Of a stretch of 64,000 nucleotides of DNA, positions 1-64,000 are shown in pieces. Each line of letters begins with the position of its first letter. Within the stretch, counting starts at the first letter, position 1. The notes under the pieces are model-generated. The model made no database searches. It was not told the origin of the DNA and was given only the letters and a program-made list of their open reading frames with translations. Made by a program: the position numbers and the translations under genes. Origin of the DNA: Bacteroidaceae bacterium (GTDB taxonomy: Bacteria; Bacteroidota; Bacteroidia; Bacteroidales; Bacteroidaceae); contig JAFYOS010000001.1 of NCBI GenBank assembly GCA_017560125.1, positions 20,235 through 84,234 of the forward strand, given 5' to 3'.

Positions 1-288
1 ATAGTTCTGGAAAAAGAACTGGTGAACGAAGTATACTGCGACAAGCGCGAACACTATGGCATCGACCCAGCTCATGACTTTCCTGAAGAATATGTTGTTC
101 GACTTCTTCCACCATCCCCACGGAATGAAACGGGTGGTGTAGTTGTCAATGATGAATGGTATTGCCACTATTCCCATCCAGCTCTTTACCCAGAAAAGGA
201 AGAGTATGTACAGTACCAGAATCGTTATAAGTTTAATGAGTGCCGCTCTTGTCATGTTTACATTGCGGCCGAGTATCCTGAATTCCAT
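1..288 (-). CDS. lepB: Signal peptidase I, 5' part only (mirror copy, cut by the window edge)
   Basis: This encodes the first 96 residues of the protein complete at 43479-44921: the membrane-anchored N-terminus up to just before the catalytic serine. The rest is absent because the window begins here. If this end were real the fragment would be inactive, since both catalytic residues lie further downstream. Confidence 0.8.
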   Translation of the reverse strand, partial: MEFRILGRNVNMTRAALIKLITILVLYILFLFWVKSWMGIVAIPFIIDNYTTRFIPWGWWKKSNNIFFRKVMSWVDAIVFALVAVYFVHQFFFQNY

Positions 289-349
289 CTGTTGCTTTTT
301 GAATGTTTTGTATTGTAGGTCTCTCTTGTCGGGTTCCGTATGCGGCTTG

Positions 350-1105
350 TCAGAACTTGAGCAGGTCACCCATTCCGAGCATGCCTTCGTGCTCCTTCAC
401 ATACTCGGCTGCAATTACTGCACCCAGGGCAAAGCCGTTGCGGTTGTGGGCATCGTGAGTGATGGTGATGGTGTCTTCATCCGAACCATAGGTGATGGTG
501 TGTATGCCGGGAACTTCGTCGCGGCGTATCGCGTCAATCTTAATCTCGGTGGGTCTAGGAACTGCGCCCTTGGTCACGGTACCATCGGGGTTGGTGAGGT
601 CACCCATTACCCAACTGAATTTGTGAACGATGTTATCGAGAATACCCTCGGCGAGTGTTATCGCTGTGCCGCTGGGGGCGTCGAGCTTGTGAATGTGATG
701 GGTCTCTTCAATCTTTACTCTGTAGTTGTCGAAGTTGCTCATAATCTTTGCAAGGTACTTGTTTACTGCCGAGAATATTGCCACTCCAAGGCTGAAATTG
801 CTTGCCCAGAACAGAGTTTTGCCTTCCTTTTCACACTTTTCGCGCATCTCGGCCTCGTGCTGGTGGAACCAGCCTGTACTGCCGCTCACAACCTTAACTC
901 CTGCCGCCATGGCCTGTATGCAGTTGTCGTATGCCACGGCCGGTGCAGTGAACTCTATGGCAACGTCGGCACTGGCGAAAGCCTCGCCTTTCATGTCGTC
1001 GCGGTTGTCGATGTCTATTATGGACACAATCTCGTGTCCTCTCTCCAGGGCAATCTTTTCAATGGTCTTGCCCATCTTTCCGTATCCAATAAGTGCAATT
1101 TTCAT
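350..1105 (-). CDS. dapB: 4-hydroxy-tetrahydrodipicolinate reductase (mirror copy)
   Basis: Identical to the copy at 42662-43417, which is described in full. The product has 251 residues with the N-terminal GYGKMG nucleotide-binding loop and the HHxxKLDAPSGT active-site block. It lies 61 bases before the truncated lepB fragment on the same strand. Confidence 0.95.
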   Translation of the reverse strand: MKIALIGYGKMGKTIEKIALERGHEIVSIIDIDNRDDMKGEAFASADVAIEFTAPAVAYDNCIQAMAAGVKVVSGSTGWFHQHEAEMREKCEKEGKTLFWASNFSLGVAIFSAVNKYLAKIMSNFDNYRVKIEETHHIHKLDAPSGTAITLAEGILDNIVHKFSWVMGDLTNPDGTVTKGAVPRPTEIKIDAIRRDEVPGIHTITYGSDEDTITITHDAHNRNGFALGAVIAAEYVKEHEGMLGMGDLLKF

Positions 1106-1126
1106 CTTCTTGTATTTATTTTGGTG

Positions 1127-1134
1127 CGAAGATA
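1127..1134 (-). promoter_or_regulatory. Possible -7 box of dapB (mirror copy)
   Basis: TATCTTCG on the minus strand, a near match to TAnnTTTG, 21 bases before the chosen dapB start. No good TTG lies at the expected upstream distance. Confidence 0.35.
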
Positions 1135-1177
1135 AGCAATTTTTCACTATAAAAGATTAATTTAATTATAAATAACA

Positions 1178-1205
1178 ATGCAGGCACCTGGGCGGGTACC
1201 TGCAT
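1178..1205 (-). terminator. Hairpin after the acyltransferase gene (mirror copy)
   Basis: Eleven-pair stem (ATGCAGGTACC with GGTGCCTGCAT, one G-T pair) in the gap between the acyltransferase gene and dapB, with a T-rich tail toward dapB. Mirror of 42562-42589. Confidence 0.65.
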
Positions 1206-1228
1206 CGTATATCTATGGTTTGTCAGAA

Positions 1229-2398
1229 TTATCTATTTACAAACTTCTTGCCTAGCCAGCGGCGTATAGGCTCGTCATAGAGTTTTAGGCAAAGGAAGGC
1301 AAGCAGGATGCTCGATGCCACTACAATCAAGGCCATGCCGGGGCAATCCTGCAAGGTGTAAATCTTTTTCTCAATGAGCCATGCGTAGAACAGGTACATT
1401 ATGGGGTAGTGTACTATGTATAGCGGGTACGATATGTCGCCAAGCAGGCTGTTTGCTTTGGCAGTGAAGGCGTTGCCGCTGCTTCCGCATGCGCCAATCC
1501 ATACGATGAACGGGAATATTGCCGCTATGCATACGAACTCGTACAGGCTGTTTGTGCTTATATCGCCGGCAGGGCCTATGTATGGTACCGAGAAGAGCCC
1601 GACGAGCATTATGCTGCATATCCAGAACGCGCCTTTTACCTTGCGAGGCCTGAAGTTCCTTGCTATGAGCATACCCATGGTGAAGGGGAACAGCATGCGC
1701 ACCAGTCCGCCCCAGAAATTAACTTCGTCTATTGTCCATCCCACGCCTATCATGTCGTATCCCGACACGTTTCCTATGAAGAACCATGCATGCGTAATAC
1801 CAAGGAGCACCGCAAGCGCTGCAAGTGCCTTTGTGGGCAAGCGGCGTATAAACAGGGCGTAAAGGATATTTCCTATGTATTCAAAGAAGAGCGACCAGCC
1901 CGGTCCGTTCAGTGGGAACATCTCGCCGTTGCCGCGTACCTCGTAGGGTACACCGGGCACAGCCGGTATCATGAACATGGTGAGCAACATTGCTGCCATC
2001 ACCCAACCCGTGGGTGCTGCGGTGGCGTCCCACTTTTCAAAACCGACGACTGCAAATGCGATTGTGCCTATAATCGCACCCATCACAAGCATGGGGTGCA
2101 GACGCACAAGACGGCGTTTGAAGAACTGCCATGTACTCATTTTTGCCCAACGGTCGTCATAGGCATAACTTATAACAAAACCCGATAGAATAAAGAAAAA
2201 ATCAACGGCAATGTGACCATGGTTGAGCGTAGTTATCAAACCGCTACCCACACCGTTTGTTGCCTCGGCAAAAGCAAACCCCTCGAAAATGTGATAGAAA
2301 AGTACAAGAACAGCAGCTACGCCACGCAAGCCGTCGAGCAACTCGTAATGAGGTTTTGTATCGGTAAATTCTACCGATGAAACTGTGTTTTTTTGCAT
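1229..2398 (-). CDS. OafA-type membrane acyltransferase (mirror copy)
   Basis: Identical to 41369-42538: 389 residues, polytopic, with the N-terminal LDGLRG...FYH block of acyltransferase family 3. Its first 30 bases overlap the end of the truncated Crp/Fnr-type frame. Confidence 0.9.
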   Translation of the reverse strand: MQKNTVSSVEFTDTKPHYELLDGLRGVAAVLVLFYHIFEGFAFAEATNGVGSGLITTLNHGHIAVDFFFILSGFVISYAYDDRWAKMSTWQFFKRRLVRLHPMLVMGAIIGTIAFAVVGFEKWDATAAPTGWVMAAMLLTMFMIPAVPGVPYEVRGNGEMFPLNGPGWSLFFEYIGNILYALFIRRLPTKALAALAVLLGITHAWFFIGNVSGYDMIGVGWTIDEVNFWGGLVRMLFPFTMGMLIARNFRPRKVKGAFWICSIMLVGLFSVPYIGPAGDISTNSLYEFVCIAAIFPFIVWIGACGSSGNAFTAKANSLLGDISYPLYIVHYPIMYLFYAWLIEKKIYTLQDCPGMALIVVASSILLAFLCLKLYDEPIRRWLGKKFVNR

Positions 2399-2655
2399 TT
2401 TATTTTTTTATTTTTGCGTGTAATAGTTACATCCCCTTCGAGACTGAACCATGTAGTGGTGTCTGTTCCGTCATGGTGGAAGATTGAACGTGTCACACCC
2501 TCTTCGATGAAATATACGCAGCGGTCAGTTATTCCGCTTTTTACAAGCATGGTCCCCTTTGGGTATTGCGCCCGTGTCATCCCTTCAAGCAAGGCTTGCA
2601 GTGCTTCCTCTCCGACCGGGTAGTGTGCCCTTATCTTTGCTGTAATATTCTTCAT
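2371..2655 (-). pseudogene. Truncated Crp/Fnr-type sensor domain (mirror copy)
   Basis: Identical to 41112-41396: 94 residues covering only the first half of a cyclic-nucleotide-binding-like domain, ending in a lysine-rich tail where the frame runs into the acyltransferase start. Confidence 0.6.
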
Positions 2656-2673
2656 CTTCGATTGATAGTGGCG

Positions 2674-2681
2674 CGAATATA
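2674..2681 (-). promoter_or_regulatory. Possible -7 box of the Crp-like/acyltransferase pair (mirror copy)
   Basis: TATATTCG on the minus strand, 18 bases before the Crp-like start. It diverges from the metG promoter about 100 bases away. Confidence 0.45.
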
Positions 2682-2775
2682 GCAATTTTGTGTCTAAGTA
2701 TGACGCTGTAACCGGCATATTGTGCGGTTTTGTGATTTCTTAATCCGCGTATGCGTGTATTTAAAATAAAATGGT

Positions 2776-2783
2776 TACTTTTG
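2776..2783 (+). promoter_or_regulatory. -7 box of metG (mirror copy)
   Basis: TACTTTTG, a perfect TAnnTTTG match, 50 bases before the metG start at 2834. It rules out an in-frame ATG at 2771 as the translation start, since that would precede transcription. Confidence 0.55.
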
Positions 2784-2833
2784 TAGGTTACAATAAAAAT
2801 CGCTCCGGACAAAAACAAAAAACAACATATCAC

Positions 2834-4891
2834 ATGGAAAAGAATTTCAAAAGAACTCTGGTGACATCGGCCCTGCCTTATGCCAACGGCCCGGTACACA
2901 TCGGTCACCTTGCAGGAGTGTATGTGCCTGCTGACATTTATGTACGTTATCTGCGTCTCAAGGGCGAGGATGTTCTCTTTATAGGCGGAAGCGACGAGCA
3001 TGGAGTGCCCGTTACACAGCGCGCCCGCAAGGAAGGAATTACTCCGCAGGATGTGGTTGACCGCTACCACAACATAATCAAGGATTCGTTCGAGGGCTTC
3101 GGCATATCGTTCGATGTGTATAGCCGTACGACTTCCGATACCCATCACAAGTTCGCTTCGGAATTCTTCCGCAAGCTCTACGATGACGGCAAACTCGTTG
3201 AACAGACTTCAAAACAGTTCTACGATGTGAAGAACGAGAAGTTTCTCACCGACCGTGATGTTGTTGGAGAGTGTCCTTACTGCCACAAGCAGGCTTACGG
3301 AAACCAGTGCGAGGAGGGATGCGGCCGTGCGCTCGAGCCTACAGAACTTATAAACCCGCGCTCCAAGGAGACCGGAGAGGCACCGGTGCTGAAGGAGACA
3401 AAGAACTGGTATCTGCCGCTCAATGAATACCAGCAGTGGCTCAAGGAGTGGATTCTTGAAAACCACAAGGAGTGGCGTCCCAATGTATATGGCCAGTGCA
3501 AGAGCTGGCTCGACATGGACCTGCAGCCACGTGCCATGACACGCGACCTTGACTGGGGAATACCGGTACCGGTAGAGGGTGCCGACGGCAAGGTTCTCTA
3601 TGTGTGGTTCGACGCGCCCATCGGGTATATCTCGAACACTAAGGAACTGTGCGACAAGAATCCTGCAAAGCATGGCTCTTGGGAGCAGTGGTGGCAGAGC
3701 GAGGACACACGTCTCGTGCACTTTATCGGCAAGGACAACATTGTGTTCCACTGTATCATATTCCCGGTTATGATGAAAGCTCACGGCAAGTATGTGATGC
3801 CCGAGAATGTTCCCAGCAATGAGTTCCTGAACCTCGAGGACGACAAGATATCTACCTCGCGCAACTGGGCCGTATGGCTCAATGAGTACCTTGTAGATTT
3901 CCCCGGAAAGCAGGATGTGCTGCGCTATGTGCTCACTGCCAATGCCCCCGAGACCAAGGACAACAATTTTACATGGAAGGATTTCCAGGCACGCAACAAT
4001 AACGAGCTTGTCGCTGTATACGGCAACTTCGTGAACCGTGCGCTTGTGCTTACAAAAAAATATTTCGACGGCAAGATTCCCGCTTGTGGCGAACTTACTG
4101 ACTATGACAAGGCTACGGTGGCCGAGTTTGTCGATGTGAAGGGCAAGGTTGAGCATCTTCTCGACCAGTACAAGTTCCGTGAGGCGCAGAAGGAGGCCAT
4201 GGAGCTTGCGCGCATAGGTAACCGTTATCTTGCCGAGACCGAGCCTTGGAAACTGGCCAAGACAGATATGAGCCGTGTGGCTACGATACTGAATCTGTCG
4301 TTGCAGCTTGTTGCCAACCTTTCTATCGTGTTCGAGCCGTTCTTGCCTTTCAGCAGCAGGAGGCTGCGCGAAATGCTCAACATGCCGTCGTTCGAGTGGG
4401 CAAGTCTTGGCAGCACTGAGCTGCTTGCCGTGGGACATGAGCTCGGTGAGGTGGGTCTTCTCTTCGAAAAGATAGAGGACGATGCTATCCAGGCGCAGCT
4501 CGACCGTCTTGAGCGCATAAAGAAAGAGAACGAGGCTGCCAACTACAAGGCCAATCCAATACGCCAGGAGTGTACTTTCGACGATTTCATGAAACTCGAC
4601 CTGCGCGTGGGTACAGTCCTTGAGTGCACAAAAGTTCCCAAGGCCGACAAACTGTTGCAGTTCAAAATTGATGACGGACTGGAGACACGTACTATTCTTT
4701 CGGGTATAGCAAAGCACTTCAACCCCGAGGAACTTGTGGGCAAGCAGGTGTGCTTCATTGCCAATCTGCCACCGCGCACATTGCGTGGTATCGTTAGCGA
4801 GGGAATGATTCTCAGCGCCGAGGACAACGAGGGTAAACTGTCATTACTCACCGTTACTCCCGCAACCAAGCCCGGAAGCGAGATAAAATAA
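2834..4891 (+). CDS. metG: Methionyl-tRNA synthetase (mirror copy)
   Basis: Identical to 38876-40933: 685 residues with HIGH at 22-25, a four-cysteine zinc knuckle at 147-163, KISTS at 338-342 and a fused C-terminal tRNA-binding domain from about 583. It heads the rightward run that ends at 15023. Confidence 0.97.
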
Positions 4892-4922
4892 ATTACTGAA
4901 GATCCCTTTGGGCCAAGCAATA

Positions 4923-6377
4923 ATGAGAGCAATGGGAAACGGCAATACACAGCAAGATCTTAAACATGCAGTCGCAAAGGGGTTTCTTTGGGGCGGCATG
5001 AGTAATGTGGTGTGCCAGTTTCTGAGCCTTCTCTTCGGAATATATCTGGCAAGGATACTTGGCCCCAATGACTACGGGCCTATAGGTATGCTTGCAATAT
5101 TCTCTGCAATAGCAGGCTCGTTGCAGGAGAGCGGCTTTGTCCAGGCTATAGCTAACCGGAAGAAGGTCGGCCACGACGACTACAATGCTGTGTTCTGGTT
5201 CAACATACTTGTTTCCGTCTTAATGTATGTCGCCCTGTACCTTTCTGCACCCATTATTGCTGATTTCTTTAACCAGCCTGTACTTGTACCGCTTTCAAGG
5301 TATAATTTCCTAGGGTTTGTCGTTGCGGCTTTCGGTATAGCACCTTCGGCATATCTTTTCCGTGAACTGAAAGTCAAGCAGAAGTCCATTGCGCTGATAT
5401 TGTCCATCGCCTTGTCGGGCGTTGTCGGGGTTGTAATGGCACTCAACGGATATTCCTATTGGGGCATAGCGACACAGAGCATTGTGTATGTGCTTGTGCG
5501 CACTGTTGTCTGCTGGTATTTTACTCCGTGGACACCTTCGTTGAAGGTGAATTTCGCGCCTTTGAAGTATCTTTTTGCCTTCAGCTACAGGCTGCTGATA
5601 ACAAGCGTATTCCAACGTTTCAACTGGAATGTGTTCTCTTTTATTCTGGGAAAATTCTATACCCGCATTGATGTGGGCAACTATACCAAGTCGGCGGAAT
5701 GGTTCAATATGGGTGGTGAAGTGGTCAACGGCATGGTGAATGCCGTGGCGCAGCCAGCACTTGCGAAGGTTGTCAATGACAGCGAACGGCAGCTGCGCGT
5801 TTTCAGGAAGATGTTACGTTTTACGGCTTTTGTATCTTTCCCGCTCATGCTGGGCCTGTCGCTGGTCTCCAAGGAACTGATTGTGCTTGTGATTACCGAA
5901 AAATGGCTGGAGAGTGCCGGGATGTTGCAGATGTTGGCCGTGTGGGGCGCATTCATGCCGATACAGTCCATGTTTACCAATCTTCTGGTAAGTTGCGGAC
6001 GCTCACGTACATTCATGTGGTGTACTATTGTGCAGGGATTGCTTATGTTCGGAATTCTGTTGATCATCCATAGGATGGGCATAAAGCCGATGATAGTTTC
6101 CTATTGTGTGTTCAATGTTTTATGGTTGTTTGTTTGGTTATATTTCGCCAAGAAGGAGATTGATATTAAACTTTCCATGTTCATGCGCGATATACTGCCG
6201 TATATGCTGCTGTCGTTATTTGTAATGGCCGTTGCATATGTTTCGACGATGGCGATAGAGGACATGTATCTGCTGTTTGTTTCAAAGGTGGCGATAGCAG
6301 CCTCGCTTTATGTGTTTATTGCACGTTTGATACGCAGCGAGGAACTTAATGAGATAAAGGAGTTTCTGTATAAATGA
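4923..6377 (+). CDS. Wzx-type polysaccharide flippase (mirror copy)
   Basis: Identical to 37390-38844: about 484 residues, polytopic throughout. It starts 31 bases after metG and is followed 19 bases later by a GT4 glycosyltransferase. Confidence 0.88.
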   Translation: MRAMGNGNTQQDLKHAVAKGFLWGGMSNVVCQFLSLLFGIYLARILGPNDYGPIGMLAIFSAIAGSLQESGFVQAIANRKKVGHDDYNAVFWFNILVSVLMYVALYLSAPIIADFFNQPVLVPLSRYNFLGFVVAAFGIAPSAYLFRELKVKQKSIALILSIALSGVVGVVMALNGYSYWGIATQSIVYVLVRTVVCWYFTPWTPSLKVNFAPLKYLFAFSYRLLITSVFQRFNWNVFSFILGKFYTRIDVGNYTKSAEWFNMGGEVVNGMVNAVAQPALAKVVNDSERQLRVFRKMLRFTAFVSFPLMLGLSLVSKELIVLVITEKWLESAGMLQMLAVWGAFMPIQSMFTNLLVSCGRSRTFMWCTIVQGLLMFGILLIIHRMGIKPMIVSYCVFNVLWLFVWLYFAKKEIDIKLSMFMRDILPYMLLSLFVMAVAYVSTMAIEDMYLLFVSKVAIAASLYVFIARLIRSEELNEIKEFLYK

Positions 6378-6396
6378 AAAAATGAGGCTTGGTGAT

Positions 6397-7485
6397 ATGA
6401 AAAAGATACTGTTCGATAATCAGATGTTCACATTCCAGCGTTTCGGTGGTGTGACACGTTATTTTGCCGATCTCATGTACAACTTGCCGGCAGGTGAGTT
6501 CGGGGCGGAGATTCCTATGCGCTACTGCGAGAACCACTATGTCACTGAAACATACGGGCATGAGTATGACAAGATAACCTTCCCCCGCAATTATCGTCTT
6601 CGCAGACAGATATATATACTTGTCAACAAGTATCTTGCAACGAAGGCTGTAAAGAACGACGACTACGATATATTCCACCCCACATATTTCAATCCATATT
6701 TCCTCAAGCATGTCAAGAAAAGGCAGAAGCCTTTTGTGCTGACCATTCATGACATGACATTCGAACGGTATCCGCAGGATGTGCTCATATATGACCGTAC
6801 AATCCCGCACAAGAAACTGCTGATATCGGAGGCCGACCATATAATCGCAGTGAGCGAGAACACGAAACGCGATATTGTGGAATTGTTGGGTACCGACCCT
6901 GCAAAAATAAGTGTAGTTCATCACGGCTACCGTATGATAGGCACGCCGGCTTCACAATTGTTTGACCGGTATGTGCTGTATGTAGGCGAAAGGAAGGGTT
7001 ACAAGAACTTCCTTCCATGGCTTTCGGCAATACGTCCGATATTCAACCTTGACCCTAACCTCAAGGTTGTATGTACCGGATCTCCTTTCAGCAGAGCCGA
7101 ACTGAAACTGTTCGCCAAATGGAATATTGCAGACCGTCTTGTACATATATCGGCAAACGATGCTCAAATGGCATCTCTCTATAAATATGCGTTGTGTTTC
7201 GTGTTCCCGTCGCATTACGAGGGGTTCGGCATTCCCATCCTTGAGGCGTTTGCAAATGGTTGCCCCGTGTGCCTGAGCAATGCCAGCTGTTTCCCCGAAG
7301 TGGCCGGTGATGCCGGGCTTTTCTTCAACCCGGGCGACGCACAGTCAATGCAGGATGCTCTCAAGGAGATGCTTGTAAGTGCCGCGCTACGCGATGAACT
7401 ACGGCATAAGGGGCTTGAGAGGAGCAAGGAATTTTCTCTTGAAAAGATGGTGGAGAATACCTGTAGAGTATATCGTAAACTATAA
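6397..7485 (+). CDS. GT4 glycosyltransferase (mirror copy)
   Basis: Identical to 36282-37370: 362 residues with the C-terminal EGFGIPILEAFANG nucleotide-sugar block. An in-frame ATG at 6382 would add five residues. Confidence 0.92.
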   Translation: MKKILFDNQMFTFQRFGGVTRYFADLMYNLPAGEFGAEIPMRYCENHYVTETYGHEYDKITFPRNYRLRRQIYILVNKYLATKAVKNDDYDIFHPTYFNPYFLKHVKKRQKPFVLTIHDMTFERYPQDVLIYDRTIPHKKLLISEADHIIAVSENTKRDIVELLGTDPAKISVVHHGYRMIGTPASQLFDRYVLYVGERKGYKNFLPWLSAIRPIFNLDPNLKVVCTGSPFSRAELKLFAKWNIADRLVHISANDAQMASLYKYALCFVFPSHYEGFGIPILEAFANGCPVCLSNASCFPEVAGDAGLFFNPGDAQSMQDALKEMLVSAALRDELRHKGLERSKEFSLEKMVENTCRVYRKL

Positions 7486-7498
7486 TGTAGCTGGCGGT

Positions 7499-8719
7499 AT
7501 GAGGTACAGGATATCGGAACTCCAGCGTTTGTGGCCAATAGCCAAACGGCGCATTTGCAGCTCGATTGTTGCATGTGTGCATAGAGTATTTTCGAATGAA
7601 AAGATTTTGAAGAATGTCTTCGGCAAGCGAAGCGGCAAACGTGTGCTACTTTGTCATTTGCCCGAGGCCTTCAAGTTCAGGCAGTTGCCTAAATATCATT
7701 CCAATTTCACGGAATGCCATGTCATAGCAAGGTGCTTCGACCGTTTAGGATACATTGTAGACTGTTCATCAAGGGCGAAAACAGGGATTGACTACTCTCC
7801 CTACGACATCGTGTGCGGTATAAACGGCAATGCGTATATGGGCTCGTTCAGCAGTGATGCGGGTATTAATCCGCTCAGAATTTTTTACTCCGTTGGCGCG
7901 GAAACCTGTTTCAACTACAGGTGTACTTCGATGCGCAACATCGAGTTCCGTGAACGGCATGGACACTGGCTGCTGGGAGCCAACCGCTATATCCCGGGTG
8001 ATCCCAGGAACTATTACGAGGCACGTTTCAGCGATGCAGTGATATGCCTTGGTGACAGCTATGTGCTGCGGCAGTTCCTGAACGAAGAGTGTGATGCTAC
8101 CATGTATCACCAGTTGTCGGCGTTCTATTTCAAGGTCGTTGATGAGGCCGCCGACAAGGATTTTGTCGCTTGCCGCAGGAATATTCTCTGGTTCGGCAGC
8201 TCGGGCATGCTGCATAAGGGGCTTGACATTGCCATAGATTTTGCCGTCTCCCATCCCGAATTCACTCTTCACATTTGCGGCGGCAGCCGGCAGGAGAGTG
8301 ACTTCTGGAGATATTACGGGCCGGTGATAGAGTCGCATGACAATATTGTAATGCATGGATTTGTTGATATAGAGTCAAAGGAGTATGCTGCGGTATTGTC
8401 GCAGTGCGGCATACTGCTCAACCCGTCTGTCTCGGAAGGCGGAGCCGTGTCCGTGCTCAATGTCCTGGGCAACGCTCCGATGTTTCCTGTATACAGCAAG
8501 GGTACCGGGCTCGACCTTTCCGCAGTAGGAGTGGAAGTCGCAAATGTTGCATACAGGGATTTCGAGGAGGCGCTGCTTGCTGTCGACAGCCTGTCGCCAG
8601 GCGAGTTTTCACGTAAGGCTTGGGCCGCATATCATACGGTCAGGGACAATTATACTCTTGAAAAGTATGAAGAGGGCATGTACAATTGTTTGAAAGGGAT
8701 AATAGATAAAAACAGATAA
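7499..8719 (+). CDS. Glycosyltransferase, GT-B fold (mirror copy)
   Basis: Identical to 35048-36268: 406 residues with a GT4-like C-terminal half (ILWFGSSGMLHKGLD, then SVSEGGAVSVLN). It starts 13 bases after the preceding glycosyltransferase. Confidence 0.8.
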   Translation: MRYRISELQRLWPIAKRRICSSIVACVHRVFSNEKILKNVFGKRSGKRVLLCHLPEAFKFRQLPKYHSNFTECHVIARCFDRLGYIVDCSSRAKTGIDYSPYDIVCGINGNAYMGSFSSDAGINPLRIFYSVGAETCFNYRCTSMRNIEFRERHGHWLLGANRYIPGDPRNYYEARFSDAVICLGDSYVLRQFLNEECDATMYHQLSAFYFKVVDEAADKDFVACRRNILWFGSSGMLHKGLDIAIDFAVSHPEFTLHICGGSRQESDFWRYYGPVIESHDNIVMHGFVDIESKEYAAVLSQCGILLNPSVSEGGAVSVLNVLGNAPMFPVYSKGTGLDLSAVGVEVANVAYRDFEEALLAVDSLSPGEFSRKAWAAYHTVRDNYTLEKYEEGMYNCLKGIIDKNR

Positions 8720-8723
8720 TATC

Positions 8724-11315
8724 ATGACAGGTAAATTTGATTGGAAGGGGCTTGTGCCGCATATTGTTGCCATTTTGGTGTTCCTGCTGCTTACGCTGGT
8801 GTACTTTTCACCGGTTCTTGAGGGCAAGGACATACGACAGGCCGATGCCGTAGGTTCCATGGGATGGGGCAAGGATGCCCGTGACTATCACGAAGAGACA
8901 GGTGAGTATTCATACTGGTCGAACTCCATGTTCTCCGGTATGCCGTGCAACTATACATTCTCCCCTCAACCGGCCAATGTGTTCAAGAACTTGAGCAGGA
9001 TCGTCACGTTGAACATTTTCGGTGCATCGGCACGTCATATAGGCTGTATATTCGCGACGTTCCTTGGCTTCTATATACTACTGCTTGCTCTCGGGTGCAG
9101 GTCGTGGCTCAGCATTGCCGGTGCGATTGTATATACGCTCGGCTCATACAATTTCATTATAATCAACGCCGGACACATGAACAAGAGCCTTGTGATAGCA
9201 ACTATGGCTCCGCTTATAGGAGGTATCATCCTTTGCTATAGGCGCAAGTTGCTTGCCGGTGCATTGCTTACACTTATTGCTGCCGGTCTTAATGTTTACT
9301 GGAGTCATCAGCAGGTAAGCTATTATGTGTTGCTTACCGCAGTAATCATAGCTCTGGTGTATCTTGTCTATGCATTCCGCGAAAAATGGCTTCCGTACTA
9401 TTTCAAGGCTACGGGTGTCCTTGCTGTGGTTGCCTTGTTGGCCGCTGCTCCTGCCGTGGGTATACTGTTGCCGACGAATGACTATGCAAAGGAGTCGATG
9501 CGAGGCGGCTCGGAACTCAAAGTCAAGGATGGAGAGAAGGCTTCGGGGCTTGATGCCGATTATGCCTTCGCCTGGAGTTACGGAAAGGCCGAGAGCCTTA
9601 CACTCCTTATCCCCGGTTTCTACGGTTCGTCGTCACATTACGACGTGGGTGAGGATAGCCGGCTCTATTCTGCATACAGGAACTATGTCTCCAAGGCAAT
9701 GACAAGCCAGTATGTCGATGCTGTGATGCAGCACAACCCGGGTGCGGGCGAGGCCGAAGCGTTACAGTTCATAAACGCCAACATGGAGATAAGGGGAGAG
9801 ATAAACCGCGAAGCAGCAAGGCAGGCCGCTTCGTTTGCAAGTGCCGCGCCGACATATTGGGGCGACCAGCCTTTTACCGAAGGTCCTGTATATGCCGGAG
9901 CGATAGTGTGCTTCCTGTTCGTGCTCGGACTTTTTGTGGTACGTGGCCCCGAAAAATGGTGGCTGCTTGCAGCAACTGTATTCACGCTGCTCCTTGCATG
10001 GGGACGCAACCTCCCGGGTATAAACAACTTCCTGTTCGAATATCTGCCTTTCTACAACAAGTTCCGCGCTCCGTCAATGTCACTTGTGATAACAACAATG
10101 GCTATGGCTACACTTGCTGTGCTTGCAGTGAAGGAGTACATGAGAATGGTACTTTCAAGTAATGCCGGTGAAAAGAAGCTCGCAATGAAAGGCCTGTACA
10201 TCTCTTCGGGTATCGTAGGGGCATTGGCTCTTGTTTTTGCCTTGTCGGGCGGTTCGCTGATGAATTTTGTGTCGGCCAATGATGCAGCTGTAGCTCAGGT
10301 GCCCGAGATATACGAAGCCTTGAAAACCGAACGTGCTTCGATGCTTGCCGCCGATGCATGGCGTTCGTTCCTTTTCATAGCTGCAGCCGCAGTCCTCCTG
10401 TTTGCATATTCATACGGAAAGCTCAAGGCAACCTTGGTTGTACTTGCAATGGGAGTACTTTTCCTTTTCGACATGTGGCCGGTGAGCAAGCGCTTCCTGT
10501 CCGATGATGATTTCATGTCTAAGGAAAGAACAACTGAAATACGCTTTACCGATGTCGACAGGCAGATAAAGGAACTGGCAGGGGATGACCCGCACTATCG
10601 TGTGTTCAATCTTGTCGACAATCCGTTCAACGAGGCATTCACATCTTACAAGCATAACTCCATAGGTGGTTACAGTCCGGCCAAACTGGCAAGATACCAG
10701 GATCTTATAGACAGGTATCTCTCAAAAATGAACTGGAATGTCATTTCTATGCTGAATACGCGCTTCATCATAACCGGTGACGGTGTGGCCGACAATACTC
10801 CGGGAATGGCGCAGCAGCACGGCTTGCCAGGGGCCTTCGGCCACTGCTGGCTTGTCGACAGCATCGTATGGGTGAGTGGCGCGGATGAGGAGATTGCTGC
10901 AATAGAGAATATTGACAAGAATACTGCATATGTCGATGAGGCTTGGCGTGACAAGGTGCCCGATGCCGCACAGTATTGCAACGGCGCATCCGGCGAGATT
11001 GTGCTGGACGAGTACCGCAACCCGGGAAACATTACCTACAGGAGCAGTTGCAAGGCTCCCAAGCTTGCGGTATTCTCCGAGATATACTACAAGACATGGA
11101 AGGCTTATATTGATGGCAAGGAGGTGTCCCCTGTACGCGCCAACTATGTATTGCGCGCATTGCCTCTGCCGGCAGGCGACCATACAATAGAGTTCAAGTG
11201 CGTTGATGAGGTCATGATAAAGAGCCATGAATGGTCGTTCTATCTCTCCATTCTTGTTGGAGTGTTGATAGTGGCTTTGGCAGGTTTCATGCTATATACG
11301 GGATTCAAAAAGTGA
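8724..11315 (+). CDS. YfhO-family membrane protein (mirror copy)
   Basis: Identical to 32452-35043: 863 residues, many membrane helices and a soluble C-terminal region. The last base of its TGA is the first base of the next gene's ATG at 11315, so the two are translationally linked. Confidence 0.88.
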   Translation: MTGKFDWKGLVPHIVAILVFLLLTLVYFSPVLEGKDIRQADAVGSMGWGKDARDYHEETGEYSYWSNSMFSGMPCNYTFSPQPANVFKNLSRIVTLNIFGASARHIGCIFATFLGFYILLLALGCRSWLSIAGAIVYTLGSYNFIIINAGHMNKSLVIATMAPLIGGIILCYRRKLLAGALLTLIAAGLNVYWSHQQVSYYVLLTAVIIALVYLVYAFREKWLPYYFKATGVLAVVALLAAAPAVGILLPTNDYAKESMRGGSELKVKDGEKASGLDADYAFAWSYGKAESLTLLIPGFYGSSSHYDVGEDSRLYSAYRNYVSKAMTSQYVDAVMQHNPGAGEAEALQFINANMEIRGEINREAARQAASFASAAPTYWGDQPFTEGPVYAGAIVCFLFVLGLFVVRGPEKWWLLAATVFTLLLAWGRNLPGINNFLFEYLPFYNKFRAPSMSLVITTMAMATLAVLAVKEYMRMVLSSNAGEKKLAMKGLYISSGIVGALALVFALSGGSLMNFVSANDAAVAQVPEIYEALKTERASMLAADAWRSFLFIAAAAVLLFAYSYGKLKATLVVLAMGVLFLFDMWPVSKRFLSDDDFMSKERTTEIRFTDVDRQIKELAGDDPHYRVFNLVDNPFNEAFTSYKHNSIGGYSPAKLARYQDLIDRYLSKMNWNVISMLNTRFIITGDGVADNTPGMAQQHGLPGAFGHCWLVDSIVWVSGADEEIAAIENIDKNTAYVDEAWRDKVPDAAQYCNGASGEIVLDEYRNPGNITYRSSCKAPKLAVFSEIYYKTWKAYIDGKEVSPVRANYVLRALPLPAGDHTIEFKCVDEVMIKSHEWSFYLSILVGVLIVALAGFMLYTGFKK

Positions 11316-12064
11316 TGACTATGGCTCTGCAACCCAAGTTTTCGATAATAACAATTACGTTCAATGCGGCCGATGCGATAGAGCCTACATTGAACAGCGT
11401 AAAGGAGCAGACCTACAGGAACTATGAATATCTGCTTATAGACGGCGGTTCCAGTGACGGTACCGTGGAAAAGGCCAAGGCCAGTGGTATCGGCTTCGCG
11501 CATATTGTGAGTGAGCGTGACAACGGTCTGTACGATGCCATGAACAAGGGTATGGCTCTTGCGACTGGTGATTACCTCTGTTTTCTTAACGCCGGTGACG
11601 CTTTCCATGCGCCTGATACCTTGCAGACAATAGTCGATGCCATTGCAGGGGAGAAGGAGTTGCCACATGTCCTGTACGGGGAGACTGCCGAGGTTGACGA
11701 GGAACGGAATTTCGTGCGCATGAGGCGTCTTAAGGCACCCGAGGTGCTGACATGGCGCAGTTTCAAGGACGGGATGCTCGTTTGCCATCAGGCTTTCTAT
11801 GCAAGGCGTGACATCGCGCCCATGTATAACCTTGAATACCGCCTTTCGTCCGATGTCGACTGGTGCATCAGGGTCATGAAGGCTTCGTCAAAATTGGTTA
11901 ATGTCAACGCCACGGTAGTTGATTATTTGCAGAACGGATTATCTTTGCAGCATCACCGTGCATCGCTCATAGAGCGTTTCAAGGTGATGAGCAGGCATTA
12001 TGGCCTGTTGCCTACGGTCGGGCGGCACATATGGTTCGTGCTGCGTGCTGTAATAAAACGATAA
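11315..12064 (+). CDS. GT2 glycosyltransferase (mirror copy)
   Basis: Identical to 31703-32452: 249 residues, GT-A fold, with DGGSSDGT and the LNAGD metal-binding block. Followed 23 bases later by pepP. Confidence 0.93.
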   Translation: MTMALQPKFSIITITFNAADAIEPTLNSVKEQTYRNYEYLLIDGGSSDGTVEKAKASGIGFAHIVSERDNGLYDAMNKGMALATGDYLCFLNAGDAFHAPDTLQTIVDAIAGEKELPHVLYGETAEVDEERNFVRMRRLKAPEVLTWRSFKDGMLVCHQAFYARRDIAPMYNLEYRLSSDVDWCIRVMKASSKLVNVNATVVDYLQNGLSLQHHRASLIERFKVMSRHYGLLPTVGRHIWFVLRAVIKR

Positions 12065-12087
12065 GAACAACCAAATATCTAACCATT

Positions 12088-13479
12088 ATGTTTGCAAAAG
12101 AGACTTATATTGCACGCCGCAAGGCGTTGAAAGAGAGAATGGGCAGTGGTCTGCTGTTGTTCCTGGGCAATAATTTTACAGGAATGAACTATGCCGACAA
12201 TGCCTATCATTTCCGCCAGGATTCTACATTCCTGTACTATTTCGCATCGGACTACGAGGGGCTTGCCGCTGTTATAGATATAGATAACGACAGGGAGATA
12301 ATCTTCGGCAACGAGCTTACAATAGACGATATCGTATGGACCGGCGTACAGCCTACCATCAGGGAGAAGAGCGAGCGTGTGGGTATTGTCATGACGCGTC
12401 CTATGGCTGACCTGGCAACCTATGTGAAGGATGCTCAGGCCAAGGGACAGAAGGTGCACTTCCTCCCTCCCTACCGTGGCGAGCATCAGGTGTGGCTGCA
12501 GGAGCTGCTTGGGATAAATCCTGCCGAGCAGGCCGCAAAAGCATCGCTGGAGTTCGTAAAGGCGGTGATTTCCCAGCGTAACTACAAGAGCGACGAGGAG
12601 ATAGCACAGATAGAGGAGGCGGTAAACGTCTCTGTCGACATGCATTGTGCGGCAATGCGCGCCGTGCGTCCGGGCACTACCGAGGCCGAAATCGTTTCGG
12701 TTGTGCAGGCCGAGGCCGCAAAGCACAACTTCGGTCTTTCGTTCCCCATAATAGCGACCGTGAACGGACAGACACTGCACAACCATGCGTATGGAACGAC
12801 ACCGCTGAAGGAGGGGCAGATGTTCCTGCTCGATTCGGGTTGCGAGAATGCGATGCATTATGCAGGTGACCTTACGACTACAATGCCTGTAGGCGCACAC
12901 TTCACCGAACAGCAGCGTACAGTGTGCAATATATTGCGCCGTGCACACCTGACTGCGCTTGACAACATAAGACCGGGCATCGAGTACCGCGAGGTGCACA
13001 GGCTCGTGCTCACCGAAATCGCGAAGGGCATGATAGATCTTGGCCTTATGAAGGGCGACCCCGTAGAGGCTACCATAAAGGGTGCCACATGCATGTTCAT
13101 GCCTCATGGCCTGGGCCACATGATGGGTCTAGACGTGCATGACATGGAGAACTTCGGCGAGGTGAATGTGGGTTACGAGGAGGGACGTGCAAAGAGCACG
13201 CTCTTCGGCTGGAAATCACTGCGTCTTGCCAAGGCTCTTGAGCCTGGTTTCGTGTTCACTGTCGAGCCGGGTATATACTTTATCCCCGATCTCATTGACA
13301 AATGGCGTGCCGAGAAACAGTTCACCGATTTCATCTGCTACGACAAACTCGATGCATGGAAGACATTCGGCGGCATGCGTGGCGAGGAGGATTACTATGT
13401 GTTCGAGGACGGTGCACGCCGTCTTGGAAAGTACAAGCCAATGTCTCCCGAGGAGATTGAGGCCGAGCACAACAAGTGA
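12088..13479 (+). CDS. pepP: Xaa-Pro aminopeptidase (mirror copy)
   Basis: Identical to 30288-31679: 463 residues of the M24B family with all five metal ligands in place. It lies five bases before the GT-C gene. Confidence 0.93.
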   Translation: MFAKETYIARRKALKERMGSGLLLFLGNNFTGMNYADNAYHFRQDSTFLYYFASDYEGLAAVIDIDNDREIIFGNELTIDDIVWTGVQPTIREKSERVGIVMTRPMADLATYVKDAQAKGQKVHFLPPYRGEHQVWLQELLGINPAEQAAKASLEFVKAVISQRNYKSDEEIAQIEEAVNVSVDMHCAAMRAVRPGTTEAEIVSVVQAEAAKHNFGLSFPIIATVNGQTLHNHAYGTTPLKEGQMFLLDSGCENAMHYAGDLTTTMPVGAHFTEQQRTVCNILRRAHLTALDNIRPGIEYREVHRLVLTEIAKGMIDLGLMKGDPVEATIKGATCMFMPHGLGHMMGLDVHDMENFGEVNVGYEEGRAKSTLFGWKSLRLAKALEPGFVFTVEPGIYFIPDLIDKWRAEKQFTDFICYDKLDAWKTFGGMRGEEDYYVFEDGARRLGKYKPMSPEEIEAEHNK

Positions 13480-13484
13480 TAGTA

Positions 13485-15023
13485 ATGGCAAAAGAGGTCA
13501 AAGGCTTCAGATACATATACCAGGCAGGGCTGTTTTTAATAGCCCTGCTGGTTTTTCCGTATGTTTTCAATGCGAAGCTGGACCTCAATGGCGATAACTG
13601 TTACTATTATATCAATGCCACTTCGCTTGCATCGGGAAACGGGTATTGCGACATGTTCGGGGAGCCTACAGCCAATTTCCCCCCTGGTTATCCGTTGCTC
13701 ATGGCTCCTTTGCGTGCCGTCACGTCGAGTTTCGTCGCCCAGAAAATACTGAACCTGCTATTTTTTTTCGGCGGGGTGATTCTTCTCTTTTCGGTTCTTG
13801 TGCGCGAGGGGGTACGGCGTGAGCTCTCTTTCATTGCGGCGGCAGCAGTTCTTCTCACACCGCATCTGCTGGAGTTCTCGACAATGATGATGAGCGAGGC
13901 ATCGTGCTTCTTTTTCATAACACTTGCTTTTTGGTCGTTTCTTCGTGTACCCTCCGAGCCGGGTGCTTCCCCTTGGCGTTCGGGCTACCTTTATCTCTTC
14001 CTTTTCGCGGTATTCTATTCGTTGCTCATAAGGACTCAGGCTGTGGTGCTGTTCCTCGCCTTTTCTGCGGGGCTGCTGATGATACGGCGCCGGAAGCTCG
14101 CGTTGGCGGTTGTTGCGGCAACCATCTTATGCTATATTCCGTGGATGATACGGAACATGGTCCTGGGACTGGGCCAATCAAGGTATCTTGACCAGGTATC
14201 GTTCTTCTTTGTCGGCAGCAAACTGAAAATGCTGCTTGTGCAGGCATTGCCCGAGAGTGTGGTGCCTTGTTTCAAGGTCGATTATATGCAGTCGCCCTCA
14301 ATACTGTTGTGGGCAATAGCCATTGTCATGTTGCTGCTGATTGCCTATGGTGTGTGGCAGTTGAGGAGGTTGCGCCTTGTTATGTATCTGTTCCTGTCCG
14401 GCGGTGTGGGGATAGTGGCCATTATGGATTCCCCGAGCCTTTACCGTTATCTGATTATTCTGTTGCCGTTCTTTACGGCCGCGCTGGTAGTCGGTCTATG
14501 GTGTATATGCAGTTCCTTGTGGCTGATGGTTTCAAGGAAGAGCCTGTCGCCATGGTTTATGTCGGCAGTGCTGCTGCCGGGCCTTCTGCAAGGAGGGGAC
14601 AGTATGTTCAGACACTCCTTGTCCGATATCCATGAATATGCTTCGGGAGACTATCCGCCGTTGTTCAGGAACAGCTTCGCTATGGCCCGTCAGGCTATGG
14701 GTATGGACAGGGATGCCGTGGTTGCATCGCGCAAACCGGAGCTGCTATACCTTGTAGAGGGGTTGAAAGGAGTGCCGTTGATAAATGCGGCGGACGATAC
14801 CGTGGCTGTACGTTATCTGCTTGAGTGTGATGTGGATTACCTTATTGTCGACGGGACTGTTCCCGGTGACAATATTATGAAGTTGATAAACGGAAACAGG
14901 GAACTGTTTACCGTCAAGTCTTATATCCTTGAACCGGACCTGTTCCTTTTCCGTTTCGAGAAGGAAAATGCTGCTGCTTGGCTATTGGGACAGGGAACTC
15001 AATCGCCCAGGCCCTCCAGGTGA
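13485..15023 (+). CDS. GT-C membrane glycosyltransferase-like protein (mirror copy)
   Basis: Identical to 28744-30282: 512 residues with multiple membrane helices and an acidic first-loop motif (NGD). The 3' end overlaps the opposite-strand miniprotein gene by 25 bases. Confidence 0.75.
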   Translation: MAKEVKGFRYIYQAGLFLIALLVFPYVFNAKLDLNGDNCYYYINATSLASGNGYCDMFGEPTANFPPGYPLLMAPLRAVTSSFVAQKILNLLFFFGGVILLFSVLVREGVRRELSFIAAAAVLLTPHLLEFSTMMMSEASCFFFITLAFWSFLRVPSEPGASPWRSGYLYLFLFAVFYSLLIRTQAVVLFLAFSAGLLMIRRRKLALAVVAATILCYIPWMIRNMVLGLGQSRYLDQVSFFFVGSKLKMLLVQALPESVVPCFKVDYMQSPSILLWAIAIVMLLLIAYGVWQLRRLRLVMYLFLSGGVGIVAIMDSPSLYRYLIILLPFFTAALVVGLWCICSSLWLMVSRKSLSPWFMSAVLLPGLLQGGDSMFRHSLSDIHEYASGDYPPLFRNSFAMARQAMGMDRDAVVASRKPELLYLVEGLKGVPLINAADDTVAVRYLLECDVDYLIVDGTVPGDNIMKLINGNRELFTVKSYILEPDLFLFRFEKENAAAWLLGQGTQSPRPSR

Positions 15024-15172
15024 CGGAAGCGGTTAACGAACCTGAATCGTTTCTTGCGTGTGTTGATGTTCGGACGATACCCTTTATTGTACTTCCTGCG
15101 GCGTAACTTCGCTATTGCCTTGGCTGCAAAGGCAATGACCAATATCCCTATTATCGAAATCCAAACGTACAT
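14999..15172 (-). CDS. 57-residue basic membrane miniprotein (mirror copy)
   Basis: Identical to 28595-28768: one N-terminal hydrophobic helix followed by an arginine/lysine-rich tail. Convergent with the GT-C gene. Confidence 0.5.
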   Translation of the reverse strand: MYVWISIIGILVIAFAAKAIAKLRRRKYNKGYRPNINTRKKRFRFVNRFRHLEGLGD

Positions 15173-15486
15173 AATCCTGTCAGTTTAAATGGTTTCAAGC
15201 CAATCTTACTATCGGCAGTTTTTGTATGCAACACCTAATGATCGGGGTTTTAGATCATTCTCTCGACGGCAAAGTAGGCAAAAAGATTGATATAATCAAA
15301 CCTGCGGTGTATATTTTTCTAAAATTAACAAAAAAACAATATCTATCCAGGTTGTTCCGTATGTTCTGCTGTTCACGAAAACAATAGCTGTTGTTGATAA
15401 CTTTCGGTTGATTTAACATTCCTCTTCCGGTATATTCATTATTTTTGCATATCATCCGTTTTGGAAATAAAAATCCCCTTACATAT
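15173..15486. promoter_or_regulatory. Divergent promoter region between the miniprotein and nrdD (mirror copy)
   Basis: A 314-base gap. It holds the leftward miniprotein promoter (TTG and TACTTTG at 15270-15299, minus strand), a leader hairpin at 15237-15259 and the rightward nrdD -7 box TATTTTTG at 15440-15447. Nothing else was recognised. Confidence 0.5.
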
Positions 15487-17694
15487 ATGATTCAGACTGT
15501 TGTCAAGCGCGACGGGCGCATCGTCGGCTTTAATGAAGAGAAAATCATCACGGCTATCCGTAAGGCCATGCTGCACACCGACAAGGGTGAGGATATGTCG
15601 CTTATCCGTCAGATCACAGACCACATCTCGTTCCGTGGAGATGCGCAGATGACGGTCGAGGCCATACAGGATATGGTTGAGATGGAACTTATGAAGAGTA
15701 GCCGCAAGGATGTGGCGAAGAAGTACATCGCATACCGTAACCAGCGCCGCATTGCGCGTAAGGCAAAGACACGCGACATCTTCCAGGAGATTATAAACAT
15801 CCAGTCGAATGATGTGACCCGCGAGAATGCGAATATGAATGCCGACACTCCTGCCGGCATGATGATGAAGTTCGCCAGCGAGACAACCAAGCCTTTTGTG
15901 GACGATTTCCTTCTCAGCGAGGAGGTTGTGGATGCCGTGCGCGACAACTATCTTCATATACACGATAAGGACTACTATCCTACAAAGAGTCTTACATGCT
16001 GCCAGCATCCGCTCGACAATATCCTCAAGAACGGTTTCAATGCCGGACATGGCGAGTCGCGCCCGGCAAAGCGCATAGAGACTGCCAGCATCATGGCATG
16101 TATCTCTATGGAGACTGCCCAGAATGAGATGCACGGCGGTCAGGCTATCCCTGCTTTTGATTTCTATCTTGCTCCCTATGTGCGTGCAAGCCTTATTGAG
16201 GAACTCAAGGGCATTGAGGACTTGACAGGGGCTGACTATTCGCACCTCTATAACAAGGAGATCGAGGATTATGTGCAGCAGCCGCTTGATTTCCTCAGCG
16301 GTGAAGACCGTATACTGCAGCATGCGATGAACAAGACAGTGGTAAGGGTACACCAGGCTATGGAGGCGTTCATACACAATATGAATACTATACATTCACG
16401 TGGCGGAAACCAGGTGGTGTTCAGTTCAATAAACTATGGAACCGATACTTCGGCCGAAGGACGCTGCATAATACGAGAGCTGCTTAACAGTACATACCGT
16501 GGCGTGGGCAATGGCGAGACTGCAATATTCCCCATACAGATATGGAAGAAGAAACGTGGTGTAAGCTATCTGCCGGGTGACCGCAACTACGACCTGTATC
16601 AACTTGCATGCAAGGTTACTGCGCGCCGTTTCTTCCCCAACTTCCTGAATCTTGATGCCACTTTCAACCAGAATGATGCATGGAGAGCCGATGACCCGAT
16701 GCGCTATATGCACGAGGTCGCTACCATGGGATGCCGTACACGTGTCTTCGAGAACCGTTTCGGTCCCAAGACCTCTGTAGGTCGCGGCAACCTGTCGTTC
16801 TCTACAATAAACATCGTGCGCCTTGCAATAGAGTGCATGGAGGTCGGTAATAAGGAGGAGCGCATATCACTGTTCTTCGCGAAGCTCGACAATTTGCTTG
16901 ACATTACGGCACGCCAGTTGCATGAGCGCATGGAATTCCAGAAGAGTGCTTTTGCCAAACAGTTCCCATTGTTAATGTCTGCCTTGTGGGTAGGGTGTGA
17001 CAAACTCGACCCGGCGGGCACCATTGCGCCGGTGATAAACCAAGGTACTCTCGGTATCGGCTTCATCGGCCTTGCTGAATGTCTTGTGGCGCTTGTCGGC
17101 AAGCATCATGGAGAGAGTGAGGAGGCTCAAGAGCTGGGCCTGCGTATAATAACATATATGCGCGACCGTGCGAACGGCTTCTCGGAGCAATACCAGCATA
17201 ACTATAGTGTTCTCGCTACTCCGGCCGAGGGGCTTTCAGGTCGTTTTACAAGGGGCGACCGCAAGAGGTTTGGTGTATTGCCCGGCATTACCGACCGCGA
17301 TTACTATACCAATAGCAATCATGTTCCTGTATATTACAAGTGCAGTGCCCGTCGTAAGGCTGAAATAGAGGCTCCGTACCACGCATTGACCGGCGGCGGC
17401 CACATTTTCTATGTAGAGATGGACGGAGATGCTACACACAACCCCGAGGCCATTATGCGTGTTGTGGATATGATGGACCAGTATAATATAGGCTATGGTT
17501 CAGTGAACCATAACCGTAACCGCTGTCTCGATTGCGGTCATGAGAACTCAACGAAGGATCTTCAGGAGTGTCCCGAGTGCGGAAGCCGGAATCTTGACAA
17601 GCTGCAGCGCATTACCGGCTATCTTGTGGGTACTACCGACCGATGGAACAGTGCCAAGCTTTCCGAACTCAATGACCGTGTAGTGCACGAGTGA
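15487..17694 (+). CDS. nrdD: Anaerobic ribonucleoside-triphosphate reductase (mirror copy)
   Basis: Identical to 26073-28280: 735 residues with an ATP cone, four zinc cysteines at 680-698 and the radical glycine at 711. nrdG follows after four bases. Confidence 0.97.
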   Translation: MIQTVVKRDGRIVGFNEEKIITAIRKAMLHTDKGEDMSLIRQITDHISFRGDAQMTVEAIQDMVEMELMKSSRKDVAKKYIAYRNQRRIARKAKTRDIFQEIINIQSNDVTRENANMNADTPAGMMMKFASETTKPFVDDFLLSEEVVDAVRDNYLHIHDKDYYPTKSLTCCQHPLDNILKNGFNAGHGESRPAKRIETASIMACISMETAQNEMHGGQAIPAFDFYLAPYVRASLIEELKGIEDLTGADYSHLYNKEIEDYVQQPLDFLSGEDRILQHAMNKTVVRVHQAMEAFIHNMNTIHSRGGNQVVFSSINYGTDTSAEGRCIIRELLNSTYRGVGNGETAIFPIQIWKKKRGVSYLPGDRNYDLYQLACKVTARRFFPNFLNLDATFNQNDAWRADDPMRYMHEVATMGCRTRVFENRFGPKTSVGRGNLSFSTINIVRLAIECMEVGNKEERISLFFAKLDNLLDITARQLHERMEFQKSAFAKQFPLLMSALWVGCDKLDPAGTIAPVINQGTLGIGFIGLAECLVALVGKHHGESEEAQELGLRIITYMRDRANGFSEQYQHNYSVLATPAEGLSGRFTRGDRKRFGVLPGITDRDYYTNSNHVPVYYKCSARRKAEIEAPYHALTGGGHIFYVEMDGDATHNPEAIMRVVDMMDQYNIGYGSVNHNRNRCLDCGHENSTKDLQECPECGSRNLDKLQRITGYLVGTTDRWNSAKLSELNDRVVHE

Positions 17695-17698
17695 TTCC

Positions 17699-18199
17699 AT
17701 GGCGTCCATTTCCATTCTCGACATACTTGAGGATACCACCGTCGACGGTCCGGGTTTCCGCACTACGGTATATTGTGCTGGGTGTCCGAACTGTTGTCAA
17801 GGCTGTCATAATCCGCAGTCGTGGGATATTTCCAACGGGCGTATGGTCGATGTGGATGAGATACTCAAGGTGATTCTTGCCGACCCGTTTGCCGATGTGA
17901 CCTTCTCGGGCGGTGATCCCATGTTCCAGCCCGAGGGCTTTACGGCTTTGGCAAGGGCTGTCAAGGAGAGGAGCGGGAAGAATATCTGGTGCTATACAGG
18001 CTATCTGTTTGAGCAGTTGCTGCAAAATCCGCGGCAGAGGGAGCTGCTTGAGTATATCGACGTGCTAGTGGACGGGCGCTTTGTCGAGGCTCTGAAAAGC
18101 GACGTGCTACGTTTTCGCGGCAGCAGCAACCAACGTGTCATTGATGTTGTGAAATCCCTTCAGCAGGGCTGTACGGTCTTGCTGGAAGCATATAACTGA
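17699..18199 (+). CDS. nrdG: Anaerobic ribonucleotide reductase activating protein (mirror copy)
   Basis: Identical to 25568-26068: 166 residues with the radical-SAM CxxxCxxC cysteines at 29, 33 and 36. Confidence 0.95.
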   Translation: MASISILDILEDTTVDGPGFRTTVYCAGCPNCCQGCHNPQSWDISNGRMVDVDEILKVILADPFADVTFSGGDPMFQPEGFTALARAVKERSGKNIWCYTGYLFEQLLQNPRQRELLEYIDVLVDGRFVEALKSDVLRFRGSSNQRVIDVVKSLQQGCTVLLEAYN

Positions 18200-18204
18200 A
18201 GGGT

Positions 18205-18840
18205 ATGGCCGACAATTATCTTGAAAAGAAAATGGAGCAGCACCGTTCGCAGGTGCAGGCTGCAAGACCTGTGCAGAAGGGTGGTCTTTCTGCCTTGCTT
18301 GAAAAGAACCGAAGTACACGCGGATATGACTCATCGTTCATTGTCCGAAAAGATCAGTTGAGGCGCATTGTAGCGGTCAACACAAAGGTAGCTTCGGCCC
18401 GTAACAGGCAGCTCCTGCGTTTCCGTATTGTCACTGAGGATGAGGCCCATAAAGTGCTGCCACACATAAGGATGGGCAGCTCTCTTCCGTCGTTGAACCT
18501 TCCGTTGCCGGGTACCGAACCCAATGCTTTCATAGTTGTATGTTCCATAGAGGAGCCTCGCCCGAGTACGTTCATAGATCTTGGAATTTCTGTACAGAGT
18601 ATGCTTTTGCAGGCGGTGGAAATTGGTCTTAACGGTGTGTGTCTCATGTCGTTCGACAAGGATGCGATAATTTCCGGTCTGGGTCTTGAGTATGAGCCTC
18701 TCGTTGTGCTGGCCATCGGCAGGAGTGCCGAAAAGCACAGGCTCGTAGAAATAGGAGCGGGTGATGACCATTCGTATTATCGTGAGAATGGGGTGCATTG
18801 TGTACCCAAGGTTGCGCTTGACGAACTTATTGTAGACTGA
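18205..18840 (+). CDS. Nitroreductase-family flavoprotein (mirror copy)
   Basis: Identical to 24927-25562: 211 residues, starting five bases after nrdG. Convergent with the dipeptidase gene at 18922. Confidence 0.85.
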   Translation: MADNYLEKKMEQHRSQVQAARPVQKGGLSALLEKNRSTRGYDSSFIVRKDQLRRIVAVNTKVASARNRQLLRFRIVTEDEAHKVLPHIRMGSSLPSLNLPLPGTEPNAFIVVCSIEEPRPSTFIDLGISVQSMLLQAVEIGLNGVCLMSFDKDAIISGLGLEYEPLVVLAIGRSAEKHRLVEIGAGDDHSYYRENGVHCVPKVALDELIVD

Positions 18841-18921
18841 TTGATTTTTGTCTTATGAAAGAGAATCCGCCCGATATCCTTCAAGGCTTCGGCATGTTCT
18901 TGATTATGGGCGGCAGCATGC

Positions 18922-19569
18922 TTATTTGACAACCTTGTAGTTGGCTCTTGCGTCGGCACGTGTCGTGTAGTTGAAATGCCACCATTCGGTGCGTATGGGC
19001 CTGAACCCGGCTTCTTTCATTACTCTGCGGAGCAATATGCGGTTCTCCATGGCTTTCCTGCTCATACGGCCTTGTATCACAAGTTGCTCTTCGTTGTCGA
19101 TGTGGCTCAATGGTGTCAAGGCATCGACCTTGGTTCCCATCTCTATACTGTCTCCATTCTCATCGACAATGCTTACATCGACTGCCAGGCCGTAGTTGTG
19201 CAGCCCTCCGCCGTTCTTGGGATTGCTTACATAGTTCTGCTGTGATGTTCCCTTTACCTTGTCCCACATCTTCTGTTGTACGCTCATGGGGCGTGTCGCA
19301 TCGTATATGCATAGACGGTAGCCGGGGTGCAATGCTTTCAGTCTTCTGTTGGCCTCTACAACAGCTCTGGCGGCCTTCGGGTGCAGGTATGCCTCGGCAA
19401 AGCTGTACATGGCTTCTCCTACAAAGTTGTCGCTCTTTGCGTACATCATATCAACCTCTATGCTATTGTCCAGGTCCTTTACTCTGAGGAATCCCGCCAT
19501 AGGAGCTTGTGCTTTAAGTGTTGCAGCTGCAAGCAGTGATGCAAGGATTATGTATATGCCTTTTTTCAT
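18922..19569 (-). CDS. ddpX: Secreted D-alanyl-D-alanine dipeptidase (mirror copy)
   Basis: Identical to 24198-24845: 215 residues with a signal peptide and the VanX-type zinc ligands. Confidence 0.88.
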   Translation of the reverse strand: MKKGIYIILASLLAAATLKAQAPMAGFLRVKDLDNSIEVDMMYAKSDNFVGEAMYSFAEAYLHPKAARAVVEANRRLKALHPGYRLCIYDATRPMSVQQKMWDKVKGTSQQNYVSNPKNGGGLHNYGLAVDVSIVDENGDSIEMGTKVDALTPLSHIDNEEQLVIQGRMSRKAMENRILLRRVMKEAGFRPIRTEWWHFNYTTRADARANYKVVK

Positions 19570-19589
19570 TAATTTCCACAATAAAGGAA

Positions 19590-19615
19590 GGCGACCCATT
19601 TTCTTTAGGGTCGCC
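19590..19615 (-). terminator. Terminator hairpin after gyrB (mirror copy)
   Basis: Eight-pair stem GGCGACCC/GGGTCGCC with a 10-base loop, 13 bases past the gyrB stop. Mirror of 24152-24177. Confidence 0.75.
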
Positions 19616-19628
19616 CTCATTTGTAATG

Positions 19629-21668
<2,040 letters not shown>

Positions 21669-22084
21669 TCACGTAGTGAATAAAGCTTTTTTATCAGCTT
21701 TTGTCAGGTATGTTCGGGATGGTGGTTCCGGTAGTGTGCTTGGGCTTGAGGCTGGTCTGCCGCGATTGCAAAGGATATTGAAGATGCCTCTCTGTTGTGA
21801 TGTTCAGGGCTTGCCCTAAATGCAATAATTGCGCAGTGCAGGAGGGTGTTTTTCATTTTAGCAGTAGCAGCAGATTCTCGTGGCCACGAGAATCTGCTGC
21901 TACTGCTAAAATGAAAAACACCCTCCTGCACTGCGCAATTATTGCATTTAGGGCAAGCCCTGAACATCACAACAGAGAGGCATCTTCAATATCCTTTGCA
22001 ATCGCGGCAGACCAGCCTCAAGCCCAAGCACACTACCGGAACCACCATCCCGAACATACCTGACAAAAGCTGATAAAAAAGCTT

Positions 22085-24138
<2,054 letters not shown>

Positions 24139-24151
24139 CATTACAAATGAG

Positions 24152-24177
24152 GGCGACCCTAAAGAAAATGGGTCGCC
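24152..24177 (+). terminator. Terminator hairpin after gyrB
   Basis: GGCGACCC and GGGTCGCC pair over a 10-base loop, followed by TTCCTTTATTG. It lies 13 bases after the gyrB stop. An open frame through it from 24147 would put the dipeptidase start inside the hairpin, which supports the later start at 24198. Confidence 0.75.
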
Positions 24178-24197
24178 TTCCTTTATTGTGGAAATTA

Positions 24198-24845
24198 ATG
24201 AAAAAAGGCATATACATAATCCTTGCATCACTGCTTGCAGCTGCAACACTTAAAGCACAAGCTCCTATGGCGGGATTCCTCAGAGTAAAGGACCTGGACA
24301 ATAGCATAGAGGTTGATATGATGTACGCAAAGAGCGACAACTTTGTAGGAGAAGCCATGTACAGCTTTGCCGAGGCATACCTGCACCCGAAGGCCGCCAG
24401 AGCTGTTGTAGAGGCCAACAGAAGACTGAAAGCATTGCACCCCGGCTACCGTCTATGCATATACGATGCGACACGCCCCATGAGCGTACAACAGAAGATG
24501 TGGGACAAGGTAAAGGGAACATCACAGCAGAACTATGTAAGCAATCCCAAGAACGGCGGAGGGCTGCACAACTACGGCCTGGCAGTCGATGTAAGCATTG
24601 TCGATGAGAATGGAGACAGTATAGAGATGGGAACCAAGGTCGATGCCTTGACACCATTGAGCCACATCGACAACGAAGAGCAACTTGTGATACAAGGCCG
24701 TATGAGCAGGAAAGCCATGGAGAACCGCATATTGCTCCGCAGAGTAATGAAAGAAGCCGGGTTCAGGCCCATACGCACCGAATGGTGGCATTTCAACTAC
24801 ACGACACGTGCCGACGCAAGAGCCAACTACAAGGTTGTCAAATAA
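24198..24845 (+). CDS. ddpX: Secreted D-alanyl-D-alanine dipeptidase (VanX/DdpX family)
   Basis: This is a zinc metallopeptidase of family M15D that hydrolyses D-Ala-D-Ala, here probably in the periplasm for recycling cell-wall peptides. Residues 1-22 form a signal peptide (two lysines, hydrophobic core, AQA end). The family residues are visible: the substrate-binding arginine in YDATRP, the zinc His and Asp in LHNYGLAVD, and the catalytic Glu with zinc His in EWWHFNY. The length of 215 residues is near the family norm. There is no vanS/vanR/vanH/vanA partner nearby, so glycopeptide resistance is not implied. A longer frame from 24147 adds 17 residues before the signal peptide and starts just before the gyrB terminator, so I reject it. 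It is convergent with the nitroreductase gene 81 bases away. Confidence 0.88.
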   Translation: MKKGIYIILASLLAAATLKAQAPMAGFLRVKDLDNSIEVDMMYAKSDNFVGEAMYSFAEAYLHPKAARAVVEANRRLKALHPGYRLCIYDATRPMSVQQKMWDKVKGTSQQNYVSNPKNGGGLHNYGLAVDVSIVDENGDSIEMGTKVDALTPLSHIDNEEQLVIQGRMSRKAMENRILLRRVMKEAGFRPIRTEWWHFNYTTRADARANYKVVK

Positions 24846-24926
24846 GCATGCTGCCGCCCATAATCAAGAACATGCCGAAGCCTTGAAGGATATCGGGCGG
24901 ATTCTCTTTCATAAGACAAAAATCAA

Positions 24927-25562
24927 TCAGTCTACAATAAGTTCGTCAAGCGCAACCTTGGGTACACAATGCACCCCATTCTCACGATAATACGAATGGT
25001 CATCACCCGCTCCTATTTCTACGAGCCTGTGCTTTTCGGCACTCCTGCCGATGGCCAGCACAACGAGAGGCTCATACTCAAGACCCAGACCGGAAATTAT
25101 CGCATCCTTGTCGAACGACATGAGACACACACCGTTAAGACCAATTTCCACCGCCTGCAAAAGCATACTCTGTACAGAAATTCCAAGATCTATGAACGTA
25201 CTCGGGCGAGGCTCCTCTATGGAACATACAACTATGAAAGCATTGGGTTCGGTACCCGGCAACGGAAGGTTCAACGACGGAAGAGAGCTGCCCATCCTTA
25301 TGTGTGGCAGCACTTTATGGGCCTCATCCTCAGTGACAATACGGAAACGCAGGAGCTGCCTGTTACGGGCCGAAGCTACCTTTGTGTTGACCGCTACAAT
25401 GCGCCTCAACTGATCTTTTCGGACAATGAACGATGAGTCATATCCGCGTGTACTTCGGTTCTTTTCAAGCAAGGCAGAAAGACCACCCTTCTGCACAGGT
25501 CTTGCAGCCTGCACCTGCGAACGGTGCTGCTCCATTTTCTTTTCAAGATAATTGTCGGCCAT
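24927..25562 (-). CDS. Nitroreductase-family flavoprotein
   Basis: This is an FMN-dependent NAD(P)H oxidoreductase-like protein. The family reduces nitro groups, quinones or enals, and the physiological substrate here is unknown. Residues around 33-39 (KNRSTRG) match the FMN-phosphate-binding start of the fold, and LGISVQSMLLQAVEIGLNGVCLMSF is the central helix of the family. The 211 residues include an extra charged segment of about 25 residues at the N-terminus (LEKKMEQHRSQVQ). It starts five bases after nrdG on the same strand, so it is probably the third gene of the nrdD-nrdG unit. A role in anaerobic redox metabolism is an inference from position only. Confidence 0.85.
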   Translation of the reverse strand: MADNYLEKKMEQHRSQVQAARPVQKGGLSALLEKNRSTRGYDSSFIVRKDQLRRIVAVNTKVASARNRQLLRFRIVTEDEAHKVLPHIRMGSSLPSLNLPLPGTEPNAFIVVCSIEEPRPSTFIDLGISVQSMLLQAVEIGLNGVCLMSFDKDAIISGLGLEYEPLVVLAIGRSAEKHRLVEIGAGDDHSYYRENGVHCVPKVALDELIVD

Positions 25563-25567
25563 ACCCT

Positions 25568-26068
25568 TCAGTTATATGCTTCCAGCAAGACCGTACAGCC
25601 CTGCTGAAGGGATTTCACAACATCAATGACACGTTGGTTGCTGCTGCCGCGAAAACGTAGCACGTCGCTTTTCAGAGCCTCGACAAAGCGCCCGTCCACT
25701 AGCACGTCGATATACTCAAGCAGCTCCCTCTGCCGCGGATTTTGCAGCAACTGCTCAAACAGATAGCCTGTATAGCACCAGATATTCTTCCCGCTCCTCT
25801 CCTTGACAGCCCTTGCCAAAGCCGTAAAGCCCTCGGGCTGGAACATGGGATCACCGCCCGAGAAGGTCACATCGGCAAACGGGTCGGCAAGAATCACCTT
25901 GAGTATCTCATCCACATCGACCATACGCCCGTTGGAAATATCCCACGACTGCGGATTATGACAGCCTTGACAACAGTTCGGACACCCAGCACAATATACC
26001 GTAGTGCGGAAACCCGGACCGTCGACGGTGGTATCCTCAAGTATGTCGAGAATGGAAATGGACGCCAT
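25568..26068 (-). CDS. nrdG: Anaerobic ribonucleoside-triphosphate reductase activating protein
   Basis: This radical-SAM enzyme makes the glycyl radical on NrdD, using a 4Fe-4S cluster and S-adenosylmethionine. The cluster cysteines are C29, C33 and C36 in CPNCCQGCHN, and TFSGGDPMFQ is the SAM-binding glycine-rich block. It is 166 residues long, usual for the family. Two further cysteines, C26 and C32, sit in or beside the cluster loop. The ATG lies four bases after the nrdD stop, so the two genes are co-transcribed. Confidence 0.96.
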   Translation of the reverse strand: MASISILDILEDTTVDGPGFRTTVYCAGCPNCCQGCHNPQSWDISNGRMVDVDEILKVILADPFADVTFSGGDPMFQPEGFTALARAVKERSGKNIWCYTGYLFEQLLQNPRQRELLEYIDVLVDGRFVEALKSDVLRFRGSSNQRVIDVVKSLQQGCTVLLEAYN

Positions 26069-26072
26069 GGAA

Positions 26073-28280
26073 TCACTCGTGCACTACACGGTCATTGAGT
26101 TCGGAAAGCTTGGCACTGTTCCATCGGTCGGTAGTACCCACAAGATAGCCGGTAATGCGCTGCAGCTTGTCAAGATTCCGGCTTCCGCACTCGGGACACT
26201 CCTGAAGATCCTTCGTTGAGTTCTCATGACCGCAATCGAGACAGCGGTTACGGTTATGGTTCACTGAACCATAGCCTATATTATACTGGTCCATCATATC
26301 CACAACACGCATAATGGCCTCGGGGTTGTGTGTAGCATCTCCGTCCATCTCTACATAGAAAATGTGGCCGCCGCCGGTCAATGCGTGGTACGGAGCCTCT
26401 ATTTCAGCCTTACGACGGGCACTGCACTTGTAATATACAGGAACATGATTGCTATTGGTATAGTAATCGCGGTCGGTAATGCCGGGCAATACACCAAACC
26501 TCTTGCGGTCGCCCCTTGTAAAACGACCTGAAAGCCCCTCGGCCGGAGTAGCGAGAACACTATAGTTATGCTGGTATTGCTCCGAGAAGCCGTTCGCACG
26601 GTCGCGCATATATGTTATTATACGCAGGCCCAGCTCTTGAGCCTCCTCACTCTCTCCATGATGCTTGCCGACAAGCGCCACAAGACATTCAGCAAGGCCG
26701 ATGAAGCCGATACCGAGAGTACCTTGGTTTATCACCGGCGCAATGGTGCCCGCCGGGTCGAGTTTGTCACACCCTACCCACAAGGCAGACATTAACAATG
26801 GGAACTGTTTGGCAAAAGCACTCTTCTGGAATTCCATGCGCTCATGCAACTGGCGTGCCGTAATGTCAAGCAAATTGTCGAGCTTCGCGAAGAACAGTGA
26901 TATGCGCTCCTCCTTATTACCGACCTCCATGCACTCTATTGCAAGGCGCACGATGTTTATTGTAGAGAACGACAGGTTGCCGCGACCTACAGAGGTCTTG
27001 GGACCGAAACGGTTCTCGAAGACACGTGTACGGCATCCCATGGTAGCGACCTCGTGCATATAGCGCATCGGGTCATCGGCTCTCCATGCATCATTCTGGT
27101 TGAAAGTGGCATCAAGATTCAGGAAGTTGGGGAAGAAACGGCGCGCAGTAACCTTGCATGCAAGTTGATACAGGTCGTAGTTGCGGTCACCCGGCAGATA
27201 GCTTACACCACGTTTCTTCTTCCATATCTGTATGGGGAATATTGCAGTCTCGCCATTGCCCACGCCACGGTATGTACTGTTAAGCAGCTCTCGTATTATG
27301 CAGCGTCCTTCGGCCGAAGTATCGGTTCCATAGTTTATTGAACTGAACACCACCTGGTTTCCGCCACGTGAATGTATAGTATTCATATTGTGTATGAACG
27401 CCTCCATAGCCTGGTGTACCCTTACCACTGTCTTGTTCATCGCATGCTGCAGTATACGGTCTTCACCGCTGAGGAAATCAAGCGGCTGCTGCACATAATC
27501 CTCGATCTCCTTGTTATAGAGGTGCGAATAGTCAGCCCCTGTCAAGTCCTCAATGCCCTTGAGTTCCTCAATAAGGCTTGCACGCACATAGGGAGCAAGA
27601 TAGAAATCAAAAGCAGGGATAGCCTGACCGCCGTGCATCTCATTCTGGGCAGTCTCCATAGAGATACATGCCATGATGCTGGCAGTCTCTATGCGCTTTG
27701 CCGGGCGCGACTCGCCATGTCCGGCATTGAAACCGTTCTTGAGGATATTGTCGAGCGGATGCTGGCAGCATGTAAGACTCTTTGTAGGATAGTAGTCCTT
27801 ATCGTGTATATGAAGATAGTTGTCGCGCACGGCATCCACAACCTCCTCGCTGAGAAGGAAATCGTCCACAAAAGGCTTGGTTGTCTCGCTGGCGAACTTC
27901 ATCATCATGCCGGCAGGAGTGTCGGCATTCATATTCGCATTCTCGCGGGTCACATCATTCGACTGGATGTTTATAATCTCCTGGAAGATGTCGCGTGTCT
28001 TTGCCTTACGCGCAATGCGGCGCTGGTTACGGTATGCGATGTACTTCTTCGCCACATCCTTGCGGCTACTCTTCATAAGTTCCATCTCAACCATATCCTG
28101 TATGGCCTCGACCGTCATCTGCGCATCTCCACGGAACGAGATGTGGTCTGTGATCTGACGGATAAGCGACATATCCTCACCCTTGTCGGTGTGCAGCATG
28201 GCCTTACGGATAGCCGTGATGATTTTCTCTTCATTAAAGCCGACGATGCGCCCGTCGCGCTTGACAACAGTCTGAATCAT
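26073..28280 (-). CDS. nrdD: Anaerobic (class III) ribonucleoside-triphosphate reductase
   Basis: It reduces ribonucleoside triphosphates to deoxynucleotides without oxygen, using a glycyl radical installed by NrdG. Residues 1 to about 95 form the ATP cone that senses dATP/ATP (KRDGRIVGFNEEKI). The large barrel follows. C680, C683, C695 and C698 make the C-terminal zinc site, and G711 in RITGYL is the radical glycine. It has 735 residues. The ATG at 28280 (MIQTVVKRDG) is preferred to one 14 codons upstream, which lies almost on the -7 box at 28320-28327. Having nrdDG as a self-contained operon fits a strict or facultative anaerobe. Confidence 0.97.
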   Translation of the reverse strand: MIQTVVKRDGRIVGFNEEKIITAIRKAMLHTDKGEDMSLIRQITDHISFRGDAQMTVEAIQDMVEMELMKSSRKDVAKKYIAYRNQRRIARKAKTRDIFQEIINIQSNDVTRENANMNADTPAGMMMKFASETTKPFVDDFLLSEEVVDAVRDNYLHIHDKDYYPTKSLTCCQHPLDNILKNGFNAGHGESRPAKRIETASIMACISMETAQNEMHGGQAIPAFDFYLAPYVRASLIEELKGIEDLTGADYSHLYNKEIEDYVQQPLDFLSGEDRILQHAMNKTVVRVHQAMEAFIHNMNTIHSRGGNQVVFSSINYGTDTSAEGRCIIRELLNSTYRGVGNGETAIFPIQIWKKKRGVSYLPGDRNYDLYQLACKVTARRFFPNFLNLDATFNQNDAWRADDPMRYMHEVATMGCRTRVFENRFGPKTSVGRGNLSFSTINIVRLAIECMEVGNKEERISLFFAKLDNLLDITARQLHERMEFQKSAFAKQFPLLMSALWVGCDKLDPAGTIAPVINQGTLGIGFIGLAECLVALVGKHHGESEEAQELGLRIITYMRDRANGFSEQYQHNYSVLATPAEGLSGRFTRGDRKRFGVLPGITDRDYYTNSNHVPVYYKCSARRKAEIEAPYHALTGGGHIFYVEMDGDATHNPEAIMRVVDMMDQYNIGYGSVNHNRNRCLDCGHENSTKDLQECPECGSRNLDKLQRITGYLVGTTDRWNSAKLSELNDRVVHE

Positions 28281-28594
28281 ATATGTAAGGGGATTTTTAT
28301 TTCCAAAACGGATGATATGCAAAAATAATGAATATACCGGAAGAGGAATGTTAAATCAACCGAAAGTTATCAACAACAGCTATTGTTTTCGTGAACAGCA
28401 GAACATACGGAACAACCTGGATAGATATTGTTTTTTTGTTAATTTTAGAAAAATATACACCGCAGGTTTGATTATATCAATCTTTTTGCCTACTTTGCCG
28501 TCGAGAGAATGATCTAAAACCCCGATCATTAGGTGTTGCATACAAAAACTGCCGATAGTAAGATTGGCTTGAAACCATTTAAACTGACAGGATT
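28281..28594. promoter_or_regulatory. Divergent promoter region between nrdD and the miniprotein gene
   Basis: A 314-base AT-rich gap. Leftward: TATTTTTG at 28320-28327 (minus strand), 40 bases before nrdD, without a well-placed TTG. Rightward: TTG at 28468-28470, a 20-base spacer and TACTTTG at 28491-28497, giving a leader of about 90 bases for the miniprotein. The leader contains a 7-bp hairpin (AATGATC/GATCATT) at 28508-28530. I see no known riboswitch and no NrdR-box pair. Confidence 0.5.
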
Positions 28595-28768
28595 ATGTAC
28601 GTTTGGATTTCGATAATAGGGATATTGGTCATTGCCTTTGCAGCCAAGGCAATAGCGAAGTTACGCCGCAGGAAGTACAATAAAGGGTATCGTCCGAACA
28701 TCAACACACGCAAGAAACGATTCAGGTTCGTTAACCGCTTCCGTCACCTGGAGGGCCTGGGCGATTGA
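28595..28768 (+). CDS. 57-residue basic membrane miniprotein
   Basis: Unrecognised. The frame ATG-TAC-GTT to TGA encodes a protein starting MYVWISIIGILVIAFAAKAI, one hydrophobic helix of about 17 residues. It is followed by a strongly basic stretch (KLRRRKYNKGYRP, then RKKRFRFVNRFRH) and a short acidic end. This is the layout of a small inner-membrane protein with a positive cytoplasmic tail. A promoter-like pair at 28468-28497 supports expression. Its last 25 bases overlap the 3' end of the GT-C gene on the other strand, so the two transcripts are complementary there. It could be a regulatory peptide, a small partner of a membrane enzyme, or a chance frame. Conservation in relatives would decide. 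Confidence 0.55.
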   Translation: MYVWISIIGILVIAFAAKAIAKLRRRKYNKGYRPNINTRKKRFRFVNRFRHLEGLGD

Positions 28769-30282
28769 GTTCCCTGTCCCAATAGCCAAGCAGCAGCATT
28801 TTCCTTCTCGAAACGGAAAAGGAACAGGTCCGGTTCAAGGATATAAGACTTGACGGTAAACAGTTCCCTGTTTCCGTTTATCAACTTCATAATATTGTCA
28901 CCGGGAACAGTCCCGTCGACAATAAGGTAATCCACATCACACTCAAGCAGATAACGTACAGCCACGGTATCGTCCGCCGCATTTATCAACGGCACTCCTT
29001 TCAACCCCTCTACAAGGTATAGCAGCTCCGGTTTGCGCGATGCAACCACGGCATCCCTGTCCATACCCATAGCCTGACGGGCCATAGCGAAGCTGTTCCT
29101 GAACAACGGCGGATAGTCTCCCGAAGCATATTCATGGATATCGGACAAGGAGTGTCTGAACATACTGTCCCCTCCTTGCAGAAGGCCCGGCAGCAGCACT
29201 GCCGACATAAACCATGGCGACAGGCTCTTCCTTGAAACCATCAGCCACAAGGAACTGCATATACACCATAGACCGACTACCAGCGCGGCCGTAAAGAACG
29301 GCAACAGAATAATCAGATAACGGTAAAGGCTCGGGGAATCCATAATGGCCACTATCCCCACACCGCCGGACAGGAACAGATACATAACAAGGCGCAACCT
29401 CCTCAACTGCCACACACCATAGGCAATCAGCAGCAACATGACAATGGCTATTGCCCACAACAGTATTGAGGGCGACTGCATATAATCGACCTTGAAACAA
29501 GGCACCACACTCTCGGGCAATGCCTGCACAAGCAGCATTTTCAGTTTGCTGCCGACAAAGAAGAACGATACCTGGTCAAGATACCTTGATTGGCCCAGTC
29601 CCAGGACCATGTTCCGTATCATCCACGGAATATAGCATAAGATGGTTGCCGCAACAACCGCCAACGCGAGCTTCCGGCGCCGTATCATCAGCAGCCCCGC
29701 AGAAAAGGCGAGGAACAGCACCACAGCCTGAGTCCTTATGAGCAACGAATAGAATACCGCGAAAAGGAAGAGATAAAGGTAGCCCGAACGCCAAGGGGAA
29801 GCACCCGGCTCGGAGGGTACACGAAGAAACGACCAAAAAGCAAGTGTTATGAAAAAGAAGCACGATGCCTCGCTCATCATCATTGTCGAGAACTCCAGCA
29901 GATGCGGTGTGAGAAGAACTGCTGCCGCCGCAATGAAAGAGAGCTCACGCCGTACCCCCTCGCGCACAAGAACCGAAAAGAGAAGAATCACCCCGCCGAA
30001 AAAAAATAGCAGGTTCAGTATTTTCTGGGCGACGAAACTCGACGTGACGGCACGCAAAGGAGCCATGAGCAACGGATAACCAGGGGGGAAATTGGCTGTA
30101 GGCTCCCCGAACATGTCGCAATACCCGTTTCCCGATGCAAGCGAAGTGGCATTGATATAATAGTAACAGTTATCGCCATTGAGGTCCAGCTTCGCATTGA
30201 AAACATACGGAAAAACCAGCAGGGCTATTAAAAACAGCCCTGCCTGGTATATGTATCTGAAGCCTTTGACCTCTTTTGCCAT
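28744..30282 (-). CDS. GT-C-type membrane glycosyltransferase-like protein
   Basis: Probably an integral-membrane sugar transferase using a polyprenyl-phosphate-linked donor (GT39/ArnT/PMT-like). Evidence is the N-terminal helix, then a loop with the acidic LDLNGDNCYYY and a PPGYPLL motif typical of this fold, followed by roughly ten more hydrophobic helices and a soluble C-terminal segment of about 130 residues. It has 512 residues. Two starts compete: a GTG at 30291 and the ATG at 30282. I take the ATG because the GTG overlaps the pepP stop. It is the last gene of the leftward glycan run. Substrate and acceptor are unknown, and family assignment rests on fold-level resemblance only. Confidence 0.75.
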   Translation of the reverse strand: MAKEVKGFRYIYQAGLFLIALLVFPYVFNAKLDLNGDNCYYYINATSLASGNGYCDMFGEPTANFPPGYPLLMAPLRAVTSSFVAQKILNLLFFFGGVILLFSVLVREGVRRELSFIAAAAVLLTPHLLEFSTMMMSEASCFFFITLAFWSFLRVPSEPGASPWRSGYLYLFLFAVFYSLLIRTQAVVLFLAFSAGLLMIRRRKLALAVVAATILCYIPWMIRNMVLGLGQSRYLDQVSFFFVGSKLKMLLVQALPESVVPCFKVDYMQSPSILLWAIAIVMLLLIAYGVWQLRRLRLVMYLFLSGGVGIVAIMDSPSLYRYLIILLPFFTAALVVGLWCICSSLWLMVSRKSLSPWFMSAVLLPGLLQGGDSMFRHSLSDIHEYASGDYPPLFRNSFAMARQAMGMDRDAVVASRKPELLYLVEGLKGVPLINAADDTVAVRYLLECDVDYLIVDGTVPGDNIMKLINGNRELFTVKSYILEPDLFLFRFEKENAAAWLLGQGTQSPRPSR

Positions 30283-30287
30283 TACTA

Positions 30288-31679
30288 TCACTTGTTGTGC
30301 TCGGCCTCAATCTCCTCGGGAGACATTGGCTTGTACTTTCCAAGACGGCGTGCACCGTCCTCGAACACATAGTAATCCTCCTCGCCACGCATGCCGCCGA
30401 ATGTCTTCCATGCATCGAGTTTGTCGTAGCAGATGAAATCGGTGAACTGTTTCTCGGCACGCCATTTGTCAATGAGATCGGGGATAAAGTATATACCCGG
30501 CTCGACAGTGAACACGAAACCAGGCTCAAGAGCCTTGGCAAGACGCAGTGATTTCCAGCCGAAGAGCGTGCTCTTTGCACGTCCCTCCTCGTAACCCACA
30601 TTCACCTCGCCGAAGTTCTCCATGTCATGCACGTCTAGACCCATCATGTGGCCCAGGCCATGAGGCATGAACATGCATGTGGCACCCTTTATGGTAGCCT
30701 CTACGGGGTCGCCCTTCATAAGGCCAAGATCTATCATGCCCTTCGCGATTTCGGTGAGCACGAGCCTGTGCACCTCGCGGTACTCGATGCCCGGTCTTAT
30801 GTTGTCAAGCGCAGTCAGGTGTGCACGGCGCAATATATTGCACACTGTACGCTGCTGTTCGGTGAAGTGTGCGCCTACAGGCATTGTAGTCGTAAGGTCA
30901 CCTGCATAATGCATCGCATTCTCGCAACCCGAATCGAGCAGGAACATCTGCCCCTCCTTCAGCGGTGTCGTTCCATACGCATGGTTGTGCAGTGTCTGTC
31001 CGTTCACGGTCGCTATTATGGGGAACGAAAGACCGAAGTTGTGCTTTGCGGCCTCGGCCTGCACAACCGAAACGATTTCGGCCTCGGTAGTGCCCGGACG
31101 CACGGCGCGCATTGCCGCACAATGCATGTCGACAGAGACGTTTACCGCCTCCTCTATCTGTGCTATCTCCTCGTCGCTCTTGTAGTTACGCTGGGAAATC
31201 ACCGCCTTTACGAACTCCAGCGATGCTTTTGCGGCCTGCTCGGCAGGATTTATCCCAAGCAGCTCCTGCAGCCACACCTGATGCTCGCCACGGTAGGGAG
31301 GGAGGAAGTGCACCTTCTGTCCCTTGGCCTGAGCATCCTTCACATAGGTTGCCAGGTCAGCCATAGGACGCGTCATGACAATACCCACACGCTCGCTCTT
31401 CTCCCTGATGGTAGGCTGTACGCCGGTCCATACGATATCGTCTATTGTAAGCTCGTTGCCGAAGATTATCTCCCTGTCGTTATCTATATCTATAACAGCG
31501 GCAAGCCCCTCGTAGTCCGATGCGAAATAGTACAGGAATGTAGAATCCTGGCGGAAATGATAGGCATTGTCGGCATAGTTCATTCCTGTAAAATTATTGC
31601 CCAGGAACAACAGCAGACCACTGCCCATTCTCTCTTTCAACGCCTTGCGGCGTGCAATATAAGTCTCTTTTGCAAACAT
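30288..31679 (-). CDS. pepP: Xaa-Pro aminopeptidase
   Basis: It removes the N-terminal residue from peptides with proline second; cytoplasmic, di-manganese, family M24B. The N-terminal creatinase-like domain covers about residues 1-150. The catalytic pita-bread domain carries the metal ligands: two Asp in LLDSGCENAMHYAGD, His in HGLGHMMGLD, Glu in TVEPGIYF and Glu in GMRGEEDYYVF. It is 463 residues long. The ATG at 31679 follows a 23-base gap after the GT2 gene. It sits between two glycan genes with no functional tie, probably sharing their transcript. Confidence 0.94.
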   Translation of the reverse strand: MFAKETYIARRKALKERMGSGLLLFLGNNFTGMNYADNAYHFRQDSTFLYYFASDYEGLAAVIDIDNDREIIFGNELTIDDIVWTGVQPTIREKSERVGIVMTRPMADLATYVKDAQAKGQKVHFLPPYRGEHQVWLQELLGINPAEQAAKASLEFVKAVISQRNYKSDEEIAQIEEAVNVSVDMHCAAMRAVRPGTTEAEIVSVVQAEAAKHNFGLSFPIIATVNGQTLHNHAYGTTPLKEGQMFLLDSGCENAMHYAGDLTTTMPVGAHFTEQQRTVCNILRRAHLTALDNIRPGIEYREVHRLVLTEIAKGMIDLGLMKGDPVEATIKGATCMFMPHGLGHMMGLDVHDMENFGEVNVGYEEGRAKSTLFGWKSLRLAKALEPGFVFTVEPGIYFIPDLIDKWRAEKQFTDFICYDKLDAWKTFGGMRGEEDYYVFEDGARRLGKYKPMSPEEIEAEHNK

Positions 31680-31702
31680 AATGGTTAGATATTTGGTTGT
31701 TC

Positions 31703-32452
31703 TTATCGTTTTATTACAGCACGCAGCACGAACCATATGTGCCGCCCGACCGTAGGCAACAGGCCATAATGCCTGCTCATCACCTTGAAACGCTCTATGA
31801 GCGATGCACGGTGATGCTGCAAAGATAATCCGTTCTGCAAATAATCAACTACCGTGGCGTTGACATTAACCAATTTTGACGAAGCCTTCATGACCCTGAT
31901 GCACCAGTCGACATCGGACGAAAGGCGGTATTCAAGGTTATACATGGGCGCGATGTCACGCCTTGCATAGAAAGCCTGATGGCAAACGAGCATCCCGTCC
32001 TTGAAACTGCGCCATGTCAGCACCTCGGGTGCCTTAAGACGCCTCATGCGCACGAAATTCCGTTCCTCGTCAACCTCGGCAGTCTCCCCGTACAGGACAT
32101 GTGGCAACTCCTTCTCCCCTGCAATGGCATCGACTATTGTCTGCAAGGTATCAGGCGCATGGAAAGCGTCACCGGCGTTAAGAAAACAGAGGTAATCACC
32201 AGTCGCAAGAGCCATACCCTTGTTCATGGCATCGTACAGACCGTTGTCACGCTCACTCACAATATGCGCGAAGCCGATACCACTGGCCTTGGCCTTTTCC
32301 ACGGTACCGTCACTGGAACCGCCGTCTATAAGCAGATATTCATAGTTCCTGTAGGTCTGCTCCTTTACGCTGTTCAATGTAGGCTCTATCGCATCGGCCG
32401 CATTGAACGTAATTGTTATTATCGAAAACTTGGGTTGCAGAGCCATAGTCAT
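31703..32452 (-). CDS. GT2-family glycosyltransferase
   Basis: This is a cytoplasmic, nucleotide-sugar-dependent transferase with a GT-A fold. FSIITITFNAADAIEPTL opens the nucleotide-binding domain, LLIDGGSSDGT is the donor-phosphate region, and DYLCFLNAGD holds the metal-binding acidic residues. SSDVDWCIRVMKA is the acceptor-side acidic block. At 249 residues it is a compact single-domain member resembling WcaA-like colanic-acid enzymes, but its sugar is unknown. The ATG overlaps the YfhO stop by one base, so I reject longer starts inside YfhO. Translational coupling with YfhO suggests they act on the same product. Confidence 0.93.
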   Translation of the reverse strand: MTMALQPKFSIITITFNAADAIEPTLNSVKEQTYRNYEYLLIDGGSSDGTVEKAKASGIGFAHIVSERDNGLYDAMNKGMALATGDYLCFLNAGDAFHAPDTLQTIVDAIAGEKELPHVLYGETAEVDEERNFVRMRRLKAPEVLTWRSFKDGMLVCHQAFYARRDIAPMYNLEYRLSSDVDWCIRVMKASSKLVNVNATVVDYLQNGLSLQHHRASLIERFKVMSRHYGLLPTVGRHIWFVLRAVIKR

Positions 32453-35043
32453 CACTTTTTGAATCCCGTATATAGCATGAAACCTGCCAAAGCCACTATC
32501 AACACTCCAACAAGAATGGAGAGATAGAACGACCATTCATGGCTCTTTATCATGACCTCATCAACGCACTTGAACTCTATTGTATGGTCGCCTGCCGGCA
32601 GAGGCAATGCGCGCAATACATAGTTGGCGCGTACAGGGGACACCTCCTTGCCATCAATATAAGCCTTCCATGTCTTGTAGTATATCTCGGAGAATACCGC
32701 AAGCTTGGGAGCCTTGCAACTGCTCCTGTAGGTAATGTTTCCCGGGTTGCGGTACTCGTCCAGCACAATCTCGCCGGATGCGCCGTTGCAATACTGTGCG
32801 GCATCGGGCACCTTGTCACGCCAAGCCTCATCGACATATGCAGTATTCTTGTCAATATTCTCTATTGCAGCAATCTCCTCATCCGCGCCACTCACCCATA
32901 CGATGCTGTCGACAAGCCAGCAGTGGCCGAAGGCCCCTGGCAAGCCGTGCTGCTGCGCCATTCCCGGAGTATTGTCGGCCACACCGTCACCGGTTATGAT
33001 GAAGCGCGTATTCAGCATAGAAATGACATTCCAGTTCATTTTTGAGAGATACCTGTCTATAAGATCCTGGTATCTTGCCAGTTTGGCCGGACTGTAACCA
33101 CCTATGGAGTTATGCTTGTAAGATGTGAATGCCTCGTTGAACGGATTGTCGACAAGATTGAACACACGATAGTGCGGGTCATCCCCTGCCAGTTCCTTTA
33201 TCTGCCTGTCGACATCGGTAAAGCGTATTTCAGTTGTTCTTTCCTTAGACATGAAATCATCATCGGACAGGAAGCGCTTGCTCACCGGCCACATGTCGAA
33301 AAGGAAAAGTACTCCCATTGCAAGTACAACCAAGGTTGCCTTGAGCTTTCCGTATGAATATGCAAACAGGAGGACTGCGGCTGCAGCTATGAAAAGGAAC
33401 GAACGCCATGCATCGGCGGCAAGCATCGAAGCACGTTCGGTTTTCAAGGCTTCGTATATCTCGGGCACCTGAGCTACAGCTGCATCATTGGCCGACACAA
33501 AATTCATCAGCGAACCGCCCGACAAGGCAAAAACAAGAGCCAATGCCCCTACGATACCCGAAGAGATGTACAGGCCTTTCATTGCGAGCTTCTTTTCACC
33601 GGCATTACTTGAAAGTACCATTCTCATGTACTCCTTCACTGCAAGCACAGCAAGTGTAGCCATAGCCATTGTTGTTATCACAAGTGACATTGACGGAGCG
33701 CGGAACTTGTTGTAGAAAGGCAGATATTCGAACAGGAAGTTGTTTATACCCGGGAGGTTGCGTCCCCATGCAAGGAGCAGCGTGAATACAGTTGCTGCAA
33801 GCAGCCACCATTTTTCGGGGCCACGTACCACAAAAAGTCCGAGCACGAACAGGAAGCACACTATCGCTCCGGCATATACAGGACCTTCGGTAAAAGGCTG
33901 GTCGCCCCAATATGTCGGCGCGGCACTTGCAAACGAAGCGGCCTGCCTTGCTGCTTCGCGGTTTATCTCTCCCCTTATCTCCATGTTGGCGTTTATGAAC
34001 TGTAACGCTTCGGCCTCGCCCGCACCCGGGTTGTGCTGCATCACAGCATCGACATACTGGCTTGTCATTGCCTTGGAGACATAGTTCCTGTATGCAGAAT
34101 AGAGCCGGCTATCCTCACCCACGTCGTAATGTGACGACGAACCGTAGAAACCGGGGATAAGGAGTGTAAGGCTCTCGGCCTTTCCGTAACTCCAGGCGAA
34201 GGCATAATCGGCATCAAGCCCCGAAGCCTTCTCTCCATCCTTGACTTTGAGTTCCGAGCCGCCTCGCATCGACTCCTTTGCATAGTCATTCGTCGGCAAC
34301 AGTATACCCACGGCAGGAGCAGCGGCCAACAAGGCAACCACAGCAAGGACACCCGTAGCCTTGAAATAGTACGGAAGCCATTTTTCGCGGAATGCATAGA
34401 CAAGATACACCAGAGCTATGATTACTGCGGTAAGCAACACATAATAGCTTACCTGCTGATGACTCCAGTAAACATTAAGACCGGCAGCAATAAGTGTAAG
34501 CAATGCACCGGCAAGCAACTTGCGCCTATAGCAAAGGATGATACCTCCTATAAGCGGAGCCATAGTTGCTATCACAAGGCTCTTGTTCATGTGTCCGGCG
34601 TTGATTATAATGAAATTGTATGAGCCGAGCGTATATACAATCGCACCGGCAATGCTGAGCCACGACCTGCACCCGAGAGCAAGCAGTAGTATATAGAAGC
34701 CAAGGAACGTCGCGAATATACAGCCTATATGACGTGCCGATGCACCGAAAATGTTCAACGTGACGATCCTGCTCAAGTTCTTGAACACATTGGCCGGTTG
34801 AGGGGAGAATGTATAGTTGCACGGCATACCGGAGAACATGGAGTTCGACCAGTATGAATACTCACCTGTCTCTTCGTGATAGTCACGGGCATCCTTGCCC
34901 CATCCCATGGAACCTACGGCATCGGCCTGTCGTATGTCCTTGCCCTCAAGAACCGGTGAAAAGTACACCAGCGTAAGCAGCAGGAACACCAAAATGGCAA
35001 CAATATGCGGCACAAGCCCCTTCCAATCAAATTTACCTGTCAT
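32452..35043 (-). CDS. YfhO-family polytopic membrane protein
   Basis: A large membrane protein of the YfhO family, a GT-C-like group. The Gram-positive members are implicated in glycosylating teichoic acids; the function here is unproven. It has 863 residues. An N-terminal helix (VAILVFLLLTLVYFSPVL) is followed by an extracytoplasmic loop with YSYWSNSMFSGMPCN. About a dozen helices run to near residue 600, then comes a soluble domain of about 220 residues and a final helix (LVGVLIVALAGFMLYTGF). The C-terminal domain (VFSEIYYKTWKAYIDGKEV) matches the conserved YfhO end. The ATG is four bases after the preceding glycosyltransferase gene. Confidence 0.88.
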   Translation of the reverse strand: MTGKFDWKGLVPHIVAILVFLLLTLVYFSPVLEGKDIRQADAVGSMGWGKDARDYHEETGEYSYWSNSMFSGMPCNYTFSPQPANVFKNLSRIVTLNIFGASARHIGCIFATFLGFYILLLALGCRSWLSIAGAIVYTLGSYNFIIINAGHMNKSLVIATMAPLIGGIILCYRRKLLAGALLTLIAAGLNVYWSHQQVSYYVLLTAVIIALVYLVYAFREKWLPYYFKATGVLAVVALLAAAPAVGILLPTNDYAKESMRGGSELKVKDGEKASGLDADYAFAWSYGKAESLTLLIPGFYGSSSHYDVGEDSRLYSAYRNYVSKAMTSQYVDAVMQHNPGAGEAEALQFINANMEIRGEINREAARQAASFASAAPTYWGDQPFTEGPVYAGAIVCFLFVLGLFVVRGPEKWWLLAATVFTLLLAWGRNLPGINNFLFEYLPFYNKFRAPSMSLVITTMAMATLAVLAVKEYMRMVLSSNAGEKKLAMKGLYISSGIVGALALVFALSGGSLMNFVSANDAAVAQVPEIYEALKTERASMLAADAWRSFLFIAAAAVLLFAYSYGKLKATLVVLAMGVLFLFDMWPVSKRFLSDDDFMSKERTTEIRFTDVDRQIKELAGDDPHYRVFNLVDNPFNEAFTSYKHNSIGGYSPAKLARYQDLIDRYLSKMNWNVISMLNTRFIITGDGVADNTPGMAQQHGLPGAFGHCWLVDSIVWVSGADEEIAAIENIDKNTAYVDEAWRDKVPDAAQYCNGASGEIVLDEYRNPGNITYRSSCKAPKLAVFSEIYYKTWKAYIDGKEVSPVRANYVLRALPLPAGDHTIEFKCVDEVMIKSHEWSFYLSILVGVLIVALAGFMLYTGFKK

Positions 35044-35047
35044 GATA

Positions 35048-36268
35048 TTATCTGTTTTTATCTATTATCCCTTTCAAACAATTGTACATGCCCTCTTCAT
35101 ACTTTTCAAGAGTATAATTGTCCCTGACCGTATGATATGCGGCCCAAGCCTTACGTGAAAACTCGCCTGGCGACAGGCTGTCGACAGCAAGCAGCGCCTC
35201 CTCGAAATCCCTGTATGCAACATTTGCGACTTCCACTCCTACTGCGGAAAGGTCGAGCCCGGTACCCTTGCTGTATACAGGAAACATCGGAGCGTTGCCC
35301 AGGACATTGAGCACGGACACGGCTCCGCCTTCCGAGACAGACGGGTTGAGCAGTATGCCGCACTGCGACAATACCGCAGCATACTCCTTTGACTCTATAT
35401 CAACAAATCCATGCATTACAATATTGTCATGCGACTCTATCACCGGCCCGTAATATCTCCAGAAGTCACTCTCCTGCCGGCTGCCGCCGCAAATGTGAAG
35501 AGTGAATTCGGGATGGGAGACGGCAAAATCTATGGCAATGTCAAGCCCCTTATGCAGCATGCCCGAGCTGCCGAACCAGAGAATATTCCTGCGGCAAGCG
35601 ACAAAATCCTTGTCGGCGGCCTCATCAACGACCTTGAAATAGAACGCCGACAACTGGTGATACATGGTAGCATCACACTCTTCGTTCAGGAACTGCCGCA
35701 GCACATAGCTGTCACCAAGGCATATCACTGCATCGCTGAAACGTGCCTCGTAATAGTTCCTGGGATCACCCGGGATATAGCGGTTGGCTCCCAGCAGCCA
35801 GTGTCCATGCCGTTCACGGAACTCGATGTTGCGCATCGAAGTACACCTGTAGTTGAAACAGGTTTCCGCGCCAACGGAGTAAAAAATTCTGAGCGGATTA
35901 ATACCCGCATCACTGCTGAACGAGCCCATATACGCATTGCCGTTTATACCGCACACGATGTCGTAGGGAGAGTAGTCAATCCCTGTTTTCGCCCTTGATG
36001 AACAGTCTACAATGTATCCTAAACGGTCGAAGCACCTTGCTATGACATGGCATTCCGTGAAATTGGAATGATATTTAGGCAACTGCCTGAACTTGAAGGC
36101 CTCGGGCAAATGACAAAGTAGCACACGTTTGCCGCTTCGCTTGCCGAAGACATTCTTCAAAATCTTTTCATTCGAAAATACTCTATGCACACATGCAACA
36201 ATCGAGCTGCAAATGCGCCGTTTGGCTATTGGCCACAAACGCTGGAGTTCCGATATCCTGTACCTCAT
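35048..36268 (-). CDS. Glycosyltransferase with GT-B fold (GT4-like)
   Basis: Probably a nucleotide-sugar glycosyltransferase of the cytoplasmic glycan assembly line. The N-terminal half (RVLLCHLPEAFKFRQLPKYH, a family-poor region) is divergent. The C-terminal half has a second Rossmann domain with ILWFGSSGMLHKGLDIAI, LHICGG and the donor-binding SVSEGGAVSVLNVLG, in which the usual E-x7-E is partly replaced. The chosen start (MRYRISELQR) follows the upstream GT4 stop by 13 bases and gives 406 residues; a longer frame would overlap that gene by 107 bases and is unlikely. The sugar is unknown. Confidence 0.8.
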   Translation of the reverse strand: MRYRISELQRLWPIAKRRICSSIVACVHRVFSNEKILKNVFGKRSGKRVLLCHLPEAFKFRQLPKYHSNFTECHVIARCFDRLGYIVDCSSRAKTGIDYSPYDIVCGINGNAYMGSFSSDAGINPLRIFYSVGAETCFNYRCTSMRNIEFRERHGHWLLGANRYIPGDPRNYYEARFSDAVICLGDSYVLRQFLNEECDATMYHQLSAFYFKVVDEAADKDFVACRRNILWFGSSGMLHKGLDIAIDFAVSHPEFTLHICGGSRQESDFWRYYGPVIESHDNIVMHGFVDIESKEYAAVLSQCGILLNPSVSEGGAVSVLNVLGNAPMFPVYSKGTGLDLSAVGVEVANVAYRDFEEALLAVDSLSPGEFSRKAWAAYHTVRDNYTLEKYEEGMYNCLKGIIDKNR

Positions 36269-36281
36269 ACCGCCAGCTACA

Positions 36282-37370
36282 TTATAGTTTACGATATACT
36301 CTACAGGTATTCTCCACCATCTTTTCAAGAGAAAATTCCTTGCTCCTCTCAAGCCCCTTATGCCGTAGTTCATCGCGTAGCGCGGCACTTACAAGCATCT
36401 CCTTGAGAGCATCCTGCATTGACTGTGCGTCGCCCGGGTTGAAGAAAAGCCCGGCATCACCGGCCACTTCGGGGAAACAGCTGGCATTGCTCAGGCACAC
36501 GGGGCAACCATTTGCAAACGCCTCAAGGATGGGAATGCCGAACCCCTCGTAATGCGACGGGAACACGAAACACAACGCATATTTATAGAGAGATGCCATT
36601 TGAGCATCGTTTGCCGATATATGTACAAGACGGTCTGCAATATTCCATTTGGCGAACAGTTTCAGTTCGGCTCTGCTGAAAGGAGATCCGGTACATACAA
36701 CCTTGAGGTTAGGGTCAAGGTTGAATATCGGACGTATTGCCGAAAGCCATGGAAGGAAGTTCTTGTAACCCTTCCTTTCGCCTACATACAGCACATACCG
36801 GTCAAACAATTGTGAAGCCGGCGTGCCTATCATACGGTAGCCGTGATGAACTACACTTATTTTTGCAGGGTCGGTACCCAACAATTCCACAATATCGCGT
36901 TTCGTGTTCTCGCTCACTGCGATTATATGGTCGGCCTCCGATATCAGCAGTTTCTTGTGCGGGATTGTACGGTCATATATGAGCACATCCTGCGGATACC
37001 GTTCGAATGTCATGTCATGAATGGTCAGCACAAAAGGCTTCTGCCTTTTCTTGACATGCTTGAGGAAATATGGATTGAAATATGTGGGGTGGAATATATC
37101 GTAGTCGTCGTTCTTTACAGCCTTCGTTGCAAGATACTTGTTGACAAGTATATATATCTGTCTGCGAAGACGATAATTGCGGGGGAAGGTTATCTTGTCA
37201 TACTCATGCCCGTATGTTTCAGTGACATAGTGGTTCTCGCAGTAGCGCATAGGAATCTCCGCCCCGAACTCACCTGCCGGCAAGTTGTACATGAGATCGG
37301 CAAAATAACGTGTCACACCACCGAAACGCTGGAATGTGAACATCTGATTATCGAACAGTATCTTTTTCAT
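36282..37370 (-). CDS. GT4 glycosyltransferase
   Basis: A retaining glycosyltransferase of family GT4, cytoplasmic or membrane-associated. The N-terminus has the glycine-rich loop FQRFGGVTRYFADL that binds the acceptor side. The C-terminal domain contains VLYVGERKGYKN and the donor-binding block HYEGFGIPILEAFANGCPV with both conserved glutamates. The length of 362 residues is normal. The ATG at 37370 lies 12 bases after GAGGCTT, a weak Shine-Dalgarno-like stretch; an ATG 15 bases upstream is possible. It begins 19 bases after the flippase stop. Confidence 0.93.
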   Translation of the reverse strand: MKKILFDNQMFTFQRFGGVTRYFADLMYNLPAGEFGAEIPMRYCENHYVTETYGHEYDKITFPRNYRLRRQIYILVNKYLATKAVKNDDYDIFHPTYFNPYFLKHVKKRQKPFVLTIHDMTFERYPQDVLIYDRTIPHKKLLISEADHIIAVSENTKRDIVELLGTDPAKISVVHHGYRMIGTPASQLFDRYVLYVGERKGYKNFLPWLSAIRPIFNLDPNLKVVCTGSPFSRAELKLFAKWNIADRLVHISANDAQMASLYKYALCFVFPSHYEGFGIPILEAFANGCPVCLSNASCFPEVAGDAGLFFNPGDAQSMQDALKEMLVSAALRDELRHKGLERSKEFSLEKMVENTCRVYRKL

Positions 37371-37389
37371 ATCACCAAGCCTCATTTTT

Positions 37390-38844
37390 TCATTTATACA
37401 GAAACTCCTTTATCTCATTAAGTTCCTCGCTGCGTATCAAACGTGCAATAAACACATAAAGCGAGGCTGCTATCGCCACCTTTGAAACAAACAGCAGATA
37501 CATGTCCTCTATCGCCATCGTCGAAACATATGCAACGGCCATTACAAATAACGACAGCAGCATATACGGCAGTATATCGCGCATGAACATGGAAAGTTTA
37601 ATATCAATCTCCTTCTTGGCGAAATATAACCAAACAAACAACCATAAAACATTGAACACACAATAGGAAACTATCATCGGCTTTATGCCCATCCTATGGA
37701 TGATCAACAGAATTCCGAACATAAGCAATCCCTGCACAATAGTACACCACATGAATGTACGTGAGCGTCCGCAACTTACCAGAAGATTGGTAAACATGGA
37801 CTGTATCGGCATGAATGCGCCCCACACGGCCAACATCTGCAACATCCCGGCACTCTCCAGCCATTTTTCGGTAATCACAAGCACAATCAGTTCCTTGGAG
37901 ACCAGCGACAGGCCCAGCATGAGCGGGAAAGATACAAAAGCCGTAAAACGTAACATCTTCCTGAAAACGCGCAGCTGCCGTTCGCTGTCATTGACAACCT
38001 TCGCAAGTGCTGGCTGCGCCACGGCATTCACCATGCCGTTGACCACTTCACCACCCATATTGAACCATTCCGCCGACTTGGTATAGTTGCCCACATCAAT
38101 GCGGGTATAGAATTTTCCCAGAATAAAAGAGAACACATTCCAGTTGAAACGTTGGAATACGCTTGTTATCAGCAGCCTGTAGCTGAAGGCAAAAAGATAC
38201 TTCAAAGGCGCGAAATTCACCTTCAACGAAGGTGTCCACGGAGTAAAATACCAGCAGACAACAGTGCGCACAAGCACATACACAATGCTCTGTGTCGCTA
38301 TGCCCCAATAGGAATATCCGTTGAGTGCCATTACAACCCCGACAACGCCCGACAAGGCGATGGACAATATCAGCGCAATGGACTTCTGCTTGACTTTCAG
38401 TTCACGGAAAAGATATGCCGAAGGTGCTATACCGAAAGCCGCAACGACAAACCCTAGGAAATTATACCTTGAAAGCGGTACAAGTACAGGCTGGTTAAAG
38501 AAATCAGCAATAATGGGTGCAGAAAGGTACAGGGCGACATACATTAAGACGGAAACAAGTATGTTGAACCAGAACACAGCATTGTAGTCGTCGTGGCCGA
38601 CCTTCTTCCGGTTAGCTATAGCCTGGACAAAGCCGCTCTCCTGCAACGAGCCTGCTATTGCAGAGAATATTGCAAGCATACCTATAGGCCCGTAGTCATT
38701 GGGGCCAAGTATCCTTGCCAGATATATTCCGAAGAGAAGGCTCAGAAACTGGCACACCACATTACTCATGCCGCCCCAAAGAAACCCCTTTGCGACTGCA
38801 TGTTTAAGATCTTGCTGTGTATTGCCGTTTCCCATTGCTCTCAT
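37390..38844 (-). CDS. Wzx-type polysaccharide flippase (oligosaccharide translocase)
   Basis: It moves lipid-linked oligosaccharide units across the inner membrane; MOP/MATE-like superfamily, WzxC/PST group. The N-terminal KGFLWGGMSNVVCQFLSLLFGIYLA helix and RILGPNDYGPIGML loop are characteristic, and 12 to 14 hydrophobic helices fill its 484 residues. Three in-frame starts lie close together (TTG 38859, ATG 38844, ATG 38835); none has a clear Shine-Dalgarno and I use the first ATG. Lying 31 bases after metG and next to glycosyltransferases, it marks this run as an export-linked glycan pathway. No Wzy-type polymerase was recognised. Confidence 0.88.
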   Translation of the reverse strand: MRAMGNGNTQQDLKHAVAKGFLWGGMSNVVCQFLSLLFGIYLARILGPNDYGPIGMLAIFSAIAGSLQESGFVQAIANRKKVGHDDYNAVFWFNILVSVLMYVALYLSAPIIADFFNQPVLVPLSRYNFLGFVVAAFGIAPSAYLFRELKVKQKSIALILSIALSGVVGVVMALNGYSYWGIATQSIVYVLVRTVVCWYFTPWTPSLKVNFAPLKYLFAFSYRLLITSVFQRFNWNVFSFILGKFYTRIDVGNYTKSAEWFNMGGEVVNGMVNAVAQPALAKVVNDSERQLRVFRKMLRFTAFVSFPLMLGLSLVSKELIVLVITEKWLESAGMLQMLAVWGAFMPIQSMFTNLLVSCGRSRTFMWCTIVQGLLMFGILLIIHRMGIKPMIVSYCVFNVLWLFVWLYFAKKEIDIKLSMFMRDILPYMLLSLFVMAVAYVSTMAIEDMYLLFVSKVAIAASLYVFIARLIRSEELNEIKEFLYK

Positions 38845-38875
38845 TATTGCTTGGCCCAAAGGGATCTTCAGTAAT

Positions 38876-40933
38876 TTATTTTATCTCGCTTCCGGGCTTG
38901 GTTGCGGGAGTAACGGTGAGTAATGACAGTTTACCCTCGTTGTCCTCGGCGCTGAGAATCATTCCCTCGCTAACGATACCACGCAATGTGCGCGGTGGCA
39001 GATTGGCAATGAAGCACACCTGCTTGCCCACAAGTTCCTCGGGGTTGAAGTGCTTTGCTATACCCGAAAGAATAGTACGTGTCTCCAGTCCGTCATCAAT
39101 TTTGAACTGCAACAGTTTGTCGGCCTTGGGAACTTTTGTGCACTCAAGGACTGTACCCACGCGCAGGTCGAGTTTCATGAAATCGTCGAAAGTACACTCC
39201 TGGCGTATTGGATTGGCCTTGTAGTTGGCAGCCTCGTTCTCTTTCTTTATGCGCTCAAGACGGTCGAGCTGCGCCTGGATAGCATCGTCCTCTATCTTTT
39301 CGAAGAGAAGACCCACCTCACCGAGCTCATGTCCCACGGCAAGCAGCTCAGTGCTGCCAAGACTTGCCCACTCGAACGACGGCATGTTGAGCATTTCGCG
39401 CAGCCTCCTGCTGCTGAAAGGCAAGAACGGCTCGAACACGATAGAAAGGTTGGCAACAAGCTGCAACGACAGATTCAGTATCGTAGCCACACGGCTCATA
39501 TCTGTCTTGGCCAGTTTCCAAGGCTCGGTCTCGGCAAGATAACGGTTACCTATGCGCGCAAGCTCCATGGCCTCCTTCTGCGCCTCACGGAACTTGTACT
39601 GGTCGAGAAGATGCTCAACCTTGCCCTTCACATCGACAAACTCGGCCACCGTAGCCTTGTCATAGTCAGTAAGTTCGCCACAAGCGGGAATCTTGCCGTC
39701 GAAATATTTTTTTGTAAGCACAAGCGCACGGTTCACGAAGTTGCCGTATACAGCGACAAGCTCGTTATTGTTGCGTGCCTGGAAATCCTTCCATGTAAAA
39801 TTGTTGTCCTTGGTCTCGGGGGCATTGGCAGTGAGCACATAGCGCAGCACATCCTGCTTTCCGGGGAAATCTACAAGGTACTCATTGAGCCATACGGCCC
39901 AGTTGCGCGAGGTAGATATCTTGTCGTCCTCGAGGTTCAGGAACTCATTGCTGGGAACATTCTCGGGCATCACATACTTGCCGTGAGCTTTCATCATAAC
40001 CGGGAATATGATACAGTGGAACACAATGTTGTCCTTGCCGATAAAGTGCACGAGACGTGTGTCCTCGCTCTGCCACCACTGCTCCCAAGAGCCATGCTTT
40101 GCAGGATTCTTGTCGCACAGTTCCTTAGTGTTCGAGATATACCCGATGGGCGCGTCGAACCACACATAGAGAACCTTGCCGTCGGCACCCTCTACCGGTA
40201 CCGGTATTCCCCAGTCAAGGTCGCGTGTCATGGCACGTGGCTGCAGGTCCATGTCGAGCCAGCTCTTGCACTGGCCATATACATTGGGACGCCACTCCTT
40301 GTGGTTTTCAAGAATCCACTCCTTGAGCCACTGCTGGTATTCATTGAGCGGCAGATACCAGTTCTTTGTCTCCTTCAGCACCGGTGCCTCTCCGGTCTCC
40401 TTGGAGCGCGGGTTTATAAGTTCTGTAGGCTCGAGCGCACGGCCGCATCCCTCCTCGCACTGGTTTCCGTAAGCCTGCTTGTGGCAGTAAGGACACTCTC
40501 CAACAACATCACGGTCGGTGAGAAACTTCTCGTTCTTCACATCGTAGAACTGTTTTGAAGTCTGTTCAACGAGTTTGCCGTCATCGTAGAGCTTGCGGAA
40601 GAATTCCGAAGCGAACTTGTGATGGGTATCGGAAGTCGTACGGCTATACACATCGAACGATATGCCGAAGCCCTCGAACGAATCCTTGATTATGTTGTGG
40701 TAGCGGTCAACCACATCCTGCGGAGTAATTCCTTCCTTGCGGGCGCGCTGTGTAACGGGCACTCCATGCTCGTCGCTTCCGCCTATAAAGAGAACATCCT
40801 CGCCCTTGAGACGCAGATAACGTACATAAATGTCAGCAGGCACATACACTCCTGCAAGGTGACCGATGTGTACCGGGCCGTTGGCATAAGGCAGGGCCGA
40901 TGTCACCAGAGTTCTTTTGAAATTCTTTTCCAT
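38876..40933 (-). CDS. metG: Methionyl-tRNA synthetase with C-terminal tRNA-binding domain
   Basis: It charges tRNA-Met with methionine. Class I catalytic core: HIGH at residues 22-25, a zinc knuckle with C147, C150, C159 and C163, and KISTS at 338-342 in place of KMSKS, the usual Bacteroidetes variant. The anticodon-binding helices follow. From about residue 583 there is a fused EMAP-II/Trbp111-type domain ([12 protein letters not shown]) used for dimerisation and tRNA binding. It has 685 residues. The ATG at 40933 is chosen since the -7 box at 40984-40991 lies between it and an upstream in-frame ATG. It is the first gene of the leftward glycan run, which may make the downstream genes follow its expression. 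Confidence 0.97.
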
Positions 40934-40983
40934 GTGATATGTTGTTTTTTGTTTTTGTCCGGAGCGATTTTTATTGTAACCTA

Positions 40984-40991
40984 CAAAAGTA
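40984..40991 (-). promoter_or_regulatory. -7 box of metG
   Basis: TACTTTTG on the minus strand, a full TAnnTTTG match 50 bases before the metG start. A TTG at the right distance is not seen. It is divergent from the promoter of the Crp-like frame. Confidence 0.55.
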
Positions 40992-41085
40992 ACCATTTTA
41001 TTTTAAATACACGCATACGCGGATTAAGAAATCACAAAACCGCACAATATGCCGGTTACAGCGTCATACTTAGACACAAAATTGC

Positions 41086-41093
41086 TATATTCG
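41086..41093 (+). promoter_or_regulatory. Possible -7 box of the Crp-like/acyltransferase pair
   Basis: TATATTCG, a near match to TAnnTTTG, 18 bases before the ATG at 41112. No TTG is found 19-21 bases upstream. Confidence 0.45.
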
Positions 41094-41111
41094 CGCCACT
41101 ATCAATCGAAG

Positions 41112-41396
41112 ATGAAGAATATTACAGCAAAGATAAGGGCACACTACCCGGTCGGAGAGGAAGCACTGCAAGCCTTGCTTGAAGGGATGACACGGGCGCA
41201 ATACCCAAAGGGGACCATGCTTGTAAAAAGCGGAATAACTGACCGCTGCGTATATTTCATCGAAGAGGGTGTGACACGTTCAATCTTCCACCATGACGGA
41301 ACAGACACCACTACATGGTTCAGTCTCGAAGGGGATGTAACTATTACACGCAAAAATAAAAAAATAAAATGCAAAAAAACACAGTTTCATCGGTAG
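41112..41396 (+). pseudogene. Truncated Crp/Fnr-type cyclic-nucleotide-binding domain
   Basis: The 94-residue product looks like the N-terminal half of a Crp/Fnr-family regulator. AQYPKGTMLVKSGITDRCVYFIEEGVTR is the start of the cNMP-binding beta-roll, and WFSLEGDV is where the family normally continues for another 100 residues. Here the frame breaks into a low-complexity lysine-rich tail (TRKNKKIKCKKTQFHR) and stops. The rest of the roll, the dimer helix and the helix-turn-helix DNA-binding domain are all missing. The 3' end overlaps the acyltransferase start by 28 bases. Most likely this is a deletion remnant fused to its neighbour's upstream region. It could still be translated as a short leader that couples to the acyltransferase. 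Confidence 0.65.
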
Positions 41397-42538
41397 AATT
41401 TACCGATACAAAACCTCATTACGAGTTGCTCGACGGCTTGCGTGGCGTAGCTGCTGTTCTTGTACTTTTCTATCACATTTTCGAGGGGTTTGCTTTTGCC
41501 GAGGCAACAAACGGTGTGGGTAGCGGTTTGATAACTACGCTCAACCATGGTCACATTGCCGTTGATTTTTTCTTTATTCTATCGGGTTTTGTTATAAGTT
41601 ATGCCTATGACGACCGTTGGGCAAAAATGAGTACATGGCAGTTCTTCAAACGCCGTCTTGTGCGTCTGCACCCCATGCTTGTGATGGGTGCGATTATAGG
41701 CACAATCGCATTTGCAGTCGTCGGTTTTGAAAAGTGGGACGCCACCGCAGCACCCACGGGTTGGGTGATGGCAGCAATGTTGCTCACCATGTTCATGATA
41801 CCGGCTGTGCCCGGTGTACCCTACGAGGTACGCGGCAACGGCGAGATGTTCCCACTGAACGGACCGGGCTGGTCGCTCTTCTTTGAATACATAGGAAATA
41901 TCCTTTACGCCCTGTTTATACGCCGCTTGCCCACAAAGGCACTTGCAGCGCTTGCGGTGCTCCTTGGTATTACGCATGCATGGTTCTTCATAGGAAACGT
42001 GTCGGGATACGACATGATAGGCGTGGGATGGACAATAGACGAAGTTAATTTCTGGGGCGGACTGGTGCGCATGCTGTTCCCCTTCACCATGGGTATGCTC
42101 ATAGCAAGGAACTTCAGGCCTCGCAAGGTAAAAGGCGCGTTCTGGATATGCAGCATAATGCTCGTCGGGCTCTTCTCGGTACCATACATAGGCCCTGCCG
42201 GCGATATAAGCACAAACAGCCTGTACGAGTTCGTATGCATAGCGGCAATATTCCCGTTCATCGTATGGATTGGCGCATGCGGAAGCAGCGGCAACGCCTT
42301 CACTGCCAAAGCAAACAGCCTGCTTGGCGACATATCGTACCCGCTATACATAGTACACTACCCCATAATGTACCTGTTCTACGCATGGCTCATTGAGAAA
42401 AAGATTTACACCTTGCAGGATTGCCCCGGCATGGCCTTGATTGTAGTGGCATCGAGCATCCTGCTTGCCTTCCTTTGCCTAAAACTCTATGACGAGCCTA
42501 TACGCCGCTGGCTAGGCAAGAAGTTTGTAAATAGATAA
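41369..42538 (+). CDS. OafA-type membrane acyltransferase (acyltransferase family 3)
   Basis: It probably transfers an acyl group, often acetyl, to a surface sugar; integral inner-membrane protein. ELLDGLRGVAAVLVLFYHIFEGF holds the conserved arginine and histidine of the family in helix 1. DFFFILSGFVISYAYDDRW and the KRRLVRLHP motif follow, then about nine further helices over 389 residues. The C-terminal YDEPIRRWLGKK is also typical. Its start overlaps the truncated Crp-like frame, so the two share a promoter. A hairpin terminator follows. The link to the neighbouring glycan genes (opposite strand) is an inference. Confidence 0.9.
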   Translation: MQKNTVSSVEFTDTKPHYELLDGLRGVAAVLVLFYHIFEGFAFAEATNGVGSGLITTLNHGHIAVDFFFILSGFVISYAYDDRWAKMSTWQFFKRRLVRLHPMLVMGAIIGTIAFAVVGFEKWDATAAPTGWVMAAMLLTMFMIPAVPGVPYEVRGNGEMFPLNGPGWSLFFEYIGNILYALFIRRLPTKALAALAVLLGITHAWFFIGNVSGYDMIGVGWTIDEVNFWGGLVRMLFPFTMGMLIARNFRPRKVKGAFWICSIMLVGLFSVPYIGPAGDISTNSLYEFVCIAAIFPFIVWIGACGSSGNAFTAKANSLLGDISYPLYIVHYPIMYLFYAWLIEKKIYTLQDCPGMALIVVASSILLAFLCLKLYDEPIRRWLGKKFVNR

Positions 42539-42561
42539 TTCTGACAAACCATAGATATACG

Positions 42562-42589
42562 ATGCAGGTACCCGCCCAGGTGCCTGCAT
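42562..42589 (+). terminator. Terminator hairpin after the acyltransferase gene
   Basis: ATGCAGGTACC pairs with GGTGCCTGCAT (11 pairs, one G-T) over a six-base loop, then TGTTATTTAT. It separates the acyltransferase unit from dapB. Confidence 0.7.
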
Positions 42590-42632
42590 TGTTATTTATA
42601 ATTAAATTAATCTTTTATAGTGAAAAATTGCT

Positions 42633-42640
42633 TATCTTCG
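42633..42640 (+). promoter_or_regulatory. Possible -7 box of dapB
   Basis: TATCTTCG, 21 bases before the dapB ATG. The same motif type recurs before ychF at 62405. No clear TTG element. Confidence 0.4.
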
Positions 42641-42661
42641 CACCAAAATAAATACAAGAAG

Positions 42662-43417
42662 ATGAAAATTGCACTTATTGGATACGGAAAGATGGGCAAG
42701 ACCATTGAAAAGATTGCCCTGGAGAGAGGACACGAGATTGTGTCCATAATAGACATCGACAACCGCGACGACATGAAAGGCGAGGCTTTCGCCAGTGCCG
42801 ACGTTGCCATAGAGTTCACTGCACCGGCCGTGGCATACGACAACTGCATACAGGCCATGGCGGCAGGAGTTAAGGTTGTGAGCGGCAGTACAGGCTGGTT
42901 CCACCAGCACGAGGCCGAGATGCGCGAAAAGTGTGAAAAGGAAGGCAAAACTCTGTTCTGGGCAAGCAATTTCAGCCTTGGAGTGGCAATATTCTCGGCA
43001 GTAAACAAGTACCTTGCAAAGATTATGAGCAACTTCGACAACTACAGAGTAAAGATTGAAGAGACCCATCACATTCACAAGCTCGACGCCCCCAGCGGCA
43101 CAGCGATAACACTCGCCGAGGGTATTCTCGATAACATCGTTCACAAATTCAGTTGGGTAATGGGTGACCTCACCAACCCCGATGGTACCGTGACCAAGGG
43201 CGCAGTTCCTAGACCCACCGAGATTAAGATTGACGCGATACGCCGCGACGAAGTTCCCGGCATACACACCATCACCTATGGTTCGGATGAAGACACCATC
43301 ACCATCACTCACGATGCCCACAACCGCAACGGCTTTGCCCTGGGTGCAGTAATTGCAGCCGAGTATGTGAAGGAGCACGAAGGCATGCTCGGAATGGGTG
43401 ACCTGCTCAAGTTCTGA
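42662..43417 (+). CDS. dapB: 4-hydroxy-tetrahydrodipicolinate reductase
   Basis: It reduces dehydrated 4-hydroxy-tetrahydrodipicolinate with NAD(P)H in the diaminopimelate/lysine pathway, which supplies peptidoglycan. The Rossmann loop GYGKMG is at residues 7-12. The catalytic and substrate-binding block EETHHIHKLDAPSGTA is near residue 135, and the C-terminal THDAHNRNGFALGAV is also conserved. The 251 residues are slightly short, as usual in this phylum. A start 14 codons upstream overlaps the -7 box region, so MKIALIGYG is chosen. lepB follows after 61 bases, with no terminator between, so they are probably co-transcribed. Confidence 0.96.
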   Translation: MKIALIGYGKMGKTIEKIALERGHEIVSIIDIDNRDDMKGEAFASADVAIEFTAPAVAYDNCIQAMAAGVKVVSGSTGWFHQHEAEMREKCEKEGKTLFWASNFSLGVAIFSAVNKYLAKIMSNFDNYRVKIEETHHIHKLDAPSGTAITLAEGILDNIVHKFSWVMGDLTNPDGTVTKGAVPRPTEIKIDAIRRDEVPGIHTITYGSDEDTITITHDAHNRNGFALGAVIAAEYVKEHEGMLGMGDLLKF

Positions 43418-43478
43418 CAAGCCGCATACGGAACCCGACAAGAGAGACCTACAATACAAAACATTCAAAAAGCAACAG

Positions 43479-44921
43479 ATGGAATTCAGGATACTCGGCC
43501 GCAATGTAAACATGACAAGAGCGGCACTCATTAAACTTATAACGATTCTGGTACTGTACATACTCTTCCTTTTCTGGGTAAAGAGCTGGATGGGAATAGT
43601 GGCAATACCATTCATCATTGACAACTACACCACCCGTTTCATTCCGTGGGGATGGTGGAAGAAGTCGAACAACATATTCTTCAGGAAAGTCATGAGCTGG
43701 GTCGATGCCATAGTGTTCGCGCTTGTCGCAGTATACTTCGTTCACCAGTTCTTTTTCCAGAACTATGTCATACCCACATCGTCATTGGAAAAATCGCTGC
43801 TCGTCGGCGACTACCTCTTTGTAAGCAAGGTCAACTACGGCCCTCGCAAGCCTCATACACCGCTGAGCATGCCGCTCACGCAGCACACCCTGCCCACCGG
43901 TGGCAAGAGCTACATAGACGCCATACAATGGGACTATGAGCGCGTTCCCGGCTTCGAGGAGATAGAGCGCGGCGATATCGTCGTGTTCAATTACCCTGCA
44001 GGCGATGTAGCAACGACAAACCCCGAGGTCATAGACTTCCATGCACTGTGCTACCACTACGGCATGTCGGAACTTGCCGACAGAATGCCCTCCGACAGCA
44101 TGGCTACGGCAGAGAACATGCGCGAATACTACGCAGAGTGCTACAAGACCGGACTGGAATATATTAAAAGAAACCCACAGATATTCGGCGAAATAACACA
44201 CCGCCCTGTCGACCGCAGGGAGAACTATGTAAAGAGATGTCTTGGACTCCCTGGCAACACACTTGAGATAAAGGACAAGATAGTATATATCGATGGCAAG
44301 GCCATCGAACAGCCCACCAACGTACAGTTCAGCTACAATGTAGAACTCACACAGACCATTCCCGAGTGGCTTCGTCGTGAACTGAGAATAAGTACCGAGG
44401 ACTTGAACATGCTTTACCAGACAGGACAGGTTCCATTGACACACGAGAGCTATGAGAAACTGAAGAACAACAAGCGCCTTGTAAAGAGCATCAGCATTGT
44501 CAACAACGACTACACACAAGGCATATACCCCCTCAATGGCAACAAGGGATGGACAGTCGACAACTACGGCCCGGTATGGATTCCCAAGAGAGGCGAGAGC
44601 ATAAAGCTCGACATGGACAACATTACAGTCTATGAACGCCCCATCGTAGCATACGAGGGCAACACCCTCGATATTAAGGATGGCAGGATATTTATCAACG
44701 GAGTGGAGACCGACAGCTACACTTTCAAGATGGACTACTACTGGATGATGGGCGATAACCGCCACAACAGTGCCGACTCACGCTGCTGGGGATTCGTTCC
44801 CGAGGACCACATCGTTGGCAAGGCACTCTTCGTATGGCTTTCGCTTGACAAGGACCGCGGCTGGTTCGACGGCAAGATACGCTGGAACCGCCTCTTCCGC
44901 AGTGTCAGCAGCTTCGACTGA
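43479..44921 (+). CDS. lepB: Signal peptidase I
   Basis: It cleaves signal peptides from secreted proteins at the outer face of the inner membrane, using a Ser/Lys dyad. Two N-terminal hydrophobic segments (ITILVLYILFLFWV, then VDAIVFALVAVYFVHQFFF) precede the serine box PTSSLEKSLLVGDYLFVSK. The lysine box is ENYVKRCLGLPGN, and GDNRHNSADSRCWGFVP closes the active site. At 480 residues it has the long insertion between boxes seen in Bacteroidetes enzymes. The start is uncertain: ATG at 43398 would overlap dapB, and 43479 or 43512 are better. The inverted repeat ends within this gene at 43766, but the frame is unbroken, so the gene is intact. Confidence 0.95.
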   Translation: MEFRILGRNVNMTRAALIKLITILVLYILFLFWVKSWMGIVAIPFIIDNYTTRFIPWGWWKKSNNIFFRKVMSWVDAIVFALVAVYFVHQFFFQNYVIPTSSLEKSLLVGDYLFVSKVNYGPRKPHTPLSMPLTQHTLPTGGKSYIDAIQWDYERVPGFEEIERGDIVVFNYPAGDVATTNPEVIDFHALCYHYGMSELADRMPSDSMATAENMREYYAECYKTGLEYIKRNPQIFGEITHRPVDRRENYVKRCLGLPGNTLEIKDKIVYIDGKAIEQPTNVQFSYNVELTQTIPEWLRRELRISTEDLNMLYQTGQVPLTHESYEKLKNNKRLVKSISIVNNDYTQGIYPLNGNKGWTVDNYGPVWIPKRGESIKLDMDNITVYERPIVAYEGNTLDIKDGRIFINGVETDSYTFKMDYYWMMGDNRHNSADSRCWGFVPEDHIVGKALFVWLSLDKDRGWFDGKIRWNRLFRSVSSFD

Positions 44922-44934
44922 CCCTAAGAGACCG

Positions 44935-45576
44935 ATGAACAGCATAATATCACACCCTCTATACCTTGCTCCCGTACCGCTCTATGCCGAGTTGTACAGG
45001 AGCAATATAGTATTGTTCGACGGATGCAGCCCATTCGTCAAGCAGACATACCGTAACCGTGCCATTATAGCCACGGAGAACGGGACGCAGAACCTCACGG
45101 TACCGGTAGTCCACAACGGGCAGAATACCCCCATGCGCGACGTGCGCATAAGCGAGCACGGCAACTGGCGGCACCAGCATTGGAACGCCATAGTAAGCGC
45201 ATACCGCAAAAGTCCGTTCTTCGACTACTATGCCGACGACTTCGCCCATTTCTACGAAGAACGCGACGGGTTCCTCATAGACTTCAACATGCGCCTTCAC
45301 GGCACAGTGTGCGAGCTCTTGGGGCTCGAAAGGGAGGCCGGCATAATTACCGGCAGGGAAGAACTTGAAGCAATTGCCGCAACAGGCACAAACGACCTTC
45401 GCCGCATAGCTGAGCCCAAGGCATTGACAAGCATAGAGGAATACACCGCACACCCCTACTACCAGGTATTTGCACAAAGGCACGGTTTCATCCCCAACCT
45501 CAGCATTGTAGATTTGCTTTTCAACATGGGCCCCGAAGGGCTTATACAGCTGCGCGACAGCATGCGCGTGAAATAG
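44935..45576 (+). CDS. WbqC-family protein
   Basis: A member of the WbqC-like family (PF08889 type), found in polysaccharide loci and next to lepB in this phylum; the biochemical role is not settled. The 213 residues contain YLAPVPLYAELYRSN at the start, FVKQTYRNRAII, HWNAIVSAYRKSPFFDYY in the centre and IPNLSIVDLLFNMGPEG at the end, all family hallmarks. The ATG is 13 bases after the lepB stop, with AAGAG upstream, so it is in the dapB-lepB operon. A longer frame would lie inside lepB and is rejected. Its 3' 98 bases are duplicated at 45730. Confidence 0.88.
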   Translation: MNSIISHPLYLAPVPLYAELYRSNIVLFDGCSPFVKQTYRNRAIIATENGTQNLTVPVVHNGQNTPMRDVRISEHGNWRHQHWNAIVSAYRKSPFFDYYADDFAHFYEERDGFLIDFNMRLHGTVCELLGLEREAGIITGREELEAIAATGTNDLRRIAEPKALTSIEEYTAHPYYQVFAQRHGFIPNLSIVDLLFNMGPEGLIQLRDSMRVK

Positions 45577-45610
45577 AGTACGGATAAAAGAGTACAAAGC
45601 ACAGATGAAA

Positions 45611-45640
45611 GAGATATCTCCACTGCGGTCGATATGACAA
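45611..45640. repeat. REP-like intergenic repeat remnant (tentative)
   Basis: GAGATATCTCCACTGCGG followed by TCGATATGACAA resembles dispersed intergenic repeats of the form TTTCTCC...TCGAAATGACA known from many bacterial genomes. It has a short inner palindrome, GAGATATCTC. Only one copy is visible here, so the assignment rests on resemblance. Confidence 0.3.
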
Positions 45641-45729
45641 GGCCACAAGGGAGATTTGTTACGGTGGATATGTTATCCTCCGTAATTGAGTCGCGAATTT
45701 TGGAATCCCCTTATTGTCGCATCGGGATT

Positions 45730-45832
45730 GGTATTTGCACAAAGGCACGGTTTCATTCCAAACCTCAGCATTGTGGATTTGCTTTTCAACATGGGCCTCG
45801 GAGGGCTTATACAGCTGCACGACAGCAGATAA
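45730..45832 (+). pseudogene. Degraded duplicate of the WbqC-family 3' end
   Basis: Bases 45730-45827 align without gaps to 45465-45562, the last part of the WbqC-family gene, with 6 mismatches in 98 bases. In the parent frame it reads FIPNLSIVDLLFNMG, then LGGLIQLHDSR and a TAA stop at 45830-45832. There is no start codon and the 5' part of the gene is absent. It is a remnant of a tandem duplication or of recombination with a paralogue. Confidence 0.85.
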
Positions 45833-46006
45833 AGGACAAACAGAATGTTCCGTGATTGAGCTGTTTGTATAGAACACCTTTTTACCAAACGAACAAGAAA
45901 CTGACTAAAAAGGCTATTTTGTTGTTGCACTCGCCCTCAAAATGCTCATTTACGCTTAGTAAATTAATCCACAAAAGTGGCTCTTTTTATTCAACTTCTC
46001 ACAAAC

Positions 46007-46038
46007 GAGGGTGTCCCTTTCATTTTTGGGTCACCCTC
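46007..46038. terminator. Bidirectional terminator-like hairpin
   Basis: GAGGGTGTCCC pairs with GGGTCACCCTC (11 positions, one T-T mismatch) over a 10-base T-rich loop. It sits between the rightward WbqC operon and the leftward lipoprotein gene and could stop both. Confidence 0.65.
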
Positions 46039-46107
46039 TTATATTCCTTGATAAAACGACTTTTAGGTCTATTCCACCTCTGAATATAGAAATGGCATTA
46101 CTATAAA

Positions 46108-46530
46108 TTACTGCTTTGTATACGTTCTGCTTCTATCTGCACCTTCCAATCTTATAGTCAAACTTGTGTCTGTTACACTTATAACATCAAATATAGCAGT
46201 CTGCCCAGAACCGTCGTATTCACAATCTGTAATTATACGGTTATCACCTTCATTATAGTACCAGTGGCCGCTTGAACTATGGTTATAGGGAGTAATTGTA
46301 TTTCCTTGAGAACGACGATACCATGAGAACGATGCAGAACCATCTGCATTAAGAACCAATGTGTATACCTCCGTTTTTACGCTTACACTGGCATCGCGCA
46401 CCCATGTACCCACAAAGCGTGAATCAACATTAGAACCGCCACTATCATTGTTATCATCCTTACTACAGGAAACTACAGAAATCGCTACGAAAAAAATCAA
46501 CAAAAGCGATGTGTTAAAAAACTGTTTCAT
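46108..46530 (-). CDS. Small lipoprotein, probably lipocalin-like
   Basis: A 140-residue lipoprotein of unknown function. Residues 1-21 are a signal peptide and C22 in VVSCSKDD is the lipidation cysteine. The Ser-Lys-Asp-Asp after the cysteine resembles the lipoprotein export signal that sends Bacteroidetes lipoproteins to the cell surface. The mature part (FVGTWVRDA, YTLVLNADGSASFSWY, GHWYYNEGDNRII, SLTIRLEGADRSRTYTK) alternates beta-strands, as in small lipocalin-like domains. It stands alone between terminators. No clear promoter was found in the AT-rich 150 bases upstream. Confidence 0.8.
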   Translation of the reverse strand: MKQFFNTSLLLIFFVAISVVSCSKDDNNDSGGSNVDSRFVGTWVRDASVSVKTEVYTLVLNADGSASFSWYRRSQGNTITPYNHSSSGHWYYNEGDNRIITDCEYDGSGQTAIFDVISVTDTSLTIRLEGADRSRTYTKQ

Positions 46531-46683
46531 AACTACTTAAACTATAAATTATTTATTATAAACAACATAAAATCACAATGTTCGTTAAATTTAATAAATC
46601 AAATTAAGAAACAAACCAATTCATCTTAAATTTATCATTCTTTAACAAGTGCCGCTCTTTTTCAGCCTCACTTAAGTCATAAA

Positions 46684-46732
46684 TATAAACAAATCCGAGG
46701 CTGCCGCATGGGCAGCCTCGGATTTGTTTATA
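46684..46732 (-). terminator. Strong terminator of the frdCAB operon
   Basis: A 22-pair perfect stem with a five-base loop lies 10 bases past the frdB stop, with an AT-rich 3' end (TTTGTTTATATTTAT) on the minus strand. The stem is symmetric enough to work in both directions. Confidence 0.85.
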
Positions 46733-46742
46733 CAAGGGTCTA

Positions 46743-47498
46743 TCAGTCTTTCAGCTTCGCCTTGATGAACTCACGGTTCAGGCGTGCGATGTTGCTGATT
46801 GAAACACACTTGGGACACTCGGCCTCGCAGGCACGTGTGTTGGTACAGTTACCGAAACCAAGTTCGTCCATCTTGGCAATCATTGCCTTTACGCGCTTCT
46901 TGGCCTCTACCTGACCCTGTGGGAGGAGTGCGAACTGGCTTACCTTTGCCGACACGAACAACATGGCTGAACCGTTCTTGCAGGCTGCTACGCAGGCACC
47001 GCAACCGATACATGCAGCAGCGTCCATAGCCTCCTCGGCAACGTCCTTGCCGATGGGAATTGCATTCGCATCGGGCATACCGCCGGTGTTGATTGATACA
47101 TAACCGCCGGCCTGCTGTATCTTGTCGAATGCTGTGCGGTCAACCATGAGGTCACGGATTACAGGGAAACCTGCCGAACGCCATGGCTCAACGGTGATTG
47201 TGTCACCGTCCTTGAAACGGCGCATGTACAACTGGCATGTTGTTGCACCGGTTGCAGGACCATGGGGATGACCGTTCACATAGAGTGAACACATACCGCA
47301 GATACCCTCGCGGCAATCGTGGTCGAACGCGATAGGTTCCTTGTTGTCATTTACCAACTGCTCGTTGAGAATGTCGAGCATCTCAAGGAATGAGGTATCG
47401 CCCGGAATATCCTTCATCTGATAGGTCTCGAATGCACCTTTAGCCTTGGGACCTCTCTGACGCCATACCTTCAATGTAAAACTTATATTTTTGTCCAT
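46743..47498 (-). CDS. frdB: Fumarate reductase/succinate dehydrogenase iron-sulfur subunit
   Basis: It carries electrons between the quinone site and the flavoprotein. The N-terminal plant-type [2Fe-2S] domain shows CREGICGMC with a further cysteine at TTCQLY. The C-terminal domain has [11 protein letters not shown] for the [4Fe-4S] cluster, and [14 protein letters not shown], which supplies the remaining cysteines of the [3Fe-4S] and [4Fe-4S] sites. Its 251 residues and CAB gene order match the fumarate reductase of Bacteroides, which acts mainly as a fumarate reductase in anaerobic respiration. Direction of catalysis is inferred, not visible. It follows frdA after 21 bases. Confidence 0.96.
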
Positions 47499-47519
47499 TG
47501 CTTACAAATTTAGGAATGA

Positions 47520-49478
47520 TTAGTTTTTGTAGTTACGCTGCTGTACCTTAATGTACTGATAGTTGAGGTCCTCCTTGAGAAGCTCCGGCTCCTGACCCTC
47601 GCCGGTATACTTCCAGCAAGCGACATAAGAGAAGTTCTCGTCATCACGCTTAGCCTCACCCTCCTCAGTCTGGTGCTCCTCACGGAAGTGACCGCCGCAA
47701 GACTCCTCGCGGTTGAGGGCATCATATGCCATAAGCTTGCCAATCTCAATGAAGTCGAGGAGGCGGAGAGCTTTCTCAAGCTCAATGTTGAGTGTGTCGG
47801 CCTCACCCGGAATGCGCAACTCACTCCAGAAGACTTTCTCAACACGTGCAATCTCCTTGAGAGCCTTCTCGAGCGACTCCTTGGTACGTGCCATACCTAC
47901 ATTGTCCCACATGACGAGACCGAGCTCCTTGTGGATAGAGTCGACACTGCGTGTACCCTTGATGGCCATGAGCTTCGCGATCTTGTCGTTGACAGCCTTC
48001 TCTGCAGCCAAGAACTCGGGAGCATCGGTGCTGAAACGTGGAACCTGAATCTGGTCTGCAAGATAGTTCTGTATTGTATAAGGAAGAACGAAGTAACCGT
48101 CGGCAAGACCCTGCATGAGAGCTGAAGCACCGAGACGGTTAGCACCGTGGTCGCTGAAGTTGGCCTCGCCGATAGCGAAGAGACCCGGGATTGATGTCTG
48201 CAACTCGTAGTCAACCCAGATACCGCCCATTGTGTAGTGGATAGCTGGGAAAATCATCATAGGCTCCTTGTACGGGTTGGTATCGGCGATCTCCTCGTAC
48301 ATGTCGAAGAGGTTACCGTAACGCTGGCGCACTACATCCTCACCAAGACGCTGGATTGCATACTTGAAGTCGAGGAACACAGCCAGACCGGTGTTGTTCA
48401 CACCGAAGCCCTTGTCGCAACGCTCTTTTGCAGCACGTGACGCAACGTCACGGGGAACGAGGTTACCGAATGCCGGATAACGACGCTCGAGATAGAAGTC
48501 GCGGTCCTCATCTGGAATATCGTTAGGATGCTTCTTGCCTGCCTGCAGAGCCTTGGCATCCTCGAGTTTCTTTGGAACCCAGATGCGTCCGTCGTTACGC
48601 AGAGACTCTGACATAAGTGTCAGCTTTGACTGCTTGTCACCGTGAACGGGGATACATGTCGGGTGAATCTGTGCGTAGCATGGGTTAGCGAAGTAAGCAC
48701 CCTTGCGGTAGCACTGGAGGGCTGCAGAACCATTGCTTCCCATAGCGTTTGTAGAAAGGAAGTAAGCGTTTCCGTAACCACCGGTACCGATAACAACTGC
48801 GTGAGCAGCAAAACGCTCTACCTTACCTGTAACAAGGTTACGTGCGATGATACCGCGTGCACGGCCGTCGATAACAACGAGGTCGAGCATCTCATAGCGT
48901 GTATATACCTTTACTGTACCTTGGTTAACCTGGTAGTTGAGTGCAGAGTACGCACCGAGAAGGAGCTGCTGACCGGTCTGGCCACGGGCATAGAATGTAC
49001 GCGATACCTGAGCACCACCGAATGAACGGTTAGCCAAGAGACCGCCGTACTCGCGTGCGAAAGGTACGCACTGTGCAACACACTGGTCGATGATTGCACC
49101 CGAAACCTCGGCAAGACGGTGTACGTTTGCCTCACGTGCGCGGTAGTCACCGCCCTTGATTGTATCGTAGAAGAGACGGTATACCGAGTCACCGTCGTTC
49201 TGGTAGTTCTTTGCAGCGTTGATACCACCCTGTGCCGCAATTGAGTGTGCACGGCGGGGAGAATCCTGGATACAGAAGTTGAGAACGTTGAAACCCATAG
49301 CACCGAGCGATGCGGCTGCAGAAGCACCTGCAAGACCTGTACCTACAACGATGATGTCGAGCTTGCGCTTGTTCGCGGGGTTCACCAATTTCTGATGTGC
49401 CTTATAGTTCGTCCATTTCTCGGCCAACGGGCCTTCGGGAATTTTGGAATCCACTTTTACTGAACTTATTTTAGCCAT
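47520..49478 (-). CDS. frdA: Fumarate reductase/succinate dehydrogenase flavoprotein subunit
   Basis: The catalytic FAD subunit. The dinucleotide-binding motif [19 protein letters not shown] is near residue 45. [15 protein letters not shown] contains the histidine that binds FAD covalently. The dicarboxylate-site block [11 protein letters not shown] and the capping-domain [10 protein letters not shown] are present. It is 652 residues long, in line with the Bacteroides/Wolinella-type subunit. It starts 32 bases after frdC. Together with FrdB and FrdC it couples menaquinol oxidation to fumarate reduction at the inner membrane and yields succinate. Confidence 0.96.
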
Positions 49479-49510
49479 AATATTTATGTTTTAGATTTTA
49501 GTGTAAAATG

Positions 49511-50236
49511 TTATGCACAGCATGCACCCTCGATGACAATCTTGCCGAATGTGCCCAAACCGAAGAATGCGGCAACGACTACGGCCAGGAAACCGAGGAT
49601 AATGAGAGTTACCACCACATTGCCGATAGCCTTCCAGCGACAGAACCAAACCTTGTTGTTGATACCAAGAGTCTGCATTGCGCTCCAGAAACCGTGTGTG
49701 AGGTGGAACCAGAGAGCTGCCAACCATACTACGTAGAGTACAGTGTAGACAGGGCAGCTGAATGTGCTTGCGATGTAGTATGTACCGTTGGCAGCAAGAG
49801 CCAGCTGGCCTTCACATACATCCATACCCAACTTGTGCAATACCTCGGGCAACTGCATGTTGGCCCAGAAATTGAAGAGGTGAAGGCCCATGCCCAGAAT
49901 TACGATGATACCAAGGACAAGCATATTCTGCGATGCCCATGAAACACCCTTCGGACGCTCCGACACTGCATAACGCTGTGAACCGCGAGCCTTTCTGTTC
50001 TGCATTGTGAGAATGAAAGCGTAAACGAAATGCGCAAGCACCAGAACGGCCAGGCCGGCTGTAGCAACCAACGCATACCAGTTAGCTCCCAAGAACTCAC
50101 AAATCATGTTGTAACCCTCGGCGCTGAAAATAGCGACCAAGTTCATTGACATGTGGAAAAGAAGGAAGAGCACAAGTGCAATACCTGTAACGCTCATTAC
50201 TACCTTTCTTCCCACAGAAGTTTTAGATAACCACAT
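49511..50236 (-). CDS. frdC: Fumarate reductase/succinate dehydrogenase cytochrome b subunit
   Basis: The membrane anchor that binds heme b and quinone. Five hydrophobic helices are visible in 241 residues: from VVMSVTGIALVLFLLFHMSMN, LVATAGLAVLVLAHFVYAFIL, MLVLGIIVILGMGLHLFNFW, VLYVVWLAALWFHLTHGFW and NVVVTLIILGFLAVVVAAFF. Histidines in helices 1, 2, 3 and 4 are candidates for heme ligands. It is the single-anchor type, matching the frdCAB order. Its promoter is at 50309-50341. Confidence 0.95.
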   Translation of the reverse strand: MWLSKTSVGRKVVMSVTGIALVLFLLFHMSMNLVAIFSAEGYNMICEFLGANWYALVATAGLAVLVLAHFVYAFILTMQNRKARGSQRYAVSERPKGVSWASQNMLVLGIIVILGMGLHLFNFWANMQLPEVLHKLGMDVCEGQLALAANGTYYIASTFSCPVYTVLYVVWLAALWFHLTHGFWSAMQTLGINNKVWFCRWKAIGNVVVTLIILGFLAVVVAAFFGLGTFGKIVIEGACCA

Positions 50237-50308
50237 AATGAATTGATATTAAATTATATAAAAAATAAATAGTAATTTCAAATGTATTGAATACACTTTT
50301 ACAAATGA

Positions 50309-50341
50309 CAAAAATAAACTTTTTTTTATAAAAAAAACCAA
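50309..50341 (-). promoter_or_regulatory. frdCAB promoter
   Basis: On the minus strand: TTG, a 22-base spacer and TATTTTTG (50309-50316), 72 bases before the frdC start. The spacer is slightly longer than the usual 19-21. The predicted leader is about 66 bases. Confidence 0.55.
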
Positions 50342-50511
50342 AAGAGGGGATAAATTTAAAATACCCGTGCCATTGCTACATGCTTTTCCGGTTTGTCGGG
50401 AAGAGACGGAACTGCACAAACGGAGAGACCGGCAATGTAGACAACAAGCATGCGGCATGGTTTTACGGCCTGCCGCCCGATTTTTAATATTAAAAAACAA
50501 TCGCACCTGAC

Positions 50512-50541
50512 TTGCATTGCCACGCAGTTTTACTATATTCG
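50512..50541 (+). promoter_or_regulatory. Promoter of the sugar:cation symporter gene
   Basis: TTG at 50512-50514, a 19-base spacer and TATATTCG at 50534-50541, one base off the consensus. The start codon lies 29 bases downstream. Confidence 0.6.
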
Positions 50542-50570
50542 CAAATCAAACAAAATAAACACAAAAGAGA

Positions 50571-51959
50571 ATGGCTACATTAAAAGAGAAAATCGGCTAT
50601 GGCTTCGGTGACATGGCCTCGTCAATGTTCTGGAAAATATTCAGTGCATACCTGCCACTGTTCTATGCAATGGTATTCAAGCTCGACCTGGGTACAACGG
50701 CTGTGCTGATGCTGGTAACACGTATTTGGGATGCGGTATCGGACCCTATGATGGGAATCATTGCAGACCGCACCACATCGCGTTGGGGAAAGTACAGGCC
50801 GTACCTGCTGTGGGTTGCGGTACCGTTCGCCATAGCCGGAGTGCTGCTGCTGACAAAGCCCGACCTGGGCGAGAGCGGCAACACCGTATGGGCATTCGTT
50901 ACATACATACTGATGATGACCGTGTACACGGCAATCAATGTACCGTACGGCTCGATGCTGGGAGTGATGACCGAAGACAGTGACGAGAAAACAGTATTCT
51001 CGTCATTCCGCATGTTCTTCGCCTATGCGGGCTCGTTCATTGTGCTTGCATTCTGGGAACCGCTATGCAACTTCTTCGCCGGCACAACCGGGGAGCTCAC
51101 GCTGGACCCTGACGCATGGCAATATGCAATGATAGTAGTGGGAATCGTATGCGTAGTACTTTTCGTGCTTACCTTCGCAATGACAAAGGAACGAGTAAAA
51201 ACGGCCCCAAAGACGACCAGCATCGGCGACGACCTTGGCTCATTGCTGCACAACGGGCCATGGTGGATTCTGCTTGGCGGTGTCCTGTTCTTCAACTTCT
51301 TCAACGCGATACGCTACGCAGCAATACCGTTCTACTTCGCAACACTCATAGTACAGGATGCATCGCTGTCGATATTCTCAATTGACTTCGTGTTCTATGC
51401 GGGAATATTCCTCGCGATAGGCGAGGTTGCCAACATGATAGGCGTTGCGGCTGCTACACCCATCACATTCAAGCTCGGCAAGAAGGGGACTTTCCTGTGG
51501 TCGCTATTCGCACTCATCGCGCTGTGCATCGCATTCTATTACGTGCCTACAAGCGGCAGCGGAGCATACTGGACACTGCTTGTACTGCAGATTCTTGTAT
51601 GTATACTGACCGGTGTTGTATCACCGCTTGTATGGAGCATGTATGCCGACATTTCGGACTATGCCGAACTGAAGTTCAAGACCGCATCCACGGGCCTCAT
51701 ATTCTCGTCATCGTCAATGGCGCAGAAATTCGGAGGCGCATTCGGTGCATCGGCAGTGATGTGGATTCTCGCCGCATTCGGTTTCAACACCGAGGAGGGA
51801 GCAGTGCAGACAGCCGATGCGGTTGAGGGAATACGCCTGCTGATGAGCTGGATTCCGGCCGCAGTTGCAGGAATCTCGGCATTCTTCGTGTTCATCTACC
51901 CGCTCACCACGAAGAGAATGAAGGAGATAAACGAGGAATTGAAGAAAACAAGAAAGTAA
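50571..51959 (+). CDS. GPH-family sugar:cation symporter (MFS)
   Basis: An inner-membrane transporter of the glycoside-pentoside-hexuronide:cation group (MelB/XynP/YicJ-like). The signature DPMMGIIADRTTSRWGKYRP lies in the loop after helix 2, and NVPYGSMLGVMTEDSDEK is the second family block. Twelve hydrophobic helices fit in its 462 residues. The start METATLK-like region (MATLKEKIGYGFGD) is also typical. The sugar is not predictable: no glycoside hydrolase or sugar kinase lies next to it. It forms a single-gene unit with its own promoter and a complex hairpin after it. Confidence 0.9.
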   Translation: MATLKEKIGYGFGDMASSMFWKIFSAYLPLFYAMVFKLDLGTTAVLMLVTRIWDAVSDPMMGIIADRTTSRWGKYRPYLLWVAVPFAIAGVLLLTKPDLGESGNTVWAFVTYILMMTVYTAINVPYGSMLGVMTEDSDEKTVFSSFRMFFAYAGSFIVLAFWEPLCNFFAGTTGELTLDPDAWQYAMIVVGIVCVVLFVLTFAMTKERVKTAPKTTSIGDDLGSLLHNGPWWILLGGVLFFNFFNAIRYAAIPFYFATLIVQDASLSIFSIDFVFYAGIFLAIGEVANMIGVAAATPITFKLGKKGTFLWSLFALIALCIAFYYVPTSGSGAYWTLLVLQILVCILTGVVSPLVWSMYADISDYAELKFKTASTGLIFSSSSMAQKFGGAFGASAVMWILAAFGFNTEEGAVQTADAVEGIRLLMSWIPAAVAGISAFFVFIYPLTTKRMKEINEELKKTRK

Positions 51960-51980
51960 ACTCGAACGAACAAAGCTAGA

Positions 51981-52084
51981 GAGAGGCTGACTCAAAAGCC
52001 CATTTTTAGAACAATCACCCCCTGCCAGAGTCTATTCTGGCAAGGGGTGTTCTCTTTGTAAAATCACTTTTGGGTCAGCCTCTC
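51981..52084. repeat. 104-bp element with 18-bp terminal inverted repeats and an inner hairpin
   Basis: Ends GAGAGGCTGACTCAAAAG (51981-51998) and CTTTTGGGTCAGCCTCTC (52067-52084) are inverted repeats with one mismatch. Inside, 52016-52029 and 52036-52049 form a 14-position stem (CACCCC...CCAGA) with one mismatch and a six-base loop. The whole can fold as one cruciform. It starts 21 bases after the symporter stop, so it can act as that gene's terminator. The terminal-repeat layout is also that of a MITE-like element. No clear target-site duplication was found. Confidence 0.6.
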
Positions 52085-52156
52085 ATTTATTTATGGCTGT
52101 ACCCCGCGCCTCATGATTCCGCAGAAGAACATGCACAAATAATTACTTTTCAAATT

Positions 52157-52186
52157 TTGCGGTTGTGCCGACTTGTATTATTTTTG
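52157..52186 (+). promoter_or_regulatory. mnmG promoter
   Basis: TTG at 52157-52159, a 19-base spacer and TATTTTTG at 52179-52186, an excellent consensus match. Transcription would start near 52193, giving a leader of about 48 bases to the GTG start at 52241. Confidence 0.72.
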
Positions 52187-52240
52187 TCAATTATTATAAT
52201 GGAGCATGTGGTCATGTTCCACACAACAAGGAGAGATAAA

Positions 52241-54112
52241 GTGACATTCGAGTACGACATACTGGTTATAGGTGCCGGCCATGCAGGATGCGAGGCCGCA
52301 GCGGCCGCAGCGAACATGGGAAAGAAAACTTGTCTCATGACAATTGACATGAACAAGATTGCACAGATGAGCTGCAACCCGGCCATAGGCGGAATAGCGA
52401 AAGGACAGATCGTAAGGGAAATAGATGCCCTGGGCGGATACACTGGAATAATAACCGACCGCGCATCCATACAGTTCCGCATGCTTAACCGCTCGAAAGG
52501 CCCGGCAATGTGGAGCCCGCGAGCGCAATGCGACCGCATGAAGTTTAGCCAATATTGGCGAGAAATTCTTGAAAACATCCCCTGCCTGCACATGTGGCAG
52601 GACATCGCGACGGAGCTTATCGTCGAGGACGGCAAGGCAGTGGGAGTAAGAACACAGATGGGCGCAGAGTTCCGCGCCACCTGCACTATCATAACGGCCG
52701 GTACGTTCCTGAACGGGCTCATGCACATAGGCCGGGTACGGATAGAGGGAGGACGCGTGGCAGAACCTGCCGCCAAGGGACTTACCGAATCGATAACAGC
52801 ACACGGAATAACGTCAGGCCGCATGAAAACCGGCACTCCGGTACGCCTCGACAGACGGTCGATAAACATGCAGCACGTTGATATTCAAGAGGGTGACAAC
52901 GATTTCCATCGTTTTTCGTACAGCAATACCGAACGCCACCTGAAACAGTTGCCATGCTGGGGATGTTATACAAACCCCGAAGTGCACAAGATACTGAATG
53001 ACAGCCTTGACGACTCTCCGCTGTACAACGGACAGATACAGAGCATAGGTCCGCGCTATTGCCCGAGCATAGAGACAAAGATTGTCACATTCGCCGAACG
53101 GGACAGACATCTGCTGTTCCTGGAACCCGAGGGAGAGACAACACAGGAAATCTACGTCAACGGATTCTCGTCGTCGCTCCCGATGGAGGCACAGCTCACT
53201 GCATTGAGAAAGATCCCGGCATTGGAGAACGCCGTGGCCTACCGCCCCGGATATGCCATAGAATATGACTATTTCGACCCTACACAGCTAAGGCACACAC
53301 TCGAGTCGAAGCTTGTAGGAAACCTCTATTTCGCCGGACAGGTGAACGGCACAACAGGATATGAGGAAGCTGCCGGACAAGGCATAATCGCCGGCATCAA
53401 CGCGGCACTGAAAACAGACGGCAAGGAGGAGTTCGTGCTGCGGCGCGACGAGGCATACATCGGTGTGCTCATCGACGACCTCGTGACAAAAGGTGTCGAC
53501 GAGCCATACAGGATGTTCACCTCAAGAGCCGAATACAGGATACTGCTGCGCGCAGACAACGCCGATGCAAGACTCACGGAAAAAGCCTACCGCATAGGGC
53601 TTGCGACAGAGGAGAGATACCTCAGGTTATGTGACAAGAGAGAGAAAATCGCAAGGCTTACGGAGTTCATCGCGAACTTCTCGGTAAAGGCAGAACTCAT
53701 AAACAAGGGACTTGAGGAACTCGGGACTACCCCACTCGTCCGCGGATGCAAACTGACATCAATAATAGAGCGGCCACAGGTGACAATAGAATCAATAGCG
53801 AACTATATAACCCCACTAAAGCGCGAATTGGAAAAACTTGGCATCGACAGAAATGAGGTTACAGAAGCTACCGAAATAGAGATAAAGTACCGGGGCTACA
53901 TCGAGCGCGAAAGGGAACTTGCAGAGCGCATGATAAGACTGGAGAACATTCGCATAAAGGGCAGGTTCAACTACAGTGCATTGGAGTCCCTGTCAACCGA
54001 GGCAAGACAGAAACTCACAGCAATAGACCCCGAAACTCTGGCACAGGCCAGCCGCATACCAGGAGTGTCACCAAGCGACATAAACGTCCTGCTGGTGCTT
54101 GCAAGGAAATAA
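52241..54112 (+). CDS. mnmG: tRNA uridine-5-carboxymethylaminomethyl modification enzyme MnmG (GidA)
   Basis: With MnmE it installs the cmnm5 group on U34 of several tRNAs, using FAD. The N-terminal FAD loop [21 protein letters not shown], the [22 protein letters not shown] block, the [17 protein letters not shown] segment and the [10 protein letters not shown] motif are all present. Its 623 residues fit the family. GTG at 52241 is preferred as start: AAGGAGAG lies just upstream, the protein then begins with the conserved FEYDILVIG, and ATGs at 52199 and 52214 lie within 6-21 bases of the predicted transcript start. It is followed by a parS-like site and apt. Confidence 0.95.
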
Positions 54113-54113
54113 A

Positions 54114-54129
54114 TGTTCCACGTGGAACA
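54114..54129. promoter_or_regulatory. Candidate parS centromere site
   Basis: TGTTCCACGTGGAACA is a perfect 16-bp palindrome equal to the parS form used by ParB in pseudomonads, and differs at one symmetric pair from the Bacillus consensus TGTTTCACGTGAAACA. It lies one base after the mnmG stop. parS sites cluster near the chromosome origin, where mnmG is often found. parA/parB are not in this window. Only one full copy was seen. Confidence 0.8.
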
Positions 54130-54171
54130 ATACAGAAATATAACAACTCGAATCAAACAAAAAAAGAAACT

Positions 54172-54705
54172 ATGGACAAGGAATTACTGTTGAAGAACCT
54201 TAGGAACATTCCCGATTTCCCCATTCCGGGCATACAGTTCAAGGATGTAACATCACTGTTCAAGAACCCTGCATGCCTGCGCGAAATGGACAACGCCCTC
54301 TACGAGATGTACAAGGATAAAGGCATAACAAAGATTGTAGGAATAGAGTCACGAGGCTTTGTCATGGCGTCGTCACTTGCAGTGAAACTTGGTGCCGGTT
54401 TTGTACCCATACGCAAACCAGGCAAGTTGCCGGCAGAGACAATAAGCGAAACATACGGCAAGGAGTACGGCCGTGACACTATAGAAATACACAAGGATGC
54501 CATTTGCGAAGATGACGTGGTGCTGATACACGACGACCTTCTTGCAACTGGAGGTACCATGCTTGCCGCATACCACCTTGTACAGAAACTAAACCCGAAG
54601 AAGGTGATGATAAATTTCATTATCGAACTCGAAGGACTCAAAGGAAGAGAGACATTCCCCGCCGATGCCGACATAGAATGTCTTCTCACTCTCGAAGGAA
54701 AATAA
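54172..54705 (+). CDS. apt: Adenine phosphoribosyltransferase
   Basis: It salvages adenine to AMP using PRPP; cytoplasmic. The 177-residue protein has the FPIPGIQFKDVT N-terminal hood, GIESRGFVMASSLA, the flexible RKPGKLPAETISETYGKEYG loop and the PRPP-binding VVLIHDDLLATGGTM. All are standard for bacterial Apt. It starts 59 bases after mnmG with the parS-like site between them, and is followed after 4 bases by uvrC. Confidence 0.96.
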   Translation: MDKELLLKNLRNIPDFPIPGIQFKDVTSLFKNPACLREMDNALYEMYKDKGITKIVGIESRGFVMASSLAVKLGAGFVPIRKPGKLPAETISETYGKEYGRDTIEIHKDAICEDDVVLIHDDLLATGGTMLAAYHLVQKLNPKKVMINFIIELEGLKGRETFPADADIECLLTLEGK

Positions 54706-54709
54706 ACTG

Positions 54710-56536
54710 ATGAAGAAAGAGGATAGAACCAAAAGGGAAGAATACCTGAAGGGAATTGTAAACAACCTTCCCGAATCTCCCGGATGCTACCAGTACCTGG
54801 ACGATAGCGGAACTATAATCTATGTCGGAAAGGCAAAGAACCTGAAACGCAGGGTATCCTCTTACTTCAACAAGGAACAACAGACCTTAAAGACAAGACT
54901 GCTTGTCGCAAAAATTGCCGACATAAAGTATGTCGTGGTAAATAGTGAGGCTGATGCACTGCTTCTTGAGAACAACCTCATCAAGCAGCACAAGCCCCGC
55001 TATAATGTTTTGTTGAAAGACGACAAGACTTACCCGTCGGTCTGTATTTCTAACGAATATTTCCCAAGACTTTTCAAGACAAGAAAAATCATCAAGGGAG
55101 CAGGACGATACTTCGGACCATACACGAACAGCGGCGCGCTGCATGCCCTGCTTGAACTTATAAAGTCACTCTACCAGCTGAGAACGTGCAAGCACAACAT
55201 AACGCCCGAAGCTGTAAGAAACGGGAAATACAATGCATGTCTCGAATACCAGATAAAGAACTGTTGCGCTCCTTGTATCGGCAGAATATCACATGACGAT
55301 TACCTCAAAATGACCGATGAAATATCATCTATTCTGAAAGGAGACATAAGAATAATACAGGAAAAACTGCTTGCTGAAATGAAGGAAAAGGCAGCATGCA
55401 TGATGTTCGAGGAGGCCGAGGAGATAAAGAAAAAATACCTGCTCATCGAAAACTTCAGGACACGAAGCGAGGTTGTCAGTCCTTCAATGACCAACCTCGA
55501 TGTGTTCTCGATCGAAAGTGACGAAAAGAGCGCATTCATCAATTTTCTGCACATTACCAACGGCTGCATAAACCAGGCATTCACCATAGAATACCAGAAA
55601 AGACTCGATGAGAGCGATGAAGAATTGATTTCAATGGGTATTGTTGAACTGCGCGAAAGATTCAACAGCAGTTCAAAGGAAATAATAGTACCGTTCGATG
55701 TAGTGCTACCGTTTGAGGGAGTTACCGTGACTGTACCGCAAAAAGGAGAAAAATCAAGGCTTCTTGCACTATCAAGGCTCAATGTGAAACAATATAGGGC
55801 CGACAGGATGAAACAGGAAGACAAACTGAACCCGGAACAGAAAGCCACAAGGCTAATGAAGGAGATTCAGGAAGCTCTTCATCTCGAAAAAATGCCGGTG
55901 GTTATTGAATGTTTTGACAATTCAAACACTCAAGGAAACGATGCCGTGGCAGCATGCGTGGTATTCCGTAAACTGAAGCCGAGCAAGAAGGATTACAGGA
56001 AATACAACATCAAAAGTGTTGAAGGACCCGATGACTATGCTTCGATGCGTGAGGTTGTAAAACGCCGGTACGGAAGGATTCTCGAGGAAGGTGGTGAACT
56101 GCCGAGCCTGATAATAGCCGATGGTGGTAAGGGACAGATGGAAGCCATGAGAGGCATAATAGAAGATGAGCTGGGCCTTGACATCCCCATAGCAGGACTT
56201 GTCAAGGACGGCAAGCACCGGACATCAGAACTGCTTGTGGGACGCGAATACGAAGTTATAGGACTGAAGCAGAACAGCGCACTGTTCCGTCTCATGACAC
56301 AGATACAGGACGAGGTGCACCGGTTCGCCATAACGTTCCACCGCAACAAGAGAAGCAAGCGGCAGACAGCATCGGAGCTGGACAGCATAAAGGGCATCGG
56401 AGAAAAGAGCAAACAAGCTCTGCTTTCGCATTTCAAGAGCGTAAAACGAATTAAACTCGCTGATACAAAAGAACTTGCAGCAGTTATAGGAGATGCGAAG
56501 GCCAAAATTATCCATAAGGCTTTTGAAAAAGAGTAA
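54710..56536 (+). CDS. uvrC: Excinuclease ABC subunit C
   Basis: The nuclease of nucleotide-excision repair that cuts on both sides of a lesion after UvrAB loading. Domains in order: an N-terminal GIY-YIG-like nuclease (SPGCYQYLDDSGTIIYVGKAKNLKRR, residues about 22-50); a cysteine cluster (CLEYQIKNCCAPC); the UVR/UvrB-binding helices (MFEEAEEIKKKYLLIENF, around 225-242); an RNase-H-like nuclease (ECFDNSNTQGNDAVA with IADGGKGQ); and tandem helix-hairpin-helix at the end (IKGIGEKSKQALLSHF). It has 608 residues. It starts 4 bases after apt, so the two are co-transcribed. Confidence 0.97.
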   Translation: MKKEDRTKREEYLKGIVNNLPESPGCYQYLDDSGTIIYVGKAKNLKRRVSSYFNKEQQTLKTRLLVAKIADIKYVVVNSEADALLLENNLIKQHKPRYNVLLKDDKTYPSVCISNEYFPRLFKTRKIIKGAGRYFGPYTNSGALHALLELIKSLYQLRTCKHNITPEAVRNGKYNACLEYQIKNCCAPCIGRISHDDYLKMTDEISSILKGDIRIIQEKLLAEMKEKAACMMFEEAEEIKKKYLLIENFRTRSEVVSPSMTNLDVFSIESDEKSAFINFLHITNGCINQAFTIEYQKRLDESDEELISMGIVELRERFNSSSKEIIVPFDVVLPFEGVTVTVPQKGEKSRLLALSRLNVKQYRADRMKQEDKLNPEQKATRLMKEIQEALHLEKMPVVIECFDNSNTQGNDAVAACVVFRKLKPSKKDYRKYNIKSVEGPDDYASMREVVKRRYGRILEEGGELPSLIIADGGKGQMEAMRGIIEDELGLDIPIAGLVKDGKHRTSELLVGREYEVIGLKQNSALFRLMTQIQDEVHRFAITFHRNKRSKRQTASELDSIKGIGEKSKQALLSHFKSVKRIKLADTKELAAVIGDAKAKIIHKAFEKE

Positions 56537-56569
56537 ATGCACTCTCCCTGATTTTAACAACCATTTGAC

Positions 56570-56577
56570 TATATTTG
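56570..56577 (+). promoter_or_regulatory. -7 box of dtd
   Basis: TATATTTG, a perfect TAnnTTTG, 23 bases before the dtd ATG. The upstream TTG element is not clear. Confidence 0.55.
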
Positions 56578-56600
56578 CAAACAGAACAACATAATACTGA

Positions 56601-57053
56601 ATGAGAGTACTTATACAAAGGGTCAAGAGGGCCTCTGTTACTATTGAAAACAAACTTATTTCATTGATTGACAATGGATTGTTAATTTTTGTAGGCATCT
56701 GCGACGAGGACAACACAGAAGATATATCCTGGCTTGCCAAAAAGATTGCCAACATACGCCTGTTCGATGACGAGAACGGTGTGATGAACAGGTCGGTAAT
56801 GGAGATTGACGGGGAGATACTTGCTGTGAGCCAGTTCACACTGATGGCATCGACAAAGAAGGGCAACCGCCCGTCATACATAAAGGCTGCAAAGCCCGAC
56901 ATTTCGGTACCGCTGTACGAACAGTTCTGCAATGAAATGGAGATAGCAGTAAACAAACCGATAAAGAGAGGTGTTTTTGGAGCAGACATGAAGGTCGAGC
57001 TCCTAAACGACGGTCCGGTAACGATATTCATTGACTCGAAGAACAGGGAATGA
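56601..57053 (+). CDS. dtd: D-aminoacyl-tRNA deacylase
   Basis: It hydrolyses D-amino acids (and glycine misattached to tRNA-Ala) from tRNA, protecting translation. The catalytic-pocket motifs of the family are SQFTLMA (residues about 78-84) and NDGPVTIFI near the end (the Gly-x-Pro-type motif). At 150 residues it has standard length. The MazG-like gene begins one base after its stop. Confidence 0.96.
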   Translation: MRVLIQRVKRASVTIENKLISLIDNGLLIFVGICDEDNTEDISWLAKKIANIRLFDDENGVMNRSVMEIDGEILAVSQFTLMASTKKGNRPSYIKAAKPDISVPLYEQFCNEMEIAVNKPIKRGVFGADMKVELLNDGPVTIFIDSKNRE

Positions 57054-57054
57054 A

Positions 57055-57396
57055 ATGACTATAGAAGAGGCACAAAGACGCATTGACGAATGGATAAAGG
57101 AGTACGGAGTACGTTACTTCGATGAACTCACCAATATGGCAATACTCACCGAGGAGGTGGGAGAGGTTGCGCGCATCATGGCACGCAGGTACGGCGAGCA
57201 GTCGTTCAAAGAGGGCGAGAAGAGCGACCTCGCCGATGAACTGGCCGACGTGCTGTGGGTATTGATGTGCATAGCAAACCAGACTGGCGTGGACCTCACG
57301 GCAGCACTGCAGAAAAACCTCGATAAAAAGACCAATAGAGATAACAAGAGACATATAAATAATCCAAAACTTAACAACGATGGGCGAAAAATGTAA
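57055..57396 (+). CDS. MazG-like nucleotide pyrophosphohydrolase
   Basis: A small all-alpha NTP pyrophosphohydrolase-like protein, single MazG domain, probably cleaving an (un)usual nucleoside triphosphate with magnesium. The acidic metal motifs are LTEEVGEVARIMAR and DLADELADVLWVL (EExxE...ExxD). The 113-residue product has a charged, poorly conserved tail from about residue 90 that overlaps the deoC start by 17 bases. The ATG at 57055 is chosen over one eight codons earlier because that would overlap dtd. The exact substrate is unknown. Confidence 0.85.
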   Translation: MTIEEAQRRIDEWIKEYGVRYFDELTNMAILTEEVGEVARIMARRYGEQSFKEGEKSDLADELADVLWVLMCIANQTGVDLTAALQKNLDKKTNRDNKRHINNPKLNNDGRKM

Positions 57397-58312
57397 TTGT
57401 GGCTGCGGACACGAGCATCATGCAGAAGAAGAGAGCAAGTACAACTTTGTTCTTGCAGAGTACAAACAGGCAATGAGCGATGACGAGGTTGCAGCAAGTG
57501 TAAAGAAACTCATTGATGAAAAGGTTGAAAAGAACAATACCGTTGAGGTAAAGAAGTTCCTTTTCAACTGCATTGACCTCACTACACTCAAATGTACCGA
57601 CAGCGAAGAGAGCGTAATGGCTTTTACCGAAAAGGTAAATGAGTTCGATGACAAATACCCCGAACTCAAGAATGTTGCCGCAATATGCGTATATCCCAAC
57701 TTCGCTAAGATTGTAAACGATACCCTGCAGGTAGAGAATGTGGGTATTGCATGCGTATCGGGCGGTTTTCCGTCATCACAGACATTCCAGGAGATAAAGG
57801 TAGCTGAAACGGCACTGGCCGTACATGACGGTGCAACAGAGATAGACATTGTGCTGAGCGTAGGAAAGTTCTTGAGCGGGGACTACGAAGGCGTGTGCGA
57901 TGAGATTCAGGAGCTCAAGAGCGTTTGCGGTGAGAAGCACCTCAAGGTCATCCTTGAGACAGGCGCACTCAAGAGTGCTGACAATATAAAGAAAGCTTCC
58001 ATTCTGTCGATATATTCGGGTGCCGATTTCATAAAGACATCTACCGGCAAGGAATCGCCTGCAGCAACACCAGAGGCCGCATATGTGATGTGCAGCACCA
58101 TAAAGGAATACTACGACAAGACCGGCAAGAAGATCGGCTTCAAACCTGCAGGCGGTATAAATACCGTACACGATGCGCTTGTATACTACACTATCGTCAA
58201 GGAGATACTTGGTGAGGAGTGGCTGACGAACGAACTGTTCAGGCTCGGTACAAGCCGCCTGGCAAACCTGTGTCTTAGCGAAATAGTCGGTGAAGAGGTG
58301 AAATTCTTCTAA
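57380..58312 (+). CDS. deoC: Deoxyribose-phosphate aldolase with a Cys/His-rich N-terminal tail
   Basis: It cleaves 2-deoxyribose-5-phosphate to glyceraldehyde-3-phosphate and acetaldehyde in deoxynucleoside breakdown. The class I aldolase barrel shows LKVILETGAL, the Schiff-base lysine in YIKTSTGK-like DFIKTSTGK, and the second active-site lysine in GFKPAGGI. The 310 residues include a short unusual N-terminal tail with C5, C7, C9, H11, H13 and H14 (CNCGCGHEHH) before the usual start. No internal start fits better, since the next methionine lies inside the conserved first helix. The tail looks like a metal-binding motif. The gene overlaps the MazG-like frame by 17 bases. Confidence 0.94.
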   Translation: MGEKCNCGCGHEHHAEEESKYNFVLAEYKQAMSDDEVAASVKKLIDEKVEKNNTVEVKKFLFNCIDLTTLKCTDSEESVMAFTEKVNEFDDKYPELKNVAAICVYPNFAKIVNDTLQVENVGIACVSGGFPSSQTFQEIKVAETALAVHDGATEIDIVLSVGKFLSGDYEGVCDEIQELKSVCGEKHLKVILETGALKSADNIKKASILSIYSGADFIKTSTGKESPAATPEAAYVMCSTIKEYYDKTGKKIGFKPAGGINTVHDALVYYTIVKEILGEEWLTNELFRLGTSRLANLCLSEIVGEEVKFF

Positions 58313-58325
58313 AGAAAAGCCGATT

Positions 58326-58371
58326 ACAAATAAAAAGTGATACAGAATTTTCTGCATCACTTTTTATTTGT
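58326..58371. terminator. Bidirectional terminator shared by deoC and the prenyltransferase gene
   Basis: A 22-position stem with one mismatch and a two-base minimal loop. The arms begin ACAAATAAAAAGTGAT and end ATCACTTTTTATTTGT, so each strand leaves a T-rich tail. It begins 14 bases after deoC and includes the stop codon of the opposite gene (58364-58366). Confidence 0.85.
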
Positions 58372-59338
58372 TCCGGCATATGACATAATCGATATATGCT
58401 ACCAGTGCATCGTGGAGTTCCTGAGGCAACCCGTCGGGCAAAGCCTCGAGCGCAAGATCCCTGTAATGGGCAATACGTGAATTGGCATAATCGATACCGC
58501 CCTCCTCTACCGATATTCTTATCAATGATTCTATCTCCTTTTCATCAAGATATTCCGAACGGCCGAGCTTTTCCCTTATAGGCACAAGAAGAGGATTGCA
58601 GCTTTCGCGTAACACATGGAGTGCCGGCAATGTTATCTTGCCCTCACGCATGTCACTGCCGGTAGGCTTGCCAATGTCATTGCTTGAATAGTCAAAGATG
58701 TCGTCCTTTATCTGGAAACATATTCCTACGTATTCACCGAATTTTCTGAATTTCTCGGCAATCGCTTCGGAACCGCCGGCAGTATATACTGCACAAAGCG
58801 CACTGCATACAAAAAGGGAGGCTGTCTTGCACTCTATGACCTTAAGGTAGTTCTCTTCGCTATAGGAACCGCTCTGCTGCAGTTCGATCTGCATAATCTC
58901 GCCCCGGGAGAGTGCCTTACCAAGCACGGAGAGCTCCTTCACCACCCTGCAATCGTCGGTTACGGCCGCGTTGTTGAGTGCCTGTGAAAAGAGAAAATCA
59001 CCCGATAGAACGGCTACATTATTGTTGAATCTAACATTCACCGAGGGGCGGCCGCGACGCTGGTCACTCTCGTCTATGACATCGTCGTGAAGAAGACTTG
59101 CCGTATGAAGCATCTCCATAGCCGCAGCAGCCGCATAACTCTTCTCATTGACCTCGCCTGCACACTTGGCTACAAGCATTACAAGCATGGGGCGCATGAG
59201 CTTGCCTGTAGATTCGCCTACATAACGCAACGCGCTGTCCAGAAGCTTTACATCGCTAGTGAACTGAGACTTGAAATAGTTGCCGAACGCAACAACTTCC
59301 TGCTCTATCGGTTTCTTTATAACGGCCAGCATGTCCAT
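58364..59338 (-). CDS. ispB: Polyprenyl diphosphate synthase (octaprenyl-type)
   Basis: It condenses isopentenyl diphosphate units onto an allylic diphosphate to make the long side chain of menaquinone. The two aspartate-rich motifs are LLHDDVIDES followed by RRGRPSVN, and IKDDIFDYS. GKLMRPMLVML carries the first basic residues. It is 324 residues long. Chain length (octaprenyl, nonaprenyl or other) cannot be told from motifs alone, so the symbol is provisional. The start MDMLAVIKKP is chosen; an upstream frame adds 24 residues with no family resemblance. A -7-like TACTTTTG (minus, 59408-59415) lies 70 bases upstream. Confidence 0.88.
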   Translation of the reverse strand: MDMLAVIKKPIEQEVVAFGNYFKSQFTSDVKLLDSALRYVGESTGKLMRPMLVMLVAKCAGEVNEKSYAAAAAMEMLHTASLLHDDVIDESDQRRGRPSVNVRFNNNVAVLSGDFLFSQALNNAAVTDDCRVVKELSVLGKALSRGEIMQIELQQSGSYSEENYLKVIECKTASLFVCSALCAVYTAGGSEAIAEKFRKFGEYVGICFQIKDDIFDYSSNDIGKPTGSDMREGKITLPALHVLRESCNPLLVPIREKLGRSEYLDEKEIESLIRISVEEGGIDYANSRIAHYRDLALEALPDGLPQELHDALVAYIDYVICRNK

Positions 59339-59407
59339 GAATGTGATAAAAAGGTGCTTTGTGCCATACATGTTGCAGTAATGTACCGCCTGACACCTTC
59401 CTAACCA

Positions 59408-59415
59408 CAAAAGTA
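59408..59415 (-). promoter_or_regulatory. Possible -7 box of the prenyltransferase gene
   Basis: TACTTTTG on the minus strand, with TTG at 59439-59441 after a 23-base spacer, slightly long. The divergent polA start is 66 bases away; no clear polA promoter was recognised. Confidence 0.45.
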
Positions 59416-59480
59416 ATAAAAAAGAATATGGATAGTAGCAAAAATTATGTATTTTTACATTCGGTTATATTTTATTGGAA

Positions 59481-62312
59481 ATGGAAAAACTATTCTTGCT
59501 CGATGCATATGCGCTCATTTACCGCGCATACTACGCTTTCATAAAGAACCCCAGGATAAACTCCAAGGGATTCAACACATCGGCCATATTGGGATTCATA
59601 AACACGCTTGAGGATGTGCTCAAGAAAGAGAACCCCACACACATAGGTATCGCATTCGACCCCAAAGGACCTACATTCCGTCACGAGGCATACAAGGAGT
59701 ACAAGGCCCAGCGCGAAGAGACACCTGAGGTGATAAGGGAGTCGGTACCTGTAATAAAAGAGTTCATAAAAGCCTATAATATCCCCATATTCGAGGTTTC
59801 GGGATTCGAGGCGGACGATGTTATAGGAACACTGGCAAAACAGGCGGAGAAAAGGGGAATAATTACATATATGATGACCCCTGACAAGGACTACGGACAG
59901 CTTGTGTCGGAGACTACTTTCATCTACCGACCGAAATATGGTGACAAGGAGTTTGAGGTGTTGGGCGTCGAGCGCGTGAAGGAGAAGTTCGGTATAAACA
60001 GCACCGGGCAGGTGATAGACCTGCTTGGACTCATGGGCGACTCGAGCGACAACATACCCGGTTGCCCGGGAGTGGGAGAAAAAACTGCACAGAAACTGAT
60101 TGCACAGTTCGGTTCCATTGAAAACATGCTCGACAATACCGGCGAACTAAAAGGTGCGCTCAAGAACAAGGTCGAAGAAAACAAGGAAAAGATTCTGTTC
60201 AGCAAATTCCTTGCTACAATAAAGACCGATGTTCCTATTGAGCTTGACATGGAGTCGCTGAAGAGAGAAACACCGGACGAGGAGAAACTCACTACCCTGC
60301 TCGACTTTTATGAACTTCGCGCTTTGAAGGAAAGAGTGAAGAAGACAAACTTTGCTCCCTCACTTTTTGATGAAGCCCAGCAAAGCGTGACACCCGCAAC
60401 AGCCGTCAACAATAAAAAGGAGACAAAACAGGAGTCTCTCCAAGGCTCTCTCTTTGATTTTTTCCAGGCCGAAGATACGGGCGGTGAAAAAAAATCGAGC
60501 CATTTGACGTTAAAAGAGGTGTCACACACCTATAAACTCATTGAAAATGAGGAAGATATAAGCAATTTAACCATTGCTGTAAAAAATTGCAAAACAATCT
60601 GTTTCGATACGGAAACGACAAGTACCAACGCTCTTGACGCCGAATTGGTAGGAATAAGCCTGTCGACAAAGGAAGGCGAGGCATTTTATGTGACAATGCC
60701 GGCGGACAGGGAGAGTGTTATCAGAAGACTCGAGATCATGCGACCAATCTTCGAAAATGAAGAGAGCGAGAAGGTGGGACAGAACATGAAATACGACATT
60801 ACCGTATTAGCAAATTATGGCATTGATGTAAAGGGCAGACTTTTCGATACCATGATTGCACATTACGTGCTGCAGCCGGAACTTTATCATGGAATGGACT
60901 ACCTTGCCGAAATTTATCTCGGCTATGACACCATAAAGATAGAAGAGCTTATAGGCGAGAAGGGACGGAGCCAGAAGAACATGCGCGATGTCCCGCCGGC
61001 CATCGTGTGCGACTATGCTTGCGAGGATGCAGACGTGACACTCAAACTGAAGAACATTCTGCAGGAAGAACTCAAGAAGGAAGGTATAGAGGAACTGTTC
61101 TATAATATAGAAATGCCACTTGTCCCTGTTCTTGCTTACATGGAACGCAACGGTGCACGTATAGATACCGGCTCACTCAAGGAGACCTCTACCCTGTTCA
61201 GCAAACGCCTTGCCGATATTGAAGAGGAGATATATTCACTTGCCGGAGAACCGTTCAACATCGCATCGCCCAAACAGGTAGGCGATATACTGTTCGGCAA
61301 ACTCAAGATTGTAGAAAAGCCAAAGAAGACAAAGACCGGACAGTTCGTAACATCGGAAGAGGTTCTTGCGCAGTTGCAGAACCGCCACCCTATCGTAAAA
61401 AATATTTTACAATACAGAGGACTAAAAAAACTCCTGAGCACATACGTTGACGCTCTGCCGGCACTTGTCAGCCCCAGAAGCGGAAAGATACACACATCGT
61501 ACAACCAGACGGTAACGGCAACAGGAAGGCTCAGCTCGAGCAACCCGAACCTGCAGAATATTCCCATTCGAGACGAGGACGGCAAAGAGGTACGCAAGGC
61601 TTTCGTTCCCGATGAAGGATGCCTGTTCCTGTCGGTCGACTATTCACAGATAGAATTGCGCATAATGGCCCACCTGAGCGGTGACAGCAATATGATAGAG
61701 GATTTTCGCAGCGGACATGACATTCATGCGGCAACGGCGGCGAAGGTCTACAGGAAACCTATAGGAGAGGTAACGAAGGACGAACGACGCAAGGCAAAGG
61801 TAGCCAATTTCGGCATAATATACGGCATATCGGTATTCGGACTTGCCGAGCGCATGAACGTTGACCGCCGTGAGGCAAAGGAACTCATCGAGAACTATTT
61901 TGCCACATACGGAGGAGTGCAGCAGTATATTGAAAAATGTAAACATGAGGCAAAGGAAAAAGGGTATGTCGAGACCATATTCCACCGCAAGCGCTACCTG
62001 CCTGACATAAACTCGCACAATGCAGTGGTGCGCGGATATGCCGAACGAAATGCCGTCAACGCACCCATACAGGGAAGCGCGGCCGACATAATTAAAGTGG
62101 CCATGATAAACATATACCGCCGCATGAAGGCCGCAAACATGCGTTCAACAATGATTCTGCAGGTACACGACGAACTAAACTTCAACATTGTGCCCAAGGA
62201 GAAGGATGCAATGCTTGCACTCGTTCTGGAGGAGATGCAGAATGCCATAAGCATGAGCGTGCCGCTTGTAGCAGACCACGGATGGGGCAGGAATTGGCTT
62301 GAGGCGCATTAA
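59481..62312 (+). CDS. polA: DNA polymerase I
   Basis: It fills gaps in repair and removes primers. Three domains in 943 residues: the 5'-3' exonuclease/flap domain (LFLLDAYALIYRAYYAF at the start, GDSSDNIPGCPGVGEKTA); the 3'-5' proofreading domain with its metal ligands intact (D376 and E378 in CFDTETT, then VGQNMKYDITVL and YACEDADVTL); and the polymerase domain (DYSQIELRIMAHLSGD as motif A, RRKAKVANFGIIYG as motif B, LQVHDELNF as motif C). Unlike Taq polymerase, proofreading residues are retained. ATG at 59481 is used rather than TTG at 59475. Confidence 0.97.
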   Translation: MEKLFLLDAYALIYRAYYAFIKNPRINSKGFNTSAILGFINTLEDVLKKENPTHIGIAFDPKGPTFRHEAYKEYKAQREETPEVIRESVPVIKEFIKAYNIPIFEVSGFEADDVIGTLAKQAEKRGIITYMMTPDKDYGQLVSETTFIYRPKYGDKEFEVLGVERVKEKFGINSTGQVIDLLGLMGDSSDNIPGCPGVGEKTAQKLIAQFGSIENMLDNTGELKGALKNKVEENKEKILFSKFLATIKTDVPIELDMESLKRETPDEEKLTTLLDFYELRALKERVKKTNFAPSLFDEAQQSVTPATAVNNKKETKQESLQGSLFDFFQAEDTGGEKKSSHLTLKEVSHTYKLIENEEDISNLTIAVKNCKTICFDTETTSTNALDAELVGISLSTKEGEAFYVTMPADRESVIRRLEIMRPIFENEESEKVGQNMKYDITVLANYGIDVKGRLFDTMIAHYVLQPELYHGMDYLAEIYLGYDTIKIEELIGEKGRSQKNMRDVPPAIVCDYACEDADVTLKLKNILQEELKKEGIEELFYNIEMPLVPVLAYMERNGARIDTGSLKETSTLFSKRLADIEEEIYSLAGEPFNIASPKQVGDILFGKLKIVEKPKKTKTGQFVTSEEVLAQLQNRHPIVKNILQYRGLKKLLSTYVDALPALVSPRSGKIHTSYNQTVTATGRLSSSNPNLQNIPIRDEDGKEVRKAFVPDEGCLFLSVDYSQIELRIMAHLSGDSNMIEDFRSGHDIHAATAAKVYRKPIGEVTKDERRKAKVANFGIIYGISVFGLAERMNVDRREAKELIENYFATYGGVQQYIEKCKHEAKEKGYVETIFHRKRYLPDINSHNAVVRGYAERNAVNAPIQGSAADIIKVAMINIYRRMKAANMRSTMILQVHDELNFNIVPKEKDAMLALVLEEMQNAISMSVPLVADHGWGRNWLEAH

Positions 62313-62333
62313 AAACCGCTTTGCTAGTACGAT

Positions 62334-62357
62334 AACAGGAGCCGCACGGTTCCTGTT
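62334..62357 (+). terminator. Terminator-like hairpin after polA
   Basis: AACAGGA pairs with TCCTGTT, extended inward by a G-T pair and CC/GG, followed by GTTATATATAT. It lies 21 bases after the polA stop. Confidence 0.6.
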
Positions 62358-62404
62358 GTTATATATATTGTATCCGCGCATTTCGCAGTACCGATTAAAA
62401 TCAC

Positions 62405-62412
62405 TATCTTCG
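62405..62412 (+). promoter_or_regulatory. Possible -7 box of ychF
   Basis: TATCTTCG, the same variant as before dapB, 42 bases before the ychF ATG. No TTG at the expected distance; TTT at 62381-62383 is closest. Confidence 0.4.
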
Positions 62413-62454
62413 CGCAGAAATTATATATTACGGATAACTAAATAAAGATATTAT

Positions 62455-63558
62455 ATGGCTTTGAAAGCAGGTATTGTTGGCTTACCCAACGTAGGAAAAT
62501 CGACACTTTTCAACTGTCTGTCGAGCGCTAAGGCTCAGGCAGCAAACTTCCCGTTCTGTACAATTGACGCACAGTTGGGACAGATAACCGTACCCGACGA
62601 ACGACTGAACAAGCTGGCCGAACTGGTACACCCCGGACGCATTGTTCCGGCTACGTGCGACATCGTTGACATTGCCGGTCTTGTGAAGGGCGCAAGCAAG
62701 GGTGAAGGACTCGGCAACCAGTTCCTCGGCAATATACGCGAGACCGATGCCATAATACACGTGTTGCGTTGCTTCGACAATGACAACATCGTTCACGTCG
62801 ACGGCTCTGTAAACCCTGTACGTGACAAGGAAATCATTGACCTTGAGCTACAGTTCAAGGACCTTGAAACCATAGAGAACCGCATAAAGCGCGTGGAAAA
62901 ACAGGCGCGTGTAGGCGGTGACAAGATGGCAAAACTGGAGTACGACGTGCTCATGCGCTACAAGGAGGCCCTGGAGGCAGGCAAATCGGCCCGTACAGTG
63001 GTTTTTGACACCGAGGACGAACAGCTTATAGCAAAGAACCTCTTCCTGCTTACATCGAAGCCCGTACTCTATGTGTGCAACGTGGATGATACATCGGCTG
63101 CTAACGGAAACAAGTATGTCGAGGCCGTACGCGAGGCAATAAAGGACGAACATGCCGAACTGCTTATAATATCGGCACAGACCGAGGCTGACATCGCTGA
63201 ACTCGAGAGCTACGAAGAGAAGCAAATGTTCCTGGAGGATATGGGACTTTCGGAATCGGGATGCGACCGCCTTATAAAGGCCATTTATTCACTGCTGAAC
63301 CTGCAGACATTCATCACCGCAGGCGAAATGGAGGTAAAGGCATGGACATTCCGCAAGGGATGGAAAGCTCCGCAGTGTGCAGGTGTAATACATACCGACT
63401 TCGAGAAAGGATTCATACGTGCCGAGGTGATAAAGTACGACGACTACATAAACTATGGTTCCGAAGCTGCCGTGAAAGAGGCCGGAAAGATGGGTGTAGA
63501 GGGCAAGGAATATGTTGTACAGGACGGTGATATAATGCACTTCCGCTTTAACGTGTGA
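62455..63558 (+). CDS. ychF: Ribosome-associated ATPase YchF (Obg family)
   Basis: A P-loop ATPase of the Obg family that binds ribosomes and is linked to stress and translation control. G1 is GLPNVGKST at residues 8-16. NFPFCTIDAQLGQITVPDERL is the switch I region, DIAGLVKGASKGEGLGNQFL is G3/switch II, and NVDD takes the place of NKxD, the change that makes the family ATP-preferring. A coiled helical insert and a C-terminal TGS domain (TFITAGEMEVKAWTFRKG) complete its 367 residues. lgt follows after 5 bases. Confidence 0.97.
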   Translation: MALKAGIVGLPNVGKSTLFNCLSSAKAQAANFPFCTIDAQLGQITVPDERLNKLAELVHPGRIVPATCDIVDIAGLVKGASKGEGLGNQFLGNIRETDAIIHVLRCFDNDNIVHVDGSVNPVRDKEIIDLELQFKDLETIENRIKRVEKQARVGGDKMAKLEYDVLMRYKEALEAGKSARTVVFDTEDEQLIAKNLFLLTSKPVLYVCNVDDTSAANGNKYVEAVREAIKDEHAELLIISAQTEADIAELESYEEKQMFLEDMGLSESGCDRLIKAIYSLLNLQTFITAGEMEVKAWTFRKGWKAPQCAGVIHTDFEKGFIRAEVIKYDDYINYGSEAAVKEAGKMGVEGKEYVVQDGDIMHFRFNV

Positions 63559-63563
63559 CAACC

Positions 63564-64000
63564 ATGGACTTTATAAGCAGTGCCATAGTTTGGGACCCGT
63601 CAATAAGCCCGTTCTCCATATTCGGTTTCGGGGTCAGATACTACTCACTTTGCTGGGTGATTGGCCTTGTAGGGGCTTATTATATTGTAAAGAAACTCTA
63701 CAGGAAAGGTGGTGTCAAGGATGAGCTTTTTGACCCGCTGTTCATGTATTGCTTCATTGGAATACTGGTAGGTGCAAGACTCGGCCACTGCCTGTTCTAC
63801 CAGCCCGAATACTACTTGAACAACCCTGTCGAGATGCTTTTGCCCATCAAGCACACTGCTGAAGGATGGGTGTTCAGCGGTTATGAGGGACTTGCAAGCC
63901 ACGGCGGCACGCTCGGTGTCATAATAGCACTGCTGCTGTACGTGAGGAAGACAAAGCTTACGATGCTGTGGACACTCGACAACATAGCCATTGCAGCCCC
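63564..64000 (+). CDS. lgt: Prolipoprotein diacylglyceryl transferase, 5' part (cut by the window end)
   Basis: It adds diacylglycerol from phosphatidylglycerol to the cysteine of prolipoproteins, the first step of lipoprotein maturation in the inner membrane. The visible 145 codons start MDFISSAIVWDPSISPF and contain GVRYYSLCWVIGLVGAYY (first helix), the GARLGHCLFYQPEYY segment and the signature ASHGGTLGVIIA with the essential histidine. The rest lies beyond base 64000. It probably shares a transcript with ychF. Confidence 0.92.
   Translation, partial: MDFISSAIVWDPSISPFSIFGFGVRYYSLCWVIGLVGAYYIVKKLYRKGGVKDELFDPLFMYCFIGILVGARLGHCLFYQPEYYLNNPVEMLLPIKHTAEGWVFSGYEGLASHGGTLGVIIALLLYVRKTKLTMLWTLDNIAIAA

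Follow-up and report, generated by a model that had tools for sequence, protein, structure and literature searches.

The stretch of DNA analysed here, hereafter the window, is 64,000 nucleotides long and carries housekeeping genes, gyrB among them, in mirrored copies (Table 1). It represents the minus strand of positions 1-64000 of contig C16 (84,234 bp) in the genome bin G000. Pfam matches confirmed the identities that a preliminary description had given to gyrB, nrdD, metG and dapB, and the radical SAM gene following nrdD probably encodes the NrdD activase. The gene for the M15 family dipeptidase adjoins gyrB also in locus L055 (RGIG6171) and on contig C22 of the same bin. Neither tRNA genes nor Rfam families were found in the window.

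Table 1. Parts of the palindrome and genes of the arm, in window coordinates.
Feature	Position	Strand	Remarks
Second arm, inner 21,883 bp	1..21883	-	C16:42118-64000; complement of 21884-43766; continues beyond the window to C16:84234
Palindrome centre, spacerless	21883..21884	.	Sequence inspected
Arm of 42,117 bp	21884..64000	+	Outer end is the end of contig C16
First 182 bp of arm, intergenic	21884..22065	+	L055 match starts only at arm base 183
gyrB	22189..24138	+	Pfam DNA_gyraseB; mirror copy 19629-21578, minus
M15 family D-ala-D-ala dipeptidase	24147..24845	+	Pfam Peptidase_M15
Radical SAM gene, after nrdD	25568-26068		Pfam Fer4_12
nrdD	26073..28322	-	Pfam NRDD
metG	38876..40996	-	Pfam tRNA-synt_1g; diverged copy on G000:C13
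dapB	42620..43417	+	Pfam DapB_N/C
Signal peptidase gene, after dapB	43398-44921		Pfam Peptidase_S26
Outer arm, 20,234 bp	43767..64000	+	frdBA-like, mnmG, uvrC, dtd, polA, ychF (Pfam); 100% mirror match

Positions 1-43766 of the window form a perfect palindrome centred on 21883/21884, with a spacer of 0 bp and 0 mismatches over 21,883 pairs, which bears out what the preliminary description had claimed. The symmetry that it reported over 43.8 kb stands, but its limits do not: the left limit is the edge of the window and not that of the contig, the right limit at 43766 is the mirror of that edge, and the palindrome fills the whole of C16, whose two strands read identically, without a mismatch in any of the 42,117 pairs (84,234 = 2 x 42,117). 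The remaining 20,234 bp of C16 beyond the window complete this end-to-end symmetry, and position 64000 of the window is a true contig end. Because the whole contig is self-complementary, the outer arm, although it seems single-copy within the window, has its mirror copy at C16:64001-84234; the stretch 45000-64000, which had been proposed as a single-copy control for read depth, is thus invalid for that use. The palindrome is therefore confirmed in the sequence data and is larger than first claimed, an 84-kb mirror image. Its symmetry is far beyond chance: 201 loci outside C16 (1,972,078 bases, partly overlapping and including ~6 kb of N) yielded 30 spacer-free perfect palindromes of at least 20 bp, the longest of 46 bp and counted twice where two loci overlap. 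Exact symmetry alone does not separate an assembly artefact from a real duplication, since in a de Bruijn graph the two copies of a genuine, perfect inverted duplication would be merged and the contig obtained would be self-complementary in just the same way.

The composition of the bin bears on the origin of the contig. GyrB occurs three times in G000, twice on C16 and once on C22, and third, diverged copies of mnmG, metG and dapB likewise lie elsewhere in the bin. Much of the arm also occurs in the bin in a separate, diverged version, spread over C13, C22, C24 and C37 (longer matches 69-83%). The rpsT side finds a match on C22 alone, besides two 76-bp matches at the position of tRNA-Glu (C12, C1). 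Because the bin already has this diverged version, C16 likely comes from a sister species; it is probably a misbinned contig of another species of the same Bacteroidales genus, and the listed contamination of the bin is 6.41%. The duplication within the bin, which the preliminary description reported for essential genes, is thus partly a matter of binning. Our search for a sequence of the C16 species lacking the palindrome returned none.

The region at the fold was compared with 43 other genomes of the genus. At E <= 1e-250, GyrB was matched in 36 of them and in 7 it was not; a second GyrB match was absent from all 36. In 35 of these 36 genomes, the stretch at the rpsT end of L055 finds its match on the gyrB contig itself, 185-1763 bp upstream of the gene, and in the 36th (G046) the rpsT stretch and gyrB lie on different contigs that both end within the gap. 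L055 aligns in order to arm bases 183-2964 and 3222-11924, with one extra ORF of ~1.1 kb between the two blocks, and runs on upstream of gyrB into an ORF at the rpsT position and a tRNA-Glu. The tRNA-Glu is present beyond the fold position in nine gyrB loci, and the contigs of L056 and L057 stop before that point. C16 thus folds back where its relatives carry rpsT upstream of gyrB, which we count as pointing to an artefact.

The same neighbourhood speaks to the suggestion, made in the preliminary description, that a linear replicon end closed by a covalent hairpin had been read through. A hairpin end read in this way gives a spacer-free inverted repeat. However, the arm beside the fold is housekeeping DNA and runs collinear with a normal chromosomal region of L055, the tRNA-Glu of the nine loci lies beyond the fold, and a Pfam scan of the 29 longer ORFs, which left two without any match, revealed no telomere resolvase. 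The suggestion is unsupported, and we regard such a replicon end as hardly conceivable. Two candidates for the centre also found no support. One was that the fold had been triggered by a palindrome occurring naturally between rpsT and gyrB in the relatives: none of at least 10 bp occurs in the gap of L055 or G019, and none of at least 14 bp at the break in G046. The other was a foreign element: arm bases 1-202 matched neither the 43 other genomes of the genus nor any plasmid or phage sequence searched.

As an alternative, the chromosome of the C16 species could have undergone a real and recent inverted duplication, 42 kb or more in length, in which a broken end was capped by a hairpin and then replicated; comparable giant inverted repeats, natural and 38-76 kb long, are described from the terminus region of Lactobacillus delbrueckii ssp. 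bulgaricus (PMC5345009). Like C16, these repeats have inverted arms of tens of kilobases, but they flank unique centres of 1-8.8 kb, and their strain-variable limits, pseudogenes and twofold depth in two draft strains are reported (PMC5345009), whereas C16 has no spacer, no mismatch and a contig filled exactly. C16 also ends exactly at both arm ends, where a collapsed real repeat would end too, and collapse of a real duplication would be expected to yield an identical contig. In the six sequences measured, the GC skew changes sign at gyrB, from positive upstream to negative downstream, as at a terminus, a pattern that gene direction could equally cause. Inverted duplications are also formed in E. 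coli without SbcCD and RecA (PMC3315005); these resemble C16 as duplications mirrored about a short palindrome, but were induced in the double mutant by an 85-bp or 246-bp interrupted palindrome, of which the analysis found no counterpart in C16. Against a real duplication stand the 0 of 36 genus genomes with a second GyrB match and the survey of 1368 complete circular genomes in the Lactobacillus report, where repeats longer than 8 kb enclosing a centre of less than 10 kb turned up in only two others, with repeat lengths of 8.7-9.4 kb (PMC5345009). The outer end of C16 has no overlap of at least 15 bp with any readable contig end of the bin, a weak test as C16 is probably foreign. Such a duplication in this chromosome is in our view highly unlikely, and the form it would take here, a spacer-free stretch of at least 42 kb in a Bacteroidales species of the gut, with undiverged copies of gyrB, metG, nrdD, polA and further core genes, is equally improbable. 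If real, such a structure would run counter to the view that bacterial chromosomes do not retain long palindromes lacking a spacer.

The contig ends of the bin carry signatures of how it was assembled. Four pairs of contig ends share an exact overlap of 141 bp, and three further overlaps measure 136, 122 and 116 bp. The default largest k of MEGAHIT is 141. The 141-bp overlaps suggest that G000 was assembled from short reads through a de Bruijn graph. No other contig is palindromic from end to end among the 33 readable ones (first versus last 1 kb, a test that misses off-centre palindromes), so the fold-back error does not seem systematic in the bin; C4, C7 and C32 were dropped from the 36 contigs compared, as their compared stretches were all N. 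One of the 68 readable contig ends of G000, that of C15, falls exactly in a 22-bp perfect palindrome, which indicates that a palindrome can coincide with an assembly break.

A long palindrome in a contig is a strong signal of misassembly in long-read assemblies, as described in the BIGMAC paper (PMC5084376), and the palindromic misassemblies given there resemble C16 in that a contig is followed by its own reverse complement. Those cases stem from chimeric reads in which the adapter was skipped (PMC5084376), and an adapter-skipped fold-back read could likewise have propagated a palindrome into C16. However, the four exact 141-bp overlaps point away from long reads, so that this origin is extremely unlikely, and a de Bruijn graph was probably where the fold formed. 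Our literature search on the artefact returned this long-read case (PMC5084376) and, among the papers listed, none on short-read palindromic contigs; interrupted palindromes within short reads are described from library preparation of historic DNA (PMC3946424), and two further papers deal with other kinds of assembly error (PMC7111523, PMC12424758).

Besides the end-to-end symmetry itself, three observations, namely the fold at an rpsT-gyrB junction conserved in relatives, the second and diverged gene set in the bin and the 141-bp overlaps, make the fold-back or assembly artefact, already preferred in the preliminary description, the best supported reading. From the assembled sequence we infer, with a probability of roughly 0.93, that C16 is one ordinary chromosomal segment of 42,117 bp written twice, forward and in reverse. 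By the same inference the palindrome is very probably not a real chromosomal feature, and the structure would be absent from the cell.

The artefact may have been triggered at the centre when a de Bruijn path, in the assembler presumed here, entered the variable gap between rpsT and gyrB and met either a short stretch complementary to itself or a small number of chimeric fold-back reads. An odd k prevents self-complementary k-mers (PMC6061703), though (k+1)-mers could presumably still be self-complementary. The path would then have continued onto its own reverse complement, giving an arm and its exact reverse-complement arm, spacerless, free of mismatches and with both sides ending at the same outer break, and the resulting contig would have been binned with the sister species. 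C16 inflates core-gene copy numbers in a species-level genome and appears to mix two species of one genus. The value of the case lies in quality control: comparing each contig with its own reverse complement, a simple test, would catch others like it.

Palindromes longer than the sizes sought in the rpsT-gyrB gap do occur naturally at other places; the longest, of 46 bp, is situated downstream of gyrB in G019. Among seven contig ends of relatives near gyrB, one, that of L023, has a 30-bp palindrome close by, its centre 64 bp away.

The contig from which the window is taken (C16 of assembly G000) reads as its own reverse complement from end to end, including the 20,234 bp that lie beyond the window, with no spacer, no mismatch and no N. 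The spacer-free perfect palindrome reported in a preliminary description was borne out and proved larger, since its left limit had been set at the edge of the window, whereas the palindrome runs through the whole contig. The window corresponds to C16:1-64000 read on the minus strand. The region past 43766, put forward there as a single-copy control, cannot act as one, because its mirror copy sits outside the window. In 201 loci from outside C16 (1,972,078 bases, with some overlap between loci), spacer-free perfect palindromes reach 46 bp at most, which excludes chance as the origin of the symmetry.

Coordinates and contents of the palindromic contig and of related features
Feature	Location	Length	Details
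Palindrome within the window	window 1-43766	43,766 bp	centre 21883/21884
Palindrome in full	whole of C16	84,234 bp
Arm	window 21884-64000	42,117 bp	arm base 1 = window 21884
Arm genes, centre outwards, part 1			gyrB, M15 dipeptidase, nitroreductase, radical SAM gene beside nrdD
Arm genes, part 2			glycosyltransferase and polysaccharide genes, metG, acyltransferase, dapB, signal peptidase
Arm genes, part 3			frdBA-like genes, mnmG, uvrC, dtd, polyprenyl synthetase, polA, ychF
Start of arm	arm 1-182	182 bp	no alignment in relatives
Collinear with L055	arm 183-2964		87.8%
Collinear with L055	arm 3222-11924		76.5%
Natural palindrome (G019)	L028:17309	46 bp	perfect, spacer-free; just downstream of gyrB
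Natural palindrome	L023	30 bp	near gyrB
Natural palindrome	L024	24 bp	near gyrB
Contig C17 (L209, L210, L211)	G000:C17:1-42427	42,427 bp	both 141-bp ends identical

The arm is chromosomal housekeeping DNA. Its genes were named by a Pfam scan of 29 ORFs, of which two had no match. For the M15 gene, the nearest named loci are Bacteroidaceae MAGs from the ruminant gut, led by RGIG6171 (L055) from sheep rectum with 90% protein identity. The same assembly (2,612,092 bp in 37 contigs) also holds diverged versions of gyrB on C22 (88% protein identity) and of mnmG (81% identity), metG and dapB on C13, and other arm stretches find matches on C13, C22, C24 and C37 with 69-83% identity in the longer ones, so that a large part of the arm has a diverged counterpart here. 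Because each of these four genes occurs in two diverged versions, G000 seems to combine material from two or more species of a single genus. Judged from these comparisons, C16 is probably foreign to its bin, most simply explained as coming from another species of the same genus, and the listed contamination of 6.41% fits this.

The centre of the palindrome lies upstream of gyrB, where relatives continue into rpsT. L055 is collinear with the arm in two blocks separated by one extra ORF of ~1.1 kb, and upstream of gyrB it carries an 84-aa ORF at the rpsT position and tRNA-Glu. The order in G019, another genome of the genus, is ftsA, ftsZ, recO, tRNA-Glu, rpsT and gyrB, with all names but tRNA-Glu read from the translations instead of a family search. 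Nine loci scanned have tRNA-Glu upstream of gyrB; L056 and L057 end before its position. When 44 genomes of the genus (including G000) were searched with GyrB (E <= 1e-250) and with the part of L055 that ends at rpsT, GyrB was matched in 36 of the 43 others and gave no such match in seven; none of the 36 had a second match at this threshold, and G000 had three. In 35 of the 36, one contig carries both, with the rpsT end 185-1763 bp upstream of gyrB. In the exception, G046, the two are on separate contigs (C6 and C68) that both end in the gap and have 57 bp in common at 94.7% identity (L212, L213, L057). The rpsT-gyrB gap therefore differs in length between genomes and interrupted at least one other assembly. 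The sole match to the rpsT side in G000 is C22, except for two 76-bp matches at the tRNA-Glu position (C12, C1). As these alignments indicate, the fold in C16 interrupts a junction conserved in relatives. The natural palindromes near gyrB in G019, L023 and L024 are possibly terminators.

The ends of all G000 contigs were compared over 1 kb each, except C4, C7 and C32, whose fetched stretches were N. Four exact overlaps of 141 bp (C25/C30, both ends of C17, C8/C23 and C1/C23) and three further ones of 136, 122 and 116 bp were found. The recurring 141 bp points to a de Bruijn assembler run at a k of about 141, the default largest k of MEGAHIT. Among the readable ends, none overlaps a C16 end by 15 bp or more, and none of the 33 other readable contigs is an end-to-end palindrome. 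The 3' end of C15 (L187), one of 68 readable ends, is a perfect palindrome of exactly 22 bp, which would be k+1 for a first k of 21, a default value; because this far exceeds the chance expectation of ~1.6e-5 (4^-11 x 68 ends), palindromes seem to have halted path extension in this assembly. Paths in a bidirected de Bruijn graph can switch to their own reverse strand by way of a self-complementary edge, and the output is then the arm plus its exact reverse complement, both sides stopping at the same outer break. Such a path would account for the exactness, the zero spacer and the end-to-end symmetry, and it could have been seeded at the centre by a natural palindrome or by a small number of chimeric reads.

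Symmetry alone is no proof of an artefact, since a real inverted duplication would collapse into an identical contig. In all six sequences measured (flanks of at most 16 kb, less for L055 and G019), GC skew is positive on the upstream side of gyrB and negative on the downstream side. This would fit a terminus, where inverted repeats lie in Lactobacillus delbrueckii ssp. bulgaricus, and counts in favour of a real duplication, but it may just reflect gene orientation. The L. bulgaricus repeats span 38-76 kb around centres of 1-8.8 kb, according to PMC5345009, whereas C16 has no spacer. Real cases are also rare: the same paper counts repeats >8 kb with centres <10 kb in 5 of 1368 complete circular genomes, three of them L. 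bulgaricus and the other two with repeats of 8.7-9.4 kb, and mentions circularised Streptomyces chromosomes too. Together with the junction shared by relatives, the likely misbinning and the short-read signature of the assembly graph, this rarity makes it most likely that the palindrome is not a real structure, and the fold-back or assembly artefact initially preferred is backed on the same grounds.

C17, with its identical ends, is probably circular. The PHROGs matches of its 10 scanned ORFs include terminase large subunit, portal, major head protein, tape measure, tail proteins and endolysin, so that the contig has the appearance of a tailed phage genome within the bin.
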